Source of the DNA: Xanthomonas theicola | GTDB taxonomy: Bacteria; Pseudomonadota; Gammaproteobacteria; Xanthomonadales; Xanthomonadaceae | Direction: 5' to 3' | Length of the DNA stretch: 64,000 nucleotides | Assembly: GCF_014236795.1 (NCBI RefSeq) | Contig: NZ_CP049017.1 | Location: 2,210,001 to 2,274,000, forward strand | Shown: positions 1 to 64,000 of the stretch, in pieces | How the letters are laid out: each line of letters opens with the position of its first letter | Numbering within the stretch: position 1 is the first letter of the stretch | The notes under the pieces: generated by a model | Database searches by the model: none | Seen by the model: only the letters and a program-made list of their open reading frames with translations | Told to the model about the DNA's origin: nothing | Position numbers and translations under genes: made by a program

Positions 1-186
1 TGCTTACAAACAAAGCAACTCAATTCACATTGGATTGCCGATGCGCTGCGGGGCAGCGCGCTGGGCTGGATGGTCGGCTTCGGCCTGATGGACCCGCCGG
101 CGCCGACCCGCGCCTACCTCGCACGCATGGCGGCGCGGCCGGTGGTGCAACACGTGCAGGCGATCGACGCGGCCGCCACGGCCTGA
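1..186 (+). pseudogene. C-terminal tail of a glutathione S-transferase-like protein (cut by window edge)
   Basis: Frame 1 is open from the first base to a TGA at 184-186. The segment from about base 37 reads like the last 50 residues of a glutathione S-transferase C-terminal helical domain ([16 protein letters not shown], then a YLARMAARP stretch and a final QAID). The first 33 bases are clearly AT-richer than the rest and encode residues that do not fit the family, so the gene may already be broken just upstream, or the sequence may start at an insertion or assembly junction. Function cannot be stated beyond a likely GST fold. The tail ends 71 bases before miaB on the same strand. Confidence 0.45.
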
Positions 187-257
187 GCCGCCTGCGCGGC
201 GCGACCTGCCCAGGTAGACTAGCCGGCTTCCTTTCCCACCCACCTGGATTCAGCACC

Positions 258-1703
258 ATGACCGGGACCGTCCTGCATCCCCTGCCCTCCGCGCGCGCGC
301 CAGCCGTGACCACGCCCGCGGTGCGCGGCAAGCTGTACATCAAGACCCACGGTTGCCAGATGAACGAGTACGACTCGGCCAAGATGGCCGACGTGCTCGC
401 CGCCGCCGAGGGCCTGGAGCTGACCGACAACCCCGAAGAAGCCGACGTGGTGCTGGTCAACACCTGCTCGATCCGCGAGAAGGCGCAAGAGAAGGTGTTC
501 AGCCAGCTCGGCCGCTGGCGCGCGCTCAAGGAGAACAGGCTCAAGGCCGGCGGCACGCCGGTGATCATCGGGGTCGGCGGCTGCGTGGCGTCGCAGGAGG
601 GCGCGGCGATCGTCAAGCGCGCGCCGTACGTGGACCTGGTGTTCGGTCCGCAGACCCTGCACCGGCTGCCGGAACTGATCCGCGCGCGGCGCGCCTCGGG
701 CAAGTCGCAGGTGGACATCAGCTTCCCCGAGGTCGAGAAGTTCGACCGCCTGCCGGAGCCGCGCGCCGAAGGCCCGTCGGCGTTCGTGTCGATCATGGAG
801 GGCTGCTCCAAGTACTGCTCGTTCTGCGTGGTGCCCTACACCCGCGGCGAGGAGGTCAGCCGGCCGTTCGAGGATGTGCTGGTCGAGGTGGCGCAGCTCG
901 CCGCGCAAGGCGTGCGCGAGATCAACCTGCTCGGGCAGAACGTCAACGCCTACCGCGGCCCCTACGGCGAGGGCGAGGACGTGCAGTACGCCGACCTCGG
1001 CCTGCTGATCCGCGCCATCGCCCAGATCGAGGGTGTCGGCCGCATCCGCTTCACCACCTCGCATCCGCTGGAGTTCAGCGATTCGCTGGTGGACGCCTAC
1101 CGCGACGTGCCGCAGCTGGCCGACTACCTGCACCTGCCGGTGCAGGCCGGCAGCGACCGCATCCTCAGCGCGATGAAGCGCGGCTACACCGCGCTGGAGT
1201 TCAAGCAGAAGATCCGCAGGCTGCGCGCGGTGCGCCCGGACATCTCGATCAGTTCGGACTTCATCGTCGGCTTTCCCGGCGAGACCGACGCCGACTTCGA
1301 CAAGACCATGAAACTGATCGAGGACGTGGGCTTCGACCAGAGCTTCTCCTTCATCTACTCGCGCCGCCCCGGCACGCCCGCCGCCGACCTGGAAGACGAC
1401 ACCCCCGAGGCGGTCAAGCATGCACGGCTGGCGCGGCTGCAAGCGCACATCAACGCGCATTCGCTGCAGCTCTCGCGCGCCATGGTCGGCAGCGTGCGGA
1501 CGGTCCTAGTCGAAGGCCCGTCGAAGAAGAACCCGGCCGAGCTCACCGGCAAGACCGAGAACATGCGCTCGGTGAACTTCCCCGGGCCGCCGCGCCTGGT
1601 CGGCCAGTTCGTCGACGTGCTGATCACCGAGGCGCTGAGCAACTCGCTGCGCGGCCGCGTGCAGCTGGACGCGACAGCCGACGCGCCGGCGGCGGCGCGC
1701 TAG
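258..1703 (+). CDS. miaB: tRNA-2-methylthio-N6-dimethylallyladenosine synthase MiaB
   Basis: MiaB is the radical-SAM methylthiotransferase that adds the 2-methylthio group to i6A37 of tRNAs reading UNN codons, in the cytoplasm. The 481-residue product has the three family parts in order. The N-terminal UPF0004 domain carries the auxiliary-cluster cysteines at about residues 33 (THGCQMNEY), 70 (NTCSIRE) and 109 (GGCVASQ). The radical-SAM core has the CxxxCxxC motif at about 183-190 (GCSKYCSFC). A C-terminal TRAM domain runs to the stop. The ATG at 258 is preferred over the longer open frame because the upstream part reads through the GST tail and has no family similarity. The protein starts with a short low-complexity extension before KLYIKTHGC. 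It heads the conserved miaB-phoH-ybeY-corC neighbourhood, here broken by a decayed regulator on the other strand whose stop overlaps the miaB stop. Confidence 0.97.
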
Positions 1704-2148
1704 TCCAGTTCGGTGAGCAAGCGCTCGCCGCGCGCGCCGATGGCGAGCGCGCGCGAGTTCGGAATGCTGCCACCAGCGCGCCGGCGACATGGCCGCAGCG
1801 CTCGCTCCAGTCCAGGCGCGGCCGGCGCAGCGGCCTGCGTGCCCGGCGCAGCGCCGGATCGGCCGGGCCGGCCGGCGACGGCGGCGCCAGCCCCATCAGC
1901 GACTTGAGCGCGACCTCGGCGCCCGCCAGGTGGAAATAGCGGTGGCGCCCCTGCCGCGCCACCCGGACCAAGCCGGCCTCCCGCAGCTGCGCCAGGTGCC
2001 GGCTCGCCGTGGACGGTGCGACCGCGCCGTCCAGCGCCAGTTCGCTGGCGGTGCGCACCTGGCCGCTCATCAGCGCGGCCACCATGCGCCCGCGGGCCGC
2101 GTCTCCCAGCAGGAAGGCGACGCGGGACGACAGGGCGGGCTCGGTCGT
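1700..2148 (-). pseudogene. Decayed ArsR/HTH-type transcriptional regulator
   Basis: On the minus strand a winged-helix HTH of the ArsR family is readable: GRMVAALMSG, then SELALDGAVAPSTASRHLAQ and VRVARQGRHRYFHLAG. Two lesions are visible. Where the first codon is expected (2148-2146) the sequence is ACG followed by TEPALSSRVAFLLGD, so an ATG appears to have become ACG. The next in-frame ATG lies inside the HTH domain. Further on, the frame that carries the HTH runs into miaB, while a frame shifted by one base near 1760-1785 reads [16 protein letters not shown] and stops at 1700. The middle is also short: the usual cysteine-containing CYDHLAG section between the HTH and the C-terminus is compressed or missing. 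The stop codon overlaps the miaB stop on the opposite strand. A non-ATG start plus a sequencing error would be an alternative to decay. Confidence 0.6.
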
Positions 2149-2543
2149 GCCTCGATTCTAGACGAAACGTGCGCACCGCCGCGACCTGACGCGCCGGCTT
2201 TCACGACCGGCACGACGATGACCAGTCCAGCGACCACGACCACCGCCTGGTGCTGGTCGTGGGCGACCTCGCCGCCGCGCGTGGTCGCGCACGCGTGGAT
2301 GCGCGACCACGCACCGCCTGCCTGACGCCGCCGCCTGAGGAGCCGGTGCGGATTTTTCGCCAGACGCCTGCAGACGCCCGCCGCGCAAGGGCTGCGGCGG
2401 CGTGTCCACAGCCTGCCACGGCCGCGCTCTACAGCGGCTGTGGACAAGTGTGCGGCCGGCCGCGTCGCTGGCCGGACAAGCCGGCGCGCGCTACCCTTTA
2501 CTTCCCTACTTCCGACGCCGCGGCTCCGCGGCGTGCGCCTGCC
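2149..2543. other. Gene-free region upstream of phoH with two hairpins
   Basis: About 395 bases separate the dead regulator from phoH. No convincing coding sequence is seen. The stretch holds two inverted repeats that share the CGACCAC/GTGGTCG core, at 2234-2262 and 2279-2312. It must also contain the promoter of phoH, because miaB can no longer be assumed to lead directly into it. Between 2400 and 2490 there are two CTGTGGACAAG/CTGCCACG-like stretches without clear meaning. Confidence 0.5.
2279..2312. repeat. Perfect 13-bp hairpin with 8-nt loop
   Basis: GCGTGGTCGCGCA (2279-2291) is the exact reverse complement of TGCGCGACCACGC (2300-2312), with an 8-base loop. A second, 9-bp perfect inverted repeat (CCACGACCA 2234-2242, TGGTCGTGG 2254-2262) lies just upstream and shares its core. 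No T-run follows, so it is not a typical intrinsic terminator. It could be a REP-like palindrome or a regulator site for phoH. Confidence 0.6.
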
Positions 2544-3530
2544 ATGACCGTCCCCGCGCAACGCGACTTCACCCTCGATCCCGCCGACACCGAGCGGCTG
2601 GCCAACCTGGCCGGTCCGTTCGACGCGCACCTGCGCCAGATCGAACTCAAGCTCGGCGTGGAGATCGCCAACCGCGGCAACGTGTTCCGCGTCACCGGCC
2701 CGGCCAGCGCCGCCGCCGCCGCCGAAACCCTGCTGCGCGCGCTCTACGACGAGGCCGCCGGCACCGTCTTCGACAGCCACGCCATCCACCTGCGCCTGAA
2801 CGACGCCAACGTCGCGCACGTGGCAGAACGCGCCTACGCCCCGCAGGAGGTCGCGATCAAGGTCAAGCGCGGCACCGTGCGCGGGCGCGGCGCCAACCAG
2901 GCCAGGTACCTGCATTCGATCGCCACCCACGACATCAACTTCGGCATCGGCCCGGCCGGCACCGGCAAGACCTTCCTGGCCGTGGCCAGCGCGGTGGAGG
3001 CGCTGAACGAATCGCGGGTGCAGCGCCTGATCCTGGTGCGCCCAGCGGTGGAGGCCGGCGAGAAGCTGGGCTTCCTGCCCGGCGACCTCAGCCAGAAGGT
3101 CGACCCCTACCTGCGCCCGCTGTACGACGCGCTCTACGAGATGCTGGGCGTGGAAAAGGTGGTCAAGCTGCTGGAGAAGAACGTCATCGAGATCGCGCCG
3201 CTGGCCTACATGCGCGGACGCACCCTCAACGACGCCTATGTGATCCTGGACGAGGCGCAGAACACCACCATCGAGCAGATGAAGATGTTCCTGACCCGGC
3301 TGGGCTTCGGCTCCACCGCCGTGGTCACCGGCGACCTCACCCAGATCGACCTGCCCAAGCACGTCAAGTCCGGCCTGCGCGACGCGATCGAGGTGCTGCA
3401 CGAGGTCGAGGGCGTCAGCTTCACCTTCTTCGAGGCGCGCGACGTGGTGCGGCACCCGCTGGTGGCGCGCATCGTCACCGCCTACGAAAAGCGCGACATC
3501 GCCGACAAGTCGACCGGGCCGGCGCCGTGA
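2544..3530 (+). CDS. phoH: PhoH family ATPase
   Basis: This is a 328-residue PhoH-like P-loop protein of the type encoded next to ybeY in most proteobacteria and thought to act in RNA metabolism and ribosome quality functions. An N-terminal KH-like part (residues about 1-100) precedes the ATPase domain. Walker A is GPAGTGKT at about 136-143, and Walker B is the VILDEAQN segment at about 233-240. The ATG at 2544 gives the usual family length; the longer upstream frame has no family similarity. The stop overlaps a GTG that could start a small exported peptide (GTGA at 3527-3530). The gene order phoH then ybeY then corC is the standard one, with extra small ORFs inserted here between phoH and ybeY. 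Confidence 0.95.
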   Translation: MTVPAQRDFTLDPADTERLANLAGPFDAHLRQIELKLGVEIANRGNVFRVTGPASAAAAAETLLRALYDEAAGTVFDSHAIHLRLNDANVAHVAERAYAPQEVAIKVKRGTVRGRGANQARYLHSIATHDINFGIGPAGTGKTFLAVASAVEALNESRVQRLILVRPAVEAGEKLGFLPGDLSQKVDPYLRPLYDALYEMLGVEKVVKLLEKNVIEIAPLAYMRGRTLNDAYVILDEAQNTTIEQMKMFLTRLGFGSTAVVTGDLTQIDLPKHVKSGLRDAIEVLHEVEGVSFTFFEARDVVRHPLVARIVTAYEKRDIADKSTGPAP

Positions 3531-3649
3531 CGCTGCGCCGGGCGGGCTTCGCCCTGGCCGTCTTGCTCGGCGCAGCCTGCAGCGGCCTCGCCCTGGCCCG
3601 GCCCTCGGTGCACATTCCCACCACACAGCAACGGGCCGCGGCCCCATGA
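3527..3649 (+). CDS. Small exported peptide, possibly the remnant of a larger secreted protein
   Basis: The 40-residue frame starts at a GTG overlapping the phoH stop and ends at 3649. It is almost entirely a signal peptide: a charged TLRRAG start, a hydrophobic FALAVLLGAACSGLALA core with an Ala-x-Ala cleavage site, then only about 20 mature residues. A normal secreted protein would continue, so this may be the head of a gene truncated by a frameshift near 3640. The next frame (3646) overlaps the stop by ATGA and begins with a CLAAVVEQA stretch of the kind seen at the start of small secreted lytic transglycosylases, but the match is too short to be sure. Confidence 0.35.
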   Translation: MTLRRAGFALAVLLGAACSGLALARPSVHIPTTQQRAAAP

Positions 3650-3873
3650 GCATGGCGCCACCGTGCCTGGCGGCGGTGGTCGAGCAGGCGACCATCCGCC
3701 TGCCGGCCGTCGAGCCGGAACGCGGCGCCGCGCCCGAAGACGATGCGCAGCGGCTGGCCTGGATTGCCGCAGGGCGGGCGCAGCGCCTCCTATCGCACCG
3801 CTGCCGGCGGACCGCCGTTGCCGATGCTCATCGAGTGCGTCACCCGATCCCGCCGTCCGCCGCCGACGCCTGA
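3646..3873 (+). CDS. Unrecognised 75-residue ORF, possibly degenerate
   Basis: This short frame overlaps the preceding small ORF (ATGA) and codes for 75 residues that match no family I recognise. It has no signal peptide of its own, and the second half is arginine-rich with the look of out-of-frame GC-rich sequence. Together with the ORF at 3527 it may represent a frameshifted secreted protein gene between phoH and ybeY. It should be read as doubtful. Confidence 0.25.
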   Translation: MSMAPPCLAAVVEQATIRLPAVEPERGAAPEDDAQRLAWIAAGRAQRLLSHRCRRTAVADAHRVRHPIPPSAADA

Positions 3874-3949
3874 GGGTCGCCGGCGTGCGAGCGCTCAATT
3901 CCGGGGCGGCATGGCCTACACTGCCGCCACGTTCCGCCCAGGAGCTGCC

Positions 3950-4222
3950 GTGTTCCGTAGCTGCTCGCCGTTGTGCGCCGGTCTGCTGTCGATGGCAACG
4001 GGCGCGGTGTCCGCCAAGCCGAAGCAAGCGTCCGCCCCGTCGCGCGCCTACGTGGACACCAGTTACCCGATCGCGCCGAAAGCGGTGGGCGATTGCGCGC
4101 TCACCCGCCGTAACCACGACCCGGCCGCCAAGCTGGCCGGCGCGGGCTTCGTACGCATTGGCGACTTCGCAAGCGCGATACTGTCGCCTCCTGTCCGAAC
4201 TGAATTGCCGGTATCGCCATGA
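3950..4222 (+). CDS. Truncated secreted protein of unknown function
   Basis: A GTG at 3950 with an AGGAG about 8 bases upstream opens a 90-residue frame: a signal peptide ([14 protein letters not shown]), then a mature part with [16 protein letters not shown] and [11 protein letters not shown]. The pattern resembles the first 60 residues of secreted proteins that start with a VGD-[FY]-x-L motif and go on for another 100 or more residues; here the frame ends abruptly. The last four bases overlap the ybeY start (ATGA at 4219), so translation could be coupled. An in-frame ATG at 3911 lies upstream but would put extra residues before the signal peptide. It is probably the shortened remains of a longer gene. 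Confidence 0.45.
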
Positions 4223-4704
4223 CCAAAGGCCCGGTCCACCTCGACGTCGGCGTCAGCTACGCCCTGCCCCGTGCCGGGCTGCCGGCGGCGGCGAGCTTCC
4301 GCAAATGGGTGGCTGCGGCGCTGAACGGCCGCATCCGCGAAGCCGACCTGGCGATCCGCCTGGTCGACGCCAAGGAAGGCCGCGCACTGAACCACCACTA
4401 CCGCGGCAAAGACTACGCCACCAACGTGCTCAGCTTCCCGGCCGAGTTGCCCGAGGGCCTGCCCAAGGGGATCAAGCTGCCGTTGCTCGGCGACCTGGTG
4501 ATCTGCGCGCCGGTGGTGGCGCGCGAGGCGGCCGAACAGGACAAGCCGCTCAACGCCCACTATGCGCACCTGACTGTGCACGGCGTGCTGCACCTGCTCG
4601 GCTGGGACCACGAGGACGACAAGGAAGCCGATGCGATGGAACAGCTGGAGCGCGAGATCCTGGCCGACCTGGGGGTGGACGACCCCTACGCCGGGGAACG
4701 CTGA
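4219..4704 (+). CDS. ybeY: Endoribonuclease YbeY (rRNA maturation factor)
   Basis: YbeY is a zinc-dependent single-strand endoribonuclease needed for 16S rRNA 3'-end maturation and late 70S ribosome quality control. The 161-residue product has the diagnostic metal-binding motif [14 protein letters not shown] (about residues 121-134) with three histidines, and the upstream NVLSFP core motif. Length is typical. The start codon overlaps the stop of the small upstream ORF, which suggests coupled translation. Confidence 0.96.
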
Positions 4705-4851
4705 CGCCTGACGGACGCACTGTGCCCGCTCTGCCTGGCCAGCGCGTGGCCGACGCCGTCCAATGCGGGACGGTGGCTGGTCAAGCGCCGGCGTCCGCGT
4801 TACCGTTGCCGCGCGGCCGCCACCCCGCTCTCCGGCCCGAGGTCCTGCACG

Positions 4852-5424
4852 TTGATCCGTCCATCGCTCCTTCTGCTCGCGCTCGCGTCCGCGCCGCCCG
4901 TGTCCGCCGCGCCAGCGCCGGCCATCGATCTGCCGGCGCTGCTCGAATGCCGCCAGCGCGTGGCCGACTTCGCCGCGCTGGGGCCGCTGCTGGCCGATCC
5001 GCTGAAGGCGGTGGCGCAGGGCTGGCGGCCGTTGCCGCAGTCCAACCTGTTCATGAGCGAGTACGCGCTGGTGCGCCCGATCCAGGCGTTCGGCCATAGC
5101 ACCACGCGTATCGCGGTGGCCGGCGCCAGCGTGATGGCGGTGCTGGACCTGCCCGATCCGCGGCCGCTGGCCAGGCAGTTGCGGCTGGAAGCGGCGGTGG
5201 ACACGCCGGAGAAGGCGATGTTCGGCCGCGAGGTGGTCAGCCGCGACGTGACCGACCCCAAGACCGGCGAGCCGATGATCGAATCGATCATCCTCAGCCT
5301 ATCCACGGTGAAGTCGCATCCGGGCAAGACCCTGGCCGGCTGCAGCTACAGCCTGGACCTGCCGGAGGATCCCGACGCCGCACCGGCGCCGGACCCGCTG
5401 CACACGCCCGCCGGCGGCGGCTGA
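4852..5424 (+). CDS. Secreted hypothetical protein
   Basis: The product has 190 residues, starting at a TTG (4852). MIRPSLLLLALASAPPVSA is a clear signal peptide. The mature part has two cysteines (LLECRQ near residue 33 and LAGCSY near 168) that could form a disulfide, and ends in a Pro/Gly-rich tail. No catalytic motif is visible and I do not recognise a named family, so a periplasmic location is the only inference. It sits between ybeY and corC on the same strand, with a 147-base gap to ybeY and a 100-base gap to corC. Confidence 0.7.
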   Translation: MIRPSLLLLALASAPPVSAAPAPAIDLPALLECRQRVADFAALGPLLADPLKAVAQGWRPLPQSNLFMSEYALVRPIQAFGHSTTRIAVAGASVMAVLDLPDPRPLARQLRLEAAVDTPEKAMFGREVVSRDVTDPKTGEPMIESIILSLSTVKSHPGKTLAGCSYSLDLPEDPDAAPAPDPLHTPAGGG

Positions 5425-5524
5425 ACCCGTGTCGGCAGCCGCCCGCGGCGTCGCCGTGCCGTCGCGGCGGCCCTGCTAGACTTGCCGCCACCGCCCGGCA
5501 GGCCGGGTGCCGTATCCACAGAGC

Positions 5525-6406
5525 ATGTCAGAAGACGACGCTAGTAGCACCCCTTCGGAAACCCACGAAAAACGCCGCGGCTGGCTGGAACGTCTCAGCT
5601 CGGTCTTCTCCGGCGACCCGCACACCCGCGACGACCTGGTCGAGGTGCTGCGCGACGCCCGGCACGACGGGCTGATCGCCGCCGACACCCTGCGCATGAT
5701 GGAAGGCGCACTGTCGGTGTCCGAACTCACCGTCGGCGACGTGATGATCTCGCGCTCGCAGATGGTGTCGCTGCCGGTGGAATCGCGTTTCCTCGACCTG
5801 ATGAAGCAGGTGGTCGAATCCGGCCACTCGCGCTTCCCGGTGCATGGCGAGAACAAGGACGACATCCTCGGCATCCTGCTGGCCAAGGACCTGCTGCGCG
5901 GCGTGGTCGCCGACCACGGCCCCGGCACGGTGCGCGAACTGCTGCGCCCGGCGGTGCTGATTCCCGAGTCGAAGAAGCTCAACGTATTGCTCAAGGAGTT
6001 CCGGCTCTCGCGCAACCACATGGCGATCGTGGTCGACGAGTACGGCGGCGTCGCCGGCCTGGTGACCATCGAGGACGTGCTGGAACAGATCGTCGGCGAG
6101 ATCGACGACGAGCACGACGACGCCGAGGACGAAGCCTCGCTGATCGCCGCGCAGGCCGACGGCCAGTACGTGGTCGACGCGCTGACCCCGATCGAGGATT
6201 TCAACGAACGCTTCGGCGCCGATTTCTCCGACGACGACTACGACACCGTCGGCGGCCTGGTCACCGAGGCCATCGGCCACCTGCCGGAAACCGGCGAGGA
6301 ACTGACCCTGGGGCGGTTCGCGTTCCGCGTGGCGCGCGCCGACGCGCGCCGGGTGCAGGCTTTTCACGTCACCATCCTACCGCACGACCCGCAGGAAGAC
6401 GCTTGA
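5525..6406 (+). CDS. corC: CorC/HlyC family CBS-domain transporter-associated protein
   Basis: The 293-residue protein has an acidic and Ser-rich N-terminus, a pair of CBS domains (about 65-190, including SVSELTVGDVMI and a VVDEYGGVAGLVTIEDVLE signature) and a C-terminal CorC_HlyC (transporter-associated) domain with the YDTVGGLV core. Family members are linked to magnesium and cobalt efflux with CorA. A corA gene lies 1.3 kb downstream here, which agrees. The ATG at 5525 gives the family-type start; 6 upstream in-frame codons are not needed. The stop overlaps the TTG of a possible early start of the next gene (TTGA at 6403). Confidence 0.93.
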   Translation: MSEDDASSTPSETHEKRRGWLERLSSVFSGDPHTRDDLVEVLRDARHDGLIAADTLRMMEGALSVSELTVGDVMISRSQMVSLPVESRFLDLMKQVVESGHSRFPVHGENKDDILGILLAKDLLRGVVADHGPGTVRELLRPAVLIPESKKLNVLLKEFRLSRNHMAIVVDEYGGVAGLVTIEDVLEQIVGEIDDEHDDAEDEASLIAAQADGQYVVDALTPIEDFNERFGADFSDDDYDTVGGLVTEAIGHLPETGEELTLGRFAFRVARADARRVQAFHVTILPHDPQEDA

Positions 6407-6426
6407 CCGCTCGCCCGCCGTCGCCG

Positions 6427-7707
6427 ATGCCGGCGCGCGGCTGGCCGCAGCGGCTGCTGGGCGCGCTGCTGGGCTGCTGCGCGGCGCTGGCGTTCGCGCG
6501 GGCCGGCAGTGCGGACCCGGCCGCGCCGCCCGCGCTGGCGCCCGCCTCCACCGCAGCGCCCGTTGCCGGCCCGTCCAGCGACGACGCGTCGGCGCCGGCG
6601 CCGCGGATCGGCGTGGCCACGATGCAGCCGGGCGAGGTGTTCTTCGAGCGCTTCGGCCACGATGCGATCGTGGTGGTGGATCCGCGCAGCGGCCAGGCCA
6701 CCTCGTACAACTTCGGCTTCTTCGACCCCAGCGAGCCGGACTTCGTCAGCCGCTTCGCCGCCGGCGACATGATGTACTACCTGGTCGCCCTGTCCTTGCA
6801 GGACGACCTGGCGCAGTACCGCGACGCCGGCCGCGGCGTGGACATCCAGTGGCTGGACATGGAACCGGCGCAGGCGCGCGCGCTGCAACAGGCGCTGGCC
6901 TGGCGCGCGCGGCCGGAGAACGCGCGCTACCGCTACGACTACTACACCGCCAACTGCGCCACCATGGTCCGCGACGCGCTGGACCGGGCGCTGGACGGCG
7001 CGCTGCACGCGCAACTGTCCGGGCGCTCGCGCGGCAACACCTACCGCAGCGAATCGGTGCGCCTGGCCTCGCCGGCGCCGTGGATGTGGCTGGGCTTCGA
7101 CCTGGGCCTGGGCCCGTTCGCCGACAAACCGTTGTCGCGCTGGGAAGAGGCGTTCGTGCCGATGCGCCTGGCCGAGAGCCTGGGCGAGGTGCGCAACCGC
7201 GCCGGACGCCCGCTGGTACAGGCACGCCAGCCGTTGCTGCCGCAGCGGCTGCCGCCGGAGCCGACGGAGCAGGCGCGGCACTGGTGGCCGTGGCTGCTGG
7301 CCGGGCTGCTGGTCGCCGCCGCCGTGCTCGCGCTGACGCGACGGCCACGCGCGCTGGCCGCGCTGGCACTGCCGTTCTGGCTGCTGTGCGCACTCGGCGG
7401 CGGCGTGCTGCTGTACCTGTGGGGCTTCAGCGACCACCGCGCGGCCTGGGCCAACCGCAACCTGCTGCTGCTCGACCCGCTGTGCCTGCTGCTGGTCGGC
7501 GGCGCCATCGCCGAACTGTGCGGGCGCCGGCCCGGACGCTGGTTCGGCGTGCTGCTGTGGTCGGTGGTGGCCCTGGCCGGCGCGGCATTGCTGATCCATT
7601 GGCTGTCGATGCTGCAGCCGCAGTTCAACCTGCAATGGATCGCCCTGCTGCTGCCGGTGCATGCGGCGCTGGCCTGGGCGTTCACGCGGCGCCGCTTGCA
7701 GCGCTGA
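6427..7707 (+). CDS. DUF4105 domain membrane protein
   Basis: A 426-residue product is predicted from the ATG at 6427; a TTG at 6403 overlapping the corC stop would add 8 residues. The chosen ATG starts a good signal sequence (LLGALLGCCAALAFARA). The periplasmic part (about 70-270) matches the Lnb N-terminal/DUF4105 type: FFERFGHDAIVV, then YNFGFFDP and a YDYYTANCATMVRDAL block with a conserved-looking Cys. The C-terminal third has about four hydrophobic membrane segments separated by short loops. Related domains are papain-like amidohydrolases, so an envelope hydrolase is possible, but no activity can be claimed. It lies between corC and corA. Confidence 0.8.
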   Translation: MPARGWPQRLLGALLGCCAALAFARAGSADPAAPPALAPASTAAPVAGPSSDDASAPAPRIGVATMQPGEVFFERFGHDAIVVVDPRSGQATSYNFGFFDPSEPDFVSRFAAGDMMYYLVALSLQDDLAQYRDAGRGVDIQWLDMEPAQARALQQALAWRARPENARYRYDYYTANCATMVRDALDRALDGALHAQLSGRSRGNTYRSESVRLASPAPWMWLGFDLGLGPFADKPLSRWEEAFVPMRLAESLGEVRNRAGRPLVQARQPLLPQRLPPEPTEQARHWWPWLLAGLLVAAAVLALTRRPRALAALALPFWLLCALGGGVLLYLWGFSDHRAAWANRNLLLLDPLCLLLVGGAIAELCGRRPGRWFGVLLWSVVALAGAALLIHWLSMLQPQFNLQWIALLLPVHAALAWAFTRRRLQR

Positions 7708-7732
7708 TCCCGCCCGCGCACGATTCCCGCCC

Positions 7733-8725
7733 ATGGCCTGCGTTCCCGAAAATCCCGCCTGCGTCATCAACTGCGTGCACTACGACGGCCACGGCCGCCG
7801 CCGCGACATCGCCCTGGCGCAGATCAGCGACGTGCTGGCCGGCGACGACGGCTTCGTCTGGGTCGGCATGTACGAACCGGCCGACGACGTGCTGCAGCAG
7901 CTGCAGGAAGAGTTCCAGCTGCACGACCTGGCGATCGAGGACACGCGCAAGGCGCACCAGCGGCCCAAGGTCGAGGCCTACGGTAATTCACTGTTCCTGG
8001 CGGTGCACACCGCGCAGGTGATCGACGAGCGCATCGTCTACGGCGAGACCCACGCCTTCCTCGGCGCGCGTTTCCTGCTGACCGTGCGCCACGGCGCCTC
8101 GCTGCCGTACGCGCCGGTGCGCGAACGCCTGGAGCGCGAGGCGGCGCTGATGCAGCTCGGCCCGTCCTACGCGCTGTACGCGGTGCTGGACTACATCGTC
8201 GACAACTACCAGCCGATCCTGGACGAATTCCGGCACAGCCTGGAGCGCCTGGAGAAGGACATCTTCGCCGAGGCCTACCGCCGCGACACCGCGATCCGCC
8301 TGTACGAACTCAAGCGCGAGCTCAACCAGATGCGCCTGGGCGTGGCGCCGCTGCAGGACGTGCTGGCCCACCTCAAGCGCACCCCCGGCCCGCTGATCCC
8401 CGACGAAGTGCGGCTGTACGTGCGCGACGTGCTCGACCACGCGGTGCGCACCAACGAGGCGATCGACACCTTGCGCGAGATGCTGGGCACCGCGCTGAGC
8501 GTGAACCTGTCGCTGGTGACCCTGGCCCAGGGCGAGACGGTCAAGCGCCTGGGCGCCTGGGCCGCGCTGCTGGCCGCCCCGACCCTGATCACCAGCTGGT
8601 ACGGCATGAACTTCAAGCAGATGCCGGAACTGGAATGGCCCTGGGCCTACCCGCTGATGGTCGGCGGCGTGGCCGCGGTGTGCCTGGGGCTGTATGTGGC
8701 GTTCAAGCGGGCGCGGTGGTTGTGA
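7733..8725 (+). CDS. corA: CorA family magnesium/cobalt transporter
   Basis: The 330-residue protein has a large cytoplasmic N-terminal domain and two C-terminal membrane helices. The signature YGMNF loop is at about residue 290, between the helices, and a short positively charged C-terminus (FKRARWL) follows. The ATG at 7733 is chosen because the longer frame starts inside the preceding gene. It pairs functionally with corC upstream. The stop is followed directly by a heptad repeat element that fills the gap to the convergent dehydrogenase gene. Confidence 0.95.
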   Translation: MACVPENPACVINCVHYDGHGRRRDIALAQISDVLAGDDGFVWVGMYEPADDVLQQLQEEFQLHDLAIEDTRKAHQRPKVEAYGNSLFLAVHTAQVIDERIVYGETHAFLGARFLLTVRHGASLPYAPVRERLEREAALMQLGPSYALYAVLDYIVDNYQPILDEFRHSLERLEKDIFAEAYRRDTAIRLYELKRELNQMRLGVAPLQDVLAHLKRTPGPLIPDEVRLYVRDVLDHAVRTNEAIDTLREMLGTALSVNLSLVTLAQGETVKRLGAWAALLAAPTLITSWYGMNFKQMPELEWPWAYPLMVGGVAAVCLGLYVAFKRARWL

Positions 8726-8729
8726 GGCC

Positions 8730-8858
8730 GCGACCCGGGACCCGGAAAAGGCGCATCGCCGGTAACAAAACCTGCGCGCGCGACGGCAACGTTCTGCTGA
8801 AGCCTGGTGTGCCTTCGACTCTGCCGTTCCGGGTCCAGGGTCCAGGGTCCCGAGTCCC
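8730..8858. repeat. Heptad paired-arm element, copy 1
   Basis: The left arm (8730-8743) is GCGACCC-GGGACCC. The right arm (8831-8858) is four 7-base units, GGGTCCA twice, then GGGTCCC and GAGTCCC. The arms are partly complementary and enclose an 87-base centre. The copy fills the gap between two convergent genes almost exactly, from the corA stop to the dehydrogenase stop. Confidence 0.75.
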
Positions 8859-8862
8859 GGCC

Positions 8863-10227
8863 TCACCCCACATACACCGACTTGATGTTCATGAACTCAT
8901 GAATCCCATGCTCGGCCAGTTCGCGGCCGAAGCCTGAGCGCTTGATGCCGCCGAACGGCAGGCGCACGTCGCTCTTGACGATGGCGTTGACGAAGGCCGC
9001 GCCGCACTGCAGCTGGCGGGCGACGCGCTCGCCGCGGGCGCGGTCGGCGCTCCACACGCTGCCGCCCAGGCCGAAGCTGGTGTCGTTGGCCACGCGGACC
9101 GCCTCCGCCTCGTCGGCCACGCGCAGGATCGCGGCGACCGGGCCGAACAGTTCCTCGTCGTAGGCCGGCATGCCCGGCACCACCTTGTCCAGGATCGAGG
9201 CCGGATAGCCGGCATGGGTCTCGGTGTCGGGTGCGCCGCCGAGCAAGGCCACCGCGCCCTTGGCGAGGCTGGCCTGCACCTGCTTGTGCAGTTCGTCGCG
9301 CAGGTCCTGCCGCGCCAGCGGCGCCAGCGTGGTCGCTTCGTCCTGCGGATCGCCGAGCCGGCGCTCGGCCGCGGCGGCGACGAATCGGCGCACGAAGTCG
9401 TCGGCGATCGCCTCCACCACCACGAAGCGCTTGGCCGCGATGCAGGTCTGCCCGGCGTTGTCGAAGCGCGACTTCACCGCCGCGGCCACGGTCAGCTCCA
9501 GGTCGGCGTCGTCCAGCACCACGAAGGCGTCGCTGCCGCCCAGCTCCATCACGCACTTCTTCAGCTGACCGCCGGCGTTGGCGGCGATCGAGCGGCCGGC
9601 GCGCTCGCTGCCGGTCAGGGTCACCGCGGCGATACGCGCATCGCGCAGCACCTCGGCGGCCTGGTCGTTGTCGATGTGCAGCACGTCGAACACGCCGGTA
9701 GGTACGCCGGCGGCGGCGAGCGCGGCGTGGATCGCGTCGGCGCAGCGCGGCACGTTGCTGGCGTGCTTGAGCAGGGTCACGTTGCCGGCCATCAGCGCCG
9801 GCGCCAGGAACCGGAACACCTGCCAGATCGGGAAGTTCCACGGCATCACCGCCAGCACGCAGCCCAGCGGCTCGTAGCGCACGTAGCTGCGCTGCGCGTC
9901 GGTGGCGATCGGCAGTTCGCGCAGGTAGTCGGCGGCGTGTTCGGCGTAGTAGTCGCAGGCATCGGCGCACTTGTCGATCTCGGCCAGCGCCTCCTTGCGC
10001 AGCTTGCCCATCTCCGCGGTCATCACCCGCTGGATGTCCCCGCGGCGCGCGCGCAACTGCGCGCCGACCTGGCGCAGCAACGCGCCGCGCTGCTCCAGCG
10101 GCGTCGCCGCCCAGGCGGGAAACGCCTGCGCGGACGCGGCCAGGCGCTGCTCGACGACGGCGGCATCCATCAGTGCGAGACGGTATTCGACCTGGCCGGT
10201 GGCGGGATTGACGGTGTCGTAAGGCAT
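8863..10227 (-). CDS. NAD(P)-dependent succinate-semialdehyde dehydrogenase
   Basis: This is a 454-residue aldehyde dehydrogenase. The catalytic cysteine is in NAGQTCIAAKRF (Cys262) and the general-base glutamate in VMELGGSDAF (Glu228). The early MPWNFPIWQVFR block is typical of the succinate-semialdehyde dehydrogenase branch (Sad/GabD-like). The enzyme oxidises succinate semialdehyde to succinate. With the polyamine transporter and the SpuC-like aminotransferase in the same region, a role as the last step of putrescine or GABA breakdown is the natural inference. It starts at ATG 10227 with about 155 bases to the potI stop, so it could be the last gene of the polyamine operon. Exact substrate and NAD versus NADP preference cannot be read. 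Confidence 0.88.
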   Translation of the reverse strand: MPYDTVNPATGQVEYRLALMDAAVVEQRLAASAQAFPAWAATPLEQRGALLRQVGAQLRARRGDIQRVMTAEMGKLRKEALAEIDKCADACDYYAEHAADYLRELPIATDAQRSYVRYEPLGCVLAVMPWNFPIWQVFRFLAPALMAGNVTLLKHASNVPRCADAIHAALAAAGVPTGVFDVLHIDNDQAAEVLRDARIAAVTLTGSERAGRSIAANAGGQLKKCVMELGGSDAFVVLDDADLELTVAAAVKSRFDNAGQTCIAAKRFVVVEAIADDFVRRFVAAAAERRLGDPQDEATTLAPLARQDLRDELHKQVQASLAKGAVALLGGAPDTETHAGYPASILDKVVPGMPAYDEELFGPVAAILRVADEAEAVRVANDTSFGLGGSVWSADRARGERVARQLQCGAAFVNAIVKSDVRLPFGGIKRSGFGRELAEHGIHEFMNIKSVYVG

Positions 10228-10383
10228 CGCGGCGGATTCCTGGAAAAAGTCCGCTCAGCCTAGCGCCGCGAAGGTTGCGGCGGCGTCGGGACGCGGCGGT
10301 CGCGATGGACCGCAGCATTCTGCGGAGCGACTTGTTGTGGCAGCGACTCCGGGTGGCCTCAAAATACCTGAGGCGAAGAGCCG

Positions 10384-11238
10384 TCAGCCACCCTGCTGCA
10401 GCGCCAACTGGATATCGCGCTGGCGCCGCTTCTCGCTGCGCGCCATCAGCCACCAGCCGACGAAGGCGGCGATCGACACCGCCAGCACCATCAGCGTGGC
10501 CAGCGCGTTGATCTTCGGCTTCAAGCCCATCCGCACCGAGGAGAACACGGTCATCGGCAGCGTGGTCGAATCGGGCCCGGCCACGAAGTTGGCGATCACC
10601 ACGTCGTCCAGCGACAGGGTGAAGGCCAGCAGCCAGCCGGACACCAGCGCCGGGACGATGATCGGCAAGGTGATCAGGAAGAACACCTTGAGCCGGTTCG
10701 CGCCCAGGTCCATCGCCGCCTCCTCCAGCGAGCGGTCCAGCTCCTGCAGGCGCGAGGACACCACCACGGTGACGAAGGACAGGGTGAAGGTGACGTGCGC
10801 GGCCCAGATCGCGGCGACGCCCTTGGGCGGGATGCCGATCAGCCCGCCCATCGACACCAGCATCATCATGATCGACAGGCCGATGATCACCTCCGGCATC
10901 ACCAGCGGCGCGGTCACCAGCGCGCCGAACAGGTTCTTGCTGGGGAAGCGGCGCAAGCGGGTCATCACCAGCGCGGCCAGCGTGCCGATCACCATCGACG
11001 CGGTGGCGGTCCAGAACGCCACCTTCAGGCTGATCCAGGCCGCCTGCAGGATCTGCCGGTCGCGCAGCAGTTCGCCGTACCACTTGGTCGAGAACCCGGC
11101 CCACACCGTGGCCAGCTTCGACGCATTGAACGAATACACCATCAGCAGCAGGATCGGCAGGTACAGGAAGGCGAAGCCGCCGCCCAGCACCGTCCAGCGC
11201 AGCACCCGCCCGCCGCGCAGCGCGCCCGCGCCGCTCAC
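10384..11238 (-). CDS. potI: Polyamine ABC transporter permease PotI
   Basis: The product is a 284-residue inner-membrane permease with six predicted helices. The EAA loop that contacts the ATPase is visible as EEAAMDLGANRLKVFFLITLP (about 165-185). Together with PotF, PotG and PotH it imports putrescine or related polyamines. The GTG at 11238 is chosen because it overlaps the potH stop (GTGA), is followed by VSGAGALRGG and gives the usual family length. Confidence 0.92.
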   Translation of the reverse strand: MSGAGALRGGRVLRWTVLGGGFAFLYLPILLLMVYSFNASKLATVWAGFSTKWYGELLRDRQILQAAWISLKVAFWTATASMVIGTLAALVMTRLRRFPSKNLFGALVTAPLVMPEVIIGLSIMMMLVSMGGLIGIPPKGVAAIWAAHVTFTLSFVTVVVSSRLQELDRSLEEAAMDLGANRLKVFFLITLPIIVPALVSGWLLAFTLSLDDVVIANFVAGPDSTTLPMTVFSSVRMGLKPKINALATLMVLAVSIAAFVGWWLMARSEKRRQRDIQLALQQGG

Positions 11239-12197
11239 GCCCGGCCGCCTTCCAGCTGGCGCTGTTGGTAGCGGTTGAAGAACAGGATCGGCAGCATCAG
11301 CAGCGCCAGCATCGCGATCGCCACCGCCGAGGCCGCCGGCCAGTCGCGGTTGTTGAAGAACTCGCCCCACAGCACCCGGCCGATCATCAGCGTGTCCGGC
11401 CCGCCGAGCATTTCCGGGATCACGAACTCGCCCACCGCCGGGATCATCACCAGCATGCAGCCGGCGACGATGCCCGGGCGCGACATCGGCAAGGTGATGG
11501 TCGCGAACGCCTTCCACGGCCGCGCGCCGAGGTCGTAGGCGGCCTCGAGCAGGCGGTGGTCCTTGACCAGGGTCGCGTACAGCGGCAGCACCATGAACGG
11601 CAGGTAGCAGTAGACGATGCCGATGTAGGCGGCGATGGGCGTGTACAGGATGCGCAGCGGCTGCTCGATCAGGCCCAGCGCCAGCAGCGCGCGGTTGAGC
11701 ACGCCGTTGCTGTCGAGGATGCCGATCCAGGCGTAGACGCGGATCAGGAACGAGGTCCACGACGGCAGCACCACCAGCATCATCGCGATGTTGCGCGCCG
11801 ACGGCGACAGCCGCGCGATCACGTAGGCCATCGGATAGCCGATCAGCAGGGTCAGCAGGGTGGAGATCCCGGCGATCTTGATCGAACCCCAGTAGGCCTC
11901 GATGTACTGGTTGTCGCGCACCAGCGCCAGGTAGTTCTGCAGGGTGAACGTCAGCGTCAGCACGCCGTCCCGGTAGTTCACCAGCGCGCTGTACGGCGGG
12001 CTGCTGATCGCCTGCTCGGCGAAGGAGATGCGCAGCACGATCAGGAACGGGATCGCGAAGAACAGCAGCAGCCACAGGTACGGCGCGGCGATCACCGCCC
12101 AGCGCGCGCCGGGCAGGCGCCGCAGGCGCTGCAGCAGCGTGCGCCGCGGCGGCAGCGCCTGCGCGGCGGGCACGCTGGCAGCGTTGGGCGCGCTCAT
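11235..12197 (-). CDS. potH: Polyamine ABC transporter permease PotH
   Basis: A 320-residue inner-membrane permease with a long cytoplasmic N-terminus rich in Arg and Pro, then six hydrophobic segments. The EAA-type loop reads LLEAAYDLGARPWKAFATIT (about 200-220). It is the partner of PotI. The ATG at 12197 overlaps the potG stop (ATGA), which settles the start against a longer open frame. Confidence 0.92.
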   Translation of the reverse strand: MSAPNAASVPAAQALPPRRTLLQRLRRLPGARWAVIAAPYLWLLLFFAIPFLIVLRISFAEQAISSPPYSALVNYRDGVLTLTFTLQNYLALVRDNQYIEAYWGSIKIAGISTLLTLLIGYPMAYVIARLSPSARNIAMMLVVLPSWTSFLIRVYAWIGILDSNGVLNRALLALGLIEQPLRILYTPIAAYIGIVYCYLPFMVLPLYATLVKDHRLLEAAYDLGARPWKAFATITLPMSRPGIVAGCMLVMIPAVGEFVIPEMLGGPDTLMIGRVLWGEFFNNRDWPAASAVAIAMLALLMLPILFFNRYQQRQLEGGRA

Positions 12198-13354
12198 GCG
12201 GTCAGCACCACGCCGTCGTTCTCGCCCCACCACACCCACACCGCGTCGCCCCAGGTCAGGTTGTCGCTGGCCCAGCGCTGCTGGTTGGCGAAGTTGGCCA
12301 TCAGCTTGAAGCCGCTGGGCAGGCGCACGTGGTAGACCGAATGGCTGCCGAAGTAGGCGATGTCCTCGATCGTGCCCTGCGCCTTGTTGTGCGCCTGCGC
12401 CGGCGCGTCCTTGCCGATGCCGAGCTTCTCCGGGCGCAACGCGAACGACACCGGCTGCCCGGTGATGCCGGTGATGCCGTGGCCGACGTAGATGCTGTCG
12501 GCGAAGGCGCCGGCGCGCAGGGTCACGTAGTCCGGCAGATCCTCGTCGATGACCGCATCGATCAGGTTGACCGAGCCGATGAACTCGGCGGCGAAACGGT
12601 TGGCCGGCTGCTCGTAGATCTCGTCCGGGGTGCCGACCTGCTGGATCCGGCCGCCATCCATCAGCGCGATGCGGGTGGCCATGGTCATCGCCTCCTCCTG
12701 GTCGTGGGTGACCATCACGCAGGTCACCCCCGAGGTCTCGATGATGTTGACCAGCTCCAGCTGCATCTGCGAACGCAGCTTCTTGTCCAGCGCGCCCATC
12801 GGCTCGTCCAGCAACAACAGCTTCGGCCCCTTGGCCAGCGAACGCGCCAGCGCCACGCGCTGCTGCTGGCCGCCGGAGAGCTGGTGCGGCTTGCGCTTGC
12901 CGAGCCTGCCCAGTTGCACCAGCGCCAGCATCTCGCCCACGCGCGTGGCGATGGCCGCGCGCGACAGGCCGTCCTGCTTCAGCCCGAAGGCGATGTTCTG
13001 CTCCACCGACATGTGCGGGAACAGCGCGTAGGACTGGAACATCATGTTGAGCGGGCGCTCGTACGGCGGCAGGCCGTCCAGCGGCTGGCCGTCGAGCACG
13101 ATGCGGCCGCGGCTGGATTGCTCGAACCCGCCCAGGCAGCGCAGCAGCGTGGACTTGCCGCTGCCCGAGCCGCCGAGCAGCGCGAAGATCTCGCCCTTGC
13201 GGATGTCCAGGTCGACGTCGTCGAGTGCGACGAAACCGTCGAACTCCTTGCGCAGGCCGGCGATGGACAAGTAGCCGCTGCCCTTGGCCGGCGCCGCGGC
13301 CGCGGCCGCGATCGCCATCGGCGGAAGATCGGGTCTGGCTTCGCTCAACGCCAT
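12194..13354 (-). CDS. potG: Polyamine ABC transporter ATP-binding protein PotG
   Basis: A 386-residue ABC ATPase: Walker A GGSGSGKST (about residue 60), signature LSGGQQQRVALARSL, Walker B LLLLDEPMGALD, H-loop VTHDQEEAMTMA, and a C-terminal TOBE domain (NKAQGTIEDIAYFGSHSVYH). It energises uptake through PotH and PotI. The ATG at 13354 has a GGGGAG ribosome-binding site about 7 bases upstream; a second ATG 12 codons in is possible. The three genes potG-potH-potI overlap by 4 bases each. The binding-protein gene potF is not adjacent: a three-gene efflux operon lies between. Confidence 0.94.
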   Translation of the reverse strand: MALSEARPDLPPMAIAAAAAAPAKGSGYLSIAGLRKEFDGFVALDDVDLDIRKGEIFALLGGSGSGKSTLLRCLGGFEQSSRGRIVLDGQPLDGLPPYERPLNMMFQSYALFPHMSVEQNIAFGLKQDGLSRAAIATRVGEMLALVQLGRLGKRKPHQLSGGQQQRVALARSLAKGPKLLLLDEPMGALDKKLRSQMQLELVNIIETSGVTCVMVTHDQEEAMTMATRIALMDGGRIQQVGTPDEIYEQPANRFAAEFIGSVNLIDAVIDEDLPDYVTLRAGAFADSIYVGHGITGITGQPVSFALRPEKLGIGKDAPAQAHNKAQGTIEDIAYFGSHSVYHVRLPSGFKLMANFANQQRWASDNLTWGDAVWVWWGENDGVVLTA

Positions 13355-13469
13355 CTGGTGCTCCCCGTGGAAGACGCCGTCGCGCAGGTTCGCCGATGCT
13401 GACGGGACGTGCGCGGCCGACCCCAGTGTAGCCGCGGCCGCCGGATCGGCGATACCGCGGCGCGGGCGT

Positions 13470-14954
13470 TCATCGCGGCGGCGTTTGCGGCGGCGCCCAG
13501 CCCAGGCCCAGGCTCTTCTGCAGCGCCACGTAACGCAGCAGCACCTGGGTCCGCGCCTGCACCGCGCTGTCCTGCGCCGAGGCCTGCTGGCGCTGCACGT
13601 CCAGCGCATCGATCAGCGACGCCGCGCCGGCCGCGTAGCGCTGCTGCAGCAACGCCACGGACCGGTCCGCCGAGGTTTCGGCCTTGGCCGCGGCCAGCGC
13701 CTGCTGGCGGGCCGCGCCGAACCGCGCCAGCGCGTTGTTGGCGTCCTGCAGCGCCGCCAGCACGGTGCCTTCGTAGGCGGCCAGGCGCGTCTGGTTGCCG
13801 GCGCGGGCCTGCGCGACCTTGGCCCGGGTCGCGCCGAAATCGAAGATCGACCAGCGCAGGAACGGCGCCACCACGCTGTTGATCGCATCGCGGCCGAGGG
13901 CGCCCGGCGAGGTCGCGGCCATGCCGATGTTGCCGAGCAAGGCGACCTGCGGGAAATACGCGCTCAGCGCCTGCCCGATCTGCGCCGACGAGGACGCCAG
14001 CTGGCGCTCGGCGCGGCGCACGTCGGGGCGGCGGCGGATCAGCGCCCCCGCATCGTCCACCGGCACCACCGCCGGCAGCGTCGGCAGCGGCCGGTCCGCG
14101 GCCAGCGCGGCGTCGAGCGCGCCCGGCTCGCGGCCGATCATCAGCGCCAGCTGGTCCAGCGCCTCCTTCGCCTGCGCCTGCAGGTCCGGCAACACCGCCT
14201 CCTGCTGCTGCAGCTGCGCCTGGGCGCGCTCCACCTGCAGGTCGGCATCGGCGCCGCGCTCGCGGCGCTGCCGGGTCAATTGCAGGGTCTGCCGCGCCGC
14301 CTCCAGGTTGCGCTGGGCGATGACGATGCGCGCGCGGGTAGCGCGATAGCCCAGGTAGGCCTGACCCACTTCGGCGGCGAGCTGGACCTGAGTATCGGCC
14401 AGTTCAGCCTCGTCGGCCTGCGCATCGGCCAGCGCGCCTTCGCTGGCGCGGCGGCGGCGGCCGAAGAAATCCAGCTCCCAGCTGGCATCGAAGCCGACGC
14501 TGTACAGCTGCGCATGCGGGTCGATGGACAACGGCTGGCCGCTGCCGGCGGCGACGCTGCCCAGGCCGTCGACCAGCGCATCCGGCGCCCTGGCGTTGAG
14601 ATAGGCGGCATTGGCGCCGACGCTGGGCAGCTGCTCGGCATGGCGCTGCTGCACCAGCGCGCGCGAGGCGCGCAGCCTGGCCTGTGCCGCGCGCAGGTTC
14701 GGGCTGTTCTGCAGCGCCTGTTCGACCAACGTGTTCAACTGCGGGTCCTGCAACGCCTCCCACCAGCGCTGCGGCGGCGCGGCCGGCACCACCCCGGCCG
14801 CCGCGGCGACCGCGTCGGCGCGATGCAGCTGCGGCTGCGCCTGCGCCGCCTCGGCCACCGGCGGCGGCTTCACGTAGTTCGGGCCGAGCACGCAGGCCGA
14901 CAGCAGCAGCGGCAGCGCGACGGGGACGAGCACACGGGAAAAGCGCTGGGCCAT
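13470..14954 (-). CDS. NodT-family efflux outer-membrane lipoprotein
   Basis: A 494-residue TolC/OprM-like outer membrane factor. The N-terminus is a lipoprotein signal (LPLLLSACVLGPNYVKP) with the lipid-attachment Cys at about residue 21. Two repeats of the outer-membrane efflux domain follow, with long alanine- and glutamine-rich helices that build the periplasmic tunnel. The gene sits at the end of an operon emrA-emrB-outer membrane factor, so it most likely completes a three-part MFS drug exporter. The start is 8 bases from the emrB stop. Confidence 0.92.
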   Translation of the reverse strand: MAQRFSRVLVPVALPLLLSACVLGPNYVKPPPVAEAAQAQPQLHRADAVAAAAGVVPAAPPQRWWEALQDPQLNTLVEQALQNSPNLRAAQARLRASRALVQQRHAEQLPSVGANAAYLNARAPDALVDGLGSVAAGSGQPLSIDPHAQLYSVGFDASWELDFFGRRRRASEGALADAQADEAELADTQVQLAAEVGQAYLGYRATRARIVIAQRNLEAARQTLQLTRQRRERGADADLQVERAQAQLQQQEAVLPDLQAQAKEALDQLALMIGREPGALDAALAADRPLPTLPAVVPVDDAGALIRRRPDVRRAERQLASSSAQIGQALSAYFPQVALLGNIGMAATSPGALGRDAINSVVAPFLRWSIFDFGATRAKVAQARAGNQTRLAAYEGTVLAALQDANNALARFGAARQQALAAAKAETSADRSVALLQQRYAAGAASLIDALDVQRQQASAQDSAVQARTQVLLRYVALQKSLGLGWAPPQTPPR

Positions 14955-14961
14955 GGAATCC

Positions 14962-16545
14962 TCAATGCATCGCGAGCGGAGCGCCGCCCTTGGGCAGCGG
15001 TTTGAGCAGGAACGCCAACGGGATCGTGCACACCACGATCATCCCGAAGACCCAGAACAAGTCGTTGTAGGTCATCACCAGCGCCTGCTGCTGCACCATC
15101 CGCGCCAGCTGCGCCACCGACTGCAGCGCCGCGCCGGCGCCGGTCGCCGACTGCAGTTGCGCGGCCAGGCCGTGCAGGTAGTCTTGCGCCAGCGCCGAAT
15201 TGGCGCTGGTGCCGCTGCCGATCATCTGCGTGTGGAACACCATGCGCCGCTCCTGGAAGGTGGAGATCAGCGCCAGCCCGATCGAGCCGCCCATGTTGCG
15301 CGCGGCGTTGAACAGCCCGGACGCGTCGCCGGCCAGATCCGGCGGCACCGAGGAGATCGCCGCCTGGTTCAGCGACATCATCGCCAGCGCCAGGCCACAG
15401 CCCTGCAGCAACTGGCCGATGACGAAATGCATGCCGACCGAATCGGCGCTGAGGTCCATGTTGACGAAGCAGGCGACGGCGAAACAGCTGAGCCCGACGA
15501 TCACCAGGATGCGCACGTCCACGCTCGCCAGCAGCTTCGGCATCAGCGGCATCAGCAGCACCGTCGGCACGCCGGCCAGCAGCACCACGTAGCCGGACTG
15601 CTCGGTGTTGTAGCCGGCGATGGTGGCCAGGAACTGCGGGATCATGTACATGACCCCGAACAGGATCATGCCCACCGCCATCACCATCACGAACACCGCG
15701 CCGAAACTGCGCCGCAGCAGGATCGACAGGCGGATCACCGGTTGCCGGCTGACGAACTGCGAGGCGACCAGGGCGACGAAGCCCAGCGCCGAGAGCAGGC
15801 TCAGCAGCACGATCTCCGAGGACTCGAACCAGCGCTCGCGCTGTCCTTCCTCCAGCACCACGGTCAGCGCGCCGAGCCCGGCGGCCAGGCCGAAGATGCC
15901 GAGCCAGTCGGCGTCGAGCAGCCCGCGCAGGTTCATCCGCTCGTGCGGCAGGCCGAGCAGCAGCAGCGCCACCAGCCCGGCGCAGATCGGCACGTTGATG
16001 AAGAACGCGTAGTGCCAGCTGACGTTCTCGGTGAGCCAGCCGCCGAGCAGCGGCCCGATCACCGGCCCCAGGATCACGGTCATGCCGAACAGCGCGGTGC
16101 CCATGGTCTGCTGCGCCGGCGGCAGCCGCGTGGCGACGATGGTCAGCGCGGTGGGAATCAGCGCGCCGCCGGCGAAACCCTGGCCGACGCGGCCGAGGAT
16201 CATCATGGGCAGGCTGTTGGACAGCCCGCACACCACCGAAAAGAAGGTGAACAGCAGCGCGCAGATCAGCAGGAAATTGCGCAGCCCCAGGGTGCGCACG
16301 AACCAACCGGTCAGCGGGATCATCACGATCTCGGCCACCAGGTAGGCGGTGGATATCCAGGTGCCCTCGGTGCCGCTGGCGCCGACCTCGCCCTGGATCG
16401 TCGGCAAGGCCGCGTTGACGATGGAGATGTCCAGCGTCGCCATGAACGAGCCGATGGTGCCGGCGGCGACCGCCAGCCACGCGCCGGCGTCGGCCTTGCG
16501 CTGTGCGCCGGCGCCCGCCGCCGGGGCAGCGGCGGCCTCGCTCAC
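14962..16545 (-). CDS. emrB: EmrB/QacA family drug:H+ antiporter (DHA2 MFS)
   Basis: A 527-residue major facilitator of the 14-helix DHA2 family. The first helix carries the family motif FMATLDISIVNAALPTI. Motif A follows (GWFVRTLGLRNF), and motif C is in GMTVILGPVIGPLLGGWLTE. It exports hydrophobic compounds by proton antiport together with the membrane-fusion protein encoded just upstream. The GTG at 16545 overlaps the emrA stop (GTGA) and matches the family length. Substrates cannot be inferred. Confidence 0.92.
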   Translation of the reverse strand: MSEAAAAPAAGAGAQRKADAGAWLAVAAGTIGSFMATLDISIVNAALPTIQGEVGASGTEGTWISTAYLVAEIVMIPLTGWFVRTLGLRNFLLICALLFTFFSVVCGLSNSLPMMILGRVGQGFAGGALIPTALTIVATRLPPAQQTMGTALFGMTVILGPVIGPLLGGWLTENVSWHYAFFINVPICAGLVALLLLGLPHERMNLRGLLDADWLGIFGLAAGLGALTVVLEEGQRERWFESSEIVLLSLLSALGFVALVASQFVSRQPVIRLSILLRRSFGAVFVMVMAVGMILFGVMYMIPQFLATIAGYNTEQSGYVVLLAGVPTVLLMPLMPKLLASVDVRILVIVGLSCFAVACFVNMDLSADSVGMHFVIGQLLQGCGLALAMMSLNQAAISSVPPDLAGDASGLFNAARNMGGSIGLALISTFQERRMVFHTQMIGSGTSANSALAQDYLHGLAAQLQSATGAGAALQSVAQLARMVQQQALVMTYNDLFWVFGMIVVCTIPLAFLLKPLPKGGAPLAMH

Positions 16546-17774
16546 GGCCGGCCCTCGCCCTGCTTGCTTTCCTGCTGCACGCGGTCCTTGAGGTCCTTGG
16601 CCGCGCGCGTGTCCACCGTGACCGTCACCGACATGCCCGGCACCAGCACCTTGCGCGCCTCCGCGCCGGCCTGCAGGCGGATCCGCACCGGCACCCGCTG
16701 CACCACCTTGGTGAAGTTGCCGGTGGCGTTCTCCGGCGGCAGCAGCGCGAACTGCGAGCCGGTGCCCGGCGCGATGCTCTCGACCACGCCGTCCAGCTCG
16801 ACACCCGACAGCGCATCGACCTCGATCCGCGCCGGCTGCCCGGGCCGCATCAGCCCGACCTGGGTTTCCTTGAAGTTGGCGCTCAGGTACAGCGCATCCA
16901 CCGGCACCACGCTCATCAGCCGCGTGCCGGCGGCGACGAACTGGCCGACCTGCACGGTCTTGTCGCCGATGCGGCCGCCGATGCGCGCGGTCAGCCGCGT
17001 GTCCTCCATCGCCACCGCGGCCTGGTCGGCGTCGGCCTGCGCCTGCTGCAGCCCGGCAAGGGCCTGGTCCAGCTGCGCGCTGGCGCCCTGCACCTGGCTT
17101 TCGGCGGCCACGACCTGGGCCTTGGCCGCGTCGGACTGGGCCTGCGCGCGGTCGCGGTCGTGGACGATGCTCTCGTAGTGCTCGTGGGTGTCGGCGCCGG
17201 ACGCGGCCAGCGGCGCGAAGCGCTTGGCCTCGCCCTGGGCGAAGCGCAGGCTGGCCGCGGCCGCGGTGACCTGGGTGCGCGCCTGCAGCAGCGTGGCGCG
17301 CTGCGCCTGCAGCCCGGCCTCGGCGGCGGCGATGTCGGCCTGGCGCACGGCGACCACCGCCTGCGCCTGCTGCTGGGTGGCGCGGTAGGTGCGCTCGTCG
17401 ATCTGCAGCAGCGGCTGCCCGGCCTTGACCGTCTGGTTGTCGCCGACGTACACCGCGGTCACGTAGCCGTTGACCCGCGGCGCCACCGCCACCGAATCGG
17501 CCTGCAGATAGGCGTTGTTGGTTTCCTGCAGGTAGCGGCCGGTGGTCAGGTAATGGATCAGCCACGCCGCCAGGGCGATCAGCACGACCAGGCCGATCAG
17601 CAGCAACGTCCATTTCACCTTGGGATTCTTCAGCGGCGACGGCTTGTCGGCTTGCTTGCCGTCGTCCTGGGCCGGCGCGGCCCGCGCATCGTCCGAAGTC
17701 GCCTGCCGTTGCGTCTGCGCGGGATCTGGGTCGTGGATGCTCAAGTCGCAGGTTCCTGGGGGGTGGAGGACCAT
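16542..17774 (-). CDS. emrA: EmrA-type membrane fusion protein
   Basis: A 410-residue HlyD/EmrA family adaptor. A short polar cytoplasmic part is followed by one membrane anchor (KWTLLLIGLVVLIALAAWLI, about residues 58-77), a biotinyl-lipoyl-like domain beginning TNNAYLQADSVAVAPRVNGYV, a long Ala/Gln-rich coiled-coil hairpin (about 130-260) and a C-terminal beta-barrel part. It links EmrB to the outer-membrane factor. The ATG at 17774 is one candidate start; a TTG at 17744 with an AGGAA about 8 bases upstream is an equally plausible one. Confidence 0.9.
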   Translation of the reverse strand: MVLHPPGTCDLSIHDPDPAQTQRQATSDDARAAPAQDDGKQADKPSPLKNPKVKWTLLLIGLVVLIALAAWLIHYLTTGRYLQETNNAYLQADSVAVAPRVNGYVTAVYVGDNQTVKAGQPLLQIDERTYRATQQQAQAVVAVRQADIAAAEAGLQAQRATLLQARTQVTAAAASLRFAQGEAKRFAPLAASGADTHEHYESIVHDRDRAQAQSDAAKAQVVAAESQVQGASAQLDQALAGLQQAQADADQAAVAMEDTRLTARIGGRIGDKTVQVGQFVAAGTRLMSVVPVDALYLSANFKETQVGLMRPGQPARIEVDALSGVELDGVVESIAPGTGSQFALLPPENATGNFTKVVQRVPVRIRLQAGAEARKVLVPGMSVTVTVDTRAAKDLKDRVQQESKQGEGRP

Positions 17775-18304
17775 CGTCGCCTGTGCGCCTGACGGTGCAG
17801 GGACAGGAACGCGCTGCCTGGCGCGCATTCACCAGACGGAAGCGTACGGCGACTCTATAAGTATTTGTACTGGCGGGTCCAGATTATGCGAGCGCGGCGT
17901 GCCGGAACGTTCAGGCGCCTGCGCGGCGGCGCGTCGCAGGCGGCGCCCCTCTCTTCCGCCTTCACGGCGGCCGCCGACGGCGTGCGCCACGGCGCATCAG
18001 GCGCCGCGTGCGGTCCAAGCCTCCCGCGCCGCCGTATCCTTCCCCCCTCTCTCCGCGGGCAGAGGAAATCAGCTGCTGCACGCCGCTCAGCGCCCGCTCT
18101 TCAGTACGGCCCACAACCGCGTGTACTGGCGGTCCACCTGCGGCGGCATCACCGCCAGCGCGCACAACCTGACTTGCACCTGCCGACGCCGGGCCAGGCG
18201 CGCGCGCCGGTGGTCCTCCCCCTTGGCGACCGCGCGCGGCGCGGTCGTACTGCGTGCAGGCGCCGCGCCGCCGCGCCGCACAATGGACCACGGACGCGAC
18301 CGGC
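17775..18304. other. Gene-free region between emrA and potF, with a potF tail fragment
   Basis: About 530 bases lie between the two divergently evolved blocks. It should contain the emrA promoter in its first 100 bases: a local AT-rich patch near 17855-17870 (CTATAAGTATTTG on the plus strand) is the only such stretch. A degenerate potF C-terminus lies at 18087-18155. Nothing else coding is supported. The base run near 18035-18065 is pyrimidine-rich on the plus strand. Confidence 0.5.
18087..18155 (-). pseudogene. C-terminal remnant of a second polyamine-binding protein gene (potF paralogue)
   Basis: The minus strand reads VMPPQVDRQYTRLWAVLKSGR followed by a stop at 18087. The intact potF next door ends INPPEVDKLYTRLWTEIKTGR and stops. 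14 of 21 positions agree, so this is the tail of a paralogue and not chance. Upstream of the remnant the frame shows no further similarity to the binding protein. The tail is 150 bases past the end of the intact potF. It points to a former tandem pair of binding-protein genes, one of which has been almost fully deleted next to the emr operon. Confidence 0.75.
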
Positions 18305-19429
18305 TCAGCGGCCGGTCTTGATCTCCGTCCACAGGCGGGTGTACAGCTTGTCCACCTCGGGCGGGTTGATCGAATAGGTGAACATCTTCGCCGCCACCTC
18401 CGGCGGTGGATAGAGGGTCGGATCGTTGCGGATCGCCGCATCCACCAGCGGCGTGGCCTTCGGCACCGGATTGGCGTAGTGGATGAAGTTGGAATTGGCC
18501 GCGGCCACGTCCGGGGTCAACAGGTAGTTGATGAACGTGTAGGCGTTCTCCGGATGCTTGGCGTCCTTCGGGATCGCCAGCATGTCGAACCACTGCGGCG
18601 CGCCCTCCTTGGGGATCGAATAAGCCACTTTTACGCCGTTCTTGGCCTCCTCGGCGCGGTCGCGCGCCTGGATGATGTCGCCGGACCAGCCCACCGCCAG
18701 GCAGGTGCTGCCGTTGGCCAGCGAGGTCACGTACTGCGAGGAGTGGAAGTTCTGCACGTACGGGCGGATGCTCTTGATCAGCGCCGCAGCCTTCTCGATC
18801 TTGGCGCTGTCGGTGGTGTGCGGATCTTCGCCCTGGTAGTGCAGCGCGATCGGGATCAGGTCCGATGGCGTGTCGAGGATGGTGACGCCGCAGTCCTTGA
18901 GCTTGGCGATGTTCTCCGGCTTGAACACCAGGTCCCAGCTGTTGGCGATGTCGGTGCTGCCGAACGCGGCCTTGACCTTGTCCACGTTGTAGCCGATGCC
19001 GGTGGTGCCGACCATGTACGGCACGCCGTACTTGTTGCCCGGATCCTGCTGCGCGATGCGCTGCATGATCTCCGGATCCAGGTTGGCCAGGTTCGGGATC
19101 TTGCGCTTGTCCAGCGGCAGGAACACGCCGGCCTGGATCTGCCGGCCGAAGAAGTTCAGCGTCGGCACCACCACGTCGTAGCCGCTGCCGCCGGCCAGCA
19201 ACTTGGTCTCGACCATCTCGTCGCTGTCGAACACGTCGTAGGTGACCTTGACCCCGCTGGCCTTCTCGAACGCGGGCACGGTGTTCTCGGCGATGTAGTC
19301 CGAATAGTTGTAGACGTTGAGGACCTGGTCCTCGCCCGCCGCGGGCTTGCCGCCCTCGCCGCCGCCGGAGCCGCCACAGGAGGCGAGCAACACCGCGGAA
19401 AGGGAAAGGGGGAGCAGTCGCAGCTTCAT
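18305..19429 (-). CDS. potF: Polyamine ABC transporter periplasmic-binding protein PotF
   Basis: A 374-residue extracellular solute-binding protein of the PotD/PotF family. The N-terminus is a lipoprotein-type signal (LPLSLSAVLLASCGG), so the protein is probably lipid-anchored in the inner membrane. Ligand-pocket motifs of the family are present: VYNYSDYIAENT, then YDVVVPTLNF and LAVGWSGDIIQA, with Trp and Asp residues in the positions used for polyamine binding. It supplies PotG-PotH-PotI, from which it is separated by the emr operon. The IS element ends about 85 bases upstream of the ATG, so its promoter or its link to the aminotransferase gene is likely altered. Confidence 0.93.
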   Translation of the reverse strand: MKLRLLPLSLSAVLLASCGGSGGGEGGKPAAGEDQVLNVYNYSDYIAENTVPAFEKASGVKVTYDVFDSDEMVETKLLAGGSGYDVVVPTLNFFGRQIQAGVFLPLDKRKIPNLANLDPEIMQRIAQQDPGNKYGVPYMVGTTGIGYNVDKVKAAFGSTDIANSWDLVFKPENIAKLKDCGVTILDTPSDLIPIALHYQGEDPHTTDSAKIEKAAALIKSIRPYVQNFHSSQYVTSLANGSTCLAVGWSGDIIQARDRAEEAKNGVKVAYSIPKEGAPQWFDMLAIPKDAKHPENAYTFINYLLTPDVAAANSNFIHYANPVPKATPLVDAAIRNDPTLYPPPEVAAKMFTYSINPPEVDKLYTRLWTEIKTGR

Positions 19430-19515
19430 TGCAGGTCTCCGCAGGTCCATGGGGAAGATCGGAAGATACACGCCGCGGCATCGCGCGGCCGACTCGAGAC
19501 GACCCATTCAGACTA

Positions 19516-20328
19516 TGGCCTGTTAACACTAATGGCCCGAGCGTTTAAACTATCGGGCATGGAGATCACGCCAGCACAATTTTCCCTAATCGAACACTGC
19601 CTGCCGGCACAGCGCGGCAATGTCAGCATGACCAACCTGCAAGTGGTCAACGCCATCCTTTACGTTGCCGAGCATGGCTGCAAATGGCGCGGCCTGCCCA
19701 AGCGCTTTGGCAACTGGCACACGGTGTACACACGCATGAACCGCTGGGCCAAGGCGGGTGTGCTGGACCGGATGTTGGCCCAATTGCAGAAGTCCCAGAT
19801 CGTGCGCATCAAAATCGAAGCAATCTCGCTGGACTCCACCAGCATCAAGGTGCATCCCGATGGCACGGGCGCATTAAAAAAAACGGTCCGCAGGCCGTCG
19901 GCAAGTCCCGCGGTGGATGGAACACCAAGATTCATATGGTTGCCGCAGATGCTCGAACAGCCATCACCTTTGGATTGACGCCTGGTAACGTGCATGACGC
20001 ACCTGCAGGCCGCACGTTGCTTGAACACCTGGGGCCAGTGGAGCGGCCGATTCATTTGTTGATGGACCGTGCCTACGAAGGCAACCAAACCCGCCAGTTG
20101 GCGCTCGATCTTGGCTTCGTGCCGGTGGTCCCGCCGAAATCCAATCGGGTCGAGCCTTGGGAATACAACCGGGAGATGTACAAGCGGCGCAACGAAGTGG
20201 AGAGACTGTTCCGTCGCCTGAAAGGCTACCGCCGGATTTTCTCGCGCTTCGAGAAGCTGGATGCCATGTTCCTTGGATTCCTCAGCTTCGTCCTGGTCGT
20301 TGATGGGCTTCGGATGTGTTAACAGGCC
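19516..20328 (+). mobile_element. IS5-family insertion sequence
   Basis: The element is about 813 bases long, with perfect 13-bp terminal inverted repeats GGCCTGTTAACAC (19517-19529) and GTGTTAACAGGCC (20316-20328). The flanks are CTAT on the left and CTAA on the right, consistent with a short CTA/TA target duplication of the IS427 group. A single transposase in two frames fills it. It lies between the aminotransferase gene and potF, in the opposite orientation to both. Confidence 0.9.
19559..20322 (+). CDS. IS5-family transposase, two frames joined by -1 frameshift
   Basis: The first frame (19559-19978) gives the DUF4096-like N-terminal part (FSLIEHCLPAQRG, then HGCKWRGLPKRFG) and the first catalytic Asp in AISLDSTSIKVHPDG. 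The second frame, one base back, continues KKNGPQAVGKSRGG and carries the second Asp (HLLMDRAYEG) and the Glu in the YKRRNEVERLFRRLK signature. The two frames meet at eight consecutive A residues (19876-19883), a typical slippery site of the IS427 group. The full DDE protein would be about 254 residues. The final TAA lies within the right inverted repeat. Both frames look intact, so the element may be active. Confidence 0.88.
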
Positions 20329-20343
20329 CTAACCAGCGCCGGC

Positions 20344-21714
20344 CTATTTGCCCAGCGCCTGCGCGGTGTCCTCCAGCGCCCGCCAGGCCTTGTCGAACAG
20401 CTCGTCGACCTGGGCGCGGCTGAGGATCAGCGGCGGCGACAGCAGCATCGCATCGTTGGTCGCGCGCAGGATCAGGCCGCGGCGCAGCGCATGGTCGCGG
20501 CACAGCGCGCCGACCTTGCCGCGGTCGGGGAAATACTGCCGGCGCGGCTTGTCCGGCACCAGTTCCAGCGCGCCGATCATGCCGACGATCCGCGCCTGCC
20601 CGACCAGCCGGTGCTCGCCCAGTTCGGTCCAGCGCTGCGCCAGGTACGGCGCGATCTCGCCGCGCGCGCGTTCGACGATGCCCCCGTCCTGCAGCAGGCG
20701 CAGGTTCTCCAGCGCCACCGCCGCGCACACCGGATGCCCCGAATAGGTGCAACCGTGCGCCAGCTCCCCGCCCTGCTCCTTCAGCACCGCGGCCACGCGC
20801 TTGCCGAACATGGCCGCGCCGAGCGGGATGTAGCCGGAGGTGACGCCCTTGGCGATGGTCATCACGTCCGGCTGGAAGCCGAAGTGCTGCGCGCCGAACC
20901 ATTGGCCGGTGCGGCCGAAGCCGCAGATCACCTCGTCGGCGACCAGCAGCACGTCGTAGCGGCGGCAGATGCGCTCGATCTCCGGCCAGTAGCTGCGCGG
21001 CGGGATATAGACGCCGATCGCGCCCATGATCGGCTCGCCGATGAACGCGGCCACGCGCTGCGGCCCCAATTCCAGGATCTTGTCCTCGAGCCGGCGCGCG
21101 GCCAGCAGGCCGTACTCCTCCGGGTCCAGGTCGCCGCCGTCGCCGAAGCCGTAGGGCGGAGCGATATGGTGGATGTCGGGGATCGGCAGCCCGCCCTGGC
21201 GGTGCATGCCCTGCATGCCGCCGAGGCTGGCGCCGGCCATGGTGGTGCCGTGGTAGCCGTCGTGGCGGCCGATGAAGATGGTTTTCTGCGGCTGGTCCTG
21301 CACCGCCCAGAAGTGCCGCACCAGGCGCAGGATGGTGTCGTTGGCCTCGGAGCCGGAGTTGGTGAAGAAGGCATGGTCGAGGTCGCCGGGGGTCAGTTCG
21401 GCGAGTTTGGCGGCCAGGCGGATGGTGGGTTCGGTGGTGCACTGGAAGAAACTGTTGTAGTACGCCAGCCGTTCCATCTGCCGCGCGGCGGCCTGGCCGA
21501 GTTCCTTGCGCCCGTAGCCGACGTTGACGCACCACAGCCCGGCGAAGGCGTCGAGCAGCTGGTTGCCGTCGGCATCCCAGACGTAGGCGCCGTCGCCGCG
21601 GGTGAGGATGCGCGTACCTTTCTGGGCCAGTGCGGCGTTGTCGTTGAACGGGTGCAGGTGATGCGCCGCATCCAGGTCCTGCAGTGCCCGCGTCTGTCTC
21701 CGATCCATGTCCAC
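20344..21714 (-). CDS. spuC: Class III aminotransferase, SpuC-like (putrescine/polyamine)
   Basis: A 456-residue PLP-dependent fold-type I enzyme. It has the TNSGSEANDTILRL phosphate-binding segment, the DEVICGFGRTG motif with the pyridine-contacting Asp, and the PLP lysine in TIAKGVTSGY (Lys289). The early AGLWCVNVGYGR block is typical of the putrescine-pyruvate aminotransferase (SpuC) group. It would convert putrescine and pyruvate to 4-aminobutanal and alanine, feeding toward the succinate-semialdehyde dehydrogenase of the same region. On its strand it is the first gene of the polyamine block. An omega-amino acid aminotransferase is the alternative reading. Confidence 0.85.
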   Translation of the reverse strand: MDMDRRQTRALQDLDAAHHLHPFNDNAALAQKGTRILTRGDGAYVWDADGNQLLDAFAGLWCVNVGYGRKELGQAAARQMERLAYYNSFFQCTTEPTIRLAAKLAELTPGDLDHAFFTNSGSEANDTILRLVRHFWAVQDQPQKTIFIGRHDGYHGTTMAGASLGGMQGMHRQGGLPIPDIHHIAPPYGFGDGGDLDPEEYGLLAARRLEDKILELGPQRVAAFIGEPIMGAIGVYIPPRSYWPEIERICRRYDVLLVADEVICGFGRTGQWFGAQHFGFQPDVMTIAKGVTSGYIPLGAAMFGKRVAAVLKEQGGELAHGCTYSGHPVCAAVALENLRLLQDGGIVERARGEIAPYLAQRWTELGEHRLVGQARIVGMIGALELVPDKPRRQYFPDRGKVGALCRDHALRRGLILRATNDAMLLSPPLILSRAQVDELFDKAWRALEDTAQALGK

Positions 21715-21778
21715 TCCATGCGCGTTGCTGTGCCTATCGCTGTCGCTATGGCCGTTGTCATCGCTGCTCTTGCTGTCG

Positions 21779-21814
21779 CTTTGGCTTTGGCTTTGGCTTT
21801 GGCTTTGGCTTTGG
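21779..21814. repeat. (CTTTGG)6 hexanucleotide microsatellite
   Basis: There are six uninterrupted copies of CTTTGG in the 5' region of the aminotransferase gene, 65-100 bases upstream of its start. Copy-number change by slippage would alter spacing in the leader or promoter by steps of 6 bases. Confidence 0.9.
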
Positions 21815-21829
21815 CTGTTGCAATTGCTT

Positions 21830-21847
21830 TTGACTTACCGAAGTCAA
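21830..21847. promoter_or_regulatory. TTGACTT-AAGTCAA palindrome
   Basis: TTGACTT (21830-21836) and AAGTCAA (21841-21847) form a perfect 7-bp inverted repeat with a 4-base spacer. It lies about 120 bases upstream of the aminotransferase start and about 190 bases past the glutamate dehydrogenase stop. It could be an operator or a weak terminator; no T-run follows on either strand. Confidence 0.45.
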
Positions 21848-22040
21848 GAACAAGAATGGCATGGCTGCATGGCGGCGATCCCTTCGGCCATTGCTGCATT
21901 GACCACGCGTATGCCGAATAGCAGCCTGGGAACTTGCTACCCAATATCATCGGCGCCTGTCCCCACCTTTGTTAAGGTCGGGAAGGCAGATAGGCCAGCC
22001 GGCCGGGCGGCGCCAAAAATGCGCGCAGCCAACTTTTGGG

Positions 22041-25000
22041 TCACAAGCCGTGCGCCGCAAGCTGCCCAAGCCGCTGCACCGCCACCGACACCGTCGGGTA
22101 GTCCAGCGAATTCTGCACCGACAGTTCCTGGAGCATGTTCAAGGTGAAGCGCAGGCTGCCGTCGTCGCGCTGCAACCACTGCTGCACCTTGGCCTCGGCA
22201 TTGGCGCCCGGCAGCGCCAGGGCCTGCCCGGCCAACGCGCTGTGGTGCTTGGCCAGCTCGTCGCGCAGCACGCCGCGAGCCACCGCATGCCAGCGGCCGT
22301 TGACCTCCAGCGCATCGATCTGCTCGAAGATCCACGGCAGCTGCAAGGCCTCGCCGAGGCGGAAGTGCACCTTCGACACCTCCACCGGCTTGAGCTTGCG
22401 GGTGCGCGCCATCTCGATGATGTCGAACGCCGGCTCCAGGAAGCGCAGCTCCGACAGCTGCTGCGCCAGCGCCGCCGGCAGGCCCTTGTCCTGCCATTCC
22501 TGCACCAGCGCCTCATACAGCGGGCGCTGCACGTCCGGCAGCACGCCGGAAGCGACGCGGATGTCGTTGAACGGTTCGTGGTAGCGTTCCACCGCCGCGG
22601 TGATGCCCGGCATCGGGCCGGGACGGAACAGCAGCCAGCGCACGAACGCGCGCTGCAGTTTCCATATCACTTCCAGCGCATCGATCTGCACCGACTCGGG
22701 CACCTGCCCGTCCAGCGCGTCGATCTGCGTCCACAGCGCGCGTGCGTCCAGCGTCTCGCGGCCGATGGTGTACGCCTTGGCGACCTCGCCGATGCTGCGC
22801 CCGGTGTCTTCCTGCATACGCATCAGGAAGGTCGCGCCCATGCGGTTGACGGTGGTGTTGGTCACCGCGGTGGCGATGATCTCGCGCTTGAGCCGGTGCC
22901 GCTCCATCGCATCGGCGTACTTCTTCTGCAGCGGCTGCGGGAAGTAGCGCTGCAGTTCCTTGGACAGGTACGGGTCTTCGGGGATGTCCGATTCCAGCAA
23001 CTGCTGGAACGCGACCAGCTTGGCGTAGGACAGCAGCACCGCCAGTTCCGGCCGGGTCAGGCCCTGGCCGCGCGCCTTGCGCGCGGAGATCTCCGCGTCC
23101 GAGGGCAGGTATTCGATCTGCCGATCGAGCAGTCCCTGCGCTTCCAGGGTGCGGATGAAGTGCTGCTTGGAGCCCAGGCGCTTGACGCTCATCCGCTCCA
23201 TCAGGCTCAGCGCCTGGTTCTGGCGGATGTTGTCCCACAGCACCAGTTCGGCGACCTCGTCGGTCATCGACGCCAGCAGCGTGTTGCGTGCAGCCACGGT
23301 CAGCTTCTTGGCCTGCACCACGTCGTTGAGCAGGATCTTGATGTTGACCTCGTGGTCGGAGGTGTCCACGCCGGCCGAGTTGTCGATGAAGTCGGTGTTG
23401 AGCAGCAGCCCGGCCTGCGCGGCCTCGATGCGGCCGAGCTGGGTCAGGCCCAGGTTGCCGCCTTCGCCGACGATCCTGCAGCGCAGCTCGCCGCCGTTGA
23501 CGCGCAGGCCGTTGTTGGCGCGGTCGCCGACGTCGCCATGGCTCTCGCTCGCCGCCTTGACGTAGGTGCCGATGCCGCCGTTCCAGAACAGGTCCACCGG
23601 CGCCTTGAGGATCGCGTTCATCAGCGCGTTCGGCGAGAGCTGCTTGACCCCCGCCTCCAGGCCCAGCGCCTCGCGCACCGGCGCGCTGATCTCGATCGAC
23701 TTCAACGTGCGCGGATAGATGCCGCCGCCGGCGCTGATCAGCTTGGCGTCGTAGTCGGCCCAGCTGGAGCGCGGCAGCTTGAACAGGCGCTCGCGCTCGG
23801 CGAACGAGGCGGCCGCGTCCGGACTCGGATCCAGGAAGATGTGGCGGTGGTCGAACGCGGCCAGCAGGCGGATGTGCCTGGACAGCAGCATGCCGTTGCC
23901 GAACACGTCGCCGGACATGTCGCCGATGCCGACCACGCTGAAGTCCTCGCGCTGGCAGTCGCGGCCCAGCGCGCGGAAGTGGCGCTTGACCGATTCCCAG
24001 GCGCCGCGCGCGGTGATGCCCATGCCCTTGTGGTCGTAGCCGACCGAGCCGCCGGAGGCGAACGCGTCGCCGAGCCAGAAGCCGTGGTCGAGCGCCAGCC
24101 CGTTGGCGATGTCGGAGAACGTGGCGGTGCCCTTGTCGGCGGCGACCACCAGGTACGGATCGTCCTGGTCGTGGCGCACCACCTGCGGCGGCGCCACGAT
24201 CCTGCCGCCGACGATGTTGTCGGTGATGTCGAGCAGGCCCTGGATGAACAGCTTGTAGCAGGCGATGCCTTCGGCCAGCACCGCGTCGCGGTCGCCGCCG
24301 ACCGGCGCGCGCTTGCAGAAGAAGCCGCCCTTGGCGCCGACCGGCACGATCACCGTGTTCTTGACCATCTGCGCCTTGACCAGGCCCAGCACTTCGGTGC
24401 GGAAATCCTCGCGCCGGTCGGACCAGCGCAGGCCGCCGCGCGCCACCGCGCCGAAGCGCAGGTGCACGCCTTCCACGCGCGGGCCGTACACGAAGATCTC
24501 GCGGTAGGGGCGCGGCTTGGGCAGCTCCGGCACCTTGGCCGAGTCGAGCTTGAAGCCGATGCAGTGGCCCGGCTGGCCGTCCTTGCCGGTCTGGTAGTAG
24601 CTGGTGCGCAGGGTCGCCTGGATCACGCCCTTGAAGCTGCGCAGGATGCGGTCCTCGTCGAGGCTGGCGACCTGGTCGAACAGCTTCAGCAGCGCGGCGC
24701 CGGCCGCCTCCAGCTGTGCGGCGCGGTCGCCGCGGCGCGCGTCGATCACCGGCTGCAGCGCCTTCAGCGCGCCCTCGTCGCCGGCCGCCAGCAGGGTCAG
24801 CTGCGCCGACAAGGCGGCCTGGCCGTCGGCGATCTGCGCCTTGCTCTCGCTGCCGGTGGCCGGATCGAAGCGCGCCTCGAACAGTTCCACCAGCAGCCGC
24901 GCCAGCAGCGGATAGCGGCTGCAGGTCTCTTCCACGTAGGCCTGCGAGAACGGCACGCCGGTCTGCAGCAGGTACTTGCAGTAGCCGCGCAGGATCGCCA

Positions 25001-27146
25001 CCTGGCGCCAGCCCAGCCCGGCGCCGACGATCAGGCGGTTGAAGCCGTCGTTCTCGGCATCGCCGCGCCAGATGCGCACGAACGCCTCGCACAGCGGCGC
25101 GTCGGCGCGGGCGACGTCGATGCTGCCGGCCAGCGGCTCCACTTCGAAGTCCTGGATGTACAGCAGCGTGCCGTCCACGGTAAGCCGGTACGGGCGCTCG
25201 GAGATCACCCGCAGGCCCAGGTTCTCCATCATCGGCAGCACGTCCGACAGCGGCAGGTCGTCGCGCTGGCGGTACAGCTTCAGGCGCAGGCTGTCGGCGC
25301 CGTCGCGGCGCAGCGACTGCAGGCTCAGGTGCAAGTCCTCGGGACCGCGCAACGCGGCCAGGCGCTCGACGTCGCGCGCGGCGATCTGCGCGGTCGATTC
25401 CTCGAGGTAGCCGGCCGGCAGCGCGCGGCCGTAGCTGGCCGCCAGGCGCAGGCCGTCGCGCTCGCCGCGGCTGGCCACCAGCGCCTCGCGCAGGTCGTCC
25501 TGCCAGTTGCGCAGCAGGTGCGCCAGGCGCGATTCCAGTTCGGTGGTGTCCAATTCCAGCGCCTCGCCGGGCTTGGGCCGCACGATCAGGTGCAGTTGCG
25601 CCAGCGGCGATTCGCCCAGCACCACGCTGGAGTCGATATATTCGCCGTGCAGCGCCTCCTTCAGCAGCGCCTCGATGCGCAGGCGCACGTCGGTGTTGAA
25701 GCGCTCGCGCGGCAGATAGACCAGCGCGGAGATGAAGCGGCCGTATTTGTCGCGGCGCAGGAACAGGCGGCTGCGCACCCGCTCCTGCAGGCCGAGGATG
25801 CCCATCGCGGTGCGGTACAGCTCTTCCTCGTTGGACTGGAACAGCTCCTCGCGCGGCAGCGTCTCCAGGATGTGGCGCAGCGCCTTGCCGCTGTGGCTGC
25901 TCGGGGTCAGCCCGGACTTGCGCATCACGTAGTCGTGGCGCTCGCGCACCAGCGGGATCTCCCACGGCCGACGGTTGTAGGCGCTGGAGGTGAACAGGCC
26001 GAGGAAGCGCTGCTCGGCGACGATGCGGCCCCTGGCGTCGAACTCCAGCACGCCGATGTAGTCCATGTAGCCGCTGCGGTGCACCCGCGAGCGCGCATTG
26101 GTCTTGGTCAGGATCAGCGCTTCCTTGATGCCGGACTCGCTGAGGCCGTGCGCGGCCAGCGTGCGCACCGGGCGCGCCGGGGACTTGTCGCGGCCGCGCA
26201 GCAGGCCCAGGCCGGTGTCCTCCAGCGGCGCCAGCACGTCTTCGCCGCCGTGCTTCTCCACCCGGTACTCGCGGTAGCCGAAGAAGGTGAAGTGATCGGC
26301 CGCGGCCCAGCGCACGAACTCCTGTGCCTCGCGCCGGCCCTTGTCGTCCACCGGCAGGCGCCGCGTGGTCAGGTCGTCGGCCAGGGTCAGCATCTTCTCG
26401 CGCATGCCGCTCCAGTCGCGCACGATGTTGCGCACCTCGCCGAGGATGCGCTGGATCGCCGCATCCACGCGCGGCATGTCCTCCGGCGGCTGCCGATCGA
26501 TCTCCAGCAACATCAGCGACTCCGGCTTGCCTTCGCCGACCGTCTCCAGCGTGCCGCTCTTGTCGCGGCCCATGCGCAGCACCGGATGGCCGAGCACGTG
26601 CACGCCGATGCCCAGCTCCGACAGCGCCATGCTCACCGAATCCACCAGGAACGGCATGTCGTCGTTGACGATCTGCAGCACCGTGCGCGAGGACTCCCAG
26701 CCGTCCTGCTTCAGGCTCGGATTGAATACCCGCACGTTGACCGTGCCCGGCTTGCGCTTGCGCGCGAACTCCAGCATCGACGCCGCCAGCACCGCCCACT
26801 CCTGCGCGCTGTGGTGGGGGAACTCGTCCTCCTCCATGCGCTTGTAGAACGCCTCGACGAACGCCTGCGCCTGGGCCTGCCGCGCGGCCGGGTAGTGCTT
26901 GCGCAGCGCCGCGTACACCGGCTCCAGGCTGAAGCCGCCAGCGGCGGCGGCCGGCTCGGCGTCGATCACCCGCGCATTGGCGGCCGTGCGCGCCGCGCCG
27001 CGCTTGCCCGCGACCTGCTTGAGCGCAGGGGTCGCGGACGGCCGGCACGAGGCGGGAGCAGCCTTGGCGGCGGGCTTGGACGCGGACTTGCGGGAGGATC
27101 CGGCCGAGGACGTGCTGGAACGGGAAGCGCCTTGTTTGGGTTTCAT
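22041..27146 (-). CDS. gdhB: NAD-specific glutamate dehydrogenase, large type
   Basis: A giant 1701-residue NAD-GDH of the 180-kDa class found in proteobacteria. It has an N-terminal ACT-like regulatory half (through about residue 700), the GDH catalytic core around residues 850-1250 (FVYGPRVEGVHLRFG, then ARGGLRWSDRREDFRTEVLG with the catalytic region, and VGIGDMSGDVFGNGM for NAD binding) and a helical C-terminus. It deaminates glutamate to 2-oxoglutarate with NAD. Position near polyamine breakdown and far from nitrogen assimilation genes fits a catabolic role. The ATG at 27146 starts a Ser/Lys/Ala-rich tail of about 50 residues that looks disordered; a longer open frame upstream lacks support. 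Confidence 0.95.
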   Translation of the reverse strand: MKPKQGASRSSTSSAGSSRKSASKPAAKAAPASCRPSATPALKQVAGKRGAARTAANARVIDAEPAAAAGGFSLEPVYAALRKHYPAARQAQAQAFVEAFYKRMEEDEFPHHSAQEWAVLAASMLEFARKRKPGTVNVRVFNPSLKQDGWESSRTVLQIVNDDMPFLVDSVSMALSELGIGVHVLGHPVLRMGRDKSGTLETVGEGKPESLMLLEIDRQPPEDMPRVDAAIQRILGEVRNIVRDWSGMREKMLTLADDLTTRRLPVDDKGRREAQEFVRWAAADHFTFFGYREYRVEKHGGEDVLAPLEDTGLGLLRGRDKSPARPVRTLAAHGLSESGIKEALILTKTNARSRVHRSGYMDYIGVLEFDARGRIVAEQRFLGLFTSSAYNRRPWEIPLVRERHDYVMRKSGLTPSSHSGKALRHILETLPREELFQSNEEELYRTAMGILGLQERVRSRLFLRRDKYGRFISALVYLPRERFNTDVRLRIEALLKEALHGEYIDSSVVLGESPLAQLHLIVRPKPGEALELDTTELESRLAHLLRNWQDDLREALVASRGERDGLRLAASYGRALPAGYLEESTAQIAARDVERLAALRGPEDLHLSLQSLRRDGADSLRLKLYRQRDDLPLSDVLPMMENLGLRVISERPYRLTVDGTLLYIQDFEVEPLAGSIDVARADAPLCEAFVRIWRGDAENDGFNRLIVGAGLGWRQVAILRGYCKYLLQTGVPFSQAYVEETCSRYPLLARLLVELFEARFDPATGSESKAQIADGQAALSAQLTLLAAGDEGALKALQPVIDARRGDRAAQLEAAGAALLKLFDQVASLDEDRILRSFKGVIQATLRTSYYQTGKDGQPGHCIGFKLDSAKVPELPKPRPYREIFVYGPRVEGVHLRFGAVARGGLRWSDRREDFRTEVLGLVKAQMVKNTVIVPVGAKGGFFCKRAPVGGDRDAVLAEGIACYKLFIQGLLDITDNIVGGRIVAPPQVVRHDQDDPYLVVAADKGTATFSDIANGLALDHGFWLGDAFASGGSVGYDHKGMGITARGAWESVKRHFRALGRDCQREDFSVVGIGDMSGDVFGNGMLLSRHIRLLAAFDHRHIFLDPSPDAAASFAERERLFKLPRSSWADYDAKLISAGGGIYPRTLKSIEISAPVREALGLEAGVKQLSPNALMNAILKAPVDLFWNGGIGTYVKAASESHGDVGDRANNGLRVNGGELRCRIVGEGGNLGLTQLGRIEAAQAGLLLNTDFIDNSAGVDTSDHEVNIKILLNDVVQAKKLTVAARNTLLASMTDEVAELVLWDNIRQNQALSLMERMSVKRLGSKQHFIRTLEAQGLLDRQIEYLPSDAEISARKARGQGLTRPELAVLLSYAKLVAFQQLLESDIPEDPYLSKELQRYFPQPLQKKYADAMERHRLKREIIATAVTNTTVNRMGATFLMRMQEDTGRSIGEVAKAYTIGRETLDARALWTQIDALDGQVPESVQIDALEVIWKLQRAFVRWLLFRPGPMPGITAAVERYHEPFNDIRVASGVLPDVQRPLYEALVQEWQDKGLPAALAQQLSELRFLEPAFDIIEMARTRKLKPVEVSKVHFRLGEALQLPWIFEQIDALEVNGRWHAVARGVLRDELAKHHSALAGQALALPGANAEAKVQQWLQRDDGSLRFTLNMLQELSVQNSLDYPTVSVAVQRLGQLAAHGL

Positions 27147-27377
27147 AACGGGAAGCAACAACGATGCTCGTTGGGAAAGCCGGAATTGTACCGGTGGCGC
27201 GTTCAACTCCCTTGCTGCATGGCGCAAACCGGGATGGGGAGTGGCACGACGCACCACAACGGGCGACATCGCGCGGGCGCCATCGTCACGACGCCTTCAC
27301 CATTCCCGGCAGAGCGTCGCCGGCGGCACGTGTGTCGCGATCGGCGCGCTGCTGTCAAGGCTGTTCCAATTCTAAAC

Positions 27378-27393
27378 TGGACGGTATAGTCCA
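27378..27393. promoter_or_regulatory. Palindrome TGGAC-N6-GTCCA upstream of the TetR/RND genes
   Basis: TGGAC (27378-27382) and GTCCA (27389-27393) flank GGTATA and include a TATAGT -10-like hexamer. The site ends 5 bases before the ATG of the TetR-type gene, so a transcript from it would be nearly leaderless. Placement and symmetry are as expected for the autoregulatory operator of an AcrR-type repressor. Confidence 0.5.
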
Positions 27394-27398
27394 CATTC

Positions 27399-27773
27399 AT
27401 GAGCACCTCTCCGGCCCCCGCCTGCCTGCGCCAGGCGCGCGATCAGCGCGTGGTGTACGCCGCCGTGCGCGAACTGCTGGCCGAGGACGGCATGGACAGC
27501 GCGCAGACGCCGATGCAGCGCCTGGGCGAACGCCTGCAGCTGGCCGTGGCCGCCGGCCGACTGCGCCATGACGATCCGCACTTCATGGGCGAACTGCTGT
27601 TGAGCATGATCGTCGGGATGGATTTCGAGCGCCAGCGCTTGCATACCGCCCACCGCAGCGGCGCCGCCGCGCAGCGCGCCTGGGCCGAATTCGCCGTCGT
27701 CGGTTTCCTGCGCGCGTTTGCCGCGCGCCCTTCCCTTTCGTTTTCAAAACCAGACCGGAGCACCGCCCGATGA
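27399..27773 (+). pseudogene. TetR/AcrR-family regulator lacking the DNA-binding domain
   Basis: The 124-residue frame begins like a TetR protein (RQARDQRVVYAAVRELLAED resembles helix 1) and then jumps straight into the C-terminal ligand-domain end (QRLGERLQLAVAAGRLRHDD, then GELLLSMIVGMD and AEFAVVGFLRAF). The HTH helices 2-3 and the first ligand-domain helices, together about 85-90 residues, are missing, yet the reading frame is intact. The family is normally about 200 residues. The stop overlaps the ATG of the downstream adaptor gene (ATGA at 27770). As it stands the protein cannot bind DNA, so the pump may be derepressed. It could still act as a dimer partner of another TetR protein. Confidence 0.75.
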
Positions 27774-29059
27774 CCTCCCCGTTGCGTTCTCTCGCCCTGG
27801 CCTGCGCCGTCGTGGTGGCGCTCGCGTCCTGCAAGAAAAAAGAGGAACAGCAGGCCATGCCGCCACCGGAAGTGGGCGTGCTGGACGCCAAGCCGCAGTC
27901 GCTGCCGCTGCAGCGCGAACTGGTCGGGCGCCTGTCCGCGTACCGCAGCGCCGACGTGCGCGCACGCGTGGCCGGGGTGCTGGAGAAGCGGCTGTACACC
28001 GAGGGCACCGACGTCAAGGAAGGCCAACCGCTGTTCCGGATCGATCCGGCGCCACTGCGCGCCGCGCTGGCCTCGGCGCAGGGCCAGCTAGCCTCGGCCG
28101 AAGCGACCTATGCCAACGCCAAGATCGCCGCCGGCCGCGCGCGCAGCCTGGCGCCGCAGGCCTACGTGTCCAAGTCGGACCTGGACACCGCCGAGGCCAC
28201 CGAGCGCACCTCGGCGGCGGCGATGCAGCAGGCGCGCGCCGCGGTGGAGACCGCGCGCATCAACCTGGGCTACGCCGCCGTCGCCGCGCCGATCGCCGGC
28301 CGCGCCGGCAAGCAGCAGGTCACCGAAGGCGCGCTGGTCGGCCAGGGCGACACCACCCTGCTGACCACGATCGACCAGCTCGACCCGCTGTACGTGAACT
28401 TCTCGATGAGTTCGGACGAACTGGCGCAGCTGCGCCAGGCGCAGGCACAGGGCAGCGTAGCGCTGAACGCCGAAGGCAAATCGACCGTCCAGGTCAAGCT
28501 CGGCGACGGCAGCACCTACGCCCAGTCCGGCACCCTGGACTTCTCCGACACCGCGGTCGACCCGGCCACCGGCTCGGTGACCCTGCGCGCGCTGCTGCCG
28601 AACCCGGACCGCGTGCTGCTGCCGGGCGCCTTCGTCAGCTTCGCCGCCAATCTCGGCCAGCGCAACAACGCCTACCTGATTCCGCAGCAGGCGATCCAGC
28701 GCGACGCCAAGGGCGCTTATGCGCTGGTGGTCGGCAAGGACGGCAAGGTGGCGCGCAAGGACGTGGCGACGGTCGGCCAGCAGGCGAACCAGTGGATCGT
28801 CGGCTCCGGCCTGCAGGCCGGCGACCAGGTCATTGTCAGCGGCCTGCAGAAGGCCAAGGAAGGCGCCCCGGCCAAGGCCACCCCGTGGACGCCGGACGCC
28901 CCCGGCCAGGACCCGAACCAGCCCCAGGGCGGCGCCGTAGCGCAGGGCCAGGGCCAGGCCGCCGCGCCGCAGGCCCAGCAGGCCACCGGCCAAGCACAGG
29001 CCGCAGCGGACGGCGCCACGCCGGCCGCCGCGGCCGATTCCAAGCCCAAGCAGCAGTAA
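27770..29059 (+). CDS. acrA: RND efflux periplasmic adaptor (AcrA/MexA type)
   Basis: A 429-residue membrane fusion lipoprotein. The signal peptide ends in the lipobox VVALASCKKK. Next come the beta-barrel/lipoyl core (VGRLSAYRSADVRARVAGVLEK), an Ala-rich coiled-coil hairpin (about 95-160) and the C-terminal barrel. A disordered Gln/Ala/Pro tail of about 60 residues closes the protein, longer than usual. It connects the inner-membrane pump AcrB to a TolC-like channel; no outer-membrane factor is encoded in this operon, so one from elsewhere must be used. It starts inside the stop of the truncated TetR gene and ends 12 bases before acrB. Confidence 0.94.
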   Translation: MTSPLRSLALACAVVVALASCKKKEEQQAMPPPEVGVLDAKPQSLPLQRELVGRLSAYRSADVRARVAGVLEKRLYTEGTDVKEGQPLFRIDPAPLRAALASAQGQLASAEATYANAKIAAGRARSLAPQAYVSKSDLDTAEATERTSAAAMQQARAAVETARINLGYAAVAAPIAGRAGKQQVTEGALVGQGDTTLLTTIDQLDPLYVNFSMSSDELAQLRQAQAQGSVALNAEGKSTVQVKLGDGSTYAQSGTLDFSDTAVDPATGSVTLRALLPNPDRVLLPGAFVSFAANLGQRNNAYLIPQQAIQRDAKGAYALVVGKDGKVARKDVATVGQQANQWIVGSGLQAGDQVIVSGLQKAKEGAPAKATPWTPDAPGQDPNQPQGGAVAQGQGQAAAPQAQQATGQAQAAADGATPAAAADSKPKQQ

Positions 29060-29071
29060 CGGACCCCCGCC

Positions 29072-32000
29072 ATGCCTAAGTTCTTCATCGAACACCCGGT
29101 CTTCGCCTGGGTGGTGGCGATCCTGATCTCGCTCAGCGGCGTGATCGCCATCCTCAACCTCGGCGTCGAGTCCTATCCCTCGATCGCGCCGCCGCAGGTC
29201 ACCGTCACCGCGACCTACCCCGGCGCCAGCGCCAGCACCACCGAGCGCGCGGTCACCCAGGTGATCGAGCAGCAATTGACCGGCATCGACCACCTGCTGT
29301 ACTTCAGCTCGTCGTCGTCCTCCAGCGGCACCGCGACCATCACCCTGACCTTCGAGACCGGCACCAACGCCGACATCGCGCAGGTGCAGGTGCAGAACAA
29401 GGTGTCGCTGGCGACGCCGCGCCTGCCCTCGGAAGTGACCGCGCAGGGCGTGGTGGTGGCCAAGGCCAACGCCGGCTTCCTGGCCGTGCTCGCGCTGCGC
29501 TCGGAGAACCCCTCGGTCGACCGCGACGCGCTCAACGACATCGTCGGCTCGCGCGTGCTGGAGCAGATCTCGCGCGTGCCCGGCGTCGGCAGCACCCAGC
29601 AGTTCGGCGCCGAATACGCGATGGACATCTGGCTCAACCCGGAGAAGCTGCAGGGCTACCACATGTCCGCGGCGGACGTGTACAACGCCATCGGCGCGCA
29701 GAATGTGCAGTTCGCGGCCGGCTCGATCGGTTCGGATCCGGCCCCGACCGGGCAATCGTTCACCGCCACGGTCTCGGCCGAAGGCCGCTTCAGCTCGCCC
29801 GAGCAGTTCGAGAACATCATCCTGCGCGCGGACGGCAACGGCACCGTGGTGCGCCTGAAGGACGTGGCGCGGGTGGCGTTCGGTCCGACCAGCTTCGGCT
29901 TCGACACCCAATACAACGGCAAGCCCACCGGCGCGTTCGCGATCCAGCTGCTGCCGGGCGCCAACGCGCTCAGCGTGTCCGAGGCGGTCAAGGCCAAGAT
30001 GGACGAACTCCAGCCCAGCTTCCCGCAGGGCGTGAGCTGGTTCACCCCGTACGAGAGCACCACCTTCGTCAGGATCTCGATCGAGGAAGTGGTCAAGACC
30101 CTGGTCGAGGCGATCGTGCTGGTGTTCCTGGTGATGCTGGTGTTCCTGCAGAACTTCCGCGCCACCATCATCCCCACCCTGGTGATCCCGGTGGCGCTGC
30201 TGGGCACCTTCCTGGGCATGTGGGTGATCGGCTTCTCCATCAACCAGCTGACCCTGTTCGCGATGGTGCTGGCGATCGGCATCGTGGTCGACGACGCGAT
30301 CGTGGTGATCGAGAACGTCGAACGCATCATGTCCGAGGAGCACCTGGCGCCGAAGCCGGCCACGCAGAAGGCGATGACCCAGATCACCGGCGCGGTGGTG
30401 GCGATCACCGTGGTGCTGGCGGCGGTGTTCATCCCCTCGGCGATGCAGCCCGGCGCGGCCGGCGCGATCTACAAGCAGTTCGCGATCACCATCGCCATGG
30501 CGATGGCGTTCTCGGCGTTCCTGGCGCTGAGCTTCACCCCGGCGCTGTGCGCGGCGTTCCTGAAGGCCACCCACAACGACAACCCGAACTGGGTCTACCG
30601 CACCTTCAACAAGTACTACGACAGGCTCGCGCACCGCTACGTCGGCGCGGTCGGCGGCACCATCGGCCGCGCGCCGCGCTGGATGGCGGTGTTCGCGTTG
30701 CTGGTGGTGCTATGCGGCTTCCTGTTCATGCGCATGCCGGGCAGCTTCCTGCCGGAGGAGGACCAGGGCTTCGCGCTGGCGATCGTGCAGCTGCCGCCGG
30801 GCGCCACGGTGGGCCGCACCAACGAGGTGTTCACGCAGATGCGCGGCGTGCTCGAGCAACAGAAGGCCGTGGAAGGCATGCTGCAGGTGGCCGGCTTCAG
30901 CTTCCTGGGCCGCGGCGAGAACGTGGGCATGGGCTTCATCCGCCTCAAGCCATGGGCCGATCGCGACATCACCGCCGGGGACCTGATCCAGCAACTGAAC
31001 GGAATGTTCTACGGCATCAAGGGCGCGCAGATCTTCGTGGTCAACCTGCCCACGGTGCAGGGCCTGGGCCAGTTCGGCGGCTTCGACATGTGGCTGCAGG
31101 ACCGTACCGGCGCCGGCGAGGAAGCGCTGTTGCAGGCGCGCAACATCCTGCTGGGCAAAGCCGCCGCGCGCCAGGACGCGCTGGCCGGGGTTCGCCCCAA
31201 CGACCTGGAGAACGCGCCGCAGTTGCAGCTGAGCGTGGACCGCGTGCAGGCGCAATCGATGGGCCTGTCGGTCAGCGACATCTACCAATCGATCCAGATG
31301 ATGCTGGCGCCGGTGTACGTCAACGACTTCTTCTACGAGGGCCGCATCAAGCGCGTCAACCTGCAGGCCGACGCACCGTACCGTACCGGCCCGGAGTCGC
31401 TGCGCAACTTCTACGTGGCCAGCAGCAGCGCCACCGACAGCAACGGCCTGCCGCAGATGATCCCGCTGAGCACGGTGGTGAAGTCGGACTGGGTCTACAG
31501 CTCGCCGTCGCTGAGCCGCTACAACGGCTACTCGGCGGTCAACGTGGTCGGCAACCCGGCCGCAGGCGGCAGTTCCGGCCAGGCGATGAGCGCGATGGAG
31601 GACATCGTCAACAACGACCTGCCGCCGGGCTTCGGCTTCGACTGGAGCGGCATGTCCTACCAGGAGATCATCGCCGGCAACACCGCCACGCTGCTGCTGG
31701 CGCTGTCGATCGTGGTCGTGTTCCTGTGCCTGGCGGCGCTGTACGAGAGCTGGTCGATCCCGGTCTCGGTGCTGCTGGTGGTGCCGATCGGCGTGCTCGG
31801 CGCGATCGCCTTCTCGCTGCTGCGCGGCCTGCCCAACGACATCTACTTCAAGATCGGCCTGATCACGGTGATCGGCCTGGCGGCGAAGAACGCGATCCTG
31901 ATCGTGGAGTTCGCGGTGGAGCAGCGCGCGGCGGGCAAGACCCTGCGCGAGGCCGCCACCGAGGCGGCGCACCTGCGCTTCCGCCCGATCCTGATGACCT

Positions 32001-32245
32001 CGTTCGCGTTCATCCTCGGCGTGCTGCCAATGGCGATCTCCACCGGCGCCGGCGCCAACGCGCGCCACTCGATCGGCACCGGCGTGATCGGCGGCATGGT
32101 GTTCGCCACCGTGCTCGGCGTGCTGTTCATCCCGCTGTTCTTCGTGGTGGTGCGGCGCATGCTCGGCGACAAGCTGGACGAGCCGTCGAAGGAATACGCG
32201 GCGCTGCAGCAGGAAGGACAGAACCGGAACCAGCCGGATCGGTGA
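29072..32245 (+). CDS. acrB: RND multidrug efflux transporter (AcrB/MexB type)
   Basis: A 1057-residue HAE1-family resistance-nodulation-division pump. The N-terminus FFIEHPVFAWVVAILISLSG is the classic first helix. The proton-relay aspartates of TM4 appear in AIGIVVDDAIVVIENVER (about residue 407). The two large periplasmic loops and twelve helices are complete, and the second-half motif GLAAKNAILIVEFA (about 935) is intact. It expels hydrophobic drugs, dyes and detergents by proton exchange. It is co-transcribed with acrA, and a strong terminator follows within a heptad repeat element. Confidence 0.96.
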   Translation: MPKFFIEHPVFAWVVAILISLSGVIAILNLGVESYPSIAPPQVTVTATYPGASASTTERAVTQVIEQQLTGIDHLLYFSSSSSSSGTATITLTFETGTNADIAQVQVQNKVSLATPRLPSEVTAQGVVVAKANAGFLAVLALRSENPSVDRDALNDIVGSRVLEQISRVPGVGSTQQFGAEYAMDIWLNPEKLQGYHMSAADVYNAIGAQNVQFAAGSIGSDPAPTGQSFTATVSAEGRFSSPEQFENIILRADGNGTVVRLKDVARVAFGPTSFGFDTQYNGKPTGAFAIQLLPGANALSVSEAVKAKMDELQPSFPQGVSWFTPYESTTFVRISIEEVVKTLVEAIVLVFLVMLVFLQNFRATIIPTLVIPVALLGTFLGMWVIGFSINQLTLFAMVLAIGIVVDDAIVVIENVERIMSEEHLAPKPATQKAMTQITGAVVAITVVLAAVFIPSAMQPGAAGAIYKQFAITIAMAMAFSAFLALSFTPALCAAFLKATHNDNPNWVYRTFNKYYDRLAHRYVGAVGGTIGRAPRWMAVFALLVVLCGFLFMRMPGSFLPEEDQGFALAIVQLPPGATVGRTNEVFTQMRGVLEQQKAVEGMLQVAGFSFLGRGENVGMGFIRLKPWADRDITAGDLIQQLNGMFYGIKGAQIFVVNLPTVQGLGQFGGFDMWLQDRTGAGEEALLQARNILLGKAAARQDALAGVRPNDLENAPQLQLSVDRVQAQSMGLSVSDIYQSIQMMLAPVYVNDFFYEGRIKRVNLQADAPYRTGPESLRNFYVASSSATDSNGLPQMIPLSTVVKSDWVYSSPSLSRYNGYSAVNVVGNPAAGGSSGQAMSAMEDIVNNDLPPGFGFDWSGMSYQEIIAGNTATLLLALSIVVVFLCLAALYESWSIPVSVLLVVPIGVLGAIAFSLLRGLPNDIYFKIGLITVIGLAAKNAILIVEFAVEQRAAGKTLREAATEAAHLRFRPILMTSFAFILGVLPMAISTGAGANARHSIGTGVIGGMVFATVLGVLFIPLFFVVVRRMLGDKLDEPSKEYAALQQEGQNRNQPDR

Positions 32246-32252
32246 GGAGTTC

Positions 32253-32387
32253 GGGACTCGGGACCTGGGACTCGAAAAGCCTAAGAGCTATAAAGCGAAA
32301 AAGCGGCCGGGAAGGCCGCTTTTTCGCTTCTCTCAAGTCTAGAACCGCTCGTTGCAGCTCAGCGTTATGACTCAGGTCCCGAGTCCC
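32253..32387. repeat. Heptad paired-arm element, copy 2
   Basis: The left arm is GGGACTC-GGGACCT-GGGACTC (32253-32273). The right arm is AGGTCCC-GAGTCCC (32374-32387). The centre contains a strong bidirectional terminator. The copy lies between the convergent stops of acrB and the acyl-CoA dehydrogenase gene. Confidence 0.85.
32293..32329. terminator. Bidirectional intrinsic terminator after acrB
   Basis: A perfect 16-bp stem, AAGCGAAAAAGCGGCC (32293-32308) against GGCCGCTTTTTCGCTT (32314-32329), has a 5-base loop GGGAA. The A-run on one side and T-run on the other allow it to work in both directions, which suits the convergent genes acrB and acyl-CoA dehydrogenase. Confidence 0.92.
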
Positions 32388-32392
32388 GCGCC

Positions 32393-33541
32393 TCAACGCA
32401 ACCCAGTCTCGTTGCGGGCGATCACCAGACGCTGGATTTCAGACGTGCCCTCGTAGATCTCGGTGATCTTGGCATCGCGGAAGTAGCGCTCCAGCGGCAT
32501 TTCCTTCGAATAGCCCATGCCGCCGTGGATCTGCACCGCCTGGTGGGTGATCCACATCGCCGCCTCGGAGGCGGTCAGCTTGGCCACCGAGGCTTCGGTG
32601 GTGAAGCGCTGGCCCTGCCCCTTGACCCACGCCGCGCGCAGCGTCAGCAGCAGCGACGCGTCGAGCTTGCACTTCATGTCGGCGATCTTGGCCTGGGTCA
32701 TCTGGAACGCGCCGATCGGCGAATCGAATGCCTTGCGCTCCTTCACGTAGTCCAAGGTGGCCTGGTAGGCGGCGCGGGCGATGCCGATGGATTGCGAGGC
32801 GATGCCGATGCGGCCGGCATCGAGCACGCTCATCGCGATCTTGAAGCCCTCGCCCGGCTTGCCCAGGACCTGGTCCGGGGTCGCCACGTAGTCCTGGAAC
32901 TCGATCTCGCAGGTGGCCGAGGCGCGGATGCCGAGCTTGGGCTCGGTCTTGCCGCGGTGGAAGCCGGGCTTGTCGGTGTCGACGACGAACGCGGTGATGC
33001 CGCGCGCGCCCTGCTCCGGATCGGTGACCGCGAACAGCACGATGTACTTGGCGACCGGGCCGGAGGTGATCCAGCTCTTCTTGCCGTTGATCACGAAGCT
33101 GCCGTCGTCCTGGCGCACCGCCCGGCAACGCATCGCGGTGGCGTCGGAGCCGGACTGCGGCTCGGTCAGCGCGAACGCGCCGATATGGCTGCCGCCGGCG
33201 ATCGCGCGCACGTAGGTCTGCTTCTGCGCCTCGTTGCCGTGCTTCAGGATGCCGACGCAGAACAGCGAGTTGTTGACCGAGACGATGGTGGAATGGGCGG
33301 CGTCGCCGGCGGCGATCTCGACCATCGCCAGCACGTAGGCGATCGGGTCCATGCCCGCCCCGCCGTATTCCTCCGGCACCTCGATGCCCATCAGCCCGTT
33401 CTCGCCGAGCAGGCGGATGTTCTCCAGCGGGAACTCGCCGGTGCGGTCGTGGTGCTCGGCGCTCGGCGCGATCCGTTCCTGGGCGATGCGTCGCGCCACG
33501 TCCTGGATCATCAATTGCTCTTCAGTAAAGCTGAAATCCAC
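32393..33541 (-). CDS. Acyl-CoA dehydrogenase
   Basis: A 382-residue FAD enzyme of the short/medium-chain acyl-CoA dehydrogenase family. The start FSFTEEQLMIQDVARRIAQE is typical, FAD-binding FALTEPQSGSDA lies at about 127, and the ITSGPVAKYIV and IHGGMGYSKEMPLERYFRD stretches are conserved; the Glu of YEGTSEIQRLVIAR (about 368) is at the catalytic-base position. It oxidises acyl-CoA to enoyl-CoA in fatty-acid or branched-chain amino-acid breakdown; chain length cannot be told. The GTG at 33541 follows a GGGAGGGG ribosome-binding site and gives the standard family length, so a longer upstream frame is rejected. Confidence 0.92.
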   Translation of the reverse strand: MDFSFTEEQLMIQDVARRIAQERIAPSAEHHDRTGEFPLENIRLLGENGLMGIEVPEEYGGAGMDPIAYVLAMVEIAAGDAAHSTIVSVNNSLFCVGILKHGNEAQKQTYVRAIAGGSHIGAFALTEPQSGSDATAMRCRAVRQDDGSFVINGKKSWITSGPVAKYIVLFAVTDPEQGARGITAFVVDTDKPGFHRGKTEPKLGIRASATCEIEFQDYVATPDQVLGKPGEGFKIAMSVLDAGRIGIASQSIGIARAAYQATLDYVKERKAFDSPIGAFQMTQAKIADMKCKLDASLLLTLRAAWVKGQGQRFTTEASVAKLTASEAAMWITHQAVQIHGGMGYSKEMPLERYFRDAKITEIYEGTSEIQRLVIARNETGLR

Positions 33542-33638
33542 GTAGAACCCCTCCCGGGCTATCTGGTGCGCCATTGTAGCGGCCCAAACCATACGCAGGC
33601 GTGCGCACGACTTGACCGCGGTCCGTCCGCGGCACCAG

Positions 33639-33668
33639 AATATCTCTATATCGCGATAGGAAGATATT
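33639..33668. promoter_or_regulatory. Palindromic operator directly before the arsR-methyltransferase gene
   Basis: AATATCT (33639-33645) and AGATATT (33662-33668) are exact inverted repeats, with a second, inner CTAT...ATAG pair around an ATCGCGAT core. The right arm ends at the base before the ATG (33669). Twenty-odd AT-rich bases in a GC-rich region and the position point to binding by the ArsR protein encoded next. Confidence 0.65.
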
Positions 33669-34667
33669 ATGGATCTGGAAGACTGGTCGACCCGGCTCAA
33701 GGTGTTCGCCGATGCGACCCGCGTGCGCCTGCTGGCGCTGCTGGAGCAGGAAGAGCTGACCGTGGCCGAGCTGTCGGCGATCACCCGGCTGGCGCAACCG
33801 CGCGTCTCCACCCACCTGGCCAAGCTGAAGGAGGCCGGGCTGGTGCGCGACCGCCGCGCCGGCGTGTCGGCCTACTACCGCTTCGACGAGGCGCAGCTGG
33901 ACCCGGCGCAGCGCGCGTTGTGGCTGGCGCTGAGCACCGGCAGCGACGACCCGCTGCTGCGCCAGGACGCCGAGCGCGTGGCCGCGGTGCTGGCCAACCG
34001 CGCCGCCGACCAGAACTGGGCCGACTCGGTGGCCGGCGACATGGAGCGCCACTACTCGCCCGGGCGCACCTGGGAAGCGCTGGCGCGCACCGCGCTGCCG
34101 CTGCTGGAGACCGGCGACGTGCTCGACATCGCCTCCGGCGACGGCGTGCTGGCCGAACTGGTCGCCCCGCATGCGCGCCGCTACGTGTGCATCGACACCA
34201 GCGCGCGGGTGGTGGCCGCGGCCAGCGAGCGCCTGCGCCGGCTGGGCAACGTGGAAGTGCGCGAGGGCGACATGCACGCGCTGCCGTTCGCCGCGGCCAG
34301 CTTCGACCTGGTGGTGATGATGCATGCGCTGACCTACGCGGCCAAGCCGGCGCAGGCGGTGGCCGAATCGGCGCGAGTGCTGCGCCCCGGCGGGCGCCTG
34401 CTGCTGTGCAGCCTCGCCCGCCATGAACACAAGGCCGCGGTGCACGCCTACGGCCACGTCAACCTGGGCTTCGCGTCCAAGGAACTGCGCAAGTTCGTGC
34501 ACAAGGCCGGGCTGGAGGTGTCCAGCCTGGAGACCGTGACCCGCGAGAAGCGCCCGCCGCATTTCGAGGTGGTGTCGTTGATCGCGGCCAAGCCGGAGGC
34601 GTCGGGACGCGGGACGCGGGACCCGGGACCCGGAAACGCCAGAGCCGAAGCGGGAGCAAGGCCATGA
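33669..34667 (+). CDS. ArsR-family regulator fused to a SAM-dependent methyltransferase
   Basis: A 332-residue two-domain protein. Residues about 1-95 form an ArsR winged helix ([15 protein letters not shown], then [21 protein letters not shown]). Residues about 145-260 form a class I methyltransferase with motif [15 protein letters not shown] and motif II around [13 protein letters not shown]. Genes of this type stand upstream of split metH in xanthomonads and are thought to sense S-adenosyl-metabolites. The last about 22 residues ([12 protein letters not shown] and on) are encoded by the left arm of a heptad repeat element and do not belong to the family. The stop overlaps the metH1 start (ATGA at 34664). 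A strong palindrome sits at the start codon. Confidence 0.9.
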
Positions 34668-34713
34668 GTACATCCGCTCTCGACCGAGTCCCCAGTCCCG
34701 AGTCCCGAGTCCC
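34604..34713. repeat. Heptad paired-arm element, copy 3 (spans a gene junction)
   Basis: The left arm (34604-34631) is GGGACGC twice and GGGACCC twice. The right arm (34686-34713) is GAGTCCC, CAGTCCC, then GAGTCCC twice. The centre holds the stop of the arsR-methyltransferase gene and the ATG of metH1. Both arms are translated. Confidence 0.88.
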
Positions 34714-35812
34714 GGGCCCACCCTGGCTGCACCCCCAGCGCACGCAGCAACTCCTGCAGGCCTTGACCGAGCGCATCCTGATCATCGATGGCGCGATGGG
34801 CACCATGATCCAGCGCCACGATCTGCAGGAGGCCGACTACCGCGGCGAGCGCTTCGCCGCCGGCTACGACGGCGCGCAGGCCGGGCACGTGCACGGCCCG
34901 GGCTGCGACCACGCGCCGCAGGGCCACGACCTGAAGGGCAACAACGACCTGCTGCTGCTGTCGCGGCCGGAAGTGATCGCCGGCATCCACCGCGCCTACC
35001 TCGATGCCGGCGCCGACCTGCTCGAGACCAACACCTTCAACGCCACCTCGATCAGCCAGGCCGACTACCACCTGGAGCACCTGGTCTACGAGCTCAACAA
35101 AGCCGGCGCACGCGTGGCGCGCGATTGCTGCGATGCGGTCGAGACGCTCACCCCGGACAAGCCGCGCTTCGTCATCGGCGTGCTCGGCCCGACCAGCCGC
35201 ACCGCCTCGATCAGCCCCGACGTCAACGATCCCGGCTTCCGCAACACCAGCTTCGACGAACTGCGCGGCACCTACCGCGAAGCGGTCGAGGGCCTGATCG
35301 ATGGCGGCGCCGACACGCTGATGGTGGAGACCATCTTCGACACGCTCAACGCCAAGGCGGCGCTGTACGCGATCGAGGAAGTGTTCGACGCGCGCGGCGG
35401 GCGGCTGCCGGTGATGATCTCCGGCACCATCACCGACGCTTCCGGGCGCACCCTGTCCGGACAGACCGCCGAAGCGTTCTACGCCTCGGTGGCGCACGGC
35501 CGGCCGCTGTCGGTGGGGCTGAACTGCGCGCTCGGCGCCAACGACCTGCGCCCGCACGTGGAGACGCTGGCGCGGATCGCCGACGGCTACGTCAGCGCGC
35601 ATCCCAATGCCGGCCTGCCCAACGCCTTCGGCGAGTACGACGAAACCCCCGAGGAAATGGCGGCGACGCTGAAGGAATTCGCCGAATCCGGACTGCTGAA
35701 CCTGGTCGGCGGCTGTTGCGGCACCACCCCGGCGCACATCCAGGCGATCGCCGAGGCGGTGCGCGGGCTGCGTCCGCGCACGCCGCTGGCAGCGCAGGCA
35801 CAGGCGGCCTGA
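34664..35812 (+). CDS. metH1: Methionine synthase, homocysteine-binding half (split MetH)
   Basis: This 382-residue protein corresponds to the N-terminal homocysteine S-methyltransferase domain of B12-dependent MetH. The barrel starts [16 protein letters not shown], and the zinc-binding cysteines lie in VGLNCALG (about residue 287) and GGCCGTTP (about 348). It activates homocysteine through zinc for methylation. The rest of the enzyme is on the next gene, so the two proteins must associate. The N-terminal about 20 residues ([11 protein letters not shown]) come from the right arm of a heptad repeat element and are not part of the family. The ATG at 34664 overlaps the upstream stop; the next in-frame start lies well within the domain. 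Confidence 0.93.
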
Positions 35813-35922
35813 GATGAGGCTGCATCCGCTGCCGCTTCACGCATTCGCGGGGCGCGCCGCCTGCGCCGCACCGGCCGCCGGCGCACGCGCGTCCACCGCC
35901 ACGATCCTGCAAGGCTGAGCCC

Positions 35923-38700
<2,778 letters not shown>

Positions 38701-38800
38701 GCCGCGGCCGGCCCGCGCAACGCATCGGTTCCGGCCGCCCGCGCGCAGCCAGCGCAATGCAGTCCATGCACAACGCCTCCAGGCCATCGGAACGGTCCCC

Positions 38801-39694
38801 ATGAAGATCGTGGTCACCGGCAGCAGCGGCCGCATCGGCCGCGCGATCCACATCCGCCTGTCGCGGCAGCACCGCGTCGACGGCTTCGACAGCGCGCCCT
38901 CCTCCACCGCCGCCTGGGTCGGCGACCTGGCCGACGGCGCGCTGCTGGCGCGCGCGCTGCAGGGCGCGGACGCGGTGGTGCACACCGCGGCGCTGCATGC
39001 GCCGCACGTGCCGCACGTCGGCGCGGCCAGATTCCGCCAGGTCAACGTCGACGGCACCCGCCGCGTGCTCGATGCGGCGAGCGCGGCCGGCGTCGGCCGC
39101 ATCGTCTTCACCAGCACCACCGCGCTGTACGGCAGCGCCGCCAGCCCCGCCGACACCGCGGCCTGGGTCGACGAAGACCTGCCGCCGCAGCCGCAGACCA
39201 TCTACCACCACACCAAGCTGGAAGCCGAGGCGCTGCTGCGCGAGGCGGCCGCCCAGGGCGGGCCGAGCGTGCGCATCCTGCGCATGTCGCGCTGCTTCCC
39301 CGAGCCGGCCAATCTGATGGCGGTGTTCCGCCTGCACCGCGGCATCGACGCGCGCGACGTCGCCGACGCGCACGCCGCGGCGCTGCTCCATGCCGGCCCG
39401 GCCGCGGCGACCTTCGTCGTCTCCGGCGCCACGCCGTTCCTGCGCGAGGATTGCCAGGCGCTGCACCTCGACCCGCAGGCGCTGCTGCGGCAGCGCGCGC
39501 CGCGGCTGGTCGACGCGTTCCGGCAGCGCGGCTGGCCGCTGCCGACGCGAATCGACCGCGTCTACTCGGCGCAGCAGGCACTGCAGGCACTGGACTGGCG
39601 ACCACGCCACGGCTTCGAGGAGGTGCTGGCGCAGTACGACCGGCACGTCCCGGAGGTCCTGCCGCCCGGCGACGGCGAGCCTGCGCGCGAGTGA
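38801..39694 (+). CDS. NAD-dependent epimerase/dehydratase family protein (extended SDR)
   Basis: A 297-residue Rossmann-fold protein. The nucleotide-binding motif is VVTGSSGRIGRAI near the N-terminus, the Ser is in FTSTTALYGS (about residue 106), and the catalytic Tyr-Lys pair is in IYHHTKLEAE (about 144-148). Substrate is not evident; similar proteins act on nucleotide sugars or small aldehydes. The gene is monocistronic, 100 bases past metH2, and is followed by two copies of another repeat. The C-terminus (PGDGEPARE) is short and polar. Confidence 0.82.
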   Translation: MKIVVTGSSGRIGRAIHIRLSRQHRVDGFDSAPSSTAAWVGDLADGALLARALQGADAVVHTAALHAPHVPHVGAARFRQVNVDGTRRVLDAASAAGVGRIVFTSTTALYGSAASPADTAAWVDEDLPPQPQTIYHHTKLEAEALLREAAAQGGPSVRILRMSRCFPEPANLMAVFRLHRGIDARDVADAHAAALLHAGPAAATFVVSGATPFLREDCQALHLDPQALLRQRAPRLVDAFRQRGWPLPTRIDRVYSAQQALQALDWRPRHGFEEVLAQYDRHVPEVLPPGDGEPARE

Positions 39695-39723
39695 GCGCGC
39701 GGCGGCACGGGCGTAGTCTGGTG

Positions 39724-39805
39724 CTCCAAACTCCGCGAGGCGCTTCGCGCCGGACCCTCACCCCAACCCCAACCCCAACCCTTCTCCCGAGGGGAGAGGG
39801 GCTCG
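39724..39805 (+). repeat. CTCACCCCAACCCC/CTCTCCC repeat, copy A
   Basis: It begins with TCCAAACTCCGCGAGGCGCT and CGCGCCGGACCCTCACCCCA, then three CCAACC units, and ends in a pyrimidine/purine hairpin (CTTCTCCC against GGGGAGAGGGG). It is closely matched by copy B 170 bases downstream. Confidence 0.75.
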
Positions 39806-39895
39806 CGGCTGTTCCTTCTCCCGTCAGGACCATGGCCCCCTTTTGGGGGAAAGGTGCCCCGCAGGGCGGATGAGGGTACGGGCGCAGCCCCGTGC

Positions 39896-39966
39896 ATCCA
39901 AATTCCGCGAGTCGCTGCGCGCCGGACCCTCACCCCAACCCCTCTCCCGGGGGAGAGGGGCTTACG
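39896..39966 (+). repeat. CTCACCCCAACCCC/CTCTCCC repeat, copy B with hairpin
   Basis: TCCAAATTCCGCGAGTCGCT and CGCGCCGGACCCTCACCCCA match copy A. The end is a perfect 10-bp stem CCCCTCTCCC (39939-39948) with GGGAGAGGGG (39951-39960). It lies directly after the stop of the convergent gene at 39972 and may double as a terminator. The interval between the copies also has a CCCCC-TTTT-GGGGG hairpin (39836-39849). Confidence 0.75.
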
Positions 39967-39971
39967 GCCGC

Positions 39972-40781
39972 TCAGCGCAACAGCACCGACACGCCGAGGC
40001 CGCCCTGCCAGTCCGAGCTCGGCGCGGACAAGCCGCGCAGCACCGACAGGTCCAGCTGCACGCGCTCGGCGATCAACCAGGTCAGCCCGGTGCCGAGCGC
40101 GCACATCTCGTCCTCGCCGCCGCCGATGCCGGCTTCGGCATAGGCGCTGAGGTCGCCCTGCGCATAGAAGGTATAGCTCGGCGACACGGTCCAGCCGTGG
40201 CCGTCGTCGCTGTCGCTGAGGTTGGCGTACAGCGCGACGTTGCGCCCGCCCTCCAGGTCCCAGCCGGCGCTGACGCCGAGATCGTAGCGGTGCCCGTCGT
40301 CGCCGTACGGCGCACGTCCCACCGGCACCGCGGCGGTGCCGAGCACGGCCCAGGAAAACGCGTCGCTGTTGCTCGGCAGCGCCCATTTCAGGCCGACGCG
40401 GGCATCGCCGCCGCCATGCCCGCGGAAATCCTCACCGGTGCCGCGCACGCGCTGCCAGACCTGGCTGTCGATGGCCAATTGCAGTTCCGCCTGCGCGCTC
40501 AGGCCGATCCGCAGGCGGCTGTCGGCCACGTATTCGGTGCTGCGCACGCCGCCGCTGCGGTCGTAGGTCACGTCCGACAGCGCCTGCTCCCAGGCGACGC
40601 CGCCGGCCGGCAGGGTCTGCGACGCGAAGCCGATGCCGGGGCGGTCGAACGTCGGCGCGTCGTCGGCGCAGGCGGCTCCGGCCGGACCCAGGCCGCCGAG
40701 CAAGAGCAGCGCGCAACGCAGGGGCGCGCGATGAAGGCGGACGTTCGCGCGCAGCGCGCCAGCGGGAATACGGGTGGTCAT
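39972..40781 (-). CDS. Putative outer-membrane beta-barrel protein (phenol MetA-pathway type)
   Basis: A 269-residue exported protein. After a long N-terminus with a hydrophobic LRCALLLLGGLGPAGAACA signal, the mature part is a series of alternating hydrophobic/hydrophilic strands: FASQTLPAGGVAWEQAL, RIGLSAQAELQLAI, ARVGLKWALP, WTVSPSYTFYAQG and a C-terminal strand ending in LGVSVLLR. That layout is typical of the transporter-like MetA-pathway/DUF3187 group of outer-membrane barrels. Function unknown. The ATG at 40781 lies about 35 bases after the acyltransferase stop on the same strand. Confidence 0.7.
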   Translation of the reverse strand: MTTRIPAGALRANVRLHRAPLRCALLLLGGLGPAGAACADDAPTFDRPGIGFASQTLPAGGVAWEQALSDVTYDRSGGVRSTEYVADSRLRIGLSAQAELQLAIDSQVWQRVRGTGEDFRGHGGGDARVGLKWALPSNSDAFSWAVLGTAAVPVGRAPYGDDGHRYDLGVSAGWDLEGGRNVALYANLSDSDDGHGWTVSPSYTFYAQGDLSAYAEAGIGGGEDEMCALGTGLTWLIAERVQLDLSVLRGLSAPSSDWQGGLGVSVLLR

Positions 40782-40815
40782 GGGCCGCCTCCGGGAGATT
40801 GGGCGACGCCGCAGG

Positions 40816-42972
40816 TCACGGCGTCGCGCTCGATTCTGCCTGCACCGCCTTGACGTGCGCAGTGAAGCTCGGCAACAGCACCCGGTTGCCGTAGCCGCTG
40901 AGGTGATCGGCATCGAAGAACAGCGGACGCCCGTCGCGCAGGCCAGCGCAACGCGTGGGCTCGCACAGCGCCGGCAACGGATCCCACACCGATGCGTGCG
41001 GCAGCCGCGCGGCGATGCGCTGCAGGCGCTGCAGCACCGGCGCGCGGTAGCGCTGCATCGTGTCGCGCGGGATCTGCGTGCCGCGCGCGCAGATCGCATT
41101 GCCGCGATTGAACCAATCGGAACAGCGATACGGCGGCGCGCGCAGCAACGGCTTCGGCGCTTCGAACACGATGCGCACGCCGCGCTGCGCCAGCGGCTGC
41201 AGCAGCGCGACCGCCGCCTCCTCGCCGGCAGCGCGCACCGCCTGCGCCTGCGCACCGTCCTGCTCGGCCATCACCGCCGCCTCGTCGAACAGCTGCGTCT
41301 GCTCGGCCAGGCGCAGCAAGCGCAGCGCCGGCAGGAACAGCACATCGCCGTCGCGCGCATGCGCGGCGACATCGGCCAGGGTGCTGCGCTCGTAGGCCTG
41401 GCACCCGGCGTGCGTCGCCTGCCAGGCCTGCAGGCCGACGATGGGGCAGCCGCCGACGCCGTACAGGCGCACCGCGACACCGCTCTGCAGCGCGAACCGG
41501 CGCAGCAATTCGTTGTAGGCCAGCGCATGCGAATCGCCGGCGACGAACAGTTGGGTCGGCGTGCGCGGCGTCTCCAGGCCGCCGTCGCGCAGGTCGCAGT
41601 CGCCGCGCTCGAACAGCTTGGCGCTGCCGACCTGCAGGTCCGCCCGTCCGGTCTTCAGCGTGCAGCGCGGGAACTCCTTGCGCATGCCCTTGGCATAGGC
41701 GTACCACTCCAGCGGATGCCGGCTCACCGTGCTCAGCGAGTAGTAGCGCTGCGTGTCCAGCAGCACCGCATGCACCCCGGCGGCAAGCAGGATCAGGCCC
41801 AGCCCGGCGGCGATGGTCCGCGCCGGCGTGCGCGTCTTGCCGATGCGGCCGCTGCGCCATGGCAGTTCCACCCAGCGGTACGAGGCGATCGCCAGCGCCG
41901 CCACCAGCAGCAGCGCCAGCGCCTTGGCCAGCGCCGACTCCAGGCCCACGGTCCAACGGAACAGCACGAACACCGGCCAATGCCACAGGTACAGCGAATA
42001 GGAGACGCGGCCGATCGCCACCACCGCGCGCTGCGACAACGCCCGCTTGATCCAGCCGGCGGGCGCGCCGTGCAACAGCGCCAGCAGGCCCAGCGTGCCC
42101 AGCACCGGCCACAGGCCGTCGGGCCACGGCGACTGGCCCGGCCGCGCGCGCCACAGCCCGTAGCCGACCGCGGCCAACGCCAACGCCAGCAGCGGCGAGC
42201 GCCAGTGCCAGGTCGCGCGCGACGCCACCGCGCCGCGCTCGAAGCGGCCGCTCAGCGCCAGGCCCTGGTACAGCAGCACGCCGCTGCCCAGCTGCCAGAA
42301 GCGCGCGCTGGTCAGGTAGAACGCATCGCCGGCCTCGCCGCCGCCGCGGCTGCGCAGCAGCGCGTAGGCCAGCGATGCGGCCGAGGCGAGCGCCACCAGC
42401 AGCGTGGACCAGATGCGGCCACGGCCGCCGCGGTTCCAGGCCAGGAACAGTAGCGGGAACAGCAGGTAGAACTGCTCCTCCACGCCCAGCGACCAGGTAT
42501 GCGTGTACGGATTGAACTCGGCCTTCGGCGAGAAGTAATCGTTGTCGCTGGCGGCCAGCACCCAGTTGCTGAGGCCGACGAAGGCCATGCGCCCGGTCTT
42601 GGCGCTGGTCTCGCTCAGCCAGGAGTCGGGAATGAACAGGCCGCTGGCCAGTGCGGTCGCCAGCAGGCACGCCACCAGCGCCGGCGCGATACGGCGCAGG
42701 CGCCGCGCGTAGAACTGCGCGAACACGCCCCAGCTGCCGGCGGCCGGCAAGCGCTGCAGCGAGGCGCTGACCACGAAGCCGGAGATCACGAAGAACACGT
42801 CGACGCCGGTGAAGCCGCCCGGCAGCCAGGCCGGATCCAGGTGATAGGCGATGACCGCCAGCACCGCGAGCGCGCGCAGCCCATCGACATGCGGCAGATA
42901 GCCGCGCGCATGCGCGTGCGGCGGCGTGTGCAGGCGATCGGTCCCTGCGTTCCCCGTCCCTGGGACAGCCAT
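40816..42972 (-). CDS. OafA/YrhL-type acyltransferase with C-terminal SGNH domain
   Basis: A 718-residue membrane O-acyltransferase. The N-terminal acyltransferase-3 domain (about 25-390) has ten hydrophobic segments and the family features VDGLRALAVLAVIAYHL and RRLRRIAPALVACLL, and the HTWSLGVEEQFYLLFPL block. The C-terminal part (about 440-710) is a periplasmic SGNH hydrolase-like domain with the FVAGDSHALAYNEL Ser motif (about residue 478). Such enzymes O-acetylate surface polysaccharides or lipid-linked sugars. It starts with a short polar N-terminus and stops a few bases from the DUF2058 gene, but the target cannot be read from context. Confidence 0.9.
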   Translation of the reverse strand: MAVPGTGNAGTDRLHTPPHAHARGYLPHVDGLRALAVLAVIAYHLDPAWLPGGFTGVDVFFVISGFVVSASLQRLPAAGSWGVFAQFYARRLRRIAPALVACLLATALASGLFIPDSWLSETSAKTGRMAFVGLSNWVLAASDNDYFSPKAEFNPYTHTWSLGVEEQFYLLFPLLFLAWNRGGRGRIWSTLLVALASAASLAYALLRSRGGGEAGDAFYLTSARFWQLGSGVLLYQGLALSGRFERGAVASRATWHWRSPLLALALAAVGYGLWRARPGQSPWPDGLWPVLGTLGLLALLHGAPAGWIKRALSQRAVVAIGRVSYSLYLWHWPVFVLFRWTVGLESALAKALALLLVAALAIASYRWVELPWRSGRIGKTRTPARTIAAGLGLILLAAGVHAVLLDTQRYYSLSTVSRHPLEWYAYAKGMRKEFPRCTLKTGRADLQVGSAKLFERGDCDLRDGGLETPRTPTQLFVAGDSHALAYNELLRRFALQSGVAVRLYGVGGCPIVGLQAWQATHAGCQAYERSTLADVAAHARDGDVLFLPALRLLRLAEQTQLFDEAAVMAEQDGAQAQAVRAAGEEAAVALLQPLAQRGVRIVFEAPKPLLRAPPYRCSDWFNRGNAICARGTQIPRDTMQRYRAPVLQRLQRIAARLPHASVWDPLPALCEPTRCAGLRDGRPLFFDADHLSGYGNRVLLPSFTAHVKAVQAESSATP

Positions 42973-42974
42973 GC

Positions 42975-43751
42975 CTACCAGACCAGGTCGTCGGGGATCT
43001 GGTACTTCGGATCGGCGTAGGGATCTTCTTCGGCCGTGGCGTTGGGGTCCACCCGCAACGCCACCGATGCCGGGAAGATCGCCTCGGCCTGATCCAGCAG
43101 GGCCGCCGTGACCAGCAGGTAGCGGCCGTTCTGCTGCAGCACGCCCAGCTCGCCGGCGTTGAGCGCCTTGAGCTGGCCGGCGGTCACGTAGATGCGCTTG
43201 ATCTTGCCGCCATACGGGAAATGCCGGGCGATGTCGGACTCGGCGTGGTTCAGCGCCTGGTCCTTGAGCAGTTCGTCGAGCTTGGCCCGCGCTTCGCGGC
43301 GCAGCCGCGCCTGCTCCTGCTTCAGCCGCTCGGCCTCGATGCGCTCGTCCTTCTCGCGCTGCGCACGGATCGCATAGGCCTTGGCCAGATCGATGTCCTC
43401 GCGCGAACGCGGCGGCCGTGCAGAATGCGGCCGTGCCGGCGGCTGGCCAGGCGCGCCCTGCGGCCGGCCCGCACCCTGCGGACGGCCGCGGCCGTCACCC
43501 GCCGCATGCGGACGCGCGGCGCCGTCGCCACGCGGACGGCCGGCGCCGTCATGCGCGCGCGCGCCGCCGGGCTTGCCGGCGACGTGCGGACGTTCGCCAC
43601 GCGCGCCTGACGGCTTGTGGCCATGCGCCGGATGCTGGCCGGGCCGCCCTCGCGACGGCTGCGCGGGCGTGGCGTTGCGCTCTGGGCGTTCGGGTTTCGG
43701 CACGGGCTTGAAGCCCAGGCCCAGCAGCTGGTCGCGGAGGGTATCGCTCAT
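42975..43751 (-). CDS. DUF2058 family protein (YaiL-like)
   Basis: A 258-residue protein. The first lines match the family start SDTLRDQLLGLGFKPVPKP. It then has a long low-complexity, Gly/Pro/Arg/His-rich segment (about 30-120) before a charged coiled-coil-like stretch (KAYAIRAQREKDERIEAERL) and the conserved C-terminal DUF2058 block (DIARHFPYGGKIKRIYVTAGQ, then YLLVTAALLDQAEAIFP). The family is described as nucleoprotein or polynucleotide-associated but has no assigned reaction. The internal disordered segment is longer than in typical members. Confidence 0.88.
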   Translation of the reverse strand: MSDTLRDQLLGLGFKPVPKPERPERNATPAQPSRGRPGQHPAHGHKPSGARGERPHVAGKPGGARAHDGAGRPRGDGAARPHAAGDGRGRPQGAGRPQGAPGQPPARPHSARPPRSREDIDLAKAYAIRAQREKDERIEAERLKQEQARLRREARAKLDELLKDQALNHAESDIARHFPYGGKIKRIYVTAGQLKALNAGELGVLQQNGRYLLVTAALLDQAEAIFPASVALRVDPNATAEEDPYADPKYQIPDDLVW

Positions 43752-43778
43752 CGTGGCAGGATCGGAATCGGTTCTATA

Positions 43779-44015
43779 TCAATAATGCGGAGGGGGTGGT
43801 TCGTCGGCGGCATCGGCATACAGCGTGCTGCGCACCTTGCCCAGGTCTTCGAGCAGGTGGCGCAGCAGCACCGCGTTGCGTCGGCTTTCGGCACGCGCCT
43901 CGGCCAACGCATCGCTCACCTCGGACAGCGCCTGTTCCTGGAAGGACAGGCGCGTCTCCAGCTCGATCAACCGGTTCTCCAGCAATCGATCCTGGGTGGA
44001 GCCGTCATGCTTCAC
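43779..44015 (-). CDS. slyX: SlyX family protein
   Basis: A 78-residue coiled-coil protein: [19 protein letters not shown] and [13 protein letters not shown] are heptad-like, and the C-terminus has the PPPPHY end characteristic of SlyX. Function is unknown. The GTG at 44015 is favoured because it gives the family length and overlaps the end of ugd by 11 bases; a longer open frame starts inside ugd. It ends 27 bases before the DUF2058 start on the same strand. Confidence 0.88.
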
Positions 44016-45351
44016 TGATCGAACGCCCGCGGCCGATGCCATAGTAAGCCAGGCCGAAGGTCTCGATGTCCGGCGGATCGTAGAGATTGCGGCCGTCGAA
44101 CACCACCGCGTCGCCGAGCAGTTCCTTCATCCGGGTGAAATCGGGGCTGCGGAACTGCTTCCACTCGGTGACCACGACCAGTGCGTCGGCGCCTTCCAGC
44201 GCGGCGAAGGCGTCCTCGCAGAAACTCAGGTCCTCGCGTTCGCCGAAGATGCGCTTGGCTTCCTCGGTCGCCTCTGGATCGTAGGCGCGCACCTTGGCCC
44301 CGGCGTCCCACAGCTGCGCCAGCAGGCGGCGACTGGAGGCCGCGCGCATGTCGTCGGTATTGGGCTTGAACGCCAGGCCCCACACCGCGAAGGTCTTGCC
44401 GGCCAGGCTCTGCTCCTGTCCGTAGTGGCGCTGGATCAGTTCGTACAGGTGGCCCTTCTGCGCCTCGTTGACCACTTCCACCGCATCCAGCAGCTTCGGC
44501 GCGTGGCCGTACTGCTGCGCGGTGCGCGCCAGCGCCTGCACGTCCTTGGAAAAGCATGAGCCGCCGTACCCGGCGCCCGGATAGATGAAGTGCCAGCCGA
44601 TGCGCGGATCCGAGCCGATGCCCTGGCGCACCTTCTCCACGTCGGCGCCGACCCGCTCGGCGATGTTGGCGATCTCGTTCATGAAACTGATCTTGGTCGC
44701 CAGCATCGCGTTGGCGGCGTACTTGGTCAACTCGGCCGAACGCACGTCCATCTCCACGATGCGGTCATGGTTGCGGTTGAACGGCGCGTACAGGCGGCGC
44801 AGGCGCGCGGCGGTGCCCGGCTTGCTGCTGCCGATCACGATGCGGTCCGGACGCATGCAGTCGGCGACCGCGTCGCCTTCCTTCAGGAACTCCGGATTGG
44901 ACACTACGTCGAACTCGATCGTTTCGCCGCGCGCCTCCAGTTCGGCGGCGATCGCCGCGCGCACCTTGTCGGCGGTGCCGACCGGCACCGTCGACTTGTT
45001 GACCACCACGGTCGGGCCGTGGATGTGCCGGCCGATGGTGCGGGCCACCGCCAGCACGTATTGCAGATCGGCGCTACCGTCCTCGTCCGGCGGCGTGCCG
45101 ACGGCGATGAACACGATGTCTCCCTGCGCGATGGCGCTGGCCGCATCGGTGGTGAAGAACAGCCTGCGTGCGGCGTGATTGGCCTTGACCATCGGCGAGA
45201 GGCCAGGCTCGTAGATCGGCACCACGCCGTTGTTGAGCGCATCCACTTTGGCTTGGTCGATGTCCACGCACACCACGTGATGGCCTACCTCGGCCAGACA
45301 GGTTCCGGTGACGAGCCCGACATAGCCGGTACCGAATATCGCGACGCGCAT
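44005..45351 (-). CDS. ugd: UDP-glucose 6-dehydrogenase
   Basis: A 448-residue enzyme that oxidises UDP-glucose to UDP-glucuronate in two NAD-dependent steps, feeding polysaccharide and lipid A sugar synthesis. The Rossmann motif is [19 protein letters not shown], the catalytic Cys is in [16 protein letters not shown] (Cys266), and the C-terminal UDP-binding domain ([15 protein letters not shown]) is intact. In xanthomonads this activity is needed for xanthan glucuronate. The stop is 18 bases downstream of the slyX start overlap. The gene follows the FKBP gene by 18 bases on the same strand. Confidence 0.96.
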
Positions 45352-45369
45352 GTAACCTCTTTCTTTCGG

Positions 45370-46326
45370 TTATTGGAGGATGCCCAACAGTTCCACGTCG
45401 AAGGTCAGCATGGCATCCGGGCCGATCGGGCCGCCCGGCGTCCCCTGCGGGCCGTAGCCCAGGTTCGACGGAATCCAGAAACGGTACTTGGAGCCGACCG
45501 GCATCAGCGCCACGCCCTCGCTCCAGCCCGGGACCACCTGGTTGAGCGAGAACTCGGCTGGCTGGCCGGTCTTGTACGAGCTGTCGAACACTTCGCCGCT
45601 GAGCAGCTTGCCCTCGTAATTCACCCGCACCTTGCTGGTCGGCATCGGGCGCTCGCCGCTGCCCTGGCGCAGCACCAGGTACTGCAGGCCCGACGGCGTG
45701 GTGACCACGCCCTTCTGGGTCTTGTTCTGGGCCAGGAAGGCGTTGCCCTTCTCGCGGTTGTCGGTGGCCGCGGCGGCCTGCTTGGACGCGCTGAAGGCCT
45801 GCAGCGTGGCGGTCGCCTGCTCCTGGGTCATCGCGGTCTCGCCCTTGGCGAACACGGTCCGCACCGCACCCAGCAGCGTGGGCAGGTCGATGTCGTTCTG
45901 GATCCGCGCCAGCGACGGACCGACCGCGCGATCGCCGAGCATCAGGCCCACGTTCTGCTTGGACACCGCCGGCGGCCGGCTGCCCGGCGCCGCGCCCGGC
46001 GGCGGCTGGCCGCTGCGCGCGGCCAACTGGGTGCGCAATGCGGTGTCGGTGGCCTGCGCCTGCTCGTCGGACAGCAGCGGCTTGCCGCCCTTGAACGCGT
46101 TCTCGATCGCGCGCTGCATGGCGTCCAGATCGATGTCCTGGGCGATGGGCTCGAACGAACGCGCCACGTCCATGCCGATCGCGTAGCTGACCTTCTGCTT
46201 CTCGGTGCCCAGCGCCGCCGGCTTGGCCGTGGCCGGTGCCGCCGGTGCCTGCGCGAACGCACTGCCGGCCACCATGGCCATCCCCATCAACAGCGACGCT
46301 GCGGCGCCGCGCATTCCGATCTTCAT
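45370..46326 (-). CDS. Mip-like FKBP-type peptidyl-prolyl isomerase
   Basis: A 318-residue secreted isomerase. A signal peptide ends in GSAFAQ. Two successive FKBP_N dimerisation modules follow (VSYAIGMDVARSFEP at about 47 and VGLMLGDRAVGPSL at about 133), where one copy is usual in Mip and FkpA. The catalytic FKBP domain (about 205-318) has VRVNYEGKLLSGEVFDSSY and LMPVGSKYRFWIPSNLGYG. It assists proline isomerisation in the periplasm or at the surface. The ATG at 46326 is preferred over an earlier one 19 codons upstream because it starts the signal peptide. Confidence 0.93.
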   Translation of the reverse strand: MKIGMRGAAASLLMGMAMVAGSAFAQAPAAPATAKPAALGTEKQKVSYAIGMDVARSFEPIAQDIDLDAMQRAIENAFKGGKPLLSDEQAQATDTALRTQLAARSGQPPPGAAPGSRPPAVSKQNVGLMLGDRAVGPSLARIQNDIDLPTLLGAVRTVFAKGETAMTQEQATATLQAFSASKQAAAATDNREKGNAFLAQNKTQKGVVTTPSGLQYLVLRQGSGERPMPTSKVRVNYEGKLLSGEVFDSSYKTGQPAEFSLNQVVPGWSEGVALMPVGSKYRFWIPSNLGYGPQGTPGGPIGPDAMLTFDVELLGILQ

Positions 46327-46416
46327 TCGCTTGACTTTCCCTGATAGTGAACTGGAGGCGCCGCGATGGCGCAGAAGTTGCATTGTCGCATGCGCGGCGG
46401 AGATGTTGACCCGGAT

Positions 46417-46983
46417 TCAATGTGATGCGGGCTGCGCTTTCAGTTCGCGTTCGATGGCCGCGCGCAGGATCGGATCGTCGGGCGCGACCTTGCTGGGGAA
46501 CTGCGCGACCACGCGCCCGTCGCGCGCGACCAGATACTTGTGGAAATTCCAGCCCGGCGCCACGCCCGTGGCTTGGGTCAGCTGCCGATACAGCGGCGTC
46601 GCCTCGGCGCCGAGCACATGCACCTTCTCGAACATCGGGAACTTGACCCCGTAGGTCAACGTGCAGAATTCCTGGATCTGCTTCTCCGATCCGGGCTCCT
46701 GTCCCTTGAAGTCGTTGGACGGGAAACCGAGCACGCTGAACCCTTGCGCGGCGTAGCGCTGCTGCAGCTGCTCCAGCCCGTCGTACTGCGGGGTGTAGCC
46801 GCACTTGCTGGCGGTGTTGACCACCAGCAGCACCTTGCCGCCGTAGGTCTTGTTCAGGTTCACCTTGTCCTTGCCGGCCAGCGGGCGGTAGTCCAGATCC
46901 AGCAACGAGGCCGCCAAGGCGCTGCCGACGGTGCCCGCGGCGGCCAAAAGTGTCAGCAGTAACAAACGTTTAGGGAGTTTCAT
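46417..46983 (-). CDS. Glutathione peroxidase-like protein (Cys type), exported
   Basis: A 188-residue thioredoxin-fold peroxidase: VNTASKCGYTPQYDGLEQLQ with the peroxidatic Cys61, then FPSNDFKGQEPGS and WNFHKYLV with the conserved Gln and Trp. The signature position is Cys, not selenocysteine. A signal peptide (KLPKRLLLLTLLAAAGTVGSALA) places it in the periplasm. It would reduce lipid or hydrogen peroxides. It is divergent from the YtrA-type operon, sharing a 130-base control region. Confidence 0.92.
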   Translation of the reverse strand: MKLPKRLLLLTLLAAAGTVGSALAASLLDLDYRPLAGKDKVNLNKTYGGKVLLVVNTASKCGYTPQYDGLEQLQQRYAAQGFSVLGFPSNDFKGQEPGSEKQIQEFCTLTYGVKFPMFEKVHVLGAEATPLYRQLTQATGVAPGWNFHKYLVARDGRVVAQFPSKVAPDDPILRAAIERELKAQPASH

Positions 46984-47050
46984 CGGGGGTCCCGGAAGGA
47001 AGGAATGGAGAGCAGCGGCGCATAAGCCATGCGTTGGGTCGGTCGTCGTG

Positions 47051-47091
47051 TTGACATGACGTGTGACGGTGTTATAGTTATATACAACACC
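47051..47091 (+). promoter_or_regulatory. Sigma-70 promoter and overlapping palindromic operator of the YtrA operon
   Basis: TTGACA (47051-47056) and TATAGT (47073-47078), 16 bases apart, form a near-consensus promoter. The palindrome GGTGTT (47068-47073) with AACACC (47086-47091) covers the -10 region. The AT-rich centre TATAGTTATATAC lies in a GC-rich genome. The site is 22 bases upstream of the first small ORF and is the likely target of the YtrA-type repressor encoded by the operon. Confidence 0.8.
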
Positions 47092-47113
47092 ATTCACCCA
47101 GAGCAGGGACACG

Positions 47114-47314
47114 ATGAACCTCCAACGCATGCAGCGCAGCTTTCCGGCCCTGGTCATCGTCGGCGCCCAGCGCAGCCCGGGACGGTCGCCCGATTATGGC
47201 GCCAGCCAGCCGCAGGAAGACAGTCGTGCCGCGCCCGCGCCGGTGCGGCGGATGCGCGCATCGCTGTCGATGCCCTATTTCTCCTTCGCGCACACGCTGC
47301 GCCCACGGAGCTGA
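47114..47314 (+). CDS. Small protein of unknown function heading the YtrA-type operon
   Basis: A 66-residue frame starts at ATG 47114 close behind the promoter and ends 2 bases before the gntR ATG. It is rich in Arg, Ser and Pro, starts NLQRMQRSFPALVIVGAQ and ends SMPYFSFAHTLRPRS. No domain is recognised. The position directly after the promoter and tight spacing to gntR favour a real or leader gene. No codon-use argument can be made at this length. Confidence 0.5.
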   Translation: MNLQRMQRSFPALVIVGAQRSPGRSPDYGASQPQEDSRAAPAPVRRMRASLSMPYFSFAHTLRPRS

Positions 47315-47316
47315 CC

Positions 47317-47679
47317 ATGAGCGATATCCAATGGAGCGATGGCGCTCCGATCTACCGCCAGCTGAAGGAGCGCGTGATCGCGATGATGCTGGACGGGATC
47401 ATCAAGCCCGGCGACGCGCTGCCCTCGGTGCGCCAGGTCGCCGCCGAATACCAACTCAACCCGATCACCGTCTCGCGCGCCTACCAGGAACTGGCCGACG
47501 AGGCCCTGGTCGAGAAGCGCCGCGGGCTGGGCATGTTCATGACCGAGGAAGCGGCCAAGAAGCTGCGCGGCAGCGAGCGCGAGCGCTTCCTCAACGAAGA
47601 GTGGCCGCTGGTGCTGGAACGGATCCAGCGCCTGGGCCTGACACTGGAAGACTTGTTGCCACCGGGGAAAACACCATGA
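47317..47679 (+). CDS. GntR family regulator, YtrA subfamily
   Basis: A 120-residue repressor of the short YtrA type: an N-terminal winged helix (QLKERVIAMMLDGIIKPGD, then PSVRQVAAEYQLNPITVSRAYQ, about residues 18-70) and only a short helical C-terminus instead of a ligand domain. These proteins regulate adjacent ABC-2 type transporters and themselves. The palindrome at 47068-47091 is the predicted operator. The stop overlaps the ATPase start (ATGA at 47676). Confidence 0.93.
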   Translation: MSDIQWSDGAPIYRQLKERVIAMMLDGIIKPGDALPSVRQVAAEYQLNPITVSRAYQELADEALVEKRRGLGMFMTEEAAKKLRGSERERFLNEEWPLVLERIQRLGLTLEDLLPPGKTP

Positions 47680-48557
47680 CTGCCGTTGCCGCTGCATCCG
47701 AATCCGTCGTCTCCGCGCATGCGTTGCGCAAGACCTACTCCAACAAGCCGGCATTGGCCGACGCCTCGTTCGCGATCGCGCCGGGCCGCATCGTCGGCCT
47801 GATCGGCCCCAACGGCGCCGGCAAGACCACCGCGCTGAAAGCGGTGGTCGGCCTGACCGCGGTCGAGGGCCAACTGCGCGTGCTCGGCATGGACCCGCGC
47901 AAGCAGCGCGACGCACTGATGAACGAGGTGTGCTTCATCGCCGACGTGGCGGTGCTGCCGCGCTGGATGCGGGTGCGCGAGGCGATCGACTTCGTCGCCG
48001 GCGTGCATCCGCGCTTCGACCGCGCCAAGTGCGAGCGCTTCCTGGCCAACACCAAGCTCACCCCCAGGCTGCGCGTGCGCGAAATGTCCAAGGGCATGAT
48101 CGTGCAGTTGCACCTGGCCCTGGTGATGGCCATCGACGCGCGCCTGCTGGTGCTCGACGAACCCACCCTGGGCCTGGACATCCTGTACCGCAAGGAGTTC
48201 TACCAGCGCCTGCTGGAAGACTACTTCGACGAACAGAAGACCATCGTCATCACCACCCACCAAGTCGAGGAGATCGAGCACATCCTCACCGACGTGCTGT
48301 TCATCCGCGACGGCCGCATCGTGCTCAGCGCCGACATGGAGCACATGGCCACGCGCTACACCGAACTGCTGGTGCCGGCCGAGCGCGTCGACGCGGCGCG
48401 CGCGCTGCAACCGATCGACGCGCGCGCCCTGCCGTTCGGCAAGACCGTGTTCCTGTACGACGGTGCGCCGCAGGCGCAACTGGCGGCCCTCGGCGAAACC
48501 CGCACCCCCGGCCTGGCCGATCTGTTCGTCGCCGTCATGAAGGGGACCTACGCATGA
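47676..48557 (+). CDS. ABC transporter ATP-binding protein, YtrB-like
   Basis: A 293-residue ABC ATPase with Walker A LIGPNGAGKTTALK (about 44-51), Walker B RLLVLDEPTLGLD (about 160) and the switch His in ITTHQVEEIE. The signature LSGGQ is replaced by MSKGMIVQLHLAL, which is seen in this subfamily of ABC-2 exporters. It pairs with the membrane protein encoded next. The start overlaps the gntR stop and the end overlaps the permease start, so the operon is tightly coupled. Confidence 0.93.
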   Translation: MTAVAAASESVVSAHALRKTYSNKPALADASFAIAPGRIVGLIGPNGAGKTTALKAVVGLTAVEGQLRVLGMDPRKQRDALMNEVCFIADVAVLPRWMRVREAIDFVAGVHPRFDRAKCERFLANTKLTPRLRVREMSKGMIVQLHLALVMAIDARLLVLDEPTLGLDILYRKEFYQRLLEDYFDEQKTIVITTHQVEEIEHILTDVLFIRDGRIVLSADMEHMATRYTELLVPAERVDAARALQPIDARALPFGKTVFLYDGAPQAQLAALGETRTPGLADLFVAVMKGTYA

Positions 48558-49540
48558 ACGCGCCCGCCAAGTCCATCGCTTCGCTGTCCACCTTCAAGTG
48601 GCTGCTCAAGCGCGAGTTCTGGGAACACCGCGGTGGCTTCCTGTGGGCGCCGGTCATCGCCGGCGGCGTGATCACCGTGCTGTACGCGCTGCTGGCGCTG
48701 ATCGGCACCGTGGCCGGTCGCGGCAACGATACCAACAGCATCGACATCAACTGGGACGGCGGCCCGCAAAAGGTGAACGAGATCATCGGCGCCGTGGGCG
48801 ACGGCGCCATGCTGGCCGGCGTGGTCCTGGCCTGCATCGTGCTCGGCTTCGTGGTGTTCTTCTACGCCCTGGGTTCGCTGTACGACGACCGCCGCGACCG
48901 CAGCGTGCTGTTCTGGAAGTCGCTGCCGCTGTCGGACCTGAGCACGGTGCTGTCCAAGGCGGCCTGGGCGCTGCTGCTGGCGCCGATCGTGGCGGTCGGC
49001 ATCGGCCTGCTGATCGGCATCGCCCTGTGGGTGGTCACCGCACTGACCATGTCGGTCAACGGCATCACCCAGAGCAGCGCGGTGTTCACCCACTCGCATC
49101 CGCTGCGCATCATCGGCGGCGTGCTGTCCAACCTGCCGATCTACGTGATGTGGTCGCTGCCGACCATCGGCTGGCTGATGTTCTGCTCGGCCTGGGCGCG
49201 CACCAAGCCGTTCCTGTGGGCGGTGCTGATCCCGATCCTGGGCTGCGTGATGGCGAGCATGATGGGCATCCTGCCGATGCTGCACGTGAACCACAATCTG
49301 ATCTGGTACACGGTGGTCTACCGCGGCCTGCTGAGCGTGCTGCCAGGCACCTGGCTGCCGGTGCTCAGCGAAAGCGCGCCGCCGGTGCAGATCAACGGCC
49401 CGCAGGATCTGGCCAACGCGATCCAGCTCAGCGACGCCTGGCGCATCTTCCAGAGCGCCGACATCTGGATCGGTGCGGCGGTCGGCGTGGCCTTCATCGT
49501 CGCGGCGATCTGCCTGCGCCGCTGGCGCGACGACGCCTGA
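48554..49540 (+). CDS. ABC-2 type transporter permease
   Basis: A 328-residue inner-membrane protein. After a short cytoplasmic N-terminus (LLKREFWEHRGGFLWAP) come six hydrophobic segments; a polar 45-residue loop (about 60-75) lies between the first two. The DDRRDRSVLFWKSLPLSDLS motif between helices is characteristic of ABC-2 efflux permeases of the YtrC/CydC-like set. It probably forms the export channel with the ATPase. The ligand is unknown. Its start overlaps the ATPase stop by 4 bases. Confidence 0.9.
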   Translation: MNAPAKSIASLSTFKWLLKREFWEHRGGFLWAPVIAGGVITVLYALLALIGTVAGRGNDTNSIDINWDGGPQKVNEIIGAVGDGAMLAGVVLACIVLGFVVFFYALGSLYDDRRDRSVLFWKSLPLSDLSTVLSKAAWALLLAPIVAVGIGLLIGIALWVVTALTMSVNGITQSSAVFTHSHPLRIIGGVLSNLPIYVMWSLPTIGWLMFCSAWARTKPFLWAVLIPILGCVMASMMGILPMLHVNHNLIWYTVVYRGLLSVLPGTWLPVLSESAPPVQINGPQDLANAIQLSDAWRIFQSADIWIGAAVGVAFIVAAICLRRWRDDA

Positions 49541-49590
49541 CCCGTACCGCCACCCCGTCCCGATTCCCTCTTTCCCGCAAGGAGTTTCCG

Positions 49591-50424
49591 ATGATGCGCA
49601 AGACCTTCGCGCTGTGTGCGCTGCTGCTGGTACCGGCCCTGGCCCTGGCCGACGATTGCAAGTTTTCCGAGCCGCGCAACCTGAAACTGGACCTGGCAGG
49701 CGTCAAGAAAGTGGTGTTCGACGCGCAGCAGAACACTCTCAAACTCGCCGGCGCCGGCGCCAGCGGCGGTGCGTTCGAACTGCGCGGCCGCGCCTGCGCC
49801 TCGGACGCGGACACGCCGAAGCAGCTGACCCTGCGCCAGCGCCGCGACGGCGACACGCTGACCGTGACCCTGCAGCACGAAGGCACGCTGCGCGGCATCA
49901 GCCTGGGCAACCGCTACGCCTACCTGGACATCGCCGGCAGCGTGCCCAGCTCCCTGCCGCTGCAACTGCGGCTGGGCTCCGGCGACGCCGACATCGGCGG
50001 CGTGGCCTCGCTCGACGCCGCGGTCGGTTCCGGCGACCTGCATGCGCATGGCGTGCGCGGCTTGGTCAGCGCCACGCTGGGCTCGGGCGACATCCAACTG
50101 CGCGACATCGGCGGTCTCAACCTGCCGACCCTGGGTTCGGGCGACCTCAAGGCGAGCCAGATCGGCGGCGAGGTCAAGATCGGCACCGTCGGCTCCGGCG
50201 ACCTGACCGTACACGGCGTGCGCGGCGGGGTGCAGATCGACAGCATCGGCTCCGGCGATGCGCAGCTACGCGACGTGAGCGGCAGCGTGGCCGTGCAATC
50301 GATCGGCTCCGGCGATCTGGACGTCAGCGACGTCGGCGGCAAACTCACCGTGCAACGGGCCGGCAGCGGCGACGTCCACCACAGCGGCGTGCGCGGCAGC
50401 GTCGATGTGCCCAAGCCGCGCTGA
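49591..50424 (+). CDS. Secreted protein with GSGD repeats (DUF2807/GIN-like)
   Basis: A 277-residue exported protein preceded by an AAGGAG site 6 bases before the ATG. The signal peptide ends LPALALADD. From about residue 125 to the end it carries eight repeats spaced about 20 residues, each with the core GSGD (LGSGDADIGG, VGSGDLHAHG, LGSGDIQLRD, LGSGDLKASQ and so on), the hallmark of the GIN/auto-transporter adhesin head-like beta-helix domain. It is the first of three exported proteins behind the ABC genes. Function is unknown; a surface or periplasmic beta-solenoid is likely. Confidence 0.85.
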   Translation: MMRKTFALCALLLVPALALADDCKFSEPRNLKLDLAGVKKVVFDAQQNTLKLAGAGASGGAFELRGRACASDADTPKQLTLRQRRDGDTLTVTLQHEGTLRGISLGNRYAYLDIAGSVPSSLPLQLRLGSGDADIGGVASLDAAVGSGDLHAHGVRGLVSATLGSGDIQLRDIGGLNLPTLGSGDLKASQIGGEVKIGTVGSGDLTVHGVRGGVQIDSIGSGDAQLRDVSGSVAVQSIGSGDLDVSDVGGKLTVQRAGSGDVHHSGVRGSVDVPKPR

Positions 50425-50464
50425 CCCACGGCCCTCCCTTCTCGCTTCGACCGAGGACACACCC

Positions 50465-51028
50465 ATGCAACATCGTTCCCTGGCGCTGGCCGGCATCGCC
50501 CTGACTGCGCTGTCGGCCCTGGCCGCCTGCCAGCCCTCCACCCCGCAGGCCGACAAGACCGGCAGCGCGGACAGTGGCGGCAAGCACAGCCTGAGCTTGG
50601 ACAACGGCGACATCACCCTGACGGTCTCCGGCCAGCCGCCGGCGACCATCACCCGCACCGGCGACCTGCTGATCGACGGCAAGCAGATCGCGGTCAGCGC
50701 CGAGCAGCACGCCCTGCTGGTGGCCTACCGCGAGCAACTCGGCGCGATCGGTACGCAGGGCCAGGAGGTCGGCAAGCAAGGCGCCGCGCTCGGGGTGAAA
50801 GCGGCCGGCGACGCGCTGGCCGGGGTCATCAGCGGCAACACCGACCACGTCGGCGAGAACATCGAAGCGCAGGCCGAGAAGCTCAAGCAGGAAGCGCTGA
50901 AGATCTGCGAGCAGGTGGCGGCGTTGCGCCAGGCGCAGGACACGCTGGCGCAGCAGCTGCCGACGTTCCGTCCCTATGCCAGCCTCGACGCCAGCGACAT
51001 CAGCGACTGCGACACATCGGTCAAGTAA
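50465..51028 (+). CDS. DUF2884-like lipoprotein
   Basis: A 187-residue lipoprotein: signal IALTALSALAACQPS with the acylated Cys about residue 20. The mature protein has LLIDGKQIAVSAEQHALL and a helical, Glu/Ala-rich second half (VGENIEAQAEKLKQEALKIC). This is the YggN/DUF2884 type of periplasmic protein, whose function is not known. Two further cysteines near the C-terminus (KICEQV and SDCDTSV) could form a disulfide. It is 40 bases past the GSGD gene, so it is co-transcribed. Confidence 0.82.
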   Translation: MQHRSLALAGIALTALSALAACQPSTPQADKTGSADSGGKHSLSLDNGDITLTVSGQPPATITRTGDLLIDGKQIAVSAEQHALLVAYREQLGAIGTQGQEVGKQGAALGVKAAGDALAGVISGNTDHVGENIEAQAEKLKQEALKICEQVAALRQAQDTLAQQLPTFRPYASLDASDISDCDTSVK

Positions 51029-51081
51029 TTGCGCCGGACCCGGCCTAAAATGGCCGGAACTTTCCTGCTCCGAATCGACCG

Positions 51082-51522
51082 ATGAAGAAGACGCTAGCCG
51101 CCTGGTTTTCCGTGATAGCACTGTGCCTGCTGCTGGCGGCGTGCGGCGCGCGCGACGGCACGGCCACGTCTTCGCACGCCGAGCGCGGCAAGCCGCGCAT
51201 CTCGGTGGACAGCATGGCCGTGATGCTGCGCCGCGCGCCGGCCGCCAACGCCGCGATCGGCCCCGACGGCCGCCTGCGCATCGACGACATCGAACTGCCG
51301 CTGCCGCAGGCGCAGCGCACCCAACTGCAACAGTTGTTCATGCACCTGCAGATGCAGCGCCAGCGCACGCTGGAAACCGCGCCGCCAGACCCGACCATGC
51401 GTTCGGTGGGCTTTGCGAGCACACCGGAGATCAGCGCCCTGCAGCGCGCGGTACTGCGCGACATCGCGCCGCTGCGGCCGTACCAGGAGAGCTTCGGCAA
51501 CCTGCAGGCGGAGCGGCGCTGA
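51082..51522 (+). CDS. Lipoprotein of unknown function
   Basis: A 146-residue protein with a lipoprotein signal (FSVIALCLLLAACGARD). The mature part is short, with RISVDSMAVMLRRAP, the DGRLRIDDIELPLPQAQRTQ stretch and a C-terminal helix. The DGRL-I-D-I-LPL pattern recalls the core of the preceding DUF2884 protein, so it may be a diverged relative. It ends the operon that starts at 47114. No catalytic motif is present. Confidence 0.7.
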   Translation: MKKTLAAWFSVIALCLLLAACGARDGTATSSHAERGKPRISVDSMAVMLRRAPAANAAIGPDGRLRIDDIELPLPQAQRTQLQQLFMHLQMQRQRTLETAPPDPTMRSVGFASTPEISALQRAVLRDIAPLRPYQESFGNLQAERR

Positions 51523-51658
51523 ACGCGGCGATCTCCGATCCAGTCGCAGCAGCGCACCCGGCCGCGCTCCCTGCAGGAGCGGCTGCAGCCGCTACACGCA
51601 CTTGCGCTCCGCTCGCCCTGCAGGGCGCGGCCTGCGCCGTGCCGGACGGCCTGGCGTT

Positions 51659-53062
51659 TCAGCCGCCGCCCACGCCGGCGTGGATCCCGCCCTTGGTCAG
51701 CGCCGCCGGGTCGAGCAGCTTCCGCAGCTCGGCCTCGCCAAGGCCGCTGTCCTCCAGCGCGATCTCCAGCACCGGGCGATTCTCCTTGTAGGCGCGCTTG
51801 GCGATCGCCGCCGCCTTCTCGTAGCCGATGATCGGGTTCAGCGCGGTGACCAGGATCGGATTGCGGTCCAGCGCCTCGCGCACCCGCTCCTGGCACACCT
51901 TCAACCCGGCGATCGCCGAATCGGCCAGCAAGCGCGACACGTTGGCCAGCAGGTTGATCGAATCCAGCAGATTGGCCGCGATCAGCGGCAGGGTCACGTT
52001 CAACTGGAAGTTGCCGGTCTGCCCGGCCACGGTGATCGCGGTGTGGTGGCCGATGACCTGCGCGCATACCATCACCGTGGCCTCGGGTATGACCGGGTTG
52101 ACCTTGCCCGGCATGATCGAGCTGCCCGGCTGCAACGCCGGCAGCTCGATCTCGCCCAGGCCCGCCAGCGGTCCGGCGTTCATCCAGCGCAGGTCGTTGG
52201 CGATCTTGATCAGCGCCACCGCCAGCGTATTGAGCTGTCCGGACAGTTCCACCGCATCATCCTGCGCCGCCAGTCCTTCGAACTTGTTGTCCGCGCTGTC
52301 GAACGTGCAGCCGGTCAGCGTGGACAGGGCCTTGGCCACCTTGCCGCCGAAGCGCGGATCGGCATTGATTCCGGTGCCGATCGCGGTGCCGCCCAGCGGC
52401 AGTCGGCGCAGGCGCTTGAGAGTGTCGCGCAAGCGCTCCTGCGCCGAGAACAGTTGCGCCGACCATGCGCCGAACTCCTGGCCGAAGGTCAGCGGCATCG
52501 CGTCCATCAGGTGCGTGCGCCCGGTCTTGACCACCTTGTCCAGGCGCTTGGCGCGCTTGTCGATGACCTTGCGCAGATGCTTCAGCGCCGGCAGCAGCTG
52601 TTCCTGCGCGGCCAGTTGGGCAGAGACGCGGATCGCGGTCGGCACCACGTCGTTGGAGCTCTGGCCGAGGTTGACGTGGTCGTTCGGATGCACCGCTGCG
52701 CCCTTGCCGGCACGCGAGGCCAGCGTGGCGATCACCTCGTTGGCGTTCATGTTGGACGAGGTGCCCGATCCGGTCTGGTACACGTCGATCGGGAACTGCG
52801 CATCGTGCGTGCCGCCGGCCACCTCCAGCGCTGCGGCATGCACCGCCTTGGCGATGGCCTTGGGCAGCAGATCCAGCTCGGCGTTGACGCCGGCGGCCGC
52901 GGCCTTGATCAGGCCCAGCGCGCGGATGAAGCCACGCGGCATCGGCTGCCCCGAGATCGGGAAGTTCTGCACCGCACGCTGGGTCTGTGCACCCCACAAT
53001 GCATCGGCGGGGACCTGCAGTTCGCCCATGCTGTCGTGCTCGGTCCGAAAGGTGTCGCTCAT
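51659..53062 (-). CDS. fumC: Fumarate hydratase, class II
   Basis: A 467-residue fumarase of the oxygen-stable, iron-free type. The lyase-family signature GSSIMPGKVNPVIPE is at about residue 316, and the active-site TGSGTSSNMNANEV and GRTHLMDAMPLTFGQE segments are present. It interconverts fumarate and malate in the TCA cycle. The ATG at 53062 starts MSDTFRTEHDSMGELQVP, the usual beginning. It is divergent from purB over a 328-base region. Confidence 0.96.
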   Translation of the reverse strand: MSDTFRTEHDSMGELQVPADALWGAQTQRAVQNFPISGQPMPRGFIRALGLIKAAAAGVNAELDLLPKAIAKAVHAAALEVAGGTHDAQFPIDVYQTGSGTSSNMNANEVIATLASRAGKGAAVHPNDHVNLGQSSNDVVPTAIRVSAQLAAQEQLLPALKHLRKVIDKRAKRLDKVVKTGRTHLMDAMPLTFGQEFGAWSAQLFSAQERLRDTLKRLRRLPLGGTAIGTGINADPRFGGKVAKALSTLTGCTFDSADNKFEGLAAQDDAVELSGQLNTLAVALIKIANDLRWMNAGPLAGLGEIELPALQPGSSIMPGKVNPVIPEATVMVCAQVIGHHTAITVAGQTGNFQLNVTLPLIAANLLDSINLLANVSRLLADSAIAGLKVCQERVREALDRNPILVTALNPIIGYEKAAAIAKRAYKENRPVLEIALEDSGLGEAELRKLLDPAALTKGGIHAGVGGG

Positions 53063-54758
<1,696 letters not shown>

Positions 54759-54859
54759 GCCATGCTTGATCTGTGCCGATGCCCGGCAGCGCCCCCTGCG
54801 CGGACGATGCTCCCCCAACCCCACTCCTGCAAGCGCGGCCTGCGGTGCCGCTTCGCACA

Positions 54860-56116
54860 ATGATCGACAAGACCCCTCGCTCCCGCGCCGCCGCGCCGCC
54901 CTTCGAGATCACCGCTACGCGCCGGCATCTGCTGGGCATGCCGGCCGCCATTTTCCTGCGCGACTACTGGCACAAGCGGCCGCTGCTGATCCGCGGCGCC
55001 TTCCCCGGCTTCGTCTCGCCGATCGAACCGGGCGACCTGGCCGGACTGGCCTGCGAGGAGGCCGCGCTGTCGCGGCTGATCGTGCACGACCGCGCCGGCG
55101 ACCGCTGGAGCGTGCGCAGCGGGCCGTTCGAGGAAAGCGAATTCCCCGGCATGCCCGACCACGACTGGACCCTGCTGGTGCAGGACGTGGACAAGTGGGA
55201 TCCGGACATCCGCACCCTGCTCGAACAGTTCCGCTTCCTGCCGCGCTGGCGGGTCGACGACGTGATGGTCAGCTTCGCCGCGCCCGGCGGCTCGGTCGGC
55301 GCGCACGTGGACCACTACGACGTGTTCCTGCTGCAGGCGCACGGCCACCGCCGCTGGCAGATCGACGCTAGTGTGGCGCTGGAGCGCGAGGCGCCATCGA
55401 CCGACTTCCGCGACGACGTCGAGCTGAAGCTGCTGCGCCGCTTCACCCCGACCCACGACTGGGTCCTCGGCCCGGGCGACATGCTGTACCTGCCGCCGCT
55501 GGTGCCGCACCACGGCATCGCCGAGGACGCCTGCCTGACCTTCTCGGTGGGCACGCGCGCGCCGTCCTCGGCCGAGCTGATCGGCGACTATCTGGACAGC
55601 TTGATCGACGGCGCCGACCAGGCGCTGCGCTACCACGACGAGGACCTGCAGGTCCCGGCCGATCCGTACGAGATCGACGCGGCGGCGATGGGCCGCGTGG
55701 TCGAGGCGCTGAACGCGCTGCGCATGAACGACCCCGACCGCCTCGGCGCCTGGTTCGGCCGCTTCATCACCACTTATCGCGCCGCCGGCGAGATCCTGCC
55801 GCCGGCCGACCCGCCGGCCGCCGCGGACGTGGCCGCGGCGCTCGAGCAGGGCCTGGTGCTGCAACGCCATCCCTGGGCGCGGCCGGCCTGGCGCCAAGCC
55901 ACGCGCGGCGCCACCCTGTTCTGCAGCGGCCTGGAGTTCGCCCTGCCACGCAAGGACGCGCGACGCCTGGCCGCGGCCGACAGCATCGACGGCAGGGGCT
56001 ACGCGGCGCTGTCGGCGGCCGGCCGCGAGACCTTGCTGCAACTGGTCGAGGCCGGTTTCTACCAGCCGCTGGACGCCGCCGACGACCGCGACGAGGATGC
56101 CGACGCACAGGATTGA
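54860..56116 (+). CDS. roxA: JmjC-type ribosomal oxygenase (YcfD/RoxA-like)
   Basis: A 418-residue Fe(II)/2-oxoglutarate oxygenase of the type that hydroxylates an arginine of ribosomal protein L16. The DSBH core has the iron-binding HVDHYDVF (His and Asp, about residue 152) and the distal His in PPLVPHHGIAED (about 218). ADVMVSFAAPGGSVGAH precedes it. The C-terminal half is the winged-helix dimer part. The ATG at 54860 gives the family start; a longer frame reaches back to 54773. It is the first gene after purB, 100 bases away. Confidence 0.9.
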   Translation: MIDKTPRSRAAAPPFEITATRRHLLGMPAAIFLRDYWHKRPLLIRGAFPGFVSPIEPGDLAGLACEEAALSRLIVHDRAGDRWSVRSGPFEESEFPGMPDHDWTLLVQDVDKWDPDIRTLLEQFRFLPRWRVDDVMVSFAAPGGSVGAHVDHYDVFLLQAHGHRRWQIDASVALEREAPSTDFRDDVELKLLRRFTPTHDWVLGPGDMLYLPPLVPHHGIAEDACLTFSVGTRAPSSAELIGDYLDSLIDGADQALRYHDEDLQVPADPYEIDAAAMGRVVEALNALRMNDPDRLGAWFGRFITTYRAAGEILPPADPPAAADVAAALEQGLVLQRHPWARPAWRQATRGATLFCSGLEFALPRKDARRLAAADSIDGRGYAALSAAGRETLLQLVEAGFYQPLDAADDRDEDADAQD

Positions 56117-56126
56117 GCCGCCCGCC

Positions 56127-57020
56127 ATGCAGGCCCCCGGTTTCCACATCGAACCGCTCGACCCGGCCCGCCAGGCGGCCCAGTTGCGGGCGCTGCGCGA
56201 GCGGGCCGGCATGCCGGCGCCGCAAGCGCCTGCCGAGGCCGCATTGGATGCGCTGAGCTACCACGTGCTGGCGCTTGCCGAGGACGGCCAGCCGCTCGGC
56301 AGCGCGCGGTTGAGCCCCGCGCAGCGGATCGGCTGCATGGCGGTGCTGCCGGCCTGGCGCGGCCGCGGTGTCGGCAGCGCGCTGCTGGCCGCGCTGCTGG
56401 AAGAGGCACGGCGCCGGCGTTGGCTGCGGCTGGGCCTGGATGCGCCGCCGGCCGCGCTCGATTTCTACGCGCGGCACGGCTTCCTGCCGGTCGGCGCGCG
56501 CGTCGCCGACGGCGCTCCGCAACCGATGCAGCGCCTGCTCGGCGCCGCCGCGGCAGTGGAGGATGCGGCGGCGGCGATCGCCGCCGGTGCCGTGGTGGTG
56601 TCGCAGGCGCGGCGCGAATTGCTGATCTACAGCCGCGCGCTGGATCCGGGCCTACTGGACCGTGCGCCGCTGCTCGCGCAGTTGCGCCGCTTCGCGGTGG
56701 CCGCGCACGACAAGCAGCTGCGCGTGCTGCTGCATGACGCGGCCGCCCCGCAGCGCGCCGCTGCGCCGCTGCTGGGGCTGGCGCAGCGCCTGCCCAGCGT
56801 GGTCCGGTTCCGGCAGGTGGTCGATCCGGTCGACCAGGGCTATGCCGCCGCCTATCTGGTCAACGACGCCGGCGGCTACTATTTCCGTGCGCTGGGTCAC
56901 CGTTACGACGGCGAGACCGACTTGCTCGGCGGCGGCCGCGCGCGCCAGCTGCGCGACGCGTTCGCGCGGGTCTGGGAGCGCTCGCGCGACTGCACCGAGC
57001 TGCGCGCACTGGGCCGGTGA
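56127..57020 (+). CDS. GNAT acetyltransferase with C-terminal DUF7931-like domain
   Basis: A 297-residue two-part protein. The N-terminal half (about 1-140) is a GNAT fold with the acetyl-CoA loop RIGCMAVLPAWRGRGVGSAL and the FYARHGFLPVG end motif. The second half (about 150-297) has RELLIYSRALDPGLLDR, a LRVLLHDAAAPQRA stretch and YFRALGHRYDGETDLL, resembling phospholipase D-like helper domains found behind GNATs in xanthomonads. Substrate unknown. It starts 11 bases after the oxygenase stop. Confidence 0.82.
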   Translation: MQAPGFHIEPLDPARQAAQLRALRERAGMPAPQAPAEAALDALSYHVLALAEDGQPLGSARLSPAQRIGCMAVLPAWRGRGVGSALLAALLEEARRRRWLRLGLDAPPAALDFYARHGFLPVGARVADGAPQPMQRLLGAAAAVEDAAAAIAAGAVVVSQARRELLIYSRALDPGLLDRAPLLAQLRRFAVAAHDKQLRVLLHDAAAPQRAAAPLLGLAQRLPSVVRFRQVVDPVDQGYAAAYLVNDAGGYYFRALGHRYDGETDLLGGGRARQLRDAFARVWERSRDCTELRALGR

Positions 57021-57107
57021 CGCCGCGCGGCGGGCGGCGGCGCAGCGAATGAACCCGTCGTAGCCCCCTGCGTATCCGAAATGCACACCCCGGCTGGCGC
57101 ATGGGGG

Positions 57108-57113
57108 TATAAT
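57108..57113 (+). promoter_or_regulatory. Consensus -10 box upstream of sucA
   Basis: TATAAT at 57108-57113 is a perfect -10 hexamer in an otherwise GC-rich stretch, about 87 bases before the sucA GTG, followed by a TTTTTT run. No strong -35 is seen 16-18 bases upstream, which would fit an activator-dependent promoter of a TCA operon. Confidence 0.6.
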
Positions 57114-57199
57114 TTTTTCGCTTGATTACGCCCGCGCAGGCCACGCGCCCACCGGTTCCCACCGCAAGCCAACCCACAAAGCGACCCGACCCCACCATC

Positions 57200-60025
<2,826 letters not shown>

Positions 60026-60071
60026 ACATCCTTCACATTCCAAAAAGACACCACTTAGGACGCCCCCTACA

Positions 60072-61271
<1,200 letters not shown>

Positions 61272-61281
61272 TCCGGCGCCG

Positions 61282-61383
61282 GGACGCGGGACTCGGGACC
61301 CGCGCCCGGCAATGCAGATCAAGCAGGACTCGGGACATGCAGGCGATGGCTTTGCGAGTCCCGAGTCCCGAGTCCCGAGTCCC
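61282..61383. repeat. Heptad paired-arm element, copy 5 (between sucB and lpd)
   Basis: The left arm is GGGACGC-GGGACTC-GGGACCC (61282-61302). The right arm is four perfect GAGTCCC units (61356-61383). The centre of 53 bases holds an extra GGACTCGGGAC. It occupies most of the sucB-lpd gap within one operon. Confidence 0.92.
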
Positions 61384-61407
61384 GCAAAAGCACAGGACTC
61401 CCGCAAC

Positions 61408-62847
61408 ATGTCAGAACAACATTTCGACGTCGTCGTCATCGGCGCCGGCCCGGCCGGCTACCACGCCGCCATCCGCGCGGCCCAGCTGGGCATGAAGGTC
61501 GCCTGCGTCGATGCGGCGCTGGGCAAGGACGGCAAGCCGGCCCTGGGCGGCACTTGCCTGCGCGTGGGCTGCATCCCGTCCAAGGCGCTGCTGGATTCCT
61601 CGCGCCAGTTCTGGAACATGGGCCACCTGTTCGGCGAGCACGGCATCACCTTCAAGGACGCCAAGATCGACGTCGCGGCGATGGTCGGGCGCAAGGACAA
61701 GATCGTCAAGCAGTTCACCGGCGGCATCGCGATGCTGTTCAAGGCGAACAAGATCGCCGCGTACTACGGCTTCGCGCAGCTGCAGCCGGGCAACGTGGTC
61801 AAGGTCGCCCAGCACGAAGGCGGCGAGATCGAGCTCAAGGGCCGCAACGTGATCCTGGCCGCCGGCTCGGATTCGATCGAGCTGCCGTTCGCCAAGTTCG
61901 ATGGCCAGACCATCGTCGACAACGTCGGCGGGCTGGACTTCACCGAAGTGCCCAAGCGCCTGGCGGTGATCGGCGCCGGTGTCATCGGCCTGGAACTGGG
62001 CAGCGTGTGGAAGCGCCTCGGCGCCGAGGTCACCATCCTCGAGGCGCTGCCGGACTTCCTGGCCCTGGCCGACGCCGAAGTGGCCAAGACCGCCGCCAAG
62101 GAATTCAAGAAGCAGGGCCTGGACATCCGGCTGGGCGCCAAGGTCTCCAGGACCGAGGTCACCGGCAAGGGCAAGAAGCAGGAAGTGGTGGTCAGCTACG
62201 CCGACGCGTCCGGCGAGCAGTCGCTGACCGTGGACAAGCTGCTGGTGGCCGTGGGCCGCAAGGCCGCGACCGGTAACCTGCTGGCCGAGGGCACCGGCGT
62301 CAGGCTCACCGAGCGCGGCCAGATCGAGGTCGACGCGCACTGCCACACCGGCGTCGACGGCGTCTGGGCGATCGGCGACTGCGTACGCGGGCCGATGCTG
62401 GCGCACAAGGGCTTCGAGGAAGGCATCGCGGTCGCCGAGCTGATCGCCGGCCTGCCGGGCCACGTCAACTTCGACACCATCCCGTGGGTGATCTACACCG
62501 AGCCGGAGATCGCCTGGGTCGGCAAGACCGAGCAGCAGCTCAAGGCCGAGGGCGTCGCCTACAAGGCGGGTTCGTTCCCGTTCGCGGCGATCGGCCGTGC
62601 GGTGGCGATGGGCGAGCCGGCCGGCTTCGTCAAGGTCATCGCCGATGCCGAGACCGACCGCGTGCTCGGCCTGCATCTGGTCGGCGTCGGCGTCTCCGAG
62701 CTGGTCCACGAAGGTGTGCTGGCGATGGAGTTCAACGGCTCGGCCGACGACCTGGCGCGCATCTGCCACGCCCACCCGACCCTGTCCGAGGCGATCCACG
62801 ACGCCGCGATGGCGGTCGGCAAGCGCGCGATCCACAAAGCCAATTGA
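61408..62847 (+). CDS. lpd: Dihydrolipoamide dehydrogenase (E3)
   Basis: A 479-residue flavoprotein disulfide reductase. The FAD-binding start is VVVIGAGPAGYHAAI, the redox-active Cys pair is in GGTCLRVGCIPSK (Cys50 and Cys55), the NAD-binding motif is LAVIGAGVIGLELGSVW, and the catalytic His-Glu is in HAHPTLSEAIHD near the end. It reoxidises lipoamide for the 2-oxoglutarate and likely pyruvate complexes. The ATG at 61408 starts MSEQHFDVVVIG; the open frame continues upstream to 61312, but that part is only repeat-element sequence. Confidence 0.97.
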   Translation: MSEQHFDVVVIGAGPAGYHAAIRAAQLGMKVACVDAALGKDGKPALGGTCLRVGCIPSKALLDSSRQFWNMGHLFGEHGITFKDAKIDVAAMVGRKDKIVKQFTGGIAMLFKANKIAAYYGFAQLQPGNVVKVAQHEGGEIELKGRNVILAAGSDSIELPFAKFDGQTIVDNVGGLDFTEVPKRLAVIGAGVIGLELGSVWKRLGAEVTILEALPDFLALADAEVAKTAAKEFKKQGLDIRLGAKVSRTEVTGKGKKQEVVVSYADASGEQSLTVDKLLVAVGRKAATGNLLAEGTGVRLTERGQIEVDAHCHTGVDGVWAIGDCVRGPMLAHKGFEEGIAVAELIAGLPGHVNFDTIPWVIYTEPEIAWVGKTEQQLKAEGVAYKAGSFPFAAIGRAVAMGEPAGFVKVIADAETDRVLGLHLVGVGVSELVHEGVLAMEFNGSADDLARICHAHPTLSEAIHDAAMAVGKRAIHKAN

Positions 62848-62851
62848 AGCC

Positions 62852-62979
62852 GGGAATCGGGACCGAGGACCTGGGACTCGTGCAGCGCCCTGCCCACTGA
62901 CGAACGCCGGGCATCGCCCGGCGTTCTCTTTTCGAGACCCTGATCGCAGCCTGGTCCCTGGTCCCTGGTCCCGAGTCCC
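62852..62979. repeat. Heptad paired-arm element, copy 6 (after lpd)
   Basis: The left arm (62852-62879) is GGGAATC, GGGACCG, AGGACCT, GGGACTC. The right arm (62952-62979) is TGGTCCC three times and GAGTCCC. The 72-base centre contains a strong terminator. It fills the gap between lpd and the LOG-family gene. Confidence 0.85.
62902..62932 (+). terminator. Intrinsic terminator after lpd
   Basis: A perfect 11-bp stem GAACGCCGGGC (62902-62912) with GCCCGGCGTTC (62916-62926), a 3-base loop and a TCTTTT tail (62927-62932). It ends the sucA-sucB-lpd operon and stands in the loop of heptad element copy 6. Confidence 0.93.
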
Positions 62980-63006
62980 CAAAGCATCCCCCTCTCTGAC
63001 TCCCCA

Positions 63007-63606
63007 ATGTCCATGAAAAGCATCTGCGTCTACTGCGGCTCCAATGCCGGCAACAAACCCGCCTACGCCGAGCGCGCCACCGCGCTGGGCACGCGCATCG
63101 CCCGGCAGGGCCTGCGACTGGTCTACGGCGGCGGCAACGTCGGGCTGATGGGCACGGTCGCCAATGCGGTGCTCGCCGCCGGCGGCCAGGTCACCGGGGT
63201 GATCCCCAAGCAACTGGCCGACTGGGAAGTGGCGCACCGCGGCCTCACCGAGCTGGAGATCGTCGGCTCGATGCACGAGCGCAAGTCGCGCATGTTCGAC
63301 CTGTCCGACGGCTTCGTCGCCTTGCCCGGCGGTTTCGGCACCATGGAAGAGATCTTCGAGATGCTGACCTGGCGCCAGCTCGGCATCGGCAACAAGCCGT
63401 GCGCGTTCCTGGACGTGGAAGAGTTCTACGCGCCGCTGATCGGCATGATCGACCGCATGGTCGCCGAGCGCTTCCTGCACCCGGACCAGCGCGCCGACCT
63501 GTGGTACGGCGACGACACCGACACGATGCTGGCGTGGATGCACGCCTACACGCCGGCGCAAGCGTCGAAGTGGATCGACGAGAAGCGCTGCAACGCCCTG
63601 CGCTGA
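63007..63606 (+). CDS. LOG family protein (cytokinin-type riboside 5'-monophosphate phosphoribohydrolase)
   Basis: A 199-residue Rossmann-like protein of the TIGR00730/LOG family. The nucleotide motif is YGGGNVGLMGTVA, and the catalytic signature is PGGFGTMEEIFEMLTW with the Arg in MHERKSRMF upstream. Such enzymes cleave the N-glycosidic bond of nucleoside 5'-monophosphates; whether the natural substrate is a cytokinin nucleotide or AMP/pyrimidine nucleotides is not known from sequence. Second in-frame ATG at 63013 is an alternative start. It lies behind the lpd terminator and so has its own promoter. Confidence 0.9.
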   Translation: MSMKSICVYCGSNAGNKPAYAERATALGTRIARQGLRLVYGGGNVGLMGTVANAVLAAGGQVTGVIPKQLADWEVAHRGLTELEIVGSMHERKSRMFDLSDGFVALPGGFGTMEEIFEMLTWRQLGIGNKPCAFLDVEEFYAPLIGMIDRMVAERFLHPDQRADLWYGDDTDTMLAWMHAYTPAQASKWIDEKRCNALR

Positions 63607-63821
63607 AGCGCTCCACGATCGGCCAGCGCCACGCTGTCGAGGATGGATCGAGCGGTAGCCGTCCAGATGAAGGGCCGCTTGTGAAGGGGGTCGTGGGCGG
63701 CCTGTCCGGCACGTCGCGACACGCCAGGCATTGCCGGTGCCGCCTGCTTGTTGCGGCGGGGAGGGATGACAGGCACCGATGATGTTCCGTCTGCGCATTG
63801 ATCGGGCGCTGGGTGGGACAC

Positions 63822-64000
63822 ATGCGCCGGGGCACGTTCGTGCACGCCGGTATTGGTAAAACTGCGCCGATATCGGGCGAGCGGCCGCTGGGCTGGGCGA
63901 TTCGCAACTGGCATCGCCTTCGCGGCGCTGATGAAACTTTTCTTGACTGGCTGGCCCCGCAGTTAGGCCAGCGATGGCTGGACGTTGGCTGTGGCAATGG
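63822..64000 (+). CDS. Start of a SAM-dependent methyltransferase (cut by window edge)
   Basis: From ATG 63822 an open frame reaches the window end. The last residues read PLGWAIRNWHRLRGADETFL, then a DWLAPQLGQ stretch and LDVGCGNG, a clear class I methyltransferase motif I. The region is less GC-rich than its neighbours (for example around 63930-63950), perhaps a sign of different origin. The exact start is uncertain because the first 20 residues have no family pattern. The rest lies beyond base 64000. Confidence 0.6.
   Translation, partial: MRRGTFVHAGIGKTAPISGERPLGWAIRNWHRLRGADETFLDWLAPQLGQRWLDVGCGN

Follow-up and report, generated by a model that had tools for sequence, protein, structure and literature searches.

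The 64,000-nucleotide stretch of Xanthomonas theicola DNA analysed here (the window) carries six elements of the same build, each consisting of two facing arrays of tandem seven-base units on either side of a centre (Table 1). All six loci proposed by a sequence-only reading were found again, far above chance expectation, and only the start of copy 5 had to be moved, from 61282 to one base before it. The contexts given there also hold: copies 1, 2, 5 and 6 are intergenic, copy 3 spans a gene junction and copy 4 lies inside a gene. Searching the window for GGGACNCGGGACNC with at most one mismatch gave 24 matches, compared with 1.00 ± 0.95 (maximum 4) in 100 dinucleotide shuffles, and no Rfam family matched the window at or above its gathering score. 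The left arm of copy 6 (GGGAATC GGGACCG AGGACCT GGGACTC) is the only one to contain a GGGAATC unit, which the arms of the other five copies lack. The centre of copy 2 contains a terminator-like hairpin that is kept in all five genomes compared.

Table 1. Paired-arm heptad elements of the window (positions counted from its first letter).
Element	Position	Strand	Arms	Context
Copy 1	8730-8858	.	left 8730-8743 (2 units), right 8831-8858 (4 units)	CorA-family gene and aldehyde-dehydrogenase gene, in the gap where they converge
Copy 2	32253-32387	.	left 32253-32273, right 32374-32387	convergent genes, AcrB family and acyl-CoA dehydrogenase
Copy 3	34604-34713	.	34604-34631 and 34686-34713	junction from ArsR/methyltransferase gene to first metH gene, spanning both sides
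Copy 4	37979-38080	.	37979-38006 and 38053-38080	within metH, in frame, Met_synt_B12 activation domain, about residue 686
Copy 5	61281-61383	.	61281-61301 and 61356-61383	sucB/lpdA gap, 3' of sucB
Copy 6	62852-62979	.	left 62852-62879, right 62952-62979	3' of lpdA; centre with terminator-like hairpin

The genome-wide search for the arms that had been suggested with the six loci revealed a family present throughout the genome: GGGACNC double units occur 360 times (196 + 164 exact matches), compared with 1 + 1 for a backward-pattern control, in a count that takes adjacent units singly and thus gives long arrays more weight. Within 464 kb including the window, 26 of 35 arrays of at least two units form 13 neighbouring pairs less than 400 nt apart. 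In 13 of 13 pairs the G-arm precedes the C-arm and no other order occurs, in agreement with the earlier view that the pair, not the single heptad, is the unit. Copy 6 is missing from these 13, as the scan needs more consecutive exact units than its left arm has. A motif-free detector, which only looks for two facing tandem arrays sharing one period, found 11 pairs of period 7 and none of periods 5, 6 and 8-12 in the same 464 kb at its strict setting; two looser settings gave 13 and 12 pairs of period 7, at most two of period 6 and at most one of period 12. Across five genomes (2.06 Mb), 67 facing pairs have period 7 versus 15 for seven other periods combined. Four units are the commonest array size above two (by exact pattern, four in 26 of 71 C-type and 50 of 115 T-type arms, two in 25 and 40), and nested and tandem elements were also seen (genome G002 at 152500; G014 at 124689-125150).

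The heptad itself varies by genome, from GGGACNC, GGGATTS, GGGAATS and GTGATTS even to GAGGAAC, and different species carry different types at the same place. Each genome has one dominant heptad, and several types may co-occur, as in G006 with 445 GGGACNC and 248 GGGATTS. The two arms of an element agree in type in all 67 pairs of the five genomes, and the inner bases are associated with the heptad type; among the heptad rows at metH, 3 of 21 have arms of differing majority type. Viral contigs contain 34 stretches with three consecutive GGGAYTC units. Ribbon-helix-helix proteins such as plasmid omega are known to bind heptads without spacers, and this resemblance, together with one heptad dominating each genome, could point to binding arrays for a DNA protein recognising the heptad; the co-existence of types in one genome speaks against this, and we regard it as very improbable. 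We are hardly more inclined to see the arms as G-quadruplex switches, in which the four GGG tracts of an arm would form a quadruplex and thereby regulate nearby genes (Rehm et al. 2015, PMC4692102). The preference for four units, the four GGG or CCC tracts in 6 of the 12 window arms and the in vitro CD evidence available in that paper are in line with such switches, but the four tracts are not present in every arm, and a quadruplex has no need of paired arms. Moreover, the GGG-free heptads GAGGAAC/GAGAAAC (249 doubled matches in one genome) and GTGATTS (134, 100, 90 and 47 in four genomes) face each other among the matches listed, and quadruplexes are therefore not the common feature.

With respect to genes, as called by a crude gene finder initially trained on five window genes, 42 of the 67 pairs lie between co-directional genes, 18 between convergent and 3 between divergent ones, and 4 are in metH. 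Divergent gaps are underrepresented (3 of 63 intergenic pairs, compared with 211 among the 931 gaps that measure 90 nt or more; p 1.3e-4). In 35 of the 42 co-directional elements, the start of the stop-side arm falls between -5 and +14 nt relative to the stop codon; 7 of the 42 run 35-70 nt into the predicted end of the gene.

All six copies fold stably as RNA (z -3.1 to -7.1). The folding check proposed earlier turned out in favour of arm-to-arm pairing for copies 1, 2, 3, 4 and 6; in copy 5, the lowest-energy fold pairs the arms elsewhere. The sucB-lpdA gap has z < -2 in 52 of 71 species, after 9 of 80 lpdA loci were dropped (6 with gaps below 30 nt, 3 without a recognised sucB stop), versus 5 of 70 sampled heptad-free co-directional gaps. 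Among heptad-bearing co-directional gaps, 36 of 67 reach z < -2. Selection at the RNA level was also sought as an excess of G-U over A-C mismatches on the sense strand of co-directional sites, where the ratio of 23:15 (38 informative mismatches) was not significant (p 0.26); convergent sites gave 3:9 on the plus strand, sites in genes 1:1 and divergent sites 2:2.

The elements hold their positions between two genomes that are 92.6% identical: of the heptad clusters whose flanks were both located, 20 of 20 in one direction of comparison and 21 of 22 in the other are present in both genomes. At ten sites aligned between G003 and G014 (from 15 G014 elements, leaving out 3 not alignable one-to-one and 2 switched sites), identity is 93% and 92% in the arms, 81% in the centre and 95% in the flanks, which bears out the earlier remark that the centres diverge. 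At one site (G014/G003 180747), arms and centre differ jointly. Such a joint change could reflect mobile elements (MITE- or REP-like, with a RAYT or another transposase acting in trans) that spread lineage-specific heptads, as could copy numbers in the hundreds, the empty metH linkers seen in other genera, the nested and tandem elements and the single dominant heptad of each genome. Matches to PF01797, a Y1-transposase search wider than RAYT, also track heptad abundance in the genus (17 of 19 relatives; G001 and G016 have no match and few heptads); in a second genus, G036 has no match and G047 and G056 have one. But none of 20 Y1-transposase neighbourhoods (about ±2 kb; 19 genomes) contains heptad arrays, and the repeats near all three of the genes examined are GTAG-type palindromes with a sequence unlike the heptads. 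Furthermore, heptads occur without a match (G046 and G032, the latter 82% complete) and matches without heptads (G021, G026, G028). RAYT, considered in the sequence-only reading, is not supported as the mover. An unsystematic look, with no clean recent insertion at hand, identified no target duplication. Given the stable positions, we consider mobile elements improbable; of the mobility suggested earlier, recent movement is not supported in view of the shared clusters, and gain over long times remains.

This gain is supported at metH, where 9 of 21 readable family-level loci have a short linker instead of the element. The remaining 9 of 30 loci have no anchor and are outside these counts; among them, L259 is heptad-like and L267 CCCTCTCCC-like. 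In other genera, unrelated palindromes occupy both the MetH linker and the sucB-lpdA gap, the metH families being assigned by reading the sequences, since the palindrome tags are fuzzy patterns that also match within heptads and, in one chance case, L263. The metH copy lies in a coding region, so a 3'-end role cannot apply there. The Rickettsia palindromic elements are likewise inserted in frame in protein genes; they have another sequence and are not known to carry heptad arms.

Starting from what is directly observed (architecture, placement, positional stability in two genomes, arm agreement and heptad differences at the same place), we tentatively propose, as the best but still uncertain reading, that the elements are old transcribed stem-loops at 3' ends or in intercistronic gaps, whose heptad drifts without the arms losing their match. 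The stem-loop would start near the stop codon, with a stem made of the two facing heptad arrays and a short inner stem of the AAAAGC/GCTTTT type, and the stem rather than its letters would be retained. Slippage may multiply a variant heptad inside one arm, and the variant could then reach the other arm by copying on the folded strand, known as quasipalindrome correction, by selection for pairing, or by both. As RNA, the stem would most likely protect or mark the 3' end of the upstream message and separate it from the next cistron, and in permissive slots it could be replaced by another palindrome family. We favour these stem-loops because of the excess of period-7 pairs, the scarcity of divergent elements and the starts at stop codons, because arms are concordant and more conserved than centres and the sucB-lpdA gap is structured, and because most X. 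citri repeats are transcribed according to the available text of Rehm et al. (PMC4692102). They are disfavoured by the missing G-U excess, the fold of copy 5, the coding position in metH, the overlaps with gene ends, the modest share of structured heptad-bearing gaps and the discordant metH rows. In addition, the dominant heptad of each genome and the type-linked inner bases need exchange between sites, for which stem-loops give no mechanism.

Alternatively, heptad slippage and arm-to-arm template switching might leave the elements as a neutral by-product in tolerated places, with no host function. The insignificant G-U excess and the use of the MetH linker by unrelated palindromes are compatible with such a by-product, and the placement could stem from avoiding promoters and coding sequence. 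Against it, the arms are nearly as conserved as the flanks while the centres drift, most species have a structured sucB-lpdA gap whichever palindrome it holds, and positions are stable; we judge it unlikely. A broader form of the stem-loop proposal, only slightly less doubtful, is that Xanthomonadaceae possess ancient slots after stop codons, and at least one in a protein linker, each retaining a hairpin whose sequence is interchangeable: arm-to-arm copying and selection on the transcript would rewrite the heptads of both arms in step by lineage, and the palindrome would sometimes be swapped for an unrelated family. If true, shape would be conserved across the genome although the letters are not. 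Elements at the same place with differing heptads in many sequenced species offer a natural experiment on how palindromes are kept matched, by template switching or by RNA selection, and the MetH linker offers a marker for palindrome turnover within a protein.

Several known repeats resemble these elements in part. Typing schemes for Xanthomonas employ seven-base VNTR loci (PMC8002079, PMC6459536, PMC6482255) with units such as GGGATTT/GGGATTC/GGGAATC and CCGATTC. Like the window elements these are mostly intergenic (PMC8002079, PMC6459536), but they serve as single tandem arrays, and "inverted" or "palindrom" do not appear in the main texts. The TAACTGA heptads of Beggiatoaceae are abundant and intergenic, but they are direct repeats of a different unit, as far as the available text goes (PMC4679880). 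REP/BIME sequences with their RAYT (Nunvar et al. 2010, PMC2817692) are also dispersed, mostly intergenic palindromes of the same bacteria. In the available description, they are single short hairpins with a GTAG/GTGG head and no heptad arrays, whereas the arms here are heptads; REPs adjoin the Y1-transposase gene in this genus and heptads do not.

Although the sequence-only reading knew no such form and held that a match to a known repeat family would count against it, the class is already known from two Xanthomonas genomes in which a different heptad dominates. For these, Rehm et al. (2015, PMC4692102) report GGGAATC repeats that form 70-75 facing pairs per genome, prefer four units and lie close to stop codons. 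Facing pairs, four-unit preference and a position near stop codons, rarely between divergent ORFs, are shared with our elements. The window arms are mostly GGGACNC, unlike the GGGNATC repeats of that study; judged by its definition, a tandem array of two or more units that includes GGGAATC, only the left arm of copy 6 offers the GGGAATC, and of the remaining units only GGGACTC fits the wider pattern GGGANTN of that study. Heptad turnover, GGG-free types and slots held by other palindromes are absent from the available text of that paper. In the open-licence literature searched, we found no report of two-arm heptad turnover with arm agreement, GGG-free facing pairs, positional stability with arms more conserved than centres, the MetH slot, or slots holding swapped, unrelated palindromes. 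The published interpretation as G-quadruplexes rests, in the available text, on four GGG tracts; the GGG-free heptads in facing pairs suggest instead that pairing and a seven-base period are what these repeats have in common.

Heptad arrays in facing pairs form a specific entity. The six paired-arm loci of the sequence-only reading are present in the window as it described them, with 24 motif matches against 1.00 expected (maximum 4 among 100 shuffles). We also applied a motif-free detector, which accepts any two facing tandem arrays with one common period. In the lpdA-region loci of 80 named relatives (1.55 Mb), period 7 gave 16 facing pairs out of 67 arrays, and periods 5, 6 and 8-12 gave none out of 336 arrays. 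Each of the 16 pairs borders lpdA on one side or the other, where window copies 5 and 6 are found. At a looser setting, five genomes from the genus (2.06 Mb) contain 67 period-7 pairs (13, 13, 15, 9 and 17) versus 15 facing pairs for the seven other periods combined. That genus is probably Xanthomonas, since lpdA matches named Xanthomonas at 91%.

Located features (G000, the window's own genome; G014 and G047, genomes of relatives; C1 and C4, contigs)
Feature	Sequence	Position	Observation
Copy 1	window	8730-8858	8723-8865 runs from stop codon to stop codon of two convergent genes; both stops belong to the palindrome (TGAGGCC..GGCCTCA)
Copy 2	window	32253-32387	
Copy 3	window	34604-34713	
Copy 4	window	37979-38080	inside metH
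Copy 5	window	61281-61383	sucB-lpdA gap
Copy 6	window	62852-62979	after lpdA
Split methionine synthase, first gene	window	34664-35812	homocysteine domain
Split methionine synthase, second gene	window	35923-38700	pterin, B12 and activation domains
One-sided array	G000	C1:2111690	25 heptads; weak facing arm at 169 nt distance
One-sided array	G000	C1:2438088	13 heptads
Y1-transposase match (example)	G000	C1:371308-371664	PF01797
Switched site	G014	180747	centre differs along with the arms (T to A type)
Switched site	G014	396824	C-type pair; lone T-type array in G003
Three tandem elements	G014	124689-125150	no one-to-one alignment in G003
Blockwise switch within arrays (example)	G047	C4:161782-161900	GGGACTC to GGGATTC or GGGAATC units

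In the five genomes, arms most commonly have 2 or 4 exact units, with a maximum of 25. The inner arm ends prolong the stem: G[CT]AA(A)AGCGG comes next in many T-type arms (GGGATTS), and C-type arms (GGGACNS) continue as GG(A)AA. With continuing arrays excluded, the next two letters vary with arm type (C-type, GG 31 and G[CT] 5; T-type, GG 6 and G[CT] 89). The centre is variable, in agreement with the earlier remark that centres mostly differ. Copies 2 and 6 carry a terminator-like hairpin within it; at the copy 2 site the hairpin occurs in 5/5 genomes with arms of either type, and at the copy 6 site a similar one also occurs in some arm-less species (e.g. loci L038 and L057). When folded, all six copies beat shuffles (z -3.1 to -7.1); the two arms of copy 5 are unpaired with each other in its best predicted fold.

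The 67 pairs are distributed over co-directional gaps (42), convergent gaps (18), genes (4, all at the metH site) and divergent gaps (3), compared with a divergent share of 211/931 among gaps of at least 90 nt (p 1.3e-4). In 35 of the 42 co-directional pairs the stop-side arm starts at -5 to +14 nt relative to the stop codon; the remaining seven overlap a predicted gene end by 35-70 nt.

These positions are stable. Between the relatives G003 and G014 (92.6% identity, 328 kb aligned), 20/20 heptad clusters are shared in one direction and 21/22 in the other, the sites being largely double-counted and one further cluster per direction lacking flanks. Comparison against G002 gave 16/17 and 18/19, with four flankless each. 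Over ten G003/G014 sites, excluding the two switched ones, identity is 93% and 92% in the arms, 81% in the centre and 95% in the flanks.

The heptad itself turns over. Doubled units, counted genome-wide over both strands (GGGACNC, GGGATTS, GGGAATS, GTGATTS), number 360, 43, 18 and 0 in the window's own genome, 646, 52, 11 and 1 in G008, 78, 516, 40 and 0 in G002, and 2, 150, 394 and 0 in G005. Among 60 relatives, the four patterns are matched at least once in 32, 34, 33 and 14, many at background level. Four further named species have 134, 100, 90 and 47 GTGATTS doubles; the P. composti genome has no GTGATTS double and 249 GAGDAAC doubles, many facing each other among the 100 matches listed. 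Both of these heptads are without a GGG tract. A backward control pattern gave 124 + 144 matches in G057, from another family, which may therefore carry a seven-base repeat of its own (CNCAGGG).

Where an orthologous site could be typed in both genomes (the pattern applied was strict and leaves units like GGGACGC unrecognised), the type differs between the window's genome and G002 at 5/5 sites, G014 at 4/4, G017 at 0/3 and G006 at 1/3; the values are 2/14 for G002 and G014, 7/12 for G002 and G006, and 6/13 for G006 and G014. The majority type is nevertheless equal in both arms of 67/67 pairs (one right arm is common to three G002 rows). Non-seed orthologous gaps (n=66) have both arms in 40 cases, one in 17 and none in 9.

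The metH gene is present in 20/20 genomes of the genus and the heptad element lies at the same place in 18, the exceptions being G001 (short linker) and G016 (non-heptad insert). Its arms are C-type in G000, G006, G008, G017 and G019 and T, A or mixed in the other 13. Mean arm self-match is 0.81 versus 0.68 between different types over 22 rows, the former lowered by inclusion of the G016 row. Three of 21 heptad rows (L136, L142 and L143) have arms of different majority type and may be intermediates. A nine-base right junction, mostly CGGCAYCTC, is similar in C- and T-type elements, missing from A-type ones and absent from short linkers. Since C- and T-type elements share it and short linkers lack it, the sequences favour a change in place over fresh insertion for these two types. 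Immediately left of the element, a small hairpin is present in L135, L142, L256 and L257; its two sides, GTGGTCC..GGACCAC or GTGATCC..GGATCAC, show matched changes in some species.

Family-wide, metH was matched in 78/79 genomes, and 21 of 30 linker loci were readable: six have a heptad insert (three of the window's own genus, window included), two a CCCTCTCCC-type palindrome, one a CCTCCCCTT-type palindrome, one a GTAG-REP-like palindrome, two other inserts and nine short linkers. This one linker has been entered by unrelated palindromes.

The sucB-lpdA gap likewise holds, depending on the species, heptad arms of differing types or other palindromes; among 71 species, a heptad pair was detected in 13, a CCCTCTCCC-type tag in 17 and neither of them in 41. 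Its predicted RNA fold has z < -2 in 52/71 species, versus 5/70 sampled heptad-free co-directional gaps (p 1e-16, too small since the species are related), 9/70 sampled divergent gaps and 36/67 heptad-bearing co-directional gaps. Structure in this gap often outlasts its letters. In other species these slots, upstream of lpdA (L036, L039, L040, L052, L057) and in metH (L262, L263), are taken by a second family of palindromes (GCCCCTCTCCC..GGGAGAGGGGTTGGGGTGAGGG with CACCTTCTCCC).

Stable positions, anchoring at stop codons, conserved stems and freely varying letters fit stem-loops with arms that would be kept matched, a reading that we propose tentatively, at slightly less than an even chance. 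Matching could come from pairing selection or from arm-to-arm copying; to tell these two apart, sense-strand G-U mismatches were compared with A-C ones, and the 23 versus 15 obtained is not a significant excess. A neutral version of such matched-arm stem-loops seems unlikely. One dominant heptad per genome and type-linked inner bases would need some exchange among sites or subfamily spread. The evidence for turnover of the heptad, for types lacking GGG and for palindromes that replace one another speaks against quadruplexes as the common feature and against recent mobility through RAYT; the sequence-only reading had inferred mobility. The window's genome has 31 Y1-transposase matches, 21 of them near-identical and full-length with one in-frame TAG each.

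The tandem 7-bp arms, first taken for an unfamiliar form, belong to a class already in print: Rehm et al. (2015; PMC4692102) give 186 GGGAATC-containing arrays for X. campestris pv. campestris ATCC 33913 and 183 for an X. axonopodis pathovar. The repeat class is therefore known, and the window elements are Xanthomonas heptameric inverted repeats of a GGGACNC variant. VNTR typing papers (PMC8002079, PMC6459536, PMC6482255) work with the same seven-base units, there as single arrays.
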